DNA from: Loxodes magnus
Taxonomy: Eukaryota; Ciliophora; Karyorelictea; Loxodida; Loxodidae
NCBI GenBank assembly: GCA_946699065.1
Contig: CAMPDV010000115.1
Coordinates: 496,001-560,000, forward strand
Reading direction: 5' to 3'
Length of the DNA stretch: 64,000 nucleotides
Positions 1 through 64,000 of the stretch are shown here, in pieces. The stretch's first letter is position 1. Each line of letters opens with the position of its first letter. The notes beneath the pieces were generated by a model, which saw nothing but the letters and a program-made list of their open reading frames with translations, was not told the origin of the DNA and did not search any database. A program made the position numbers and the translations under genes.

Positions 1-309
1 AATTCATATTACCTTACTACCTTCTAAAGTAATTATTTCTTTCAAGATTGTTCTTTTATCATATTTTTAAATGTCTATGAGCTGTAGGTTTATGTTCAGC
101 CTTTTAATTTCTTTTATATACACTAAAATGAAAACTCTTTTTCATAATTTTTTAATGTCACTTTCCACACTAAATCAATTTTAAAGCTTCTTAATTTATT
201 AATTTAATATGGAAATTGAAAACTAAGATTAAGCATTTAATAGAGCCATTTAACATCTAATATAGAAATTTAGCAAAAAAATTAATTAAGCCTTTTTGTC
301 CTTTTCTAT
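1..309. other. A+T-rich flank, no gene seen
   Basis: Downstream flank of the minus-strand B-box gene. I see no coding frame, RNA gene or repeat here. Confidence 0.5.
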
Positions 310-1580
310 TCAGTTTTCGTTTGCTATAAGACCAAGACTTTCTTGTAACTGCTTATAAACTTGTTTAAATTTCTAATTCAACTCTTAAAGCTTTTTGCCA
401 TTATCTTCTAACTATTTTTTTTCTTCTTCTAGTTTGCTCTTTTCGTTCAAAGTATTCTAGATGGTTTCAGCATCTTACTATATTTTTTTACTATCTTCTT
501 AACTCTTTTTGCTCTAATCTTCTATTTATTATTTAAACTACTGAAGTTCATTCTAGATTTAAGCTAATTAAGCATTTAGATTTGTTATCATATCTTATTA
601 ACTTTTATCTTTAGAATTCTATTCTTCTTCTCTTTTTAAGCCTCTTCAAGTTAGCTGCTTTTTTATTAAATTATTGCTTAGTTTTCTTCTTTTAATTTTT
701 AACTTTCTTATTCTCTTACATTTTATTATTATATAAGGTCTTCTTTTGTTTTCAGTTGCTAAGTCAATTCATTTATCTACTTTTAAGATTCTTATAACTA
801 GTTATTTATAGTTTCAAATTGAACCTTTTGTTCCTCTTTTTATTTTTAATGCTCTTAAGCTTACTATTCTAGTTGAACGGCTTTCTTTTTAAAGTCTTCT
901 TAATAATTTTGTTCCATTTACTGAAAATTCTAAGGAATATTTATTAAATTTTGTTCAGTTTTTTACCTTTGTTCTTCTTCTTATTACGCATTAGGCACTT
1001 ATTCTTATATCTTCTACTAGCTAATCTCTTCAAACTTCTATTTAAGTTGTTTTATAGCTTCTTGCTTTTTATCATATGAGTCAATAATATCTTCATTTTC
1101 TTCATTCAGAGATTTAATGCTGGAAAGCAAGTTTTAGTATTTCTCTAGATTGGAAGAGATGTTTTCTTTAGTTTTTTATCACTTTTTAAATTTGGTATTT
1201 AGTTCTTAAGCTAAAAGCTCATTTAAATTTTAAATATAACGACTTTTTATCTCATTGATGAAGCATACAAATCTGAAATTTTACATTTCTATGGTTTTTT
1301 GATAGCTTCATTGTGCTTACATTTTTTATGAAAGCTACATATGATTAACTAAGCTCTAGAGTTCCTCTTTTATTTTTTTTTATTTTTCTTCTGCTTCTTT
1401 TTCTAGCGTTTGATACTCATGATCCTTATGATCGTTTATAAAGCAAGTCCCGCATAGCTTTTTCTAATCAGTTCTGCAGTAATACTTTAAAGATTCGTTA
1501 TGCTACTAACATAAAGATTTTTCACATTTAGTGTTGCTATCGAAAGTTACATCGTCTTTTTAGTCTATAGTTGTAGTCAT
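310..1580 (-). pseudogene. B-box zinc finger / long coiled-coil protein, disrupted
   Basis: Reading from the ATG at 1580 with TAA/TAG as Gln, residues ~19-55 form a B-box: a CQQH pair, then YYC, LCGTC and a closing HKDH. This is the zinc-binding fold of TRIM-like proteins, which usually mediates protein interaction or ubiquitin-pathway roles. The remaining ~360 codons are Glu/Lys/Gln-rich heptads typical of a long coiled coil, ending at TGA 310-312. No RING precedes the B-box. Two in-frame TGA codons (near 1308 and 1173) and a one-base loss in an A/T run near 637 interrupt the frame. The first TGA could sit in a 48-nt GT..AG intron that keeps phase, but the frameshift has no such excuse. I favour a recently decayed gene, with sequencing indels as an alternative. 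No promoter was recognised. Confidence 0.7.
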
Positions 1581-4500
1581 TTTGAATTATAAGAAAAATA
1601 ATTAAAAACTTAATGAAAAATGAAAATCACTAGATATATTTGAAAAAGGCTAGATAGGATAAACATCCTTAAATTAGTTCAATGAAATACTAGAAACTTT
1701 AGATCAGACTAACTTTTTACGACTGTCTCAGAAGTTTTTCTTTTAATTATTTCTTAAAATTTAAGATATAAAGTAGATAAAATTCACCAAAGTTATCGAA
1801 TTTTTACTATTTTAGCCTTAATAATTTCTATTGATGCTCTTTGCTTTATACTAAAGGAAGAAAAATTTAAAAAAGATGCCAATATAAAAGTCTTAATAAA
1901 TAGAGTACTAGTATTACTTTCTTTTTTCCAAAAAAATCCTTTTAGGGAAAGATATAACTAAATAATTGCATTCTCCTGTATAAATCATTTGCTTATCCTC
2001 TTTAAGATTCCTACTAAAACAATTTATTTTAGCTTTTCCATTTAAACTCAATAGATTTTACTATTTGGATATTTTTATTTAAAGGAATAAATAGACTTAC
2101 TCATGTCTATCGTATCACTTCCTCTTTGTATATGTAGAAAATAGTGTCTTTTCAAGTAGGGTAATTTATCTTTCTCTTACTCTAAAATATTCCTAAAAGC
2201 TGAAGGTAAAATAGGTAAGTTACATTTCATTTTAAGCTTTGAAGTTAAACTTAAATTACTAAATACCTTGTATCATTCCATGTTAATATTTCTAAGCATT
2301 ACAAATCCAATAATTAAGACTAAATGCTTAAACATCCAATTTACCATATATTAAAATGATTAAAACGCTCCTATTATATCTAGATAATGGGAGAGACAGA
2401 TGGTACAAAGATATAAGCGTATGAATTACAAATCTAGAAATTGCTGTTAAGTGCTAGCAAATCTTATAGAGTAAGATAGATCAAATTATCAGAAAAGGTA
2501 CATACTTATGTTTCATTTTTTAAAGGATATTATAATCTTCAAAGTTATATAAGTAAGTAGCGAAGACTCAATACTCATTATGATTATAAAAGAAGTAGTT
2601 AAAAATGCAAATTAGATATTAAAATGATGATAGCCAAAAGTGGTGTAAATAAGCTTAAAAAATAGAATGCTTAGTTATTATTATTTAAAATAAGGCAGAG
2701 TAATTGGTTATTTTTAATAAAAAGGTGATCTAGATATATCATTAGCTTAAATAACCAAAGGGAAAGATTTAAATAATTAACACATTATGTAGATTTACTT
2801 ATGAACTTGAACTTTTCTTATTAAATATATCTTTTCTTTTATTTCAATTAATAAGAGATTCTTTATCCAATTTATTATGATTGAATCTTTAGTTACCATC
2901 TCTTTCTAAAATATTTTATTTATTCTGTTAGATACAGAAAATTCTTTAAGATAGATGTAAACAAAGCCTTTTAAATATTTTTATCGTATAGATACACTTA
3001 AACATGCTTTCCTTAATTATAAATGGAATTTTAGCAGTTTAGTTGGAATTAAATAACACCTCACCCTATCTTAATGTTTAGCATGATAGTAGTTAGTCAT
3101 TAATTTAGTACCTTTCGTCTGTTTTATTTTTAAGATGCTCCTTTTAAAACTTAGAAGATGAATATTCTAATTATATATCTGAGAAGCTAAAAGGAATTTT
3201 GTAGACTGACAAAACCTTGGATACATTAATTTAAATGGAGAGATAATTTAGAAAGTGCTAAGAGATTCATATTTTTGACTGGTATTCAAATATTTATTAT
3301 GCCTTGCTTCTACTCTATCTTAGCTTTTAAGCAATCTATTAGAACAGCCTTTAAGCTATTCTTATCTAAGGAATAATTCGTCCCAGCTTATAATTAGTAT
3401 ATGATGAGTTTGCTTAAATAGAAATATTCTAAAAAGGAAATTAGATATCTAACTGCTAAGAAAATACCTATATAAGAATAATTTTTCTGATATAAAACAT
3501 AAACAGATGGGAAATAAAGAATTTAAAGGAGTAAGATGTGAAAATGCAATACTTAAATTTTTAATTGTACTTATATAATAAAAGTTCATACCTCAGAAAT
3601 CGCGGTTAAGTAAAATTATTATAGCGATTTAATTAAAAAAACTAGCAAGAATGAAGTTGAATTACTAAAAACAATCTTGAAGATGATTAAAACTTATTGG
3701 GAGCTTAAATTTCAGTAAATCTTCTTAAAACTGCTTATATAATTTTAGAGCGAACAACCTTATAACACCACCTTTTTAATAGGTAGAAAATGCTAAAAAA
3801 GATTTTATTCCTTAGCTATTAAAATTGCTTAAAAAATAAAAAATAAAAGAAAATAGATTAAAGTACATCTTACGATATTTTTCTAAATTATAGAAATAGC
3901 ATTTCATTTCTTGAAGGCTTAACGATAAAGGAATAAGAGCACATATAATGCTAGTGAGTTCTATCAAGAAATCATAATTAACTTTAATAAAATGCTATTC
4001 TATTAATCTACTGAGATAAATCAGACATTTCATTTTATTTAAGCTTAAAAACGTTATACCCTCTTTCTCCCCTTGCTCTTCCCTCCTTCTACTCACCTTC
4101 GATTCGCAAATTTTTTTTCCTTTGCATACCTCTATTTATGTTTATATGTTTTTCCAAATATTAATTTTCTTCGCTTTTTTATTATTTTGAAAAATTTCGA
4201 TTTGTAGGTTTATTTTTGATAATTGCTTAGTATTAAATAGTTAGCTCAAATTTATTAAGTCATAACTAATTATTTCCAATCTTTTACCAGGAAATTTAAC
4301 GGAATGGATACTAAATATGTCCTAAAAGTATACTTATTCGAAAATATATCTAAACATATCTATTGTTACTCTCTGAATATCATTGCAGTGGTCTGTCTCT
4401 GATAAATAAATTTGCTTCTAAATGAAATTTGATTATTATTTTTTCTATTCAGTTCCTTATGAAAAGTTAGTTTGAAATATTGAGTTTATTGTCATTATCT

Positions 4501-4716
4501 ATTCCATAAAGCCAAAGCATCTTTTTTATCTGCTAATGACATAAAAATTTATACTTGCAAAATTGCATAAAAAGAGTTTTTCTATATCAGATTCTGGATA
4601 ATCAACTTATCTCCTTATTTTTAAGTAGAAATGGAAAAATTGTTTTTTCATAATTGTTCAAATGGAAATCAGTTGAAGTATACGTAGCAGGATTAATTAG
4701 AAAAGAAGATAAGTGA
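1581..4716. other. A+T-rich stretch with weak coding remnants
   Basis: No gene can be defended. Short Gln-code reading stretches occur on + (for example ~3600-3850, with a VELLKTILKMIKTYWEL-like run), suggesting decayed coding DNA. At ~4055-4110 there is a strikingly C+T-rich tract against the A+T background. No RNA gene, inverted repeat or known element was recognised. Confidence 0.35.
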
Positions 4717-5022
4717 CTATAATGTCTCATTGCTATTGAACGTTTATACTTGTTTATTTTTTATTTTGCACTACTTAGTCCCCTCATTACAGTTCAAGAC
4801 ACAAACTTATCTCCAATATTCAGCCTTAGGCAACTTAAACATACAACAAATCATTTTGAAATATCAAGAAGCAACATTCTTATAGCGGATAAGTTAGAAA
4901 TCCTCTATGAAGTAATATTCACGTATGCTGATCATTTCTCTTTCTCTTTGTCTTATGGAACATATATATTTATACTAAAAGGCTTTATTAAATTTAGTCG
5001 ATTTATCGCAACTTTTTCATGA
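4717..5022 (+). other. Open stretch without ATG, possible exon or remnant
   Basis: A 102-codon frame lies between TGA 4714-4716 and TGA 5020-5022 and uses only one TAA, which is unusual at this base composition. It begins with a hydrophobic run (LYLFIFYFALLSPLI) resembling a signal peptide or membrane segment. There is no in-frame ATG. I do not recognise the product. It could be a relic 5' exon of the cysteine-rich protein downstream, but nothing links the two. Confidence 0.25.
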
Positions 5023-6242
5023 TAAAACATAAAAAGAGAATGATATTTAAAAAATATCAAGTTGCTAAAATTAAATTTTTAATTATGATGTGACTTTCAA
5101 TTTAGATATCTTTTTTCAACAATCAATGAATATAATGCACTTTGAATTTAAAAATGATAACAATTTATCTTATAATTGTCTAGTTATTAAATTAAGATTT
5201 TCCTATTTACTCTATAATTAAATGCATATATTTTGTGATAAATGAATGGGATATGTAATTTATAATTTCAGATTGATTAAATGTATTTAGAATTCTGCTA
5301 TTATCCTTTTAATCTTTTATTTATTAACTTATTACTATACTTTTTTCTGTTTATAACGATTTAAATTAGAAATAAGCTTAAGCTAGTTATTTATATATTA
5401 TGGATTTATTTTATTACTTATTCTAAGATATCTTTCTCCTCTAATTTACATTTGAACTTAATTATAAGCAGACATATATTTATGTAACTGGATTTACCTC
5501 CAAGAAGTATTATTAAATAACTATTATCTTTCTTAATTCAAACTCTATTTAGTGTTGAGTTTAGCTGTTTTAAATAGTCATTGAGTAGCTTAATTATAAA
5601 ACTCCTGATCAATTTCTTCCTCCTACCGTTTTACTAAACTTTTCCATTTATTTACCAAATTCTTTCCTTTTCTAAATTATTATGATTAAGTCTGGATATT
5701 TTAATGACTCTACAATATGTAAATTCTTTAGTCTTCCTTAAATCAGCTGCATCAGATTTTTTACTATAGCAATTTATCTGGATTTTTATCTCCAATTATC
5801 TAAATCCATCGATAGCTATGCTCCACTTTATTTCACTCCCTTTCATTTTTTTAAAGCAATATATTTTATACAGATTTTAATTAAGTGACTAGTGATTTCT
5901 AAACATATAACTAAGTTATATAAGCCTTGTATTAACTAAGCACTTGTAGATGATATTAGTTATTTTTCCTTATATCCTTTATTAGCCATTTATAATTTTA
6001 GACTGTATGGGATACAATTATGAGATTATTTCATTTTCAGACCGCAAGAATACAGGAAAAGATTAATTTTTTTTAAGCTTTTTATATGTAAATGAGTATA
6101 ATGAGTGAGATGAGAAAAAGAATAAGATGTAATTATGATTACAAAAAAGAATATCTATTTCAGTTGTAAGCTATATAAGAAGCTAACCATACACTGTTAG
6201 TGTAGTGTAATATGTATATTTAGACAGCTTCCCTTGAAATTA
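5023..6242. other. Intergenic, membrane-like frame remnants
   Basis: A+T-rich. Between ~5600 and 5860 both + frames give hydrophobic stretches without TGA, possibly a decayed N-terminus of the large gene that follows. No motif supports this. Confidence 0.25.
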
Positions 6243-9200
6243 ATGGATTTTTGTAGGACTTCCAATATAAAAAATTAAGAAACATTAGGGACTTAAGGTA
6301 GTTTGTATCTACATTTTTTTGGTGGGCATAAATAATACATTAATTATAAACTAGATTTATGGAACTAACTTTCATATTTCCATAATATAATCTGGGCCAC
6401 TTTTGATAACTAAAAATGCAAATTTTCTATCGACTTTTATCAATATAGATTTTACATTAACAACGAAGCGTTAGACTAATGTGAGCTTGAGGATGTTTAA
6501 GATTGAAATAATTTAGAATGATATTGAGAAAAGGGAGAAGAAATAACAGAAGAAAATTAAATTATCTGTAATGAAACTTGTTTGACCTGCTTTACTCCTG
6601 AACCCAATTAATGCGAAACTTGTATTGAAGATTGAACTTTGGTAAGTGGAAAATGCATACCAATATGCGATCCTAAATGCTTAACTTGTTGGGGAACTAA
6701 GTCAAATAATTGTTTGAAATGTAAACAATTCTAGAAGTTAAATGATTAAACGCAGACTTGCGAATGCGTGGATGGGTATACTCCAATTGCTAATAAATCA
6801 AGTGAATGCGAAGATAAGTGCAATCACAACTGTTTAATATGTGATTGATTAAATTCATAATTTGATAAGTGTCTTGCGTGTCGCTAATTTTAGGAACTAG
6901 ATGTATTTGAAAAACGCAAATGTATTTCAGGATACTATGAAACATCTCTAGATCCTTATTTATGCAGCCCTTGCGATCATAACTGCTTAAAATGTTCAGA
7001 ATCAGCTACAAAATGTACATCTTGCCGTCCTAACTAATTTAAATAAAATGATAAATGCTAATGTAATAAAGACTCATATGAATCAAATTCTAATCATTTT
7101 GAATGCTCAAAATGTGATTCAAATTGTTTAACATGCATAAGATAAGCAGACTATTGCTAAACATGCAGAGCAAATTAGCAAAAATTAGATAATAATAAAT
7201 GCGTATGTGATTCTAATGCGTATTTATCCAATACTAATCCTTTCGAATGCTAGCAATGTCATATAAATTGCAAAGCCTGCTTTGGAGGGAATGCTTATTA
7301 GTGCTTAGCTTGTTGACAAAACAGCCTTACAATTCTCGATAATAATCAATGCATTTGCTAGCAAGGATATTTTATAACATAAACAAATCCTTACCAATGC
7401 CTTGGAAAATGTAACGGTAGATGTTTGACTTGCTCAGGTTAAGATTCTAATGCTTGCACTTCTTGTAGAAATAATTAGATTCTTCAAGGTGGAACTTGCA
7501 TATGCCACGACGAAAACAACTATATTATAGAGTTGCCAGGTTCTCCTTTAACCTGCGCTTATTGTAACGAAAAATGTAAAACTTGCAATGGAATAGGTCT
7601 TAATGATTGTTTAACATGTAGGGACAATCAAATAATTAATGGAGGGACTTGTTAATGCAAGGATAATAGTTTTTATATTTCCAGTACTTCTCCTTTTCAA
7701 TGCTCACCTTGTGATAGTAGATGCAAAACTTGTGATCCTTAAGTAAGTTTAAATGTTTAAGTTGTGGAGATAATCAAGAAATAATAAATGAAAGATGTGA
7801 ATGTAGATTTGACAGCTTTGTCTATAGTTTCGATCCATTTATCTGTATAAAATGCGATAAAAGATGCTTAGAATGTAGAGGCAGCTCTGAAAATGATTGT
7901 TTGTCTTGTAGAGAAAATTAATAGCTAGATGATTTTGGAAAATGCTAATGCAATTCTCATTTTTATGAGGCAAAGAATGCATAAATTCAGCTACTTTATG
8001 CACAAGTTGCTATGAGTATTAGTTCATTAATAGCAATAATTAATGCTAGTGCTAGGAAAAACGTTTGCTGATTAATTAAGTCCTCTTGTTTGCTAACCAT
8101 GCTCAATTTAATGTTAGTCATGTGTATACTCACCAGAAAATTGCACGTCTTGTCTTTCTCCTTCTTTTCGAAATTTTACTTAAAATGAATGCGAGTGCCC
8201 ATCAAATTCATATATTTCCGGATAAAATCCATTATAATGCACATTTTGCTGATCTGGTTGCTAAACTTGTGATGGACCAACAAATAATAACTGTCTAACA
8301 TGTAGATTATTTAAAAATCTCACATCGTCTAATAGCTGTGAATGCATACCTCATACCTTTTTAGACCTAAGTACAAATTAATGCTAAAAATGTGATTCTA
8401 ATTGTGATGAATGCTTATATAATAAAAGACATTGTACTAAGTGCAGAGAAAATCGTTACTTAAACTTTACATTCGAGTGCTTATGCAATCCTGATTCATT
8501 TGCTATAGAAGAAAATCAATTATAATGCAAAAAATGTATTGAAGTAATTCCAGATTGCTAAACATGCTCAGATTCGAAAACTTGCACTAAATGCTACACA
8601 AAAAAACTAGTTGATGCATAATGCAAAGATGAATGTCCAGATGGATATTAGGACAAAACCAATCCAGCTACTTGCTAAAAATGTAATCTTCTAATAAAAA
8701 ACTGTGATTAATGCAATTCTTCAAACTCTCAATGTACTTAGTGCGAATTTCAATTTTTTTTAAAAGGCAATACTTGTGTAGCTTGCTCTCGACTTATAGC
8801 AGGCTGTAGTAATTGTTTAGATGATCATACATGTTCAAAATGTGGAAATGGGAAAGTACTACATTAAAATTAATGTCTGCTATACTGTCCATCAGGTTTT
8901 ACATCAAATGGAGTGAAATGCATGTAGTGCAATGCACTTTTAGATTTCTGCTTATAATGTTCAAATTAAAAGACATGTACGAAATGTCCTCCATAATACT
9001 TCATAGAAAATCAAAACAAATGCCAAAATTGTTCCAAAATAGATCAATATTGTATCAATTGTGATGCAAACGCTTGCTATGAATTATGCAAATAAGAAAC
9101 TTTCAGGCGGGAAGTGCGTTGAAAATTGTCCACATACTTAATACGATAAAAATGGGTAAAGAATTTGCTTTCCTTGTAACTCAAAAATTTCAAATTGTTT

Positions 9201-12200
9201 AGAATGCCCAGAAAATGGCTCTGCTTGCACTCTATGCTAACCGAGCTATTTCATAAATTCCTAAAATTGATGTCAAACTTGTGCTATAATAAGCATAAAC
9301 TGCATTTCGTGCACTAGTGCATCTGTTTGTACTAATTGCAGTGATAAGAAAATATCTAATGGCATGTGTGTAAATAACTGTCCATCTTACTAACAGGATG
9401 AAGATGATGACAACATTTGCTAAAACTGTAATACTCTGACTCAAAACTGTAGTGAATGTAACTAATCAAGTGCAATTTGTTCAAAATGCGATACTAGATT
9501 CTGACTTAATTCTTAGAACAAATGCTTTGATTGCAGAACTTTAAATATTGATTGTATTGAATGTCAAGACAAAACCTGTCTAAGATGCTTTTCTTTACGA
9601 CTAACGAGTAACAATTGCTTAGCTACTTGTAATGCTACTGAAAAAGATTCAGATGGTGATAGAATTTGTAAGCCTTGTAGTGAAGTCCTATCAAATTGCA
9701 TTAAGTGTAATATGTAAGGAAGCAAATACTTTGAATGCAACAGCGGATTTTATATTGATTCATTAAATTTTTAATGCAAAGCTTGCTCTTCACTAATTCC
9801 AAATTGTGGCTCATGCAGATGGGTAAATAAATTAATCTGCGAGAAATGTTAAAGCAATAATAAGTTACTTAATAACGATTGCTTGGCTTAGTGTCCTGAA
9901 GGTTATTAAGACTATTTGGAACAAGGATTTTGTAGTTCCTGTTCCATTCCCATACCTAACTGTTTAGAGTGTAATTAATTAAGTAAAAATGTATGCATTC
10001 GTTGCACTGACGGGACTTTCTTAAATCAAACTTAATGCATAAATTGCGTAGCTTTAGATCCAAATTGTATTTTGTTTGGGTAAGGAATTTGCTCTAAATG
10101 TGGTAATGATTAAAAGCTTCTTGGAATTTAATGTGTTAAATAATGTCCCTCTACTCATTAAGATGTGTCAATTTAAGGAGAATGTACTATCTGTGACTAA
10201 TAATGGAAAAACTGTATTGACTGCAGTATTAAAGGATGTTCAAAATGTCAAGAAGAGTTTTACTTATCATCTGATGGTAACTGTCTTCCTTGCTCCTCAA
10301 TAGATGCCAACTGTGTAAGGTGTGTGAATTAATCAACTTGTACTTAGTGCAAAAATAATCTAAAGCTAGAAAACCAAATTTGTGTATAGTAATGTTCGTT
10401 ATAAATGTAGGATTGAGATAGAGATGGAATATGCTAAAAGTGCTCTTAAAAAATTCCTAATTGTCTGTAATGCAATTAGGACTAGGAATAATGCACTTAA
10501 GTTCCTAAAGGGTATTATATCGATGAATTTTACTAAAGTCAACCTTGCAGCAAAATAGATTCAGACTGTGACGAATGCAATGATCAAAAGTAGTGCTTGA
10601 ACTGCATATCTTAATGAGTTTTCAATGGCTCTTGTGTAAATGTCTGTCCTGATAATTACTAGAATATAAGTGATAAAATTAATTGCGAACCATGCTCGAA
10701 AATATTAAATAACTGCTTAAAATGCTCAGATACTGGACATAGATGCGATCAATGTTTTCTTCCTTTTCTATTAGATGACAATTAATGCCAAAGTGAATGC
10801 TCAGAAGATTCCATAGATTCAAATGATGATTATATCTGTGAAAAGTGCTATAGTCATACTGAAAATTGCTACAGTTGCTAAAAAATAAATGAAACTATCA
10901 CTTGCACAAGATGCATGAGCAATTTCAATTAATTTGAAGAGCAATATTTATTAAAATGTCCAGAAAATTGATTCCCAGAAGATTAAATTTGCTATCCATG
11001 TGAGCATTTTATAGATTCATGCGCTAAATGCGGACTTGTAAATGATTAAGTTTACTGCTTAGAGTGCACCTAAAATAAAAAATTATGAAATGGATTGTGC
11101 TACAATGAATGCCCTTTTCCAACTTTTGATTACATGCATAATAATATTTGCTACAGTTGCTAGGATTTTATTGAAGGGTGCCTTCTTTGTTCGATAGACT
11201 TATTAGTGTAGAGTTTGCTTATAAGGATTAGTTTTGTTTAACAGCACTTGCCTGCCCTAATGTCCGTGGACTTACTAGGATTATGATAATAAATAAAGAT
11301 GTGAGCGATGCTAATCCAAAATACCAAACTGCCTCAACTGCTCTCTAACTGAAAAAAAATGCCTCGTTCCTTTTGAAAATTTCTTCGTTAACAGTTAATT
11401 TTGAAGTTAGCCATGCAATACATGCAAAAGTTGCTTCGAATGTCCATCCTGTTTAAATTGCCATTGGCCAAATGCAACAAAATATGAAGAGGAAGAAGAA
11501 GTAGAGGAAGAAGATTAGAAAATAGCAAAAACCTGTAAAACTCAAATGTAAGAACTATCTTTACCAGAGTATTAGCAATAAATACTTACTATTTATTCTA
11601 ATGCTTAACACTACTTAATAATAGCAGCTACTGGAGCTTCACTAGGCTTCTTACTTTCACTTCAATTTGGTAAAGGATCTAGAGCATTTTAGAGACTTTT
11701 CTAATTGGTTTTAACATTAAAACTTATTAGATTAAACGGAATGATAGATGTGGGAAGCCTGACATTCTTTAAGGATATATTGCGTTGAATTAGCAAAATA
11801 CACCTTTCGTAGCATCAGCTTAGTTTTCTTTGAATTTCAGATTTGAAGATTAAAAAGTTAATGAAGATCACTTAAAGATGAACTTTATAGAATACTATTC
11901 TTTCTTAGAAAACTCATTTGGTTACTTAATTTTATTGATTGCTATGTTATCATTGTACATAATAATTCCACCATTAACGAAAATACCCAAAATAGGAAAG
12001 CTTATAAAATATGTTTATGATAACTTTATTAAGTACAAGCTCTTTCTATCAACATATATAGCTTCCAACTTAATTTTAACTACTGCAGTAACTCTTGAGT
12101 TTTACCGTCCTAAATTCGATTCTGGAAAAAAGATTTTTGACTTCCTAGCGGCTGTTCTTACCTTCGTAAGTTCTATTATTCAGATATCAATCTTAGCTTT

Positions 12201-13275
12201 CTAAGTTTTCGTTTACACTAACTCTCTTAAGTTTAAACAAATGATAAAAGAAAAGCGAATAGAAGAGAATAGAGAAATACTCTTTGATGAAAAAGATGAA
12301 GCCTGCCAGTTTTATAGCAGATTCCTTCCGTTATATGACGAACTTAAGATAAAAAACAATGCCTTGAACTTAAATTTCTACAATATGTTTCTACTAAGAA
12401 GGTTAATTTATGGATTTGTAGTGGTATTTCTGAGACATGCAGTAAATACATAGGTTATCATATTCACTATAACCAGCTCTCTTTGGATTATATACCAACT
12501 TAAGTATAGAGTTTTCTAAAAAATAAGCTCTTCTATTATTCAGCTGGTGGTAGAAGTTTGGATTTTGGTTTTATTTATTTCGAATTTCATTTTCTTAGTC
12601 GATAAAGAAAAGAGGCTCTTGACTAGTGACTCTTATAATAAAATCAGAAGTACTCTTGTGCTTATCACTCTTATGGTTATTCTGGCTTCCATGATTTTTT
12701 TTGTATGAGCTCTTATAGTGGATTTTAAAGAAGCTTGCAAAGCTAAGAAAAAAATTAAAGCTAAATAGGAGTAAGAAAAGCAAAAGTAATTGGAAAGGGA
12801 AATGAGAAGGTAAATGAGAAGGGAAGAAAGTAAGTCAATCTCGACTAAAACGGAAAGCTAAGGCTAGTAAAGCAAAGAAACGGAAAGTCAAACTGTCACT
12901 TAAAGAAAATGGTAAATGTCTGAAACAATAAGCGATTCTCAAATTATATAAGTAGCTCCTACAAATGAGTAATTTCCCTCTATTATTTTCTAAAATAGGG
13001 AGAAGAAAAAAAAGCTTGGCAGAAAGGGAGAAATTTCTAGTCAAGAGATTAGGAATAGGAAAAACGTGAGCAAAGAGAAACTAAATAGAAAGCAGATTCC
13101 TATTTAAAATAACTGGATTGAAGAGGAAAAAATTCCACAAAAGAAGGGAAAATAAGAAAAAGCTACATCCACAAAGCATAAAACTGAAAAGAAGGAAGAG
13201 AAGAAGTAAACCCAAAAAAAGGGTCTAAAGCATAAAAAAGATTTGCATCTGAGTGATCTAGAAGACAACTGTTGA
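6243..13275 (+). pseudogene. Giant cysteine-rich repeat membrane protein, decayed
   Basis: About 2,300 codons. An N-terminal segment (~6243-6480) resembles a lectin/LamG-like β-domain. It is followed by ~60 CxxC-type repeats (patterns such as CLTC, CxxCxxxCxxC, GxFxxxxxPFxC) from ~6560 to 11465, as in furin/EGF-like extracellular proteins of ciliates. After an acidic linker (~11490-11520) come several membrane segments (~11600-12700), then a Lys/Glu-rich cytoplasmic tail ending at TGA 13273-13275. The family would be surface-exposed with a multi-pass C-terminus. At least eleven in-frame TGAs interrupt it (6633, 6846, 7314, 8250, 9502, 10414, 10615, 10969, 11086, 11402, 12706). Frameshifts occur near 7745, 7977, 8065, 11200 and 11787. 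Standard-code ORFs at 8086, 8831 and 10076 are shadows of this gene or partial copies of its frame. The true start is uncertain, because the ATG at 6243 lacks a signal peptide. Confidence 0.8.
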
Positions 13276-13872
13276 TAGGAAAGATTTCTGATATTTACTT
13301 TTACTTAAATTACATGATTTGAAATAAAATAATCAAAAGTCATTTTTAAGCTTAAATTATCTAACTTATATCTAAAGAGGAATTAAGTTTAGAAGTATTA
13401 TCATTTTATATATCAAAGAGAAATTATATTTATAGTCAAAACAAAAGACTAAGCTATTTTTAATTTATTAACTTCATTTGAAATATTTCTTCATAGAAAA
13501 GATGTAAAACTTAAAGTTCTTTATAAAAGGAGATTAAATAAAGAACTATTCATAAGGAGCAGAGAGAATTGATAATACAAGTTAGATACTAAAGAGTTGC
13601 TTTAAAATCCTAATATCTCATCAAGATTGCTTATACATCAAAACTGCTATGAGAAATCATAGAAATTAATTTTTCAAAATTTGGGGATAAAAGTGTTGGA
13701 ATGAAGACGTAGAAAGAAGAAAAATGAAAATATATGCAAACTAGTAAATGAAGGAATGTCTCTAGCCTTATTGTTAAGCACATCATACTTACTAAAAACT
13801 AAATATTAAGTATCTGCTTAATTTAATTCAAGATACAAGGTTTAGATTTTTAATTAGATTGTGGTGTGATGA
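13276..13872. other. Spacer between two decayed genes
   Basis: A+T-rich with no coding or structural signal that I can support. It ends with two consecutive TGA codons (13867-13872) in the frame of the next gene. Confidence 0.4.
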
Positions 13873-16811
13873 TAGATTTATTATGTGGCACAAGCTAAAA
13901 AACTTTAAAAAGAAAAACTCAGTTTGAAAGAAAAAAGCTTTGACTTACATAACATAAGATCTGTCTTTAAGCTTTAAATCGCAAAATATAAATTAGGATT
14001 GAAAAAGTTAACAAGAGTAAGTTGCAGACCAACCAAGTTAATAAGATAAATAAGAACTAAGATAGAAAATGCTAACAGTAAAATGCTTAAATAAAACGAA
14101 ACTAAACAGAGTATTTAATTCATATATTTCGTTTTAATATTAATCACAAATTACCTTTTCATATAAGATAGGCTTTAATTAAAGTTAAATAAAGTTCTTA
14201 AAGATCCTATAAATTAATTATTAAAGCCAATAGGATTAGTTAGAGATTTATATGGTTCTTTTAAATTTCTAAATAGGAAGTTAAAACTAAGAGTACTTCT
14301 ATTAAAAGTTAAGATCTTTCAATTAAAGCAATTCGTAAAGTTTTTTAACTTTGCTTATTCTAACTATTTTCCTTAAATTGCTATCTCATATTCACTTTTA
14401 ATTAAATTGATGTTTTCAAAATTTTTATATGCTTGTGATTAAGTTGGATATTGCAAGCCATCCTTTGCTTCTATCTAAATTTTTTATGAGGTTAATTTTT
14501 TTCAATTATTGGCACTTTCATTATTAGCCTAATTTTCTCTTTCGTATTTTAATTAGCTTCTTTAAGCTCAAATTATTACTAAACCCAGCAGATGTAATAT
14601 ATATAGAGAATGATGTTTATTTCCTTTTCATACTATTTGCTTACTGTCAGTCTAATTTATATCTCTTTCATTCTTCTAAAAAGTACCCTTAATTGCAAAG
14701 TGTTTCCATAATCTAAATTTTAATATCCTACGTAATGTCATTTGAATCGTTGTGATTTATCACCCTTGTTCTGTGCTATTTAGTTAGTATATAATCATAA
14801 GAGTTTATAAGGTTCTAGTAAGACCTAGCATAAACTTTTGAGGTAAATCTCAAAATTTTACAGGAGTCAAGGCTAGATATCAAATTCCTTTTTTAATGCA
14901 GTGTTTATCAAAGTGACCTAAAGCTTAGAATAAAAAACCCAGCAATCCTTACATTTATCATGGTTGGTAATAAAAAAACCTTTATATGTTCGTTATGAAT
15001 ATATTAGATATATTTATAAGCATAAACAAAATATGCTTCCAATAGTTATATTCAATATTAGTTAGAAACCGAGATTCAGTTTAAAGGTAAATGAATGTCA
15101 TTTAGAGTTTATATTTTGGTTATAGCTTTTAGAATACTAGGGATTGAAGAGCTTAACTCTTTTAAGACTCTCTAAGAAACTAAAAGTAATTAGTTTCAAT
15201 TAAGATTCTTTTATTTCAAGTTTAACTAACTTAAAGAAAAATCTAATTAAAAGCATGAATTATAGAGGAAAGAAAATAACTAAGAGTCTGCTTTTAAAAC
15301 TTTAAATAAAAGAGTATTAATCTTTTAAAGTATTCTCAGAGTATCTCATATAGCTAAATAACAATATCTAGATACTAATTTATTTGGTTTTATACAATTA
15401 ATTCTAAAACTTGCAGAGAATAAAGTAAATAACTAAGATAATTTATATAACTAAACATCACTGGCTATATAATAATCATACTAATAGCAGAAGATTTTAG
15501 TTTCTTTACTTGCTTCAGTTGAACAATTCTCCTCTTTAATAGAAAATTTATTCTATCTTATGTAAAGAATTTCTATGTAACATCTTCCTTTGATCTACTA
15601 GTAAAAAAGGTTTGTGTCTAAGCATCCATTAGCTGGTTTTAAATCAGAGTTAGATTAGGAATTCTTGTTTCTTTAGCTTTCCTTTTTATTTTTCTTTTTA
15701 TTAGTGATAGCCAATATGAGTATTAATAAACCTCTTTTCTTTAAAATTATCTAGATAATTAATTTCCTAATTAATACTCACTTTATTAGGTTTTTCATTA
15801 GTTAATAACCATAATATAAGGAAAAGGATATAGTATACTTACAGTGTCTAGAAGCTCAGTAGTAAGCAAAAATAAAGGTATTCCTAGTTACTATTAAAGA
15901 CAAATGAAATAGTTAAATAGTAATTGGTTATACTATCAAGGAGAGATAGGATAAGAATAAGATTAGCTTTAGAGCTCTATTGCTACTTTTATCTTTAGTA
16001 GAAAGGAAATTTTAAAGCTAGGGAATTTCTAATAATAGCTAAAGGAGAAAAGAATTTTAGAAATTAAATACAAAATGTAAGGAGATTATATACTTGTAGA
16101 ACTATAAGCCTGAGAGTAAAAAACATAAGAAGCAGCATTTTAATAAAAGGAGTTTTGACTAAAGCTTTATTCAAGGATCTATGCTAAATAAATCGGTAAA
16201 AGTAACTATATATCTTTATACATTTTACTAACTAATTTTCAAAAGAGGAAGAGGATAAAAGAGAATTGAAATAGAAGAACATTAAAGCATTAATAATACA
16301 TATGAAGCATTCTTTATTTAGTTAATTTTATTGCTATTGAAGTTTATAAATGAATGATGTTTAATATGATTATGATAAAACAAGAAACATTATGGGATTC
16401 TATATAAATAAGCCTTAATAGATGAAAGATAGAATGAAAGTCTTGCAAAGAGATTTAGAAATTGGTAAAATCTATAAGAGTAATCAAGGATTTGAACTTC
16501 ATGGCTATAATATGTGAGTTTCTTTCTTATTGAGATTAAAATGTAGTTTCGTTAGCAGTCTATTTAGAATAAAGCATCAAAAGGGTCAGTTCCTAATTAC
16601 TCTCTTTTATTATGTCAAAGAACCAAAATTTCATTTTCAAAAAATAGGCAAAGATCAATTTTTAAAATTATTTAGCTAGCAGTCTAAAATCTAATTAAAA
16701 AGAACTAAACTAACTTCAAAGTCAATTGATCCTTTTAAACCTATCATACTAAGTTTAAAAACACTAAATCAACAATTAAAGTAAACTAGTGAGGAAAGTC
16801 TTAAAGATTGA
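13873..16811 (+). pseudogene. Unrecognised multi-pass membrane protein, decayed
   Basis: One frame stays free of frameshift from 13873 to at least 16113, broken only by TGA codons (first at 14611, then about seven more). The 246 codons before 14611 are uninterrupted. A frameshift between ~16200 and 16360 moves the reading to another frame that continues to TGA 16809-16811. Hydrophobic segments lie at ~14110-14165 (FIYFVLILITNYLFI), ~15463-15510 and ~15660-15715 (LGILVSLAFLFIFLFI), separated by long polar regions. The tail near 16380-16500 is charged and well-behaved (KVLQRDLEIGKIY). This suggests a large receptor- or channel-like membrane protein, but I recognise no domain. An ABC-type membrane domain was considered and no Walker motif was found. 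The start is unknown. It lies ~600 bp after the cysteine-rich gene on the same strand. Confidence 0.55.
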
Positions 16812-19151
16812 TGAGTCTCGCCTTATAAATATGATATATAAAAATCTATAATTAATAGAGTAAAGTTAACTTATAATAAATATCTTTATTCAAATACTGT
16901 AAGTAGAAGAAATTAAAAACTTAATTGATTTAATAAAAGGAAAATAGAAACAATTATAATTTTGGTTGTAGTAATTCAAAGAAAAATATCTTAGGCTAAC
17001 AAATTATGGAAATTTCTGGATTTAAAATTCAATTATCTTTCTGAGTTTATTGTTCTATAAAGCATTTGAATATGAGGTCAATATACTAGTGGTATCATCT
17101 AAAAATAATTGAAAAGAAAAACACTTAAAAAAGTTAAATAAGCTACTAAGAAAATACTAGCAAAATCAGTTGAATAGATTAAACATATAAACCAAAGCAA
17201 AAATGGTAGATGAAAAGATCTTAGTGTTTTTGTATTTCTGAAAACTAAAAATGAATACTGCAAGTAAAGCAAAGTTAATTATACATTTAATCAAAGGAGT
17301 CAATTATAAGTTAATTTACCTATATAAGATAAAAGTTAAGCTATATAAGTAAATTTAATAAAAGCTTAGCTTATAAAGATAAATGAAACAAATTAAATTT
17401 ATATCGTAAATAAATTATAGAGTACCATTTTAGATAAACTAGAGTCAAATATAGATAAAGGAAAGCTAATTATATAGGTAATTTTAGAGGAATATTTTAA
17501 TCATAAATGTTTCTTAATAAGGAATTATTAAGGATAGACAAAGAAGGGAAAGTAAAAGATGTAGAGAATTAATTATAAGGTAGAAGTTTACAGTTGAAGT
17601 TAAAATTTATATCATAAATTTACAATTAAATTAAATCAATAAAACAACTAAGTGGTAAAGTATAGAGAAGTCTAGATAATCGCAAAAATAAAAAACTTAA
17701 TCTAGAAGAAAATAAATATAGATGAACCTATAATAAAATCCTTTATAAACAATCAGACTTTATTTTAATAATACATTCTCAAATAAATCTTAACCAAGAT
17801 TCACTTAAACTTTACAAATGCATTTAAGTTATCATTAATACCTTAATACCTAAAACCATTAAGAACTATTTTTAAACTTAAATAAAAGAACTAATAAATA
17901 AATAAATGCATATTAAAGTATTTGCATATCCCTTTAATTTTTGCTTACTACTACAACTAGTAAATATTTCTCTATAATTAACTAGTATATCAAATATAAT
18001 TTTATATCCCTTATTTAATTACTCTCACTACTATTAATGCTTATTAAAAAACCCTAGTAAGTTTTGATGAAGGACATTTAAAAGCTATTAGATATAGAAT
18101 ATTGAGTATTTGAATTTAGGATTCTTTATTCAAGGATTATTTTAATAGTCTATTAGATATCTTTACTTTATAAATATTAGACCAATTTATATATAATACT
18201 AAGGGAGAAATAATAAAAAGCTTATTAAAGAAGTATAATTGAAAATAATCAAAGGTAGGTAGCTTAAAAATTAGAGGAATGGATGTTAATAGAAGGCTTG
18301 TATTCTCTTTTAGCAGCCTTATAAAGCAACTAATTAGTTAGTTAGAAGATAAGAAGGATAAAAAAGATATGATATAGCTAAATCAGTGAAGATCTATACA
18401 AGAGATAGATGTGCTTTGAAGAGTATTTAGGAACTAAAAATTTGAAAGGGTCAGATAAAAACTATCTAGATTCTTCAAAAAAAGGTATTCAAAAGTTCTT
18501 CAAAACTTATCTTGGTGATAGTAATTATAGAGAGAGCTTAGGTTATCATTTTATAGAACTAAAAGTGAGATAAGAGAGAGGTTCGCTAAATAGAGGATAA
18601 AAAATTCTTTGATCTTTGATAAAGTCTCTTTTATATTTAAATTAGTTTAATTTATGATTCAACGCTATATTTCAATAGATGAACAAGAAGAAAAGCTTTA
18701 ATCAATATTTTATTTCTTTAAAAGAAAAGATTAAGTTACTTAGACGCTATAAACTAAAGCTATATAGCAATAAATAAATTTCATATAATTCAACATATTA
18801 AGACTTAATTATGTAAGGAAAAGGTATTAAGCAATCATAATTTTAAAAATGTTTATAAAAAGAAAAAAAATCAGTAATAAAAACAAACTAATGACAAAGT
18901 CTAAAATAAATAGAAAAATTATAAGATAAACATAAAGGAAAATGAATAAAATAAATAAATTTATTATGTTGTAGAAATTGCTATTTTAATATTAAGTTAG
19001 TATGAAAGGGAGGTTTTCAGATTAAGAAATAAATGATGAATAATAGTGAGATAAATTTCAATAAACTTAGATAAAGAAAAAGCCTATTATAAAAAGTTTA
19101 TATTGTAAATTATATTTAAATCTAAATTTCTTGTTTAATTTAATAATCATT
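16812..19151. other. A+T-rich region with one coding remnant (18418-18612, +)
   Basis: Mostly Lys/Asn/Gln-coding A+T-rich DNA. At 18418-18612 (+) a 64-codon frame ending in TGA reads like ordinary protein (GIQKFFKTYLGDSNYRESLG) and is probably a fragment of an unidentified gene, perhaps the far 3' part of the membrane protein upstream. The last ~250 bp before 19152 are candidate 5' flank of the RING gene. Confidence 0.35.
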
Positions 19152-22100
19152 ATGTCTTACCCAGCAATGATAAAGGGTTCTGTCGAAGAAACTGATATCT
19201 AATTTACCCAGTTTGGTACTCCTCCTTCATTTTAGGAATTAAAGAATAATATCTAAAACTAAGTAAGCTAAAAAGGAATCATAAATTTCTAAATTTAAAT
19301 GACTTAAGATATTTCAAGTACGAGATAGACTTTAAATATATACGATGATAGAAGCTACCAAGAAGCATTATAGATATGCTTGACAAAGTGCTTTTAAACA
19401 ATGAATCTAAATATTAAAAAGGAATAAAACTTCGTTAATTAAGCTTAGATTGGGTAATAAGGCGTGATGAATAATCCCATTATTAATAATCCACAATTCG
19501 TTGGTCAAGTTTAAGGATTTACTTAAGTAAATTAATAAAGTATAGGAACATAACAAAATAATCCTTCAAGTAATCCTCAATTTAATTAAGGATAACAATA
19601 TCCGGGAAATCTTGGCAACATCTATTAGTAAGGTAATATAAATCCTAATTTATAACCTGGAACTATCCCCATAAGATTAGTTTAAAACTTAAGTGCCTAA
19701 TAATGCAATATAACCTACTAATCCTTAAGTTAATCCTCAATTTAATTAAGGATAACAAAATCTAGGAAATCTTGGTAACATCTATTAGTAAGGTAATATG
19801 GCCCCTAATTTATAACCTGGAACATTCCCATAAGATTAGTTTAAAACTTAAGTGCCTAATAATGCAATATAACCTACTAATCCTTAAGTTAATCCTCAAT
19901 TTAATTAAGGATAACAATATCCGGGAAATCTTGGCAACATCTATTAGTAAGGTAATATAAATCCTAATTTATAACCTGGAACTACCCCATAAGATTAGTT
20001 TAAAACTTAAGTGCCTAATAATGCAATATAACCTACTAATCCTTAAGTTAATCCTCAATTTAATTAAGGATAACAAAATCTAGGAAATCTTGGCAACATC
20101 TATTAGTAAGGTAATATGGCCCCTAATTTATAACCTGGAACTACCCCATAAGATTAGTTTAAAAACTTAAGTGCCTAATAATGCAATATAACCTACTAAT
20201 CCTTAAGTTAATCCTCAATTAAATTAAGGATAACAAAATCTAGGAAATCTTGGCAACATCTATTAGTAAGGTAATATAAATCCTAATTTATAACCTGGAA
20301 CATTCCCATAAGATTAGTTTAAAACTTAAGTGCCTAATAATGCAATATAACCTACTAATCCTTAAGTTAATCCTCAATTTAATTAAGGATAACAAAATCT
20401 AGGAAATCTCGGTAACATCTACTAGTAAGGTAATATAAATCCTAATTTATAACCTGGAACTATTCCCATAAGATCAGTTTAAAAACAAGTGCCTAACACT
20501 GCAATATAATCTAAAAATCCTTCGAGTTAATTCTCAATTAAATTAAGGATAACAATATCTAGTAAATCCTGGCAACATCTATTAGTAAGGTAATATGGCC
20601 ACTAATTTATAACCTGGAACTATTCCCATAAGATCAGTTTAAAACTTAAGTGTCTAATACTGGAATATAATCTAAAAATCCTTCGAGTTAATTCTCAATT
20701 AATTAAGGATAACAATATCTAGGAAATCTTGGCAACATCTACTAGTAAGGTAATATGGCCCCTAATTTATAACCTGGAACATTCCCATAAGATTAGTTTA
20801 AAAACTTAAGTGTCTAATAATGCAATATAATCTAAAAATCCTTAAGTTAATCCTCAATTTAATTAAGGATAACCAATATCTAGGAAATCCTGGTAACATC
20901 TATTAGTAAGGTAATATGGCCCCTAATTTATAACCTGGAACTATTCCCATAAGATTAGTTTAAAACTTAAGTGTCTAATAATGCAATATAATCCTAAAAT
21001 CCTTAGAGTAATTCTCAATTAATTTAAGGATAAACAAATCTAGGAAATCTCGGTAACATCTACTAGTAAGTCAATCTGACTCCTAATTTATAACCTGGAG
21101 CATCTCCATAAGATCAGTTTAAATAATAAGAGTCTAACACTGGAATATAATCTAAAAATCCTTCGAGCAATTCTCAATTAATTTAAGAATAACCAAATCT
21201 AGTAAATCCTGGTAACATCTATTAGTAAGGTAATATGGCCACTAATTTATAACCTGGAGCATTCCCATAAGATCAGTTTAAATAACAAGTGTCTAACACT
21301 GGAATATAATCTAAAAATCCTTCGAGTAATCAACAATTAAATTAAGGATAACCAAATCTAGTAAATCCTGGTAAAAATATTAGTAAGGTAATATGGCCCC
21401 TAATTTATAACCTGGAGCATTCCCATAAGATCAGTTTAAATAACAATTGTCTAACACTGGAATATAATCAAAAAATCCTTCGAGTAATCAACAATTAAAT
21501 TAAGGATAACCAAATCTAGTAAATCTCGGTAACATCTACTAGTAAGTTAATATGGCCCCTAATTTATAACCTGGAGCATTCCCATAAGATCAGTTTAAAT
21601 AACAAGTGTCTAACACTGGAATATAATCTAAAAATCCTTCAATTAATTCTCAATTTAAATTAAGGATAACCAAATCTAGGAAACCTCGGTAACATCTACT
21701 AGTAAGTCAATCTGACTCCTAATTTATAACCTGGAACATTCCCATAAGATCAGTTTAAATAACAAGTGTCTAACACTGGAATATAATCTAAAAATCCTTC
21801 GAGTAATCAACAATTAAATTAAGGATAACCAAATCTAGTAAATCTCGGTAACATCTACTAGTAAGGTAATATAAATCCTAATTTATAACCTGGAACATCT
21901 CCATAAGACATGTTTAAATCAAAAGAATCTAACACTGGAATATAATCTAAAAATCCTTCGAGTAATCAACAATTAATTTAAGAATAACCAAATCTAGGAA
22001 ATCTCGGTAATATCTACTAGTAAGGTAATATAAATCCTAATTTATAACCTGAAAACTTAACAATAAACAAAATAAATCAAAGTTTGCTAAATAATACAAT

Positions 22101-23428
22101 GGACTATAACAATTCAATACGAGCTTCTTTTATTTAAATTAGTTAGTAAAGCAAAACTAAACTTAAAGAAAGCGAAGAAAGATTTTAATAAGTTTACTAG
22201 AAAATAACGCAAAGATAAAAACTCTTTAAATAAATACAGAATTATTTAAAATATAGTAGTGTTTAATCTGTAATAGTGAATTTGATTCTTAAATTAGTAT
22301 TCCTTTAAAATTACCTTGTAATCATTCTGCGTGCTAAGTATGTTTATTCAGTTAATTTAAATAAAAAAGGTAAATATAGTGCTCTAATTGCAATTTAATT
22401 TTCAAACAAAATCCTTAACTCTTCTCATAAAATTTGAAATTTTGAGGCAAATTAATGTGAAAAACTTGGAATCAATTTAATCAGCAAGAGAACTTATAGC
22501 AGACTTGAAATAAGTTTTCTTTTCTCTTAAAAAAGAAATGATTGAAGATTAGAACGAGTTTTTAAGCTTTCTATTCAGAATTCTTAATTTGACTATATTT
22601 TAAAGTTACAGCTTTTTCTTTTCATAAATTGATGAACTAACAGCAATTCTTAATAGCAAACAAGAAATAATTAATAAAAATCTTGTAAAAAATTCTTAAA
22701 ATTAGATTGATTATTATTAGATTGAAGATTTATTAAATCTATAAGAAATAGAAAAATTCTAGATAACTGAGATTTAAAAGTTTGCAAATGTAAAGTAATA
22801 GTTACTTAATTAGTTAAGTAGTTCTGTAGAAAATTTGAATTAAAATCACTTTAAAATTAATGAAGTTAATAAAATTTATCCAAACTTGACATAAAGCTTT
22901 CCAAAGTAAATTCGACAGTAGAGAGAAGATTCTATATAATAGCTAAAATCAAATTTACCATCAAAAGAAAATTCATCAGTTGAAACACCTTAGCAGCCTG
23001 TTCTTCTTTTAAATAAGAGAGAACCTTTATAAAATCTTATCTAAGCAAATGCTTAAAATGATTAAAGTTAATAAGAAAATACTTCACATTAAAAAACGCA
23101 AGGAAAGGACACTCAAAAATAAAGCTCAGAAGATTAAAATAGGTTAGAAAAATGCATGAATTGTCTAAAATAAAAATAATTAAACTAATTTATCAAAACT
23201 ATAGAATGTGGACATAATTTCTGCAAAGAATGCATGAGAAACCATATCAAAAAAAAGGAGGATAAAAATACATTTCTATGGGAGAAGAACTGGAAGTTTA
23301 AAAAGATTTAATGCCTTTATTGCAAATATGATTTAAAAGATGAAGAAATCATTAATATAGTTGGAAAAGTAGAAATCGAAGCAAAACGACAAGAATTAGA
23401 AAGTCAAAAAGAATGCTTTATAATTTGA
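19152..23428 (+). pseudogene. RING family copy A: Gln/Asn-rich protein with two zinc-finger ends
   Basis: Starts ATG TCT TAC CCA. The conserved N-domain (~100 codons, with YDDRSYQEALQIC) leads into 16 tandem 53-codon Pro/Asn/Gln/Gly units (19572-22060). A RING-like cluster follows at 22262-22420 (CLICN, PCNHSACQVC, QCSNC), then a helical Gln/Glu-rich linker, and a second RING-like finger at 23150-23330 (CMNC, ECGHNFCKEC, CLYC), ending with TGA 23426-23428. RING pairs suggest E3 ubiquitin-ligase-type activity. It is close to intact: a one-base loss near 22430 is clear against copy B, and several repeat units are 160 rather than 159 bp, which shifts frame. Paralogues lie at 26542-28402 (-) and 30895-34764 (+). 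Compared with copy B it lacks the OTU insert, with a precise in-frame junction. A functional gene with assembly indels remains possible. Confidence 0.75.
19572..22060 (+). repeat. Coding minisatellite, ~16 units of 159 bp
   Basis: The unit begins AATCCTCAATTTAATTAAGG and contains AATTTATAACCTGGA. Unit starts at 19572, 19732, 19891, 20050 and 20210 show the 159-160 bp period. In frame, 159 bp encodes 53 residues (NPQFNQGQQ..NLGNIYQQGN..NLQPGTFPQDQF..). The first five or six units are nearly identical. Later units (from ~20500) diverge, with Asn/Thr changes and one-base indels at the ATTCCCATAAG/ATCCCCATAAG site, so the array is probably expanding at its 5' end and decaying at its 3' end. Confidence 0.9.
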
Positions 23429-26400
23429 TAGAAACTTGATAAAAAGCATAGTTATTCAAATTTAAATTTAAAATTAGCTTTCTTTGCATAAAAAATAATC
23501 TATTAAATCTTAATTTTATATCTTAATGAAATAAAAAAATAAACTATTCCATAAAATATAATTAAGGGTCTTCCTTTGAAAAAATTATTCAATATTTTCT
23601 ATTGCTTAATTAAAATGAGCCAAATTACTAGAAAAAAGTAAAATGAGCTTTTATTATTTTTCTTATTTATTTTAATTAATATTTATTCTTTTTTTAATTG
23701 TTCAATTATAAGCTTGCTAGGAAAATAAATGAGCATCTTAGTCTATTAGATTTTGGTAATGATAAGTCCAAAAGTTAAACTTTAGCTATAGCCATTTTTA
23801 ATTTATTTTTTATATAGATTAAATTTTTTATTTGAGCATACTTAATTAAAATTTAAAAAAGATACATAACCAAGTTTTTCAATCATTGATAGATGCTCAA
23901 TCTTTTCGAACTTGAATTCATACAGAATGTTCTTATCTTCGTTATTTCTTAAAATAAAATTTTTTAACCAACACAGTATAAAATACAGGCTGATTAAAAG
24001 ATATATCTTGGTGTTTTTAATTTCATAAAGTAACTAACAGAAATAGATTATAATTTTAAATGTTAGCTCTAATGTTCAATAAGGGTATATCATAGCAACA
24101 ATAATAATTAATTATAAAGAAATAAAAATTAAGACTAGCCTTTATGAATAACTATTAGATTTAATTTTTAATAATCTAAAACTTAATTAGTTAACTATTT
24201 GAAACAAGTTACTTAAATAAGTATCTTAAAGTTTAGAGTTATAATACGAGAGATAAAGTAAAATAGACTCTAGTAGAGAAACTAGAAGCATATTTAAGAA
24301 TCTTTCCTTTCATCTTAGATTGCTCTATCATTTCTTAGTTCATAATCTCTAAAATGAAATATCTTAAATTTAATTTTATTTGGAGGAAATAAATAAAATA
24401 GTCTTTTTGACTGGCAAATCTTTAGGATTTATATTTAACATAATAGACATATCATATCCCTCTTATCTTAATGAGATAAAATAGATGTAGATATGAATAT
24501 TAGTGTAAAATTAAACAGAATCTTTTTTTCTTCTATAATATTTGAATTATAAGATAAGAAAAATAATCAAAAGGCAAAGAGTAATAAATGATTATATAGC
24601 TAACTAGAGGTATAAATTGCTAGATTGCTATGGTTTAAATATAACAGAGTATTAAATAATAGTAGCATTGCTTGTACAACTATCATATGGTATTAAGCTT
24701 TAAATTTATATAAAGAAGACTGAATTTTTTTAAATGATTAGGTAATTAAAAATAATTAATAAGGCTAATAAAATAGAAATAAATATATCTTATGACTGCA
24801 TAAAATAGTTGAAACTTAATTAACTTTCAAATTAGCAGGCAACGGACAATTCTTTCTTATTTAATTATTAAACAATTAAAAAAACTTGAAAGCAAAGCTT
24901 AAAGGTGAGATTTAGATAGCAATAAAATTAAAGCTATCTCACACTTTAAAAAGTTACTCTAAAATTTAGAAATTTGAGGATGCTTTATTATTATGATATC
25001 TAGCTTTTTATTTTAATAAATTAGAGATTTAAGATTTTAAAGGTTTTTAAACTTTTCATTAATAATAAAAGTTAATTAAGATTTATTATATCTTCTACAC
25101 TTATTTCTTTATTATTATACTATAAAAATGAAAAATATATTTTTTAGTTATAAACATGAACTAACGGTAAATTTGAGCACAATAAAAGGTAGTTGGAACA
25201 TATTCTTTAAATGCTTAAATAGATTTTTTTTTGTATATTTTAGATAAGAGATGTGAGAATTGAATGAAGTTAGATATAAAAACTTTGAAATACATTTATT
25301 GAAAAAATAAAATTAAAAGTATAGTTCCATTAAGTAATAATTGAATAGTTAAATCCTAATGAAAAGTATCCTTGTAAGCTTAAATTTGCAACTACGAAAA
25401 TGGATACAGTTACTAAATAAAAAAATAAAAGAGCTTTATATTATTTAATTTATTTTTAATTATTACTTTTAATCAAAAATCTAGAGAAAATAATTTTTCA
25501 TAAGTTTAAAGTTCGATGATATCCGAAAATATCATAGTCAATATTTTAGTAAAAAGCATAAGGAATTATATATATATTGGAATATTTGTTAGTTTGTTAC
25601 AAAAGGACATTTAGAGGAAGTTTCAACTTAATTAGCAAAATATTTAAATTAAGAATTAAATTTTAAATTTTAAATATCTAAAGCTTATAATTTTATATTT
25701 AAGTATTTTAGCTATTTTTATATATCTTCATTTAAGTGAAAAGAAACTATAAAATTATGTTCTCTTTTACTCCGAAATTTTTTTAATGAAATATTTAAAG
25801 AAAAAATTAAAATTTTAATTACAAATTAAAAAAGAGACAAAACTTTAATTTTTTTAATTTAATTTAAGTTAGAAATAAAAATTGAAAGTTGCTAAATAAA
25901 CTAGTTATTAGACTTTATAAATTTAAAATAATAGCTTTTATTTAATATAATTAAGAAAGAATAAACAAAAAACTATCAACTTTAATATTTAATATTAGCT
26001 TGTTTTTATATGTTTTTTAATATTTAATCTCTATATTAAAATTTATAAGAATTAATATAATTTTAATACTTTTAGCAGCTAATTATAAATAAAATTGATT
26101 TAAATAAAAATATCTAAAATCTAAATATTAAGTCAATTCTAATTATAGTGAATAAAAATAATCAAAAGTTAAATTTACTAAGATACTTAATACTAATTAG
26201 GAAGAAAATATTAGAATTTTTATTTATTATATTTTAAGTGTTAGTATATCAATAAATAATGAATATCCTTAAGGTTGAAACATATAATTACTATAAACTG
26301 TATAATTAAAATAAATTTAAAGAAAGCTATGGCTATTTAATTGATTTATTCTACAAAATAATATATATTAGATTTTTAATTTTAATATAAATATATAAAA

Positions 26401-26541
26401 TTATAATAGATTTTAATTATTGTATAAAATCCTCTTTAATTTCAAAAGAAATTAGTATTAAAACAATCTCGGAATTTAAATTTTTTTTTGTTTACAATTT
26501 TTTATTTTATAACTAAAAAGATATTAAGTTATTTAATTTTT
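23429..26541. other. Long A+T-rich stretch, one possible coding scrap
   Basis: No gene. On the minus strand ~23990-23860 a short frame reads like protein (NILYEFKFEKIEHLSMIEKL), a possible relic exon. The rest is homopolymer-rich A+T DNA without inverted repeats, RNA genes or recognisable transposon ends. Confidence 0.4.
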
Positions 26542-28402
26542 TCAATTGTTCTGGAAGAGTATATCCTACATATCATTATAGAGCTAAACTTTATTGCAAA
26601 GGAAATCAATGTTATTAGAAATGTTCATTTTCATTAAAATTTGTAGCATCCTTTTTTATTAATTGTTTAAATTATACTGAAGTACTTTTTAATTTAGTTC
26701 TTACTAATTTTCTAGTGACTATATCGAATTCTGATTTTATTAATTCCAAGGGATTCCGTTTTTCTGGAATAAATTATTTTAATGTTCAACAAGTTAATTT
26801 GGAATGTTGAATCCACGATAATCAAAATTTTAAACAAGTTATCTTAAGTTTTATAAAATTTATTCTTTTTAATCTTCTAAAACTAAAATATCTTCTATCT
26901 AAAAATCTTACATTTCTTCAAAAGTAATAAGATCTTCAATTTAATCTATTTACAAATTGCTTTCAGAACTACTAAGAATATATGTATGCAATAACGTTTG
27001 CTTTTTATTAAGATCAACTAAAACATTGTCTATTTGACTAGCAAATCTATTAAACTTAAAAAAAAATAGCTAGTTAATCAAATTTATAATATCAGAATAG
27101 AAATTATTCTGTAGTTGAATGGCTTATTTTTTGAGATTAATAAAGTTTTCTCTCTAAGTATTAATAAACTGGATAGAATTTCATATTTCTTGTCTCTACT
27201 TAGTTTATATTTACTATAAGATTTCCTTATTTTAAGGAAAGGTTCTTGGGTTATTTTTAAAAATACTTTAGCATTGTGGACAGTTAGTTTATTTGTTAAA
27301 CTTAAATTAATTTTATAAGCATAGTTGGCATGCAGAGTGATTGCAAGGCTAAATTAAAGCAATACTACTTTATAAATCAAAGTCTGTTTTGCATAGCAAG
27401 CATTACTGTATTTTTGTAATTATATTATTCTCTAAATTTTTTTTTAAGGTTGCTTTTATATTTTTGAATAATATCTGAATCTTACTTTATCTCTCATTTG
27501 ATAAAGCATTATCGCTTTATAAGTTCTAGAAAAATTTTAGTTTAGGATTTATCTAACTATCAGTTTATTACTCCTAAAAAACAGGTAGATTGGTATTACT
27601 TTTAACATTTTAAAAAGGCAGATTATTTTATTAAGGTCTTGTGTCTGGATTGATTTATTTTTATTGATTTTAAGGAAAGCTTCCAAGTCATGAATTGAAT
27701 GGTCTGCTACTTTGCTAATAGCTAAAGCTGAGTGGTTGATTGATTTATTCAAGTCCTACTTCTGGATTATTCTATTTAAATTGATTTTAGGTAAAACTTC
27801 CAAATTATGGATTGAAGATTTAGCTAAAGCCTAGTAGCGGATTATTTTGTTAAAGTCCTATACCTGAACTGTTTAATTTAAATTGATTTTAAGAAAAGCT
27901 TCCAAGTTATGGATTGATTTGTATGTTACTTTACTAAAAGTCTTTACCAGTATTATCAATTTTTTGCAAATCTTAGCCAGGTGTTTTATAGAATGGGGGG
28001 TTATTTTATTCAATTCTTATACTTTATAAATTTTCTTGAGGAATACCTTAGATTTATCCAGCAAGTTATTGAACCTAAGAATGATTGATTATGTTTTATT
28101 GCCCAATTTAATTTTAGTTACCAAAGGTTTATTCTTTTTTAATAATTAGATTCATCACTTAAAATAGTTTTCTACTACATATCTATAGCACTTCTTGGTA
28201 GCTTCTATCATCGTATAGATTTAAAACTATTTCGTATTTGAATAATCATAAGTCATTTAAATTTAGAAATAAAAGCTCCAGTTTTGCTGATATTATCTTA
28301 AATAGATTTTTAAAGTTCCTAAAATGAAGGAGGAATACTAAAAAGGTTAAACTAGATATTATTTTCTTAATCAGAAACTTTTATCATGCATGGATAAGCC
28401 AT
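26542..28402 (-). pseudogene. RING family copy C, decayed
   Basis: Starts ATG GCT TAT CCA at 28402. The first ~100 codons match copies A and B (PPSFQEL, then IYDDRSYQE). Instead of the 53-codon units, the middle carries ~3-4 copies of a Leu/Asn/Lys-rich unit (core LEAFLKINKN) at ~27550-27930. A RING-like cluster follows at ~27400-27245 (CLLCK, PCNHSACQLC, CPQC), then a helical linker aligning with copy A (IDQIEDL) that stays open to TGA 26544-26542. The second C-terminal RING of A and B is absent. In-frame TGAs occur in the N-domain and just after the RING. It is a divergent inverted paralogue that kept the N-domain and RING but acquired a different internal repeat. Confidence 0.65.
27549..27950 (-). 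repeat. Short imperfect tandem repeats inside RING copy C
   Basis: Related units of about 110 bp, each with an AATTGATTTTAAG..AAGCTTCCAA-type core, occur around 27650, 27775 and 27885. On the minus strand they encode a repeated IHNLEAFLKIN-like block followed by a Gln-Asp-Leu-Asn-Lys motif. They occupy the position of the 53-codon array in copy A but are unrelated in sequence. Confidence 0.5.
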
Positions 28403-30894
28403 TTGATTATAGAATATAACAAGAATTTTAATATTAAATTAAACTATAAAATAGCCTAATAATAACTAAGCTTCACTGTTTTAAGTATTAAGTTTATTCT
28501 TATATTTATTAAGCAATCTATTAGATACCTTTAATTATTTTTATATTATAACTAAACTTTAAATTTATTAAAGAAAAAGCAGGATTATTGTTTATTAACT
28601 TAAATATTATTTCTAACCAAATATTTATAATTTGATAAGCTTATGATAAAAATACTTTATTTTACTGAAAAAGGGGATTTATTTGTAATATTTGTTTAAT
28701 AAAAAAGATATAATATAATTATAAAGCCCTTTATTTATATCTCTTGAATAAACTAGCAATATTTTAAATTAAATATATAAAAAAGATTTATTTTTCCTTT
28801 AAATAAAATACATTTTCTATTATTATTCTTTATAAATATAATCCAATTTTATATTTTAAATCTATCCTTTCTTTTATTAAACATTTATCTAAAAGTTTAT
28901 TTTTTATTAGCAAAATAGTGAGAAGAAGAAATGTAGAATTATTAAATAAGTCTCTATTTATAATATAATGTTTGATATTATCTTTTATTATAATATTTAA
29001 TTATATTTATTCATAATTAAACAATACTTTTACTATTTTATTTTTATCTATCTAAAATTTATTAGTTTAATTTAATAAATTACCTAATTATAACTTTTAT
29101 TTAAAAAGCTTATTATTTTTCTCTTTGTACTTTATTTATTTAGTAATTAAGTAAACTTAATTACTATTATTATATATAATTAGCAGCTTTTAATAAATCA
29201 GTTTATTTTTTATATTTAGTTTATAAATATTCATATGCTTTACTTTTATTTAAGTTAAAAGATGAATCATAGTTAAAATTTATTAAATCTATGCATTAAT
29301 AGACTAATACTAATTTAATGTAGAAATTTTAGAGAACTATAGCAAATAAATAAAGTAAAATAGATAAATTTAGAGAATTTTAAAATAGCTTTATAGTAAG
29401 TTAGATAGTTAGATGCTATTCTAACTAGTAAGATAAAGGAAATATTAGTTAAAAGAGTGTATAATTATAAAAATCTAAAAGTTAAGTTTCATATAAAAAT
29501 CTAATTAATATAGCTAAGCTAAAAGGCAAAATAAATCTAAATTTAATAATTATTATATCATATTTCTGACTTCTTAACACTTATTGCTATTTCTTTACAA
29601 TATACTGATTACTTTTCAACGAGATACTTTATTAATATAAGAAACAATTTTATATAAAACTAATTTAATTTTCTAAAAGCCAAATAAACTAAAGGCTTAA
29701 TTCCTATTTAAACATTCATATTTATTCAATTAGATCTTAAATTTTATTATATTTACCCCTTTTAAAGCTTTATGTAATTACTTAGATTTTTAATTATTTT
29801 CAGATATAAAATTAAATAGAAAATCATGATAAATTTAAAATTTTTAAACTTAAAGAATGTAATTTAAAGCTATTAACTTATTACAATGAATCCTTAAATT
29901 TTTCTTAAAATTTACTTTTTTGCTCTTTATATAAATAGTGATAAAGCTTGTCTTTATTTTTCTAACTTGATGATTAATTATTTAACTAACTAAGAGTTTT
30001 TTTAATTTAATCTAGAAGAAAAATTTATTAGCAAAGTTTCTAGACATATCTAAAATTTATTTGCCCTATGTAAAATTAAAATTTCTCAGTTATAGTAATT
30101 TAGTATTTTACCTGAAAGATATTCTGATATGATAGCTTTAAGCTTTACCTATCCTCTAGTTAAGCATCTTTCTTTTTAAGCTATTTTCTTAGATTGAGTT
30201 TTGAATTATATCAACAATTCGGATTGAATTATTTAAAAAATTAAGTCTAGTAATCTTTAATAGCAACTACTAACACTTTTTCATCTTTACTTTTCTTAAT
30301 TTTTTGCCTATTCTGCTGTAAGATAAATCTCTTACTCTTGATTAAGATTTTTTATTAGCCTATATTTCACTTATATAATATATCCTTTAATAGATTCGTA
30401 TTTCTTCTCAACAGCTAATAGCTTCTAGTAATTTTTGTCTTAATTATCGTAGAAAGCTTTATATATTACTGTAGTTCCTCTATAATGTCTAAGATTTTTT
30501 AAATGAGTCAAGAATATTTCAATTTGTATCCGGATTTTCGTTGGAAAAATTTAGAACACGAAGTCTGATTAATTTATAGTCTATGGTTTAATCCTTCTTT
30601 TATTTGCTTAAAGCAAGTGATTTTTTCATTCTAATAAGGTTAAATACTTGATAATTTTAAATCAGAAATCCCAAGTTAAAACTATATTCCCTGGATAAGC
30701 AGATAGCTTTATAAATAGTTATTTAAAATAATTTTATAAGCTATGAATATGAAACAGCTTAAATATTCCATTTTATTTTTAAAGGATGATATTAGACTAA
30801 GTTTATCCATTAATAGAGGGATGCTTTTTATTATTGTTTAAATTATAAAATTAATTAGTTAAACTTTTATTTATCATTTAATTTAATTATCATT
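28403..30894. other. A+T-rich region with a decayed coding fragment (~30240-30690, -)
   Basis: Mostly A+T filler. On the minus strand from ~30690 to 30240 two overlapping frames joined by a one-base shift read like a real protein (RHYRGTTVIYKAFYDN, then KLLAVEKKYESIKG). I do not recognise it. At 28668-28676 there is an AAAAAGGGG tract resembling part of the A5G5 flanking sign known for one Tetrahymena eliminated sequence, but a single occurrence is weak. Confidence 0.35.
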
Positions 30895-33116
30895 ATGGCT
30901 TACCCAAATATATAAGGGTTTCTGTCCAAAAAACTGATATCTAATACCCTGTTTTGTACTCTTCCTTCATTTTAGGAATTAAAGAATAATATCTCAAACG
31001 AAATAAGCTAAAAAGGAATTATAAATTTCTAATTTAAATGACTTATGATATTTCAAGTATTAAATAGACTTTAATCTTATACGATGATAGAAGTTACCAA
31101 GAAGCGATTCAGTTATGTAATAGTAAGTTATTATAAGCAATTAATCTAAATATTAAAAAGCAATAAAACTTGGTAATTAAGCCTAGATTGGGTAGTAAAG
31201 TTCGATGAATAATCCCATTATTTATAATACACAATTCACTAGCTAAGGTTAAGGATTTACTCAGCCAAATTATGAAAATATGCGAATATAGCCAAATAAT
31301 CCTTTAGTTAATCCTCAATTTAATTAAGGATAGCCAAATCTAGGAATCCTGGTAACAACTATTATTTAATAATAGGTCCCTAACTTACAAGCTATAACAT
31401 TTTCAAAAGATTCTTTTAAGCCTAACATGTCTACTAGAATATAGCCAAATAATCTTTTAGGTAATCCTCAACTTAACTAAGGATAGCTAAATCTAGGAAA
31501 TCCTGGTATAAACTATTAGTAAGGCAATATAGCCCTAACATTTAACCTGGAACATCCCCTTAAGATTAAATTAAGCTTTAAACGCTTAATAATTAGATCA
31601 ATCCACAACATAACTAAGGATAACTAAATCTAGTTCCTATTAGTATGGAATCTTAGTAAGATAACATGCAAACCAATTTAGAACCTGGAACATAACCTTT
31701 AAATTATGCAAAGGCAGATATATTGAACAAATAAATCCATTAAAACAATCTAATGAAAGTTTGAATTACTCCAAATTAGTAGTAAAGCAATGCTTAATTG
31801 AAATAAAATGAAGACATAATTTAATAAGCCTACTAATAAATAGATTAGAGATTGAAATAATTCTAAATCAAACTAAAATATCTTAAAGTTTAGTATTGCT
31901 TAATATGTAATAGTGAATTTGATTCTTAAAGTAGCATTCCTTTACAATTGTCATGCAATCATTCTTCATGCTAAGTATGCCTATTTAGTTAATTTAAATA
32001 GCATAAATAAGTTTAATGCTCATAGTGCAATGAAATATTCAAATAAAATCCTAGACTCTTTCCATGCAATTTAGAAATATAAAATCAAATAAATTAAAAA
32101 AGCTTGGACTAAATAAAATTAGCTAATCAACTTATAAAAGACTTGAAGCAAACCTTTTTATTAATTAAAAAAGAAATTATTAAAGATTAGAACGAATTTT
32201 TGAGCTAGCTATTCAAAATTCTTAATTTGATTTTTTTATAAAGTTACAGCGCTTTTTTTTAATAAATTGAAGAAATTGAAGCAAATTTTAATAGTAGATA
32301 AGAATATCTTAATTAGTATCTTTTATAAATATCTAAAAATTAGATTTATTATTATTGAACTGAAGATTTAATTAATTTTCAGATGATAGAAAAATTCTAG
32401 ATAACTGAGATTTAAAAGTTTGCAAATGTAAGTAATAGTTACTTAATTAGTTAAGTAGTTCTGTAGAAAATTGGAATTAAAATCACTTTAGAATTAATGA
32501 AGTTAATAAAATTTATGCAAGCTTGACATAAAGCTTTCCAAAGTAAATTCGACAGTAGAGAGAAGATTCTATATAATAGCTAAAATCAAATTTACCATCA
32601 AAAGAAAATTCATCAGTTGAAACAATTTAGCAGCCTGTTCTTCTTTTAAATAAAAGAGAACCTTTATAAAATCTTATCTAAGCAAATGTCTAAAATGATT
32701 AATTCTAGTAAACGATTTAGAATCTGATGGAGGAATATGATTGCTTAAGAAAACTTAGAAACGATTAAAATTACTATTATAGAGCAGTTGGCTTCTCTTC
32801 CCTTGAGTATTTATGTAGAGTATCAACTCCAATCCAAGAATTATTAAATTTGATTGGTTTACTATAAAGCAACTTTGGATATTTTAAAGTAAGACCATTT
32901 AGTCAAGAGTACCAGTCACTTAGAAGTAATTTGATTAATTTATTGGGCTGACTTCTTCAATAAAGATAATAGCAAAATGTAATACTACTTAAAGCGTTAG
33001 AATAAACTTACCAAAAGCATGAATTAATAGATGAAATGATTGTATGGAAAATGCGATAAATGACAGCTAACTATTTAGAGTTACATCAAGAAGTATTTAG
33101 ACCATTTTTAAATAAT

Positions 33117-33615
33117 AATAAATAAATAAATTTGATTATAGAGCGCGTAGCACTCTTGAGGTGCGCAGCTCTTTAAAAAATGTTTCATACTAACAAGAAT
33201 GTTTGTTACTGATAAAATTATCGGGTACTGATAAACCTTGTTCAATACTGGTATAATTATTCAGTACTGATAAAAATGTTCAATACTGATATAATTTCAG
33301 AATACTCGTTATCTTTAATACTTGCTGGAGATTCAAGGACATGGCAGGGTTGCGTTTCATTGCATCACCAAAGCAGAGGACGACATGTGTCAATTATGGG
33401 TATTTAAATTCTCCACCTCTGATAAAGCTTGCAAAAATAGTTTACTTTTATTTCCAGAATTAAAAACTAAAATAAGCCAGTGCCGAAGGTCAAACTAGCA
33501 AATATCTCGAAGCCAAGCCAAAGCAGAGGAAGACATAAAGTCGATTATGGGTACATAACTTCCCCGACCTTTGATGAAGCCGTCCCTTGTTGTTCACCTT
33601 CTAATAACTATGGTG
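33117..33615 (-). mobile_element. Short interspersed element, copy 1 (inside otubain domain)
   Basis: About 0.5 kb and nearly identical to 43615-44123. In minus orientation it ends with a hairpin (33141-33172) and a TTTA-repeat tail (AAATAATAAATAAATAAA on +). It holds two copies of a structured module (stems CAGAGG 33374-33379 / CCTCTG 33416-33421, and 33534-33539 / CCTTTG 33568-33573, the latter with one wobble pair). G+C is far higher than the surroundings and there is no credible ORF. It splits the OTU domain between PFLNN and the VEDTLTMGK region. AATAAATAA occurs at both sides (33118 and ~33645) and may be a target duplication blended with the tail. It is SINE-like and has no convincing tRNA promoter boxes. 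Confidence 0.7.
33141..33172 (-). repeat. Shared 3'-terminal hairpin, locus 1
   Basis: On + it reads GAGCGCGTAGCAC-loop-GTGCGCAGCTC. The outer GAGC/GCTC and inner GCAC/GTGC stems are separated by a small internal loop (loop TCTTGAG). It lies just inside the TTTA tail. Compare loci at 43640, 45738 and 56791. Confidence 0.75.
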
Positions 33616-34764
33616 ATTTAATATCTATAATAACTATCCCTTAGAATAAATAATCGAAGATACTTTAACAATGGGAAAGAGAGCTAATTTTATCTAGATA
33701 GGTCCTTTGTAAGTAGTATTGGAATTTAAAGTAAATTGGATAGTCTTAAAGTAAAACAACTTTTAAAACTTAAATTAATTCGAAACATCAGGATAAGTTC
33801 CAATTTTACATTTGCTACTAAGAGGTAATTATGTAGATTTATTATATACGAAAGCTTAAACTCTTATAGATGGTTTCAACATGAATTCTTTAAGTTTTGA
33901 TGGAAACTTATAGCAGTTAAACTAAGTAAATAGCAATATACAGCTATTTTATTGATCATCTAGCAAAATTAATAAGCAATAAAAGACTTCAATAGAGATT
34001 TAGAACCAATTTGTAAAAAGATTTATGTAAAGACTGAGTTATCTATATAGTAAATAGCCCAAGAAGCTTAGCTCAAGAGATAAAGCATATCTACTAAGTC
34101 TAAGGAATAACAAAGTAACTAGCAAGGTAATTAATAAAGGAAATTTTAATGCTTTTAATGCAATTAGAAATTTCACAAGGAAGAGATAGTGAAATTATAA
34201 TGCTAATATCAATTTTGTAAAGGATGTCTTACTTTATAGATTTAGCTCTATACAAACAATTTTAAATAATTAGAAGAAAATATCTGAAGAAAATGCTTAA
34301 TCGAAAATTGTTCTCATCTACTTAGCAGTAAAGAATTGGAAAGCATTTTGATTCAGGAGCAATACTAAATAGTAAAACCATTCATTATCTCAAAAGATTA
34401 AAGTTAATAAGAAAGTACTTCCCATTAAAAAATGCACGGGGAAAGCATTCAAAAATTAAAATCAGAAGATTAAAACAAACTATAGAAATGTGATAAATGC
34501 TAAAATAAAAAAAAACTAAAATATTTTATTAAAAAATTAGGATGTGGACACATCTTCTGCCAAGAGTGTATGAATAAACATATTTATAGCAAAACAGATA
34601 AAAAAACATTTCTATGGGATAAAAACAATAAGTTTATAAAGATTTAATGCTTTTGTTACAAATACGATTTAAAAGAGGAAGAAATCATTAATATAGTTGG
34701 AAAAGTAGAAATTGAAGACAAGCGTGAAGAATTAGAAAAACAAAAAGAATGCTTCATTTTGTGA

Positions 34765-35439
34765 AAGAAAGACAATTAAAGAGAAAATTATTAAAATTTA
34801 TAATAAACTCGCATATTATATAAAAAAGTAATAGAATAATCATAATTCTATATTAAGGTTTAAATAAGAAAATTAATTATTTATACCAAGCATAATTAAA
34901 GAGAATATGCTTACATTGTAATATTTCTATGCTTTCCTTTAAGTTTTACAAGATAATTTATCTTTATTTTAGTTAAACATTAAAAGGGAGTTATAAATGC
35001 TAAATTAAAAGAATATAGAGTAGAAATAAATTAATTAAAGATTAAAATTGATATTTCTAGAAACTAGAGCAGAGTTTAGTTTGCGTGCTTTGTATTTTGG
35101 CAATTGACTTATTTTTAAAAGATTTTAACTAAAATTACTTTGCTTATAATTGTTTAGTTACTTTTTAATATCACAAGTTTTCATTATTTTATCTTAAACT
35201 AAATTATTTTTAGAGTTCTAAACGTAATATTAAGAAAAAAAGTTTATACCCCACTAAAAACCTTATCTATGAGAAAATAAAATCAGATAAATTAAGTATA
35301 AAAGTTTAAGAAATCAATATATAACAAAGATCTTTGCCTTTAAATAAAAATAAGCGTAACTTAGTTATAGGAATATGAAAACAATGTTTCTTAAGTATAA
35401 TAACAAATAATTAATTTACTATATATATAAAAATAAGAA
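34765..35439. other. Intergenic, nothing recognised
   Basis: A+T-rich spacer between RING copy B and the first retroelement ORF1 copy. I see no signals. Confidence 0.5.
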
Positions 35440-36330
35440 GGATTCAAATCGGGATTTTTAGCAGCTCCATAAAAGCAGGAGTTAATGACATTCTAGAGAG
35501 ATTAGACCAGAAAAAGAGCTCCAAAATTTTTCTATCAAATCGAATCTCCCATTTCTGAAGAAAAGCCTAAGAAATTGGCTAAAAGTCTTATTCGCTCGAA
35601 AGTATCGAATCTGGAGCAGCAAATAAACTATGATAGCTGATTAAAGTGGTGCTCTCCAGAACTGGGTCAAAAAAGATAAAGAAAGATAATAAAAATTAAT
35701 GGAAAACTTGAACTTGCAGAGTAAATAGAATCGAGACTCATAACCTAAGAAAGAGACCTTAACGCATTTTGAAATATTTGCCAAGATCCGATTAATTAAT
35801 CATAGCACTAACAATAAAAGCAGAAAGAACTGGTCAATAAAAATAGAAAAAATAGAAGTAATCCAGCAATAACTACAGCGTTAAATAGATCAAAAAATAA
35901 GGAAACGACCCAATGATAATCGAAGTGAAAAAGAACTCAAGATTTAAATCTAAAAGAGAATCGAAAAAATGCAATAATTATAACTCTCGAATGCATATAT
36001 GGAAAAGATACTAGAAATTAATAAATTTTAAATAAGAATACTAAAACTACTGAAGAAGTTAGACAATAGAAAGAAGATACAACAACAATTAAAACTAAAA
36101 AGAGAAAAAAAAAGATTATATTGCAACAATTTCGAAAAAATGTACAAGATAAAAGATACCAATCATTATCTAGGCGAAAGGATATCTCAAGGATATTATT
36201 CATAACAAGAAGAAAAGTTCTAGAGACATTAAAACTTTTATATTTAGCCTCTAGAGCAATCTAAAGACTAGTGGGAAAAAGGCTGAAATACCTACAAGAG
36301 TATCAAACATTTAATTTTGTATTATTTATG
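35440..36330 (+). mobile_element. Retroelement ORF1-type gene, copy a (decayed)
   Basis: Opens with GFKSGFLAAPQKQEL, aligned with MSGFKPGFFAAPKNQEL of the copy at 42048. It continues as a charged coiled coil (LAKSLIRSKVSNLEQQ, then LELAEQIESRLITQERDLNAF) in frames separated by TGAs. The nucleotide match to 42048-42960 persists to a common end (TTTATATTTAGCCTCTAGAG at ~36237, and ~42858 in the other copy), so both are copies of one element. It resembles the first ORF of a non-LTR element (RNA-binding, coiled coil). The CCHC knuckle seen in minus-strand relatives was not found here. The initiator ATG is lost. Confidence 0.6.
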
Positions 36331-36482
36331 TATAATTGAATTTGTAAAATAATTTTAAGCAAGCTAAAATGCTTTGAGCTTTAAACATTTAATTTGGGAT
36401 GATTAATATGATTTTAGATTGCTATGATTTTTTATTATGTAAACATTCTTTATGTTAACTATGCTTACTTTATTACTTTAAA

Positions 36483-37265
36483 TTACTCTAACAAATATAA
36501 TAAATGCAAAAAGGAGAAACATTTAATAAATTTAAGAATCTTTTCTAAAAATTGATAATAATAATGATTGATTAACGTGGAGTCACCTTTATTTGGTTTT
36601 CCACGAATTAAAAGTTTATTGTTAAGTAATAGAAACTTCAAATTTATCTGGATCAAGTCTATCATAAATCTTCAAGATTTTTAATTTATTTTTAATAATG
36701 GTTTCCTACAGGTCAATTCCATTCATTTCTTATTGAACTCATTGACCGCTCGCTAAATTTACGGAGCTTCTTTGTTTAGTTGAAGTATTTTTTCCTATAA
36801 AATTTTCCTTTTTGAGTACAATAGGTTCTAAAAATATTTCCCCATTATTTTTCTATTATTCTTTTTTCTTTAAGTCTAAATTGGAAGCAATTCCGTACTT
36901 TATGTCCAGGCCTCTTGCATATCATAATTTTCTGATAGGGAATACAAGTTGTTGGAGTTTGCTACTCCACATCCATTGGATCATTCATCGATATTTTTAT
37001 TAGAGGAATATGCTTTCAGTTAACTATAAATTGGTTTAATTTTGTTTCTAGTTCTACTATTCTGATATTTCATGACTATTTATTTTCAATTTTTGTTCTT
37101 ATTAATTAAACATCAGGTATTCGATTTTCCTTTTAAGTTCTTGTACTGTTCTTAGGAGTTTAAAATTTTCTTATTACATAGTTTGGAGTTCTTTAAGTAT
37201 TTTTTACTGATCATAACTTGATTGAGAAGCCTTTTAAGAAGAGACTTTTTCAAGAAATTTTCCAT
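36483..37265 (-). mobile_element. Retroelement ORF1-type gene with CCHC knuckle, copy c (decayed)
   Basis: The minus-strand ATG at 37265 starts MENFLKKS, parallel to MENYKQKIS of the copy at 48112. A coiled coil leads to NDPMDVEQQ at ~36985-36960 and a zinc-knuckle relic (CKRPGHKVRNC, first Cys deleted). The C-terminal region aligns with 47.4-47.7 kb (IIEKQWGNIFRTYC versus IVENQWKNIFRIYC) but then breaks into several frames, ending around PNKGDST. This is a gag-like nucleic-acid-binding protein of a non-LTR element, clearly inactive. Confidence 0.6.
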
Positions 37266-37299
37266 TTTTTCTATCAATAATAAAAGGTAAAGGTAAAAT

Positions 37300-38410
37300 T
37301 AGGTTTATAGTTTTAGAAGAGGGACTTGCAAATAATAAATCTTCAATATGTTCACTCTAAAAATAAAGAATTGCTTAGGATTTTGTTATTCTGCCTTCCT
37401 TGCTTTTAAACCCTAGCTTATTAAGTATAATCCAGTTTCTTAAAAAAACTATTTTTAAGTTAGTTTTAACTCGAATTGTAGAACTTATTCCTATAGAATA
37501 GTTCAGTTTTTGTTAGTTAGATTTAAAATAAAACGTCCAAATGGCTTATTTAATTTTTTTATAATTTTCTGAATTTTTTCATCATCTTTTGTAATAATGT
37601 TGCTTTTAACATATGTAACAATTAAGTTTTCTTCTTAAATATTATTACATTTTGTTTTTTTCTACGTCCATTGGTACACATCCTTATTATCCATAGGTTC
37701 TTTAAATAATTTCCTATTATAACATCTGCTTTTCTTTCAATTATTTTATTTAATATCATAATATCGAAAATTAAAATTTGATTAAATTATTAATTATTAA
37801 TTATTCTCTTTTAGCCTTTGAACCATTTAAGCTTAGATCTTATTTATAGCATCATCTATAGATGAAAATTAAAGGTTTCGTTTTTCGTCTATTTTATCTA
37901 GTATTTATTATAATTTTTAATTTTTATTATTTTAATTCTTATAAAATTTTTGTTATTCTTTGACGCACTGATTGTGCAAAAATACTCTTATAATTAATGC
38001 TATTCTTATTTTTAGGTTTTTGTTCGGTCTAAAAGTATTGTTTTTCTTATTTTAAAGATAATAATTAAGAGAGGTCTGCTGTTTGTTAGATGCATTTTTT
38101 TAATATAATAATAATATATATAAGTTTTTATATTTTTAGCACCGGAACATAATTGCAAAGTTATGCTGAATGTAATTTACAAACTATGTTTTAATAAAGA
38201 TTTTTTTTTCAACTTCAATCAAACTTTTTGCTTTACTTCGTCTTGCATAGTTATTTGAACATGCTCTTCTTAAATTTATTTTCCATTTGAGGAATTTTTC
38301 TAACTTTCATTTTCCAACTTGAACATTTCTAATATTTTCTTAAATAATTCCTCATGAAAGATTTTGACTAATTTATCTACTTTAGAAAGTTAAGTTCTTG
38401 AGAAATTTTA
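37300..38410 (-). mobile_element. ORF1-like remnant, copy c2
   Basis: Coiled-coil coding stretch at ~38400-38230 (VDKLVKIFHEELFKKILEM) followed by a PMDVE motif at ~37673-37660 and Lys/Asn-rich fragments down to ~37330. The order and motif match the ORF1 copies on either side. Frames are badly broken and the limits are approximate. Confidence 0.4.
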
Positions 38411-38654
38411 ATTAATATAAATCTAATCGCATAAAATGGGTTTCTTCTAATCTTTTCCCAAAAGCAACTAATTATTAAAAAAATCCTAAAATAACAACTA
38501 TTGTAAAGATAATTTAAAAAATCTTTGAATTCATTAAAATATTAGTCAAAAATACAAATTATACTTAATTAGATATAAATGTGACGTTAACTGAGTTCAT
38601 GTAAGAAATTAAAAAAGTAACTCCTTAGTTTATAAATGGAAATAATATTCTTAG

Positions 38655-39330
38655 TAAAATTTTTATTAAATTTCATGCATTTTACTTAAGGAAGCACACT
38701 TTAGTTATTTAATACTTGAGCTATTATTTTTTTACAGTAGAAATAAGTGTATTCCTTAGGAAACATTCTTAGAAAAAACTAATTTTGAATTTATAAGTAA
38801 TATGTTTATTAAACTCTTGAAAAGTACGAGAGTCTTACAAAATTTTTAGACTTTTTACAATACCAGCACTGAGTTCTTTTTTTCTTCCTTATTCATATGT
38901 TTGTTGTAATTCTGGCTCAACGTCCATAGGATTATTATAGGATAAACTTTTAAAGAAAAAACTTTCTGTGATTTCAGTAAACTGACTTATATTTTTGTTT
39001 CAAATTGGATATTAATTTCTTTCTTTTGGTTGTGTTTACTTAATTCCACTTTAAAGTTTTATTTTTCTTATTTATTAAAGTTTTACTAATTATTAAGCTT
39101 TAAATTTGCTCCCTAAGTATTATTACTTTGCTGGTTATTGATTGACTTCTTGAATGCTTAATAGTTTTTAGAGAATCATTTATTAAGATTATTATAGTTA
39201 TGATTTTTCTTTTACCTTCGAAGCTTTTTAAGAGAAATTTTCAATTTTATTTAAGCATTAAAATTAATAGCATCAGCAATAATTTCTCTAGCTAGTATTA
39301 AAATCCTTAGAAAGTTAATAGTAATTGATT
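38655..39330 (-). mobile_element. ORF1-like remnant, copy f
   Basis: A minus-strand frame holding NNPMDVEPELQQTYEQGRK (motif at ~38930-38919) stays open for ~90 codons to a TGA near 38676. It is preceded at ~39240-39030 by Gln/Lys-rich coiled-coil-like coding. The PMDVE block is the anchor. The zinc knuckle is not recognisable. Confidence 0.4.
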
Positions 39331-42047
39331 TTGCTTATTACTCAGAAATATTTTGTTTACATATATTTTTATATTGAAAATATAGAGTTGTTTGCTTATA
39401 GAAGTCTTAAAGGAATTTTTAAATTCTATAAAATTAAATATAGGACATCTCAAAATAAAATCCACAAGTAGATATTTATTAAAATATTAAATCAAAAGTA
39501 GGCTTTTATGCGTAAAGAACATTCTATTAGTTGAATAGCAAAAATATTTAGTTAAATAAAACTTTTATAATGAAAATTAAAAAAATTAAAAATTAAAAGC
39601 AACTAAATCTAGTTATCTACTATAAAGCTGCAAAGGAAATTGTTTACTAATTTACAAAATAAAATTTAGTATAAAACTAAATAAAATTCAATAAAAAGTT
39701 AAAATTATTTAATTTCTGCTTATAACTAAAAAGGAGTTATAATTAAATTAAGTTAGACTTGATTGTTATTAAATTATTATTAGCTTTAATATAAAGGAAT
39801 TTTATTTTATTTTATTAAGGTTTTTAAAGTTAGAAATATTAAAGATGAATATATAATTAAAGAAATAATAGTATTTCTCTAAATGAGTAATAAAATGTTG
39901 AAACAAATTTTTGACTAAAATTTGAAAATTGTTAATTATTTAAGGTAATAATAGTAAAAAAATAAATTAAGTTTGATTTTTTAGAAGTTCTTCATTTACC
40001 TTTCCAAAACTTTCAGAATTTTCAACTATTTTAAAAAAGATTGAATTATCTTTGATATTTGCTTCAATTATTTTTTATTGTCATTTCAGGTATACTTTTA
40101 TTCTATAAATTTATCTTATTATTTTCAGTTTAACTTCTCTTGCTACTTTCTAAAATTTTCAGTTTTTATATTTACTATTTCTAATTTCTTTCTTCCTTTT
40201 TCCGTATTATTATTTTAAAATCAGAGTCTTAAAATTTTTTGTTAGAGATATTTCTACAAAATTCAAAAGTAACATCATTCTCTCTTAGCTTTATATTTTC
40301 TATTTGCAATTTAATCTTAAATATGATTATTTTTTAAGTTTTTGGTATTTCTGTAAATTTACTTTATCTTTTATGTTGTATTATTTTTATCTACGATGAT
40401 AAATCATTTAGCCTAATTTTATTGTATAGTTTCAAAAAGAAATTAGGTATTTCTCATTTATAATCTGTTTCTTTATATTTATTAAAGTTTTCAATTAATT
40501 TCTCATTGATATTCTCAAGAATCTTTACCTCTTCTTTTAGTTAAGTATTCATTTAATTAATTATTCTTAATTTATTTATTAGTTAAGAAAATTATTAGAC
40601 TCTTGATGTAATAATGATTACCTATTTACAACTTTAGTTATGTAAAATATTTTAAGCAGTCTAAGTAATCATAAATATAAAAAAGAAAACTAATTATAAT
40701 TTGATAAAAGATTAAATGTTTGCTAATTTATACTTAATTAAGTTTAATGAAGCATTTAGAATTATAACCATTTTGTAAGGAAGATAAATATCAAAGAAAT
40801 ATTTATTTACAGTTAATTAGGATTGCTTATACCTGTAACTATCCTTATGGACTCTGCTATATTTTTCTATAATTAAAATAATGTGAAATGTATATCTTAT
40901 AATAGAATAATGCTTATAATAGATTAAAGCTAAGTAAAACATACTAATGCTTCTTTTAAAATTTATTTCCATTGTACTTTGATTTATCTGCTTTTCTTCT
41001 AATATCATTAAAACTCTTAAATTTCTAAATGAAAGTATTAAGAAAAGAACAAAAAATTATTAAATTTTTAAAAGTATCTTGAGAAAGTCTGGAATTTAAA
41101 GAACTATTAATGAAATTATATAAAGGAAGATAAAATAAAACCCATCGTTTATAAATAGAATTATATCATTTTTAAAGACAGAGAGATTAAATAAAAGTTA
41201 TACATCCGATAAAAAGATTCAAAAAAGAGGTAACAAATGAAATTAAAATTTTGAATAAAAAAGAAATAAAAAATAAATTTGTCTAAATAATTAAGAATTG
41301 TCGCAATATTTTAAATAATTCCACTTAATTAAATATTGACTATCTAATTTGCTATCATTTTAAAGAATCAATGCTTATAATATTATTATTATAAGAATTA
41401 GACAAACTTTATTTCCTTATTATTTAAATTTTTACTATTCAGTCAAAGATTCTATAAATAAAAAGTTTTAAAAATTATATTATGTGTTGCTTAAAAGGCT
41501 TTTATGCTTAACTAGTTAATTAATTGATTAAAGGGCAAATTATATGAAAAAACTTTTATCAATTATAAAAATAAAAAATATTAGATAAAAGCTTTATACC
41601 TTAAATTAGATAGATTTTAGCTTTTAAAATTCCTTTTTGATATATTAATATACTATTTACTAAATTATAAAAGCTTTAATATATAAAAGTATTATATATC
41701 TTCTAATATTCTTTCATTTATAATATGATTCTGATATTAATATGTATTAAAGTATTTTATATCTAAGGTATAAATAGTTAAGATAAAAGTTGTATATAAT
41801 TAGATGCTAATAATTAATCATTACTTATTTAAGAAATTACATAGATTAGTTAACTTTAGTATACTTAGAATATATCTATTATCTTAAATTAAGTATATTT
41901 TTATTTATTAGAGTAACTTTATTACTTTATTATTTTCTTTATATACGAAAGCTAAATCTTTCAACTCTTTTTAGGATTTACAGATATACTATTGCTTGAG
42001 TAATATAAAGTTACTTATTAAACTTACTTAGTATTACGAAAAAAAAG
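39331..42047. other. A+T-rich region with a possible coiled-coil remnant (40000-40552, -)
   Basis: Mostly filler. On the minus strand an ATG at 40552 opens a short coiled-coil frame (LKEEVKILENINEKLIENF) similar in style to the ORF1 N-terminal helix, followed by broken Lys/Asn-rich fragments to ~40000. From 40.6 to 42.04 kb I see nothing. Confidence 0.35.
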
Positions 42048-42329
42048 ATGTCAGGATTCAAACCAGGATTCTTCGCGGCTCCAAAAAATTAGGAATTAAC
42101 GACATCCTAGAAAGACTAGGACCAGGAAAAGGATAACAAAAAGGTCGCCCATCAGGATGAGTCTCCCACGTTTGAATAAAAACCTAGGAAATAGGCTAAA
42201 AATATTATGCGCTCGGAAATCTTGAATCTTACCATATAATAGCAAATAAGATATGATTAGCTGATTAAAGTGGTGCTAAATCTCTAGGAAGAGGTAAAAA
42301 AATTAAAGAAAGATAATAAATATTAATGA
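42048..42329 (+). CDS. Retroelement ORF1-type N-terminal ORF, copy b (93 aa open)
   Basis: ATG TCA GGA TTC opens 93 codons without TGA: KPGFF near the N-terminus, a polar Gln/Lys/Asp stretch, a KPRKQ basic patch, then a coiled coil (LIKVVLNLQEEVKKLKK) ending at TGA 42327-42329. Nucleotide similarity to copy a continues for another 630 bp past this stop (to ~42960) with further TGAs, so the ORF is the intact head of a longer decayed ORF1. The KPGFF and coiled-coil layout recurs in the minus-strand element starting at 47019. Whether the short product is made is unknown. Confidence 0.5.
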
Positions 42330-42960
42330 AAAATTTGAACTTGCAGAGGAAATAGAATCGAGACTCATAACCAAAGAAAGAGACTTTAACGCATTTTGAA
42401 ATATTTCACAAGATCTTAGCAATTAATCATAGCACTAACAATAAAAGGAGAAAGAATTTATCAATAAAATAGAAAAAATAGAAGAAAACCAGAACAAATT
42501 GCAGCTTTAAATGGAATTTAAAGAATAAAGAAATAATACAATGATAATTGAAAGTGAAAATAACTCAAGATTTCAACTTAAGCGACAAGCAAGAAAATAC
42601 TATTATTGTAACTCTCAAAAGCATCTTTGGAAAAGATGCTAAAAATTTCTCATTTTATTTAAGAATATTGAAACTAGTAGAAGTAGTTGGAGACAAAGGG
42701 GAAACTATAATAACTAAAGCTATCAAGAGAAAGATAAAAATTATATTGTAACAAATTTGAGAATTTACAAGAAAAAAGATATCTAGCATCTAGTGGAAGA
42801 GAATTCAAGCACAACATGCATGGCAAGGATAAGATTTGAAGAGATTTCCAGACTTTTATATTTAGCCTCTAGAGAAATCTAGATGTTGGCGGGAATGAGG
42901 TTGAAATACCTCCAAGAACGCCAAGCACTTAATTTCGTGATTGTATTAAACATACTTAGT
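42330..42960 (+). pseudogene. Decayed 3' part of ORF1 copy b
   Basis: Aligns at the nucleotide level with 35700-36330 (shared AGAAAGAGACNTTAACGCATTTTGAAATATT-type blocks) and contains multiple TGAs and shifts. A standard-code frame at 42548-42751 inside it is incidental or a partial copy of the original frame. Confidence 0.5.
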
Positions 42961-43614
42961 ATATTCTTTCAAAAGTATATTGAATAAAATTAGCAGATTT
43001 TATATATAAAAAATCAATTAGAATAAAAATAGAGTATAATAAAATTGAGTATTCTTCTATCACTTAATAAAGCAATCATATTACATAAAATTTATGATTG
43101 AGACTTATAGTAGATATATTATAAAATAGTTATTGAAAATATAACTTATATTTATAACTAAGTAAACCAAATACACTAAAAATCATAAAAAATAAAAATA
43201 AAATAAGATAAGATAAAAATAAATTTAATTTAAGCCTTTATTCTTTGACAATTTATTTGAAGTTATTAAAGTAATCTAAATAGTTTGGCATAAGTTTAAT
43301 ACTATTATAAGCGAATACGTAAAAACATAATAAAAAGTTTGATTATTTGTATGTAAATTATTTAATGATATACTAAACTATTTTATTCTAAAAAATAATA
43401 TTTTAATTATATGATGTTGATAGAAGCTTTCTTTCGTAGAAATAGTAAAAAAATAAAAATAATGATCGATTATCAAATTCACATATCTAAGAAGCAAGCA
43501 TTATTTTTTGTATAAAAATGATTTAAATTTTAAGTTTTTTAAATGGGAAATTTAGATTAATAGATTCAGACAAGATTTAAAGCTAAAGCACTTAGATAAG
43601 TTGGTTAAAATTAT
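42961..43614. other. A+T-rich spacer
   Basis: No gene or repeat recognised. It ends at the TTTA-type tail of the next short element. Confidence 0.5.
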
Positions 43615-44123
43615 GAATAAATAAATAAATTTGATTATAGAACGCGTAGCACTCTCATTGGTGCGCAGCTCTTTAAAAAAAATGTTTCATACTGACAAGA
43701 ATGTTTGTTACTGATAAAATTATCAGATACTGATAAATCTTGTTCAATACTGGTATAATTATTCAGTACTGATAAAAATGTTCAATACTGATATAATTTA
43801 AGAATACTCGTAATCTTTAATACTTGTTGGAGGTCCAAGGACATGGCAGGATTGTGTCTCATTGCATCACCAAAGCAGAGGACGACATGTGTCAATTATG
43901 GGTACTTAAATTCTCCACCTCTGATGAAGCTCGCAATATTATTTCTTTTTCATTCCAGTATTAAAAATAAACGAATCCAAGTCAAGCCAACGTCGAAGGT
44001 CTAAGAATCTTATGTCTCGAGGCAAAACCAAAGCAGAGGAAGTCATAAGTCGATTATGGGTACTTAACTTCCCCAACCTCTGATGAAGATGACCTTGTTG
44101 TTCACCTTCGAACAACTATGGCG
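43615..44123 (-). mobile_element. Short interspersed element, copy 2
   Basis: Near-full-length match to 33117-33615. In minus orientation it begins with a perfect stem (GTTGTTC/GAACAAC on +, 44098-44117), has two structured modules (CAGAGG/CCTCTG stems at 44034-44039 / 44077-44082 and 43876-43881 / 43918-43923), an intervening run of ACTGATAAA/ATACTG-like repeats (43690-43800), the terminal hairpin at 43640-43672 and a TTTA tail. It is better preserved than copy 1 (stem pairs intact), so it may be younger. No ORF. Confidence 0.7.
43640..43672 (-). repeat. Shared 3'-terminal hairpin, locus 2
   Basis: GAACGCGTAGCAC / GTGCGCAGCTC with loop TCTCATTG. Inner stem intact, with one outer-stem mismatch (GAAC for GAGC). 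Confidence 0.75.
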
Positions 44124-44339
44124 GTTTTAAAAATTATATAATAGATAATTAGATCTAAAATTTGAATAAAATTATAAAATTCAAGGTAGAGTTAAATACT
44201 AAATCAATAAATTATCATATTCTCTTGTATCTTTTATTTTTTATTTTTGAAATGTGCTCTTCTTCTTTTATAACTTTAAGCTTTTAATTATCTTTTTTTA
44301 TTTTGTTGTATATATATAAACTCAAGTTATACCTATTAT

Positions 44340-45430
44340 TATTAGATCCCCACAACGCTATATACAATAATTGTTATAATATCTCATTTGATAAGACATA
44401 TTCATCATCTTTCTCATCTTCATAAGCATCTCCTTAAGTATCTACTGAGAGCTATAAGACTCATTTTGTTCCCCATTATGGATGAAGATATTTCATTTTA
44501 TCTATAAATTATTTGCCCTGTTATAATCTGCGATATACTATTAAAAATCGTCAATATACTTTTCATTTCAAATATTTTTTTTAAAGAAGAATAATTATAT
44601 CCTGCATATAAAGAATAGAAATATTATACTTCAAGCAACTCCAATTCATCTTTTCAGTTATCAATTTGAGTTCTAGTCCCTCCAAGTCCCATTCACAAAA
44701 ATTCATATATATATGCGAGATCTCCAGTAAATAGAGCATTTTTATCTCAAGTAACCTAGATAAATTCAAGATTGGCTTATGTATGTAGAAATTCAGAAGT
44801 AGCATCCAATATGCAATTTCCTTTTATTTTAGATAGGAATTTTATAAAACTTCAATTCAGTTTTAATATTCAAATCCATTAGGATTCATAAATGATTTAA
44901 AATAATTAAATAAGGAATTGTTCCATTTGTAGACAAAATATACTAAGTATAGACATAAATTTCATCTTTTATTCCTTGAATTGCTACTAAAATTTAGGTT
45001 TGTGGGAACTCAACATGCAGTTATCCAAGTCTAAAGTAATGTCTAGGGTATCTGTGAGTGACAATAATATGAGTAAGTTCTTAGTTTTTTTCTTAAAGTG
45101 GCCCTATATATTTTGCTAAATCAGCTGCATTTTCATTATTTATTCAGTAGTCTAAGATATTAATGCTTTCAAAATAATATAATGTGACTATTTACAAAGG
45201 TAGATTTTCCTTAATTCCAAGTTTTAACTCTTAAATAAGAGATTACTCTAAATAATAATACAACCAAAAACTGTAGACACTTTCATTAAGTATATTAAAG
45301 TTATTTAAGAATGTAAATTATTCAGCTATATCATCTCTTTTATTCATAATTGCAAATTGTTCATTACATAATTAACTTACACTAAATAATCTATATCTGT
45401 TCTAAAGAGATTAAAAGTTTATATGGAGAT
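44340..45430 (-). pseudogene. Decayed cellular gene, possibly phosphoesterase-like
   Basis: From ~45430 to ~44930 one minus-strand frame is broken by a single TGA and reads like a folded protein: NRYRLFSVSQLCNEQF, then VYSFWLYYYLEQSLIQ, then ADLAKYIGPLQEKNQELTHI directly before IVTHRYP. The last block resembles the GHRP loop of purple-acid-type metallophosphoesterases preceded by its helix, and the aromatic-rich strand pattern fits. No metal-binding GDxG or GNHE motif is present, so this is only suggestive. From 44820 to 44380 two frames alternate (LFTGDLAYIYEFVNGTW) and end in an acidic tail. It is flanked by two retroelements and has no start codon that I can assign. Confidence 0.35.
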
Positions 45431-45716
45431 AGATTTGTTGGTTTTGTAAAATTTTAAATTTCTAACTTATTTGATAATAATTAAAAATATAAAACCTTTA
45501 TGTATATTGAATGGAAAAATTAATTTATTTTATAAATTAAAAGGAAAAATTTGCTTAAAATCTAAAAATATTAGTTGAAAAGTGTATTAAGCTAATTTAA
45601 AAATTAAATTTATAAAACTAAGCATTTATTTGTTTAGTATACAGGAAAAAGATGAATTAAAAATGTTCAACCTATTTTCATTTTGATTTATTAAAGAAAT
45701 TAAAAAAAATATATTT

Positions 45717-47050
45717 TAATAAATAAATTGGATCATAGAGCGCGTAGCACTCTCGTTGGTGCGCAGCTCTTTAAATTAATTATATTTAATTTCGAAATTT
45801 TTTTTATGGGTCTCTCTATCTTTGTTTTCTCTTCCTGCAGTTCGTCCCTATAATTTTTCCTTCCAAAGCATAGGATGCAATATGCGATTACGGGTACATT
45901 TCCCCGACCTATGATGAAGAAAGTTTCCTCCTGGCATTCAGAGCTCTCCAGCTTGTCACATCTTTCTTCTCTTGTTATAGTTTCTCTTCCTCTGATTTAT
46001 CCTCCGTCCGCGCTCATTTTTTTGTTGTTGCCTTGCTGGGCCTCCAAGCAGCATCCGAAGGAAAGGGTTTTCCACCCTATTTAAAAAATGTTATATAATA
46101 TTCTGTAAAATCTAAGAATCAAACTTTATAACAAAAATTTTTATTTATAATAATAATATATAAAATTGTTTAGAGGTCTTCTTGGATTTTCACCAATTTC
46201 CCTTTTCCAACCAGAATAGTCTGGTGAATAAAAAGAAAAGTTTATTGTTTCATTTCTATTTTTTCTTGTCTTAAATCTTGTATTTCTCTTCTCTCTCCAT
46301 CTTTCATCCATCTACCTTGCTACTATTCTTTTGGCGCTTGTCTCTTTAATTTGATAAATAGATCCTCTCTCAGTAATATGAATTCTTTCTGTCAGTCCCT
46401 TAACTCTCTAATTAAATTCATTCTTGAATATATAGAAATTTCTACACTATTTGTATTAGTGTCCTTTTTTCTTGCAGGAATAGCACTTTCTACTCTTCAT
46501 TGTATTCTAATAAATTTTTGGTCTTTTTTCAATTTCCATTTGACAACCTTGCTAATTGTTTTAAAATTATTCTTAAATTTGATTTTGCCCCAATATCGCA
46601 ATTGGTTCTGGCTATTATGCACGTTCCGTTTATTTAATTAATTATGATTATGAGTCTAATTTCATTTACTATATTTACTAAGAGCAGTAAATTTGAATAT
46701 TTCAATAGGCGTCCATTTCTCTTTCGTATTTAATTAATCTTTCATCTACGTTTTCACGATTCTCTATCAATATTTGATTTTACTCCTTAAGCTTTTTAAC
46801 TTCATTAAGCAAAATTTTTACTAATTCTGTAAGTTATTCAATGCTATTTCAATCCTCACTAATATTAATTTCTGAAAGATCTTAGTCAACTGGAGTTTCT
46901 TATTACTTTGGAGGTGTGGACATTCTCTTCCTAGGTTTTGATTGTTTATACTTTTTCTCTTCAGATTCTTATTAATTTTTACCTTTCTAATTTTATTTGG
47001 TAAAAAAGCCGGGCTTCATTCTTTTTATATTCAATTTTTATTATATTATT
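45717..47050 (-). mobile_element. ORF1-CCHC retroelement with shared 3' hairpin (element e)
   Basis: The minus-strand ATG at 47019 opens MKPGFFTKQNQKG, a KPRKR basic patch and a coiled coil (LTELVKILLNEVKKLKE) with two TGAs. Downstream, in another frame, come MEIEKR and a perfect CCHC zinc knuckle KCYSCKKKGHQYKQC (~46500-46455), then a basic helical tail (FNQRVKGLTERI) related to the tail of the copy at 47.4-48.1 kb. The last 360 bp are G+C-richer, carry one CATAGG/CCTATG module (45869-45913), and end in the terminal hairpin (45738-45770) plus a TTTA tail. This ties the hairpin to the 3' end of an ORF1-bearing element. There is no reverse transcriptase inside. The + ORFs at 45875 and 46351 are antisense shadows. 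Confidence 0.65.
45738..45770 (-). repeat. Shared 3'-terminal hairpin, locus 3
   Basis: GAGCGCGTAGCAC / GTGCGCAGCTC with loop TCTCGTTG, both stems fully paired. It lies between the G+C-rich 3' region of element e and its TTTA-type tail. Confidence 0.75.
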
Positions 47051-47394
47051 TAAAATTATATTTAGTAATTTTATCTACAATTTTAAGAAACTTAGTATTT
47101 ATAATAAAATTCTAGATTTGAATGAGAGGTGGTAATTAATTTTTTTTAATTAACTATAATTATTCTAATTTTGTTAATACCTTTTTCAATATATTTTGTA
47201 GTTTTTAGTTTAGCATTAAAATAAATAATAATCTAAAATTTATTAATAATCTAAATTAAATTATTTATTTATAAAAATCTTAATATTAAGAAACTTATTT
47301 ATTTTCAAAACAAATTATTTAATTTTAATAGATTTACAATAAAAATATTAAACCTAAAAAGGAAAAAATATATTAAAAAAATTATATTAATTAA

Positions 47395-48112
47395 TTAATT
47401 AATTGATTTACGTGATTTCACCTTTATTTGGTTAATCACAATCAAAAGTTTAAAATTAAATAAAAGAGACTTCATATTTACTTGGATCTTGTTTATCATA
47501 CATTCTAAGGATTTTTAATCTATTTTTTCTGAGAGTTTCTGATAGATCAATTCCCATTCGTTTCTTATTAAATTCGTTAATTGCATGCTATATATTTGGA
47601 GCTTCTTTATTTAACTGGAATTTTTTTTTGTATAGTTTATCGTCTTGATTGCAATAGATCCTGAAAATATTTTTCCATTAGTTTTCTACTATTTTCTTTC
47701 ATTTTCATTAGAATTGGAAGCAGCTTCTAACTTTGTGCTCTGGTCGTTTGCAGTATCAACATCTCATTATTTTCCAATAGGGAAAATAATTTGTTGTAGG
47801 CTGCTGCTCTACATCCATCGGATCATTCATCTACATTTTTTGCAGTAATATGCTTTCAGTTAACTCTGCAAATTGATTAAATTTTGTTTCTAATTATTCT
47901 ATCCTGATAATTTCTAGCTATTTATTTTCAATTTTTTATTCTTATGAATTAATCATCAGGTGTTCAATTTTTCTTTCGAGTTCTTGTACAGTTATTAAAA
48001 GTTTAAAATTCTCTAATTGCATGGCTTGGAGTTCTTAAAGTATTTTTTATTAATCGTAGATTGACTAAGATGATTCCTTTTGAGATGAGATTTTTTGCTT
48101 GTAATTTTCCAT
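47395..48112 (-). mobile_element. Retroelement ORF1-type gene with CCHC knuckle, copy d
   Basis: The ATG at 48112 opens ~120 codons of coiled coil (LQELQAMQLENFKLLITVQE) to NDPMDVEQQ (~47825) and a zinc knuckle whose spacing CxxCx4Hx4C is exact, but a TGA sits at the residue after the first Cys (C-stop-YCKRPEHKVRSC). Two more TGAs follow. After that the frame is open for ~95 codons (KIVENQWKNIFRIYC, then FNKKRMGIDLSETLRKNRLK) to PNKGEIT. Knuckles usually have an aromatic residue here, so a TGG-to-TGA change is the simple explanation. This is the best-preserved C-terminus of the family. No hairpin or tail follows, so the 3' end has been lost. Confidence 0.65.
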
Positions 48113-49004
48113 TTTATATATATTAATATTTCCCTTAATAATAATTATTAGACTGAATAAAAAAGCCTAAAAATGAAAGTTTCAGATAAAAATTTAATTT
48201 AAATTTATTTTGAATTATAATTTATTTTATAAGTAATATTTGCAAATTAAAAATGAACTATTAAGAAATAAGAAATACTCACTTTTAAAAATAAATTTAA
48301 TTTTATAAAATTTAGTATTTTCTTCAAAAATTATTGCTTTAATTATTTAAATTTCTTAAAGTATTTTATACAATTTTAAAAGAAACTTTTTGTTTTAAAA
48401 TTTATAAAAATATGAAAAAGTAAAATAGTAGATTATTTTAATTTAATTAATTAGAATTTTAATATAATTTAGCTTAGATATTTAAGTCTACAAAGCATAA
48501 GCATAAGCATAAAAATTAATTTATATTTTATTATTTCTATTTTAAATAAATTAAATTTTATTATGTTACTATTCTTAAAATCAAATATATCATTATTTTT
48601 ATAATTAAATAAGTTTAAATTTTTAAATAATCAAATTTTAACTACATACTTTTAAAAAATAAGAGCTTGTTATATTTTAAACTAAATAAATATTAAAATA
48701 ATGGACTAAAAGTATTTAATTTATAATATTATTTTACTTAAATAGCTAGAAAATTTAAAAGAAAGCACTTCAAATACTTTTAAATTAAGATTAAAATTTT
48801 AATTATAATTACTAATACAGTTAATCTTTTTTCTATAATAAAGAAAGAATAAAATTAAAAAATTAATTAAAACAGCAGATAGCTTAAGGAAAAAATTTTT
48901 TCCATCTCCTAAAGGTAGGAGATAAAGCAATAGAAATCAATTATCAACTGCACCACGTCTTCTATTTATATTTCTCCTTAAAAACTCAACTACAGCAACC
49001 TTAA
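48113..49004. other. A+T-rich spacer upstream of a long retroelement
   Basis: No gene. A short hairpin-like sequence (TTTTTTCCATCTCCTAAAGGTAGGAGAT) near 48895-48922 could be a terminator-like or element-end structure. Confidence 0.4.
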
Positions 49005-52000
49005 ATGTCAGAAAAGAGTCAAAAATACATCAATAATTAAAACTAAGGCAGATAATTCAACTAAGTATTAGAATAAAATAAGCTTAATAAAATATTTGAT
49101 TTTGACTTTGGAGAGGATTGTGAATATTTCAAAATGAGAGATGATGATCTACAACCTCTGAGTTTTATGCAAGATGATTTGAATGAGACGGACTAAAATA
49201 TTTTCAATAGATTTTTTTGAAGAATGGGTGACAAAAAATCTGAGAAATTTTTTATTTTGAGTTAAACTAAAAAGTTTAAGACGGAAGAGATAATTTATTA
49301 AAAGAAAATTTTCGTATTAGAGAAAGATTGTGAAAAAAATACTTAATTGCTCTTTATAATTTTTACTTATTTAAGAACATTCAAATTTTACTTGATTACA
49401 ATATATGAACTTATAATAAGTGCAAAATTAAGTTATTATAAAAAGGTATTTACTTATATAAGTACTAATAATAAGTTATTATATGTATTTAAAAAATGGA
49501 GGTTAAACTAACGAAATTCTAGGACAAGTTAAATAAAACCATAACGAACATTTAAATGGAGAAGAAATAGTAATTTCAGCATGGAAAAACCTCTAAAATA
49601 GTTTATCATAAAAAGACTCTATTTAAAGACCGAATGGAAAACTAAAAATGAGGAAAATAATAAAAAGAAAATAAATAGAAGAGAAAAGATAAAACCTATG
49701 TTATTCTTTAACACTAGAACAAGGATTTAATCTCTACCATGTTGATAGAATAAATGGAAATTAAAGAGTCAAGAAAACGATTATGACAAAAATACGGACA
49801 AGAAATTCCTAGATTTAAAATTTAATCAAATAGTATTGTATTCATTATATTTAGCAGCATTGAAAAATAAATAAGTTTTACAAGCAAAAGAGTAGGAGAG
49901 TTCTGGGTTCAATAATACCAATTAAATAGAAAAATTTACAATAATATTTTGACATACGCAATTATCCCATATATTTCAACTTAAACGAATTCTCGAAAGT
50001 GAACGAAGTTAAAGAATCCTTAAGGAAATATTAGAGGAGACATACTCCACACGTTCCCGAACACAATCATACTAACAGGAAGTGCGTAGTATATATTGAC
50101 TTAAAAATCTTGAGGAAGCAAGTATAATGCCAGAAATAATAGATTTGAATGGAATATTAATGAAGCTAAATCACCCTATAAATTTTAAATACAACCAGTG
50201 CGAATAAAATGGACGTACTGATAAACACTACAAAAGAGTAGATACAGCAAAAATGAAAAAACAACACCTAAATGAACCAGGAAGATAACAAGTATAAACT
50301 AAAATAGTATTAAATCAACCTGGATTAGTAATATTGCAAGAAGAAAAAGAGATAGTAAATGAGAAGGACAAGATGATAATAGAAGAAAGAGAAGAAAGAA
50401 TATAAAAGAAGAAAAACAAGGGAAGATTTAAAAAAATAAAATAAAATATTTTTTATAATGAAAATATGAATAAACGCTATTTTTCGTATAAATAGGAATG
50501 GTCATTTCGTAAGGAGATAGAATAAAGAGATTTTTTAAGAATTAAAAAAATAAGAAATATTAGTGGAGGATAAAAATAAAGCAAGAAATAATTTAAGAAG
50601 GATATTACAATAAGAGATGAAATAAATTCTAAAATTAAATGGGGAATAACCTAACAAGAAGGATGGTAAACTGTATTATTTAAGAAAGAAGGACAATTAA
50701 AAATAATTGAATTAAATAGAGGAAATAAAGGAAAGGAGAGAATTGTAAGCAAGGAAAAAGCGACAAAATAGAATCAGATGAAGGTAATAAGCACTAGCTA
50801 AGATGTACAAATAAAAAGGCCAAAAAATGCAAGATAACAAGAAAATAATATGGAATAAGAGGAAGATATGAAGATTATCGAGGAATAAGTGAAAGAAGAA
50901 GAAAAAAAGAATATATGAAAGACAATAAAGATTTAGAGAATGAAGAGGATAAGAAAGAAAATAAAATAAAGTGGAATAGAACAGGATACAAAAGAATTAT
51001 AAGAATGATTATTAAAGATAGTTATAGCAGACGTAAAGGGAATTAGAAGTGCAAAATATTAATTAGCTAACTGTATGAACCAAAAAAGAATTCATATTAT
51101 GGCTTCATAGGAGATCTAAATTTAAAACTAAAATGATATGTGCAATATAGCAGGATTTAAAAACTTAATTGTGGGATAAAAAAAGGAAAAAGACTAGGTT
51201 TTTATACTAAAAATGAACTATGGTATGAGAAAAGAGAAATAGAAAATGGAATAAATTAAATGAAAATATTTGAGGTACTCGAACGATAATCATAGAAGTA
51301 ATAAAAAAGTTGTCTGTAATAAAATGTATATTCACCAGTTGCAAATGATAGTAATCAATATGAACCATTCTGCAATTTATTAAATGAATTGAAATTATAA
51401 TTGGTAGAAAGATGACTATGTGTAATAATAGATTGTAATGCATAAATTGAAAGTTGCCCTCCAAGATAAACAAACTCAGCAGGAAAGAGAACGGTTAGTT
51501 TATGGAGCAGGATGACCTAGTATGTATTGACCCTATGATTTTAGGAACGTATGTGTATTAAAGCAATAAAAACAAAATAGATTATTTTATAATAGAAGAA
51601 AAAATGAACTTAAAGTAGTGAATAGTGATTTTTAATTTTCGCATATAATATAAGATCATAGACCGGGAATTACGCAAATAAAAGTTGGAAAAAAAATCAG
51701 GAAGAATGAGAAAATAACAAAGATAAACTACGCACTTCTAAAGAGATAGGAATTCTATAAAAATTTGAAAAAAAATATATAAGAAAGCATAAAGAAAGAA
51801 GAAATGAATAACTTGAATGGATAATAAATTTATAAATGATGAAAAGAAAGATGGAAGAAGGAGCACAAAAGATATGTGGATAATCAAAATAGTAGGAGCA
51901 AATTAAAATACTCAGAATTAACGAAAATGAGAAGGAAAATTTGTCGAAAATTCAGTAATTAAATTAAAGCTAATACAAGGGAAGATAAGGAAATTAGAGG

Positions 52001-52435
52001 AAGAATTTTACTACGAAATATAATGAGAAATAAGCAAGAAAGGAATATATCCAAGTAACAAGCAAAGATTAAAAGAATTAATTTAATTCGTTTAAGGATA
52101 ACGTAAATAAAGGAAATATAACAGAAATGTGGAAGAAATTAAAAAATTTATTCAATAAGAAAAATAATAAAAAACATCCTATTAGAAGAGGATATATAAA
52201 AATTAAAACTCATGGGAAAAACTATATGTGAAGATGGAGATAACACTTTACCTAAGAAATTTCTAAATAAAAGTAAAATAGAGCTATACGAGTATAAATA
52301 CAAGAAAGCCTCTATAAAATAACAAAATAAAAAGCAATTGGGCCTGATGAAATTCAAACGGGAATAATTTTGGTTGGAGGTTAAAAGTTTCAATACTTTG
52401 AGTAATGGGACATAATTGTACTTCTCATAGTTATA
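49005..52435 (+). mobile_element. Non-LTR retroelement: endonuclease + start of reverse transcriptase, truncated
   Basis: An ATG at 49005 opens a 71-codon frame (acidic, FDFDFGEDCEYF) to TGA 49218-49220, and the same frame stays open beyond it to ~49742. From ~49930 to 50150 an RRM-like stretch is visible (IYFNLNEFSKVNEVKESL, CVVYIDLK). 50118-50918 is a continuous basic linker. An exonuclease-endonuclease-phosphatase domain spans ~51020-51690: IADVKGIRSAKYQLANCM, ASQEI, NKIDYFII and the terminal catalytic DHRP (51654-51666). Reverse transcriptase begins with KAIGPDEIQTG at 52331-52363 (LINE consensus KAxGPDGI) and stops at ~52435. Numerous TGAs and frameshifts make it inactive. The polymerase palm is missing, and the end abuts an inverted element fragment. 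Confidence 0.7.
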
Positions 52436-52444
52436 TTTCATGTG

Positions 52445-53040
52445 AATTATGTTAAGTATAAGTGTTTATGTAAGTTTAAAATCAACTTCTAGTTAATTCT
52501 TCCTGCTTCTGTTCTTTTGTTTCTTCAATATAAGTTCTAAATTTTATTCTCGTATTTTCCTCTCTCTCTTCTTTTTTTCAATTTTCTTCTTATTTTATTG
52601 CTCAACCATTACTTAAGTTTCTTTCTTAAATAATTTTTTTTCTCCCATAAATTTATCTTTTTGTTTCAGCTATTAAATTTTTTAATTTTCTATCCTTTTT
52701 TAAGCAATTTTTATGAAAATTTTAATATATTTGTCAATCTTAGGGATTTTACTTTTTACAAAGTTTGAATTAATATAATTTTTGTTGTACAGATTTAGTT
52801 TTTTATAATATTTGTCATAAAATATTTTTTTATTATATAATTCCTAAAAAACATCTTTATAGAAAGTGCATTCAATATATGATCAAGTTCATCATGAGCT
52901 AAACCACATGCACAATCAATTCCATTTTATATTCTTATGTGACGCAAACTAAGTTCTTATTAGAAATTTTAGGTGAATATCTCAGCTTTGAAATAGAAAT
53001 TATATCTTATATTCGATGTCTGTTAAACTTATTATAAGTA
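52445..53040 (-). mobile_element. 5'-truncated non-LTR element: C-terminal CxC..H zinc motif
   Basis: Minus-strand frame reads LSLRHIRIQNGIDCACGLAH, then DELDHIL (~52935-52870). This is the CxCGxxxxxxxxH pattern found at the C-terminus of LINE ORF2 proteins after reverse transcriptase. It is followed by a Lys/Ile-rich helix and a basic Glu/Lys tail to ~52490. Upstream (53.04 kb on) the sequence becomes filler, the expected outcome of 5' truncation during target-primed integration. It meets the truncated + element tail to tail. Confidence 0.5.
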
Positions 53041-54742
53041 ATTTCAGAAAATATACTTTAAATTTCATACAATCTTAAAAACTTTAGATTAAACTATAAG
53101 AATCTCTATATTTAATAATGGCATCTAGATGTTTAATTAAATAGCAATTAAAATTATTTATATATGAAGGAAAGATAGCTAAGCCCTTTTTAGAAATAGA
53201 GATTTTTATATATAAGAAATTAAAAGCAAAATAGAGACGATGTAATGAATAAATAAATATTTTGATTCAAATCTTAATTTTTTAACTCTAATCCAAAAAA
53301 ATATTTTAATTTATAAAATAAAATTATTTCAATTATTGTGAAGCTTCTCTAGATTCTTTGATCAACTCAAAAGATTTTAATTATTTATATAAATTTAAAT
53401 TAATTTTATTTTTTGTTCCTTGAACATTTATAGACTTTATTATAAATTCAATTTAATATCATTTTCACTTAAAATTAATACCGAATCTTAATTAATTTTA
53501 TCTAAAAATACATTTTTAGATTTATAAAATAGATAAATTGTTTTAAAATAGTTTTTCTTTAAAATAAGTTTAATTTATGTTGCTAGCTATAAAATTAAAT
53601 ATAGCATAGTTAAATTAAAAATTTTATTATTTTACATTTTCCCAAAATTTTCAAATAAATTTATATAATAACAAATTATATAAATTTAGAGTTATTTAAA
53701 TCTGCTTAATTTAAGGCTGGATATCTTTAAAAACCTTATTTTATATTTGTTAATAATTTTTTAAATATGAAATAGATAATAAAATTAAAATTTTATCAAA
53801 TTAAATATTCTAACTAAGTAGTTATAAAATATCTAAAATATTTATTGAGATAATTGAAATCTATAATAATCTTAATTATATCTTTAAATGAATATTTTCT
53901 ATATTTTATACTTTTTTAAATTATTTTATATATTTATATTTCGATTATTATTTCTTGGCTTATTTATTAATTAAAATTATAAATTTGTTTTCATTTTATT
54001 TACCAATCTTTTATATAAAAACTAAATTATTAAAATAAATAATATATTAATTTCTGATTTAAAGTTTAAAAAAAAATTTTGTATCCATTTATCTTCTATA
54101 AGTTATAAATCTTTTTAATCTATAATACTTATTTTAGTATGTGCCTTTAAAATGTCTTCTAAATATTTATTTATTTATTTAATTTTTATATCTAAAAATT
54201 TAATCAATTATAAATTGTATGATTCTTATAAAACAGTAAAAATTCCAAGCTGTTTTTTAATTTTATTTGTATATAGCTTTAAATCCATATTTTAAAATAA
54301 ATTTTATGGTTTTTAAATTAGTTTTTTTTAAGATTTTTTAAACCTAAATATATCAAAATTATTATAAATAATTTTATAATATAATTATCTCATATAATAT
54401 ATATTATTAAATCATATATCTTTATAATAATTTTAAATTACTAAATTACGATTATTTAGATTCTTTTAAATTACATTTTTTAGATTTAATTTTTTAAAAT
54501 ATTTCATTTAAAACCTTCTAAAGCTTTCTCTAAAAATAATTTTAATATTAATTTTAAGATTTAAAAATAGTCTATTTTAAAAATTAGTTTATAGAGTATT
54601 CGATAATATAAGTAAAAATATAGTTACATTTAAACTTTAATGTAATATCCTATTTTTATCATAAATAAAGAATCTATTGTTATGATTGAATGAAGTTTTT
54701 AAGAAACTTATTTAAATTTGTTTATTTATTATAATTACTTAA
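53041..54742. other. A+T-rich stretch, nothing recognised
   Basis: Extremely A+T-rich with scattered AATAAATAA-like tracts. No coding or structural signal that I can support. The last ~100 bp are presumably the 5' flank of the small gene that follows. Confidence 0.5.
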
Positions 54743-55162
54743 ATGAAACAGGAGAAGAAAACTTATATAGTTGAAGGCTTACCAACGCTGCTTGGAAAGT
54801 TTCCTTTTCCTTAGTTTTAAGCTAATTGGAATTAAAGTAGGGAATTACCTCCTCTCAAAAGAAATTGTTCAGCAAATGAAAGCCAAAATTTTGATCTAGG
54901 AAATATGTTTCAAGAAGTTTATAGTTATCAAACTTTTTTCTAATCTGCAAGTTAATCAGAAGCAAAAATTCCAACTCAAATTGAAGAAGAGGAATATAAT
55001 CCTTAAGAATACCTTTACCAATTATTTGAAGGAACTAGAAAATAAAAAATTGCTTAATGTGGACACAGCGATAGGCTAGTTTTCAAAAGGAATATGTGCT
55101 ATAATTGCTATAAATTCGCAAGGAATTCGATTTTTAAAAGAAAATAGAAACTATTAAAATGA
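54743..55162 (+). CDS. Small protein with CxH..MCxxCY zinc-binding motif, intact
   Basis: ATG AAA CAG GAG to TGA gives 139 residues with no disruption, unlike its neighbours. A Pro/Phe-rich N-terminus (LGKFPFPQFQ, LPPLKRN) and an acidic middle (IEEEEYN) precede a C-terminal motif C-G-H-S-D-R-x5-R-N-M-C-Y-N-C-Y at residues ~105-125, which could bind one zinc through Cys/His/Cys/Cys, followed by a basic tail (FKRKQKLLK). The N-terminal block KRNxPPL and the finger recur in the gene at the right window edge, so both belong to one family. I recall similar CxH..AKGMCxxCY fingers in ciliate and plant proteins but cannot name a function. An intact frame amid decay suggests recent arrival or continuing selection, perhaps as a germline-expressed gene. 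Confidence 0.7.
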
Positions 55163-56759
55163 AACATTTAGTATGATACTTTTATCTTAAAAATATAGAT
55201 GCTTTTGTTTTAAATGTTGTCAAGATACTTTTTATTTATCATAAAGTCTAAATATAAATAAATGATAACGATTATTTTTTATTTAAGCAAATTATCAAAT
55301 ATAAACTTATTGAGTAGGCAAAATTACCATATATTTAAATTTAGGATTTTGCCTTTATTATTATTGCTAGATGGCTAATTAGAATTTTTTTTCTTTAATC
55401 CAAAAGAGATTATAAATAGTTAATGTTATTCCATATTCCTAATAGTTGCACCAATTTCACCATTTAGATATGCTTGAGCTAAGCCTATCTATGATAAATT
55501 TTAGTGAAAAATCTTAATTCATGCTGAAATCTTAAATAATCCTAAAACAACATGATAGATTTTTGTATTGTAAGGTAGAAGAAACTACAATTAATTTTTT
55601 TGCATTTTAGATTAGTAGAAAATTATTAATTATAAGTCTTTTTATTATTTATAAATAAATGATATTTACAAAGTAGATGTATAAAGCGAACATTATGCTT
55701 AAATAAACATATTTAATAATAATTATTTGTTTATGCTAAAAATTAATTAAATATATTTAGTTTATTTTATATTTTTGCTTTTTAATTATAATTTAATCTA
55801 TTTTTTATTTTTGGTTTTTATATTTTAATTTAAATCTTATTAATTTTGTAGAAATATCATTTAACTTATAAGAACTCATATGGAATTCTTAATATAGATT
55901 TATATCCTAATTCATTTTATTTAAAAGTTTAAATAATAATTCTATTAATAAATTCCTATTTAAAATCTCTTAAATCATTATAATTAAATAAAAGAGCTTT
56001 TCTGAGATTTTATAAGTCAATATGCCTTTTATAAATTTAAACTATTCTTACTAGTATACTTAGTGATCATTCTAAAATCAAGGTTTCGTAATTTCTAATT
56101 TAAATTAACTTTATCTTCTTAAAAAAGTAAAGGATAAAAATATACATAAACTTATGAAGTAAATAATTTGGATTATTTCAACTTAGAATCAATTTTTTTT
56201 ATGATTAATGCTATTTTGAGAAATCTCACATTTTAATTCTTAAAACTATTTTAATTTTATTTATTTTTTTAAAACTTTTTAATTTTAAAAGGCTTTATTA
56301 CTTCTTTTATAGGATTCTTCCCTATTTTTTAATGTTAAAAAAGATTTAATAAAATTTCCAGAGTATCAATTCTTCAAATAAAATTTAATAGCATAACATA
56401 GGTTCACAAAATGGAATTTTCGAAGAAGATTAAAAAAATCAATAGCCAATTTAGATTTGCTTAAATCAATTAATCACATAGTTTTGAAAAGATAAAACAC
56501 AGATAAAATAAAAATCTTCAGAGTATTTAGCATTATATTTTCTTTTCATTCAGAAAATATAAATATACAAAATAATAAACTAAAATTTAATAGAAAGATA
56601 GAAATAAAAAAAGATAAGAAAAATCTTACTTATTGATAAATTGAACTTATTTAAAATTTTTATAATTATTTTAATATAAAACAAATTAAAAAATAGTTTT
56701 AGTCTATTGTAAAGATTAAACTAGTAAATACATATCTAAAGAAGCTGAAAGTAGAAAAT
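55163..56759. other. A+T-rich spacer
   Basis: No gene seen. It ends near the A/T-rich tail of the next hairpin element. Confidence 0.5.
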
Positions 56760-56790
56760 AATTATAATTAAATAAAGAAATATGATTATA

Positions 56791-56823
56791 GAACCCGTAG
56801 CGTCTCGTTATCGCTTAGCTCTT
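56791..56823 (-). repeat. Shared 3'-terminal hairpin, locus 4 (compensatory variant)
   Basis: GAACCCGTAGCGTCTCGTTATCGCTTAGCTC on +. The inner stem is AGCG/CGCT instead of GCAC/GTGC, around a conserved TCTCGTT loop. Pairing is kept by changes on both sides. Confidence 0.7.
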
Positions 56824-57186
56824 TCAATATTAGTCTTTAATATTAAGAAAAAATATTCCCATATTTCTTGTTAAAATTCTAGTAGTCCAACGAGACACAT
56901 CAACTTCTCCAAAGAGAATATCTATTTATTAAAGATATTCTCGAATCTTGAATCAAATGCTCTAGTCTTCTTGAATAAGATCCAGATAAGAATTAATTGT
57001 TAAGTCATTAGTAGGCCCGTCATTAAAGCATTCATAATTCTAGTGAGAACCCTCAAGAGAGTTAGGATTGTCTCTTCCGAGCTTGTCCATGTATCTCGTG
57101 AAAGCGTCTAGTGCAAGATTATTCGCAATACAGAATGAACTGCACCAGATTGCATATTAATTCTCCTGACCGCGGTCGATATCCAT
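56824..57186 (-). pseudogene. 120-codon ORF of hairpin element, one internal TGA
   Basis: ATG GAT ATC GAC opens a frame of balanced composition, low in Gln: ALDAFTRYMDKLGRDN, then NDGPTNDLTINSYLDLIQED. A TGA at codon 78 (56955-56953) is followed by KIREYLQQIDILFGEVD and SRWTTRILTRNMG, ending at TGA 56826-56824. Codon use and composition are unlike the A+T filler around it, so it is real or recent coding sequence. I do not recognise a domain. All three minus frames are unusually open, but this one has the ATG and the best residue mix. It could be the 3' end of a longer protein captured by the element. Confidence 0.5.
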
Positions 57187-57190
57187 TTTA

Positions 57191-59579
57191 TTATATATAA
57201 TAGTTTTTTTTTTAATTATATATTAGTAAAATATTTTAATTTGAAAATAAAAAAGTTGATTTAACCTCTGATTATTCTATCTAATTAATGAATGGAGATT
57301 TTAGATATTTTATAACTACCTCGAAACGTAATTTTTCCTAAAAAATAAATGTTCTTTATTCAAAATTAAAAATAGAAAATTTAATTGATAGATAATTTAT
57401 TTATGATATCTGATTTATAGAACTTTTCTTAAATTAAAAATCTTCATAATTATTTATAAAATTTTCTTAAAGAGCTTCAAAGAATATATCTTAAGAAAGA
57501 TTATCAAAAAACCACTTTTTTTCTATTTAACTTTACTATCTGTTTTTATTGACAGAATCAAAATAAGAACATAATTTTTAATAAGATATATAAACTCGAA
57601 TTTAGTCTAAGTATTTTTTTCCTATTTTTTACTAAAAAATCTTATAAAAATATTAGAACTTTTTTTAAATATGAACAAAAGTTATTCTGTCAAAATGAAA
57701 GAAATAAATTTACCATATATCTAAAGTTTTTAAATATGAACATTAAATACATAAGAATAAATAATTTTTAGTCAAAAGATTTAAAATGCCAGAATAAAAA
57801 ATCATTGATTTGAAAAACCAAAAATATAACAGAGAAATTTTAATTAAATAAATAATAAAAATTATTTATAGAAAAAGAACTCAAATGATTATAGAATTTC
57901 TTTATTAAACTTAAAGGAAGAAAAAGGCAATTATGCTCCATAATTCTTGAAATATACTATACAAATAATTAAGATCTATGTTTTAAGCTTTTTTAATTAA
58001 TATATCCAAGATATTGAAATTTAATTAAATTTTAAAAATATAAAAAAATAATTTATTTATATTTTTATCTAGTTCTAGGATTAAAAATTTTAATAACTAA
58101 AAAATTAATTTTTCTAGCCACAAAAAAATAAAATAGTAAATAAGCAAAATATTAAAAAATAACAGTATAATTTTAAAAAAATTTATATTTCACTCATGCT
58201 TTTCTCAAATAATTTACTTGAAAAATTCAAAATAGTAATTTTTAATTAAACATTTATATTTTTTTAATATAAATCTATAAATTTATTATTAGATAGTTTT
58301 CAGTTATTTTAGAAATTTATTATATAACTCAAAAAGAAACAAAGAAATTTATACATTTTATTAAAATTAACAAGAAATTAAATACAAATAATGTTAAATT
58401 TAATTTTATAAAGTTTATATATTTTTATGAGTTGCTTTAATTTAAGCATTTTTTATATATTTTAGATAAAAATATTATATAAAAATCAGAATTATAGCTA
58501 TTCTAATTATAAAATAAAATAATTAGACTATAATAAAACTTTTTTATCTTTCAGCTTATAAAATAATTTAATTTAATTAATTTGAAATATTTAGTGTCAT
58601 TATTGTATTTTATAAAAGTAAACTTTATAGATTATTCTTATTTATTAATTTAAAATTTTTAAAATAACTAAAGTAGATCAATAGATTTACAATTTTATTA
58701 TATTATTTCTTTAAATTTTTTAAAGTTATATATATTATTAAATTAACTTTTATTTACTTTAATTTAATATCTCTAAAAATAATTATTTTATTTTATTTTC
58801 AATATTTTATTATTTTAGCTGATTTCTTATGATTTATAATATTTTTAAATTAAATTAGCAACAATTAAAAAATATGGTTTAATTTAATATACAATAAGCT
58901 AGAGATATCCCTATGTAAAACTTTATGTTTTTTAATTTATAGTAGCATAAGAAAAAATATTTTAAAATATTTTTGTCTTCGCGTTTATATAAAAAATGAA
59001 TTTTTAAAGTCCATTAAGTTAATCTAAAATTGAATAGAATTATAATTTTTAACTTTGATATGAATTAAATAAATATTTCAAAACTTATTGAATATAAACT
59101 TGAAATTTAATACCTTATATATTAAATTAAATATTTAAAAATATATTAAAATATTATAATTAAAATATTTTTATAACTAATTATTTAAATATTTCAATAC
59201 TATTTGTTTATAATTAATTTATTATTTTCATTCTTCATTTACTTTCCTCCAAAAGTATCTTAAATATTAAATAATAAAATAAATAAACTTTTTTTAATTT
59301 ATATTTCATGAAGCATTAATACTTGCTTTTTGTTCTAAATTTTTTACTTATTTTTCCTAATTGATTCAGATGATGCTTAATTTTAGAGAAGCAAATTAAA
59401 ATAAAGTAAAAAATTTAAAAATTTAGAGTACTTTTTATAAAGATTTTAAATCTATCTGAAAATATTTAAAATTAATCAGAAAAAGAGATTAAAAAAGCAA
59501 AAATTTAAGAATTATAAAGAGTATAACTTTATAATTAAATAATTATTTATTAAAATAAGTAAAAATAAAGTATCTAAAT
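57191..59579. other. A+T filler
   Basis: No gene, RNA or repeat recognised in this very A+T-rich stretch. Confidence 0.6.
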
Positions 59580-59850
59580 TGAATCCATGCTTTTATGGTT
59601 TTCTCGTTCAAGTCGTTCCAATCTGTTTCAGTGTTAATATTGCTTATTCCTGATTATTAAATCGGTGGAATAATTTAAAATTTATTTTGCAGAGTTTCAG
59701 TGTTTTTCGCTTGTTGCTATTTCTCTTTTCAGGTGATAGTCAGGAGAGTGCCACGCTTATAGAGGTTTTTATAGTCTGATCCCTTTATTTTAAATCTTAA
59801 CCTTTTTTCATTCCTCCTTCCCCTAGAGTAATCCACATTAAAGAGTTTCC
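59580..59850. other. G+C-richer island of unknown nature
   Basis: About 270 bp stand out from the filler by composition. On + it contains GAGAGTGCCACGC (~59753-59765), close to GAGAGTGCTACGC, the antisense arm of the shared hairpin, but in the opposite orientation to the four loci and without a clear pairing arm or tail. It may be an old relative or chance. Confidence 0.3.
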
Positions 59851-62800
59851 TTTTCAATTATAAATTAATTTAATAAATAAACATATTTTATATATTTTCT
59901 TAAGGTAAATATAACTAGAATAATAAATTTAATTTACTAAAGTTAAATTTACATTTTATAGTAAATAAAAAATGTAAATATGAAATATTTATTAGTTTTG
60001 TTTAAAATTTTAATTTAATAATCTTTCTTTCTATTTACTTATCTATTAAGAAATTAAAAAATGAATGAATACTTAGTAATTAAACATGTAAATATTTATT
60101 ATTCTCTTATAGATTTAGATTTAAAAATTTCTTAGTTTGTTATATAATATTTTATTTAAAGGTTTATTTAAAAATATTATATAGTTAAATTATTAATTTC
60201 ATACAAATTTTATTTTTAATTAAGATATTAGTCCATATCTAAATTAATATTTATAATATATAAATTATTAAAACTATTTTTATTTAGATTTGTTTCTTAT
60301 TATATTTTTAAATTTAGTAATATAAATTTAGTTTTATTATTTTATTATTAAATTTTCTCTTTTCACTTAATTCTTTCAAAACACAATCTAATTATTATTT
60401 TAAATAATTTTTTTAATTTAGTACTATTAAAATTTAATTTAATAGTATATATATAATTTAATATATTTATGCTTACAGATTAAATTAATTCTTTTCTATT
60501 GAGTAATGAAAGTTCTAATAAATATGATATTATTAGCTATAGCTAAACTCTATAACAAGTAGAATACATAAATAATGATTTAATTATAATATTTATATTA
60601 AAAACTTAGAGAATAGTGATATTAAGAATTTAGATAGATATATATTTAAATAATACATAATTAATAAAAATAATAGCTTTATGTTTGTAATAATCTTATA
60701 CAGTAATAATTTATTATAAGGTAAATAAAACAACTTACTAAAGTATATAAGCAGAATAATCTATAATAAATACTTATTATTATATAATATAGTATGTAAG
60801 ATTAATTGTTTTTATATATATAAATAATCTATTTTAAGTCTTAAATTTTATTATTAAGTCCTAAACCCTTATCTATATCATTATTAAAATATTATAATAT
60901 ACTTAAATGATTCATTATGTCTAAATAATTAAATATATTAGACCAAACTTTAATAAAAGCAGGTTAAGTTTTTTATTAATTAACAAATTAAATTTTAGAA
61001 AAATTAATATGAATTACTGAAATGATAAGTATAGAGTATAATTCAATCGTATCTTTTATATAATTATTATAATTGCTAAATCTGATTGCTTAAATTATAT
61101 TTCAAAAATTTTAATTAAATCACAATTTTTAAATTAAAATTAATAATCATTAGCTTATTTCATATATAAGGATATAATATTTATATAATAATTTATTTTA
61201 TAATAAATTTAATTAATTTTTATAAAAATTGAATGACTTATAATATTATTTTCTAATATATGAAGTAAGGATATATGATTAATATATAGAAAATATATTC
61301 TCTATCACTTTAATTTAATTATTTTCCCTTTTATTTATAAAAATTTAACTATTCAAATTTAAGAACTAAATAAAATATTAAATTAAGATTTTATATTAGC
61401 AAATTAAATAGATTATCTCTTCTTTTAATTAATTTAAAAGCATAATTGTTTATTTTATTTAGTGCTAATATTGATATACTTTATTTTGATTTTTTCAAGA
61501 GTAAAAGTTAGTATTTTAGGAGAAAGTTTATAATAAATATCAAATAAATAATTTAAATTTTTCATCTTGGAGATTTTCTCTTAATATTATTCGTATGATT
61601 TTAATATCACCAACAAAAAGCTTTATGATTTTTATGAAAGATATAATAAGAGAAAATCTTAATAAAAAACATTTTTCACTTAATCTAAATAGATTATTTT
61701 TTTACTTTATTAATTAATTTTCTGAATTTTCAAACAAATTTTATATAATAAAGCTTTAATTCATCATTAAAAATTTAATTAAAATATCTCCTTTATTTTA
61801 TGTAATAAAACCCTCATATTATTCAAGTCTTAGTTCAAATTTTATTTTTTTGGAACTTATAATCAATTAAGTTATTTTATATTTCTTTTAAATGGATTTA
61901 AGTTTCCAATTGTTCTAGTTATTAAAATATTTAGTTAAATAATTAGAATTAAATAGTTATTTATAAATAGTTAGTTTAACTTAAAATTTAAATAAATAGT
62001 TATATTTCATCTATTTTCAATGAATTGTGAAAGAAACTTAATATTTAGCTTTATTTATTTCTTTTATATATTATACAATTTTCTTTATATTTAATACTCT
62101 AAGAACCCTTTAATTTCCAATTTATTAGTTCTTTAAGTAAATTTGATTTGCTTATTCATATTTTTTATGAAAGAAAATAAATGAAATTATTTGAATATAC
62201 ATTTTAAATAATTTTAGTAGATTTAATATATTTATTAATGTCTAATTAATTGATTTTTTAACTTGTAATATAATCTCTTTCTCTCCTTTCTCTTCTTAAC
62301 TCTTTTTCTAAATAAACATTCCTCTGAATATTTTATTTTCTCAATTAATTATTTTTTAATTTCTTGTGCTTTAAACATTATTAAGAAATTGGATTGAAGC
62401 TGGATAAAAATACAATAAATAATTGACTTAATGAACTTTGGAAATAGTATGAATATAGTAAAATATATTTAAATTACAGTTACTCTACTAAATATAACTA
62501 ACACTTATTTTATAAATAGTTTTAAATAATAAATAAATAAATTTTATTTTTACACTCTCTTATATTTGATAATTAAACTATATACTCATAATTTAATTGT
62601 TTATACCTTTAGAAGCAAACAAATTTTAATTTTCCTATGATTTAGTAATTATGTAATCATAAATTTTTCAATTTAACTTTTAATTATTAAGAAATTTGTT
62701 TATTATATCTTCAGAAGTAAGTGCTATTGTTCAGAAATATTATATCTATCAAAATATTTATAAGCTAACTTTTTTTAAAATTAAATGTTTTATAGTCAAA

Positions 62801-63652
62801 CTAAAGAAAAAACAATATTTTTCACATACCTAGAAATATAAAAAATAGTTATTTTTTATATAAATTAAATTTTAAATTTTAATTATTTAATATTCTAAAA
62901 TTTAAAAATAAAGAAGTTTAGGAAATTTATTAATATAACTTTATGAGTAATTAGAAAACTATTGATTATAACTCTTCTTTCTTCTCATTAGTTCTTCACA
63001 CTTTTAATTTTAATTTGGATTTAATAACTATTTTTTGATTTTTTCATTAGATTTTATAAAATTAATTTAAATTTAACCTTCACTTTTGAAATGCTTATGT
63101 TGATTTTCATATTTTATCTTAATTTATTATTTTTTTAATTATTTTATAAACAAAAATTTAAGAGAAAATTAATGAAATTAAACTCTTTTGATGTAAAAAA
63201 AACATTAATATAATTATTTTTATTTTGCTTTAGATATAATAAAAAGGGTTAAACTTAAAACAAATTAGCAAAAAGACTATTTATTTAAAAATATTATAAT
63301 TGGAAGAATAAAAATAATTTAAAATTATTCTTCTTAATTTAGTTAGGATATAATGTTTGCTCCTTATTTATTAAACCTAATTAAATTATATAATTTACAA
63401 ATTTAAGTTTATAATTAAATATAAAGATATATCTTCCTCAAGTTTGATGCCTTATAAAACCTAAAGCTTCCTTAGAACAATTCTAAAATATGCTTAATAT
63501 TCTGTTTTTTAATTGTTTAAGATTATTTTTGCAAAATTCCACGAATAGAAAAATGATTTATAAAATAAAAAATAAATAAATGATATCCATTAAAAAGTAT
63601 TAATGCTATATCTTTGAATTCTTTAAAAATAAAATCAATAATTTCCTTATCT
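59851..63652. other. A+T filler
   Basis: No gene, RNA or repeat recognised. Frequent TAAATA/TTTA microsatellite-like runs only. Confidence 0.6.
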
Positions 63653-64000
63653 TCAAGTCTCTTTATTTAGTTTTCTTTTCTTATATGCTTTATAAGCCAT
63701 TGAGTAGCAACTACAGCACATGTTTCTTGCAAATACTATTCTATCTGTATTCCCGCATTTAATAACTTTATCCTGCTTGTTATTTGATAATAGCAAGTGT
63801 AGCACATATTTTTAGCATAGTGCTTCTTTTCAGTATGTATGCATTTTGTAATTTTCTTCTGAACTCTTAGGTAAAATTTATCATCAACCTTATTAGTACT
63901 CTTTGTTCATAAATTGAATGCTTCAAGTTTAGTAAAAGGAATATCATTTGGAAGTGGAGGCAAATTCCTTTTCTTTAGCCAATTACTCTAAAATGACGGG
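63653..64000 (-). pseudogene. Tandem CxH..MCxxCY zinc-finger protein, partial at window edge
   Basis: Runs off the right edge and ends at TGA 63655-63653. The visible part has LKKRNLPPLPNDIPF (compare LPPLKRN of the gene at 54743), a finger KCIHTEKKHYAKNMCYTCYY and a second finger KCGNTDRIVFARNMCCSCY, then a basic tail KAYKKRKLNKET. Each finger offers Cys/His(or Asn)/Cys/Cys ligands, and His is replaced by Asn in the second. A TGA near the first block and a one-base shift between the fingers interrupt the frame, so it is probably broken, although an intron could explain the first. It is a two-finger relative of the intact one-finger gene. Confidence 0.55.

Follow-up and report, generated by a model that had tools for sequence, protein, structure and literature searches.

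Short SINE-like elements of the ciliate Loxodes magnus share a 3' hairpin and TTTA tail with a LINE

Four short elements in the window (the whole stretch of 64,000 nucleotides of Loxodes magnus DNA that was analysed) are very probably retroposed, non-coding, SINE-like elements whose RNAs end in the 3' block of a LINE, designated LINE-I, in a LINE/SINE partnership of the stringent type. By sequence comparison, LINE-I and the SINE-like elements have a common 3' end; from what has been established for other LINEs, such as UnaL2, we infer that the hairpin within this end is recognised by the LINE-I reverse transcriptase (RT). All four elements are non-coding and SINE-like and represent three families, with A (about 0.5 kb) present twice and C and D once each. 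The elements and their class I 3' modules, the latter scored with a covariance model, are as follows:

33117..33622, minus strand: SINE-like family A copy 1, 5' end at about 33622 and tail at 33117, ending in a class I hairpin and (TTTA)n
33117..33176, minus strand: class I 3' module (hairpin and tail) of family A copy 1, 86.0 bits
43616..44131, minus strand: SINE-like family A copy 2, 5' end at about 44131, 87% identical to copy 1 over 515 columns
43616..43676, minus strand: class I 3' module of family A copy 2, 91.6 bits
45714..46087, minus strand: SINE-like family C, about 0.38 kb, 5' end at about 46087, with class I hairpin and tail
45714..45774, minus strand: class I 3' module of family C, 88.7 bits
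56767..57202, minus strand: SINE-like family D, about 0.43 kb, 5' end at about 57202, with a variant class I hairpin and tail
56767..56826, minus strand: class I 3' module of family D, hairpin variant, 73.9 bits

The class I module is about 60 nt long and consists of the hairpin, ATAATC and a TTTA-type tail. Read in the sense direction, its common form is AAAGAGC, TGC, GCACC, the loop, GTGC, TAC, GCGCTCT, ATAATC and AAATTTATTTATT. A preliminary description of this DNA had placed a hairpin with a TTTA-type tail at four positions, always on the minus strand and at the 3' end of an element, and both were found at all four. The change of the inner stem from GCAC/GTGC to AGCG/CGCT that it reported for locus 4 is also present, while the loop TCTCGTT, described as kept, is exact at loci 3 and 4 and reads TCTTGA at locus 1 and TCTCATT at locus 2. 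As the covariance model was built from the four window modules and two genome copies, the window scores describe these modules and are not a blind test; the best window match beyond them reached 18.2 bits (E = 0.58) with the same model. An IUPAC pattern allowing up to three mismatches, written from the copies themselves, recovered two of the four modules (loci 2 and 3) and gave no match in 100 shuffles. Single-sequence folding of the four copies gave -9.1 to -12.5 kcal/mol, which is only moderately better than shuffled sequence (z of -2.07, -1.32, -2.03 and -1.65 for loci 1 to 4), with 8, 26, 7 and 14 of 200 shuffles, respectively, folding as well.

The window belongs to an assembly of 705,730,643 bases in 7843 contigs. 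The preliminary description spoke of a germline genome; this setting is unlikely because the assembly fits the published macronuclear (MAC) assembly of L. magnus, given as 706 Mbp in the part of the genome paper available to us (PMC11441545). Family A was found at 40 scored places with 90 to 100% identity (from 3084 first-look candidates), and families C and D at 41 places each, in both cases from 40 scored candidates, among 2402 and 4525 first-look candidates, respectively. Copies of A, C and D are dispersed, and their flanks are mostly unrelated among the copies compared. The spread of a repeat or gene terminator through segmental duplication is a very improbable origin of the shared block: local cases of such duplication occur (e.g., C115 and C379), but the flanks differ between most compared copies, and one insertion described below has a clean empty-site pair (L053 versus the window).

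The bodies of the elements were also compared. Families A and C have a central domain in common, present in two copies in A and one in C, and outside the 3' block D is unlike both. The three kinds of body reported previously correspond to three families, with A correctly given as a non-coding element of about 0.5 kb occurring twice; the kinds at loci 3 and 4 had been misdescribed. Locus 3 had been taken for an ORF1-CCHC element, a candidate that was rejected because relatives of family C, in 12 genome contexts and the window, have a match adjoining the tail of only 366 to 554 nt (two of the 12 contexts, L040 and L041, are 99.5% identical throughout). Further matches among these contexts are not collinear with the tail-adjoining match, and since C relatives match over this length only, the CCHC frame upstream of C is a neighbour and not part of it. 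The body at locus 4 had been described as a 120-codon ORF. When this ORF was compared with 11 copies of family D, nine of them, including some that are duplicates of each other, carried three to seven frame-shifting indels, with substitutions spread roughly evenly over codon positions. As diverged copies do not preserve the ORF, a gene at locus 4 was rejected for family D. No frame-shifting indels are present in L052 and L053, which are segmental duplicates of the window D locus on the same contig.

Between L053 and the window D ORF there are 8, 6 and 17 changes at codon positions 1, 2 and 3, respectively; this third-position excess is the one sign against rejecting locus 4 as a gene.

No RNA polymerase III-type head (tRNA, 5S or 7SL) was found in the bodies, in a search of single copies from which diverged heads could escape, and the elements are for this reason termed SINE-like only. 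Rfam gave no match at gathering score across the whole window and no credible known RNA family for the three bodies at relaxed thresholds, and no tRNA was found. The bodies contain runs of T, which are expected to stop RNA polymerase III.

A LINE of the predicted kind was identified by searching the genome with the Pfam profile RVT_1, for which 150 of 3403 candidates were scored. In the best match, L063, a hairpin scoring 86.7 bits lies behind the ORF2 frame and is followed by TTTA repeats. For ten other RVT_1 rows, chosen by eye down one search list, pieces of 201 bases were then fetched blind, placed by the RT-to-hairpin distance of L063 with the 3' sequence unseen. The hairpin was present in 10 of the 10 LINE-I 3' ends obtained in this way (74.9 to 86.7 bits), followed by TTTA repeats of differing length and unrelated flanking sequence. 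In nine LINE-I ends a presumed TGA stop precedes the first letters of the stem by 12 nt, and in L074 by 9 nt; five ends were measured and five read by eye. Two more LINE ends happened to lie in loci retrieved for another purpose, with 97% identity to the LINE over 398 nt in L053 and 81% over 1358 nt in L040. The earlier proposal that one RT uses a common 3' end thereby passes the check suggested with it, whether LINEs end in the hairpin, in the ten blind ends as well as in L063, L053 and L040. The RT frames contain TGA, TAG and TAA, and the occurrence of all three inside frames is expected for the karyorelict code. With these three triplets present in the RT frames and an assembly of 705.7 Mb, Tetrahymena REP, which AT content and a TAA/TAG reading had suggested as a source, was dropped. 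The LINEs found here may belong to families already reported for L. magnus; the available part of the genome paper gives approximately 2,700 RVT_1 copies and at least two families of complete LINEs (PMC11441545).

The extent of the sharing was determined by comparing each short family, including a further family B, with the last ~1.4 kb of LINE-I. The matches span 72 nt at 93% identity for A (E = 4e-25), 74 nt at 92% for B, 57 nt at 95% for C and 61 nt at 80% for D (E = 4e-11), and all of them sit at the 3' end. TTTA repeats end both the SINE-like copies and the LINE-I ends. As in stringent pairs, the short elements therefore have a 3' end homologous to that of a LINE in the same genome and carry the same short 3' repeats. 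An origin of the elements from a single LINE, by truncation or internal deletion and with no independent heads, is in our view quite unlikely. LINE copies truncated at the 5' end do exist (L053), and as the comparison covered the last ~1.4 kb of LINE-I, a body could derive from its 5' part; against such an origin, no other match below E = 0.05 was obtained for A, B, C or D, leaving the last ~1.36 kb upstream of the shared block unmatched, and the copies of each family mostly begin at one 5' point (for D, 34 of 41 places start at query positions 55 to 72). Independent short families that end in the LINE-I 3' block remain the preferred reading.

Copy number was judged from the first-look candidates and from local density. 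Eleven flanking stretches of 9,901 bases contained, besides the 11 baits, nine unsought class I hairpins (E < 1e-6), three of which lie behind A bodies, three behind D bodies and one behind a LINE, with two left without assignment. Including the four in the window, this amounts to 13 class I hairpins in about 173 kb. If this density is typical, the genome would hold tens of thousands of them, a rough figure, since each stretch had been selected because it contains a C copy.

A second RVT_1 family, represented by L064 and designated LINE-II, ends in a different hairpin with the loop AAATAAA and TTAA/TTTA repeats. This class II hairpin was found in six of six further rows of the L064 type, although L064 and these rows represent only about three independent insertions, judged by shared flanks read by eye. 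On LINE-II ends the class I model R1 reached a maximum of 27.2 bits (E = 5.4e-5 in a search of 1086 bases), from outer-stem and tail positions, which is far under the 74.9 to 86.7 bits of LINE-I. Two class II hairpins are present in the window:

36576..36605, minus strand: 3' hairpin of class II, with loop AAATAAA, at the end of a CCHC-type solo-ORF1 element (frame from about 37265)
47411..47440, minus strand: 3' hairpin of class II at the end of a second CCHC-type solo-ORF1 element (frame from about 48112), with TTAA-type repeats behind the hairpin

The LINE-II hairpin is similar in layout to class I and different in sequence, and is common to LINE-II and solo-ORF1 elements. Parts of the L064 ORF2 end share 24 to 37% identity with LINE-I copies, and the two LINEs look related on this basis.

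One insertion could be resolved against its empty site, which lies in the window:

57205..57250, plus strand: empty site; the paralogous L053 place on the same contig holds a 5'-truncated LINE-I, and L052 is a second empty site

The two paralogous stretches, in L053 and in the window, align on both sides of the LINE insertion, with identities of 93% (1974 nt) and 89% (1090 nt). What is inserted in L053 is a LINE-I 3' piece of about 450 nt, including the tail, which neither the window nor L052 has at this place. In its empty form the site has the sequence AATTATATATTAGTAAAA; the filled L053 site has AATTAT before the LINE and ends in TTTATTTATTAGTAAAA. No target-site duplication was recognisable at this insertion, and TATT is common to tail and target. 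The window elements are, as SINEs are, short, non-coding, dispersed and retroposed, the insertion resolved with an empty site being that of a LINE copy only. Target-site duplications were also sought in 28 copies from families A, C and D, selected so that their flanks marked them as independent; the two flanks of a copy were no more alike than mismatched flanks (score 9.18 against 9.10, with 807 of 2000 permutations as high). In the same copies, TATTATATA was found within 45 nt upstream of the 5' end in 12 of 28 cases, compared with 0 of 28 in 3' flanks and 3 of 809 control windows, the motif having been picked after looking at these 28 copies. The motif may reflect a preferred target, or it may belong to the 5' ends of the elements themselves. 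The surroundings of the truncated LINE in L053 read AATTATATATTAG, a single case that leans towards target preference.

Taken further, these observations would allow a wider reading, which we regard as speculative and rather improbable. Two 3'-end codes would coexist, one of LINE-I (loop AACGA) with non-coding partners and one of LINE-II (loop AAATAAA) with ORF1-only partners, the hairpins having one layout and being read by related RTs; in addition, insertion would be directed, with no target-site duplication, beside TATTATATA-type DNA, possibly giving new copies a TATA-like promoter.

To examine whether the class I stem is maintained by paired changes, 53 hits (47 of them distinct) were placed in an alignment fitted to the structure. 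Of 510 cells, 92.4% still pair, a result that near-invariant sequence alone could give. Among the 47 distinct rows, two pairs changed on both sides, a number reached by 67 of 500 shuffles, and the covariation score was reached by 98 of 500 shuffles and is not significant. The preliminary description had named a lack of excess covariation as counting against its model, and no excess was found; the hairpin varies so little that this result carries uncertain weight. The class I hairpin is conserved mainly as sequence, and from this test selection on the stem can be neither demonstrated nor dismissed. As covariation was not significant, recognition of the structure is only inferred. The hairpin might instead be merely inherited from the LINE end and the stem-loop have no role, the enzyme needing TTTA repeats alone (relaxed recognition), an explanation that we consider unlikely. 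The covariation result agrees with it, as do the tails, which are variable TTTA runs, and the short match between tail and target at the one resolved insertion. It accounts less well for the three families with different bodies that keep the same block of 57 to 74 nt, or for the LINE-II copies and solo-ORF1 elements that keep a hairpin of similar layout; the retained pairing also speaks against it, with the reservation on invariant sequence given above. Under the preferred reading, recognition of the LINE-I 3' end, the LINE-I RT would bind the hairpin at the 3' end of the RNA, and target-primed reverse transcription would start where the TTTA tail pairs with target DNA resembling TATT/TTTA. 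The enzyme would copy its own RNA as well as SINE-like RNAs that carry the LINE-I 3' end, and insertion leaves no recognisable target-site duplication.

If this is true, a ciliate without large-scale DNA elimination carries a LINE that is heavily parasitised, and its two related LINEs with different hairpins offer a natural test of how an RT chooses its RNA. In the part available to us, the L. magnus genome paper reports no classical IESs and a large unclassified repeat fraction, and contains no word beginning with "sine" and no mention of a 3' hairpin (PMC11441545). SINE-like elements may account for part of this unclassified fraction. A literature search combining Loxodes, SINE and retrotransposon found nothing relevant, and no title among the literature matches listed described a ciliate LINE/SINE pair of this type, which is not proof of absence.

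For non-autonomous elements, the ciliate precedents found were only the putative SINEs and solo-ORF1 elements of Paramecium, as given in the portion of that paper at hand (PMC5405496). Like the Loxodes elements, these are non-autonomous ciliate elements; seven solo ORF1s with a zinc finger are thought to be moved in trans, and three have a TAAA repeat at the end, whereas a 3' hairpin shared with a LINE is not mentioned in that portion. Tt.REP of Tetrahymena thermophila is a further ciliate precedent, a non-LTR element with an ORF1 zinc finger, an ORF2 and a conserved 54-bp 3' tail (PMC6564038). It resembles LINE-I in being a ciliate non-LTR element with a conserved short 3' tail, a likeness drawn from its description, but unlike LINE-I it has no SINE partner mentioned in the text available. 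Animals and plants have well-known examples of non-coding elements that borrow the 3' end of a LINE. In plants, LINE and SINE 3' ends of the L1 clade share a putative hairpin with conserved loop and flank, according to the part of the source consulted (PMC3747384). The hairpin common to LINE and SINE 3' ends is matched in Loxodes; the plant stems are reported to show compensatory changes, whereas covariation in the Loxodes hairpin is not significant. In the eel, UnaL2 and its SINEs share the LINE 3' tail with a 3' stem-loop and TGTAA repeats, and recognition is experimentally supported, as far as the same partial source goes (PMC3747384). The Loxodes system differs from this pair in organism and sequence, in its TTTA repeats, in having several families on one tail and in that recognition is putative; it is like the eel pair in possessing a 3' tail common to a LINE and its SINE-like elements, a stem-loop and short end repeats.

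A central domain of ~60 nt is common to two of the non-coding SINE-like families, being present twice in family A and once in family C, in which CATAGG/CCTATG replaces CAGAGG/CCTCTG; the domain had no match in Rfam. The features of the window concerned here are as follows.

19500-22070: tandem array, about 16 copies of ~159-160 bp units
22286-23428, partial repeat at 32000-34700: duplicated frames, weak RING-finger matches
33350-33575, 43840-44090, 45860-45930: central domain, family A/C
36576-37265: first solo-ORF1 CCHC-type element, ending in a class II hairpin (loop AAATAAA)
47411-48112: second solo-ORF1 CCHC-type element, ending in a hairpin of the same class

The two solo-ORF1 elements are related to each other. 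The tandem array lies within long open frames, and copies related to its units also occur at 31450-31706. The duplicated frames weakly match Pfam zf-C3HC4 (E 2.3e-4).

Elsewhere in the genome, a family D tail is abutted tail to tail by a family A element (positions 1872-1991 of fetched stretch L055). A genome search with Pfam RVT_1 (reverse transcriptase) identified tandem matches on contigs C5131 and C20, and their recurrence at about 2.5-kb spacing suggests that part of a LINE is repeated in tandem there.
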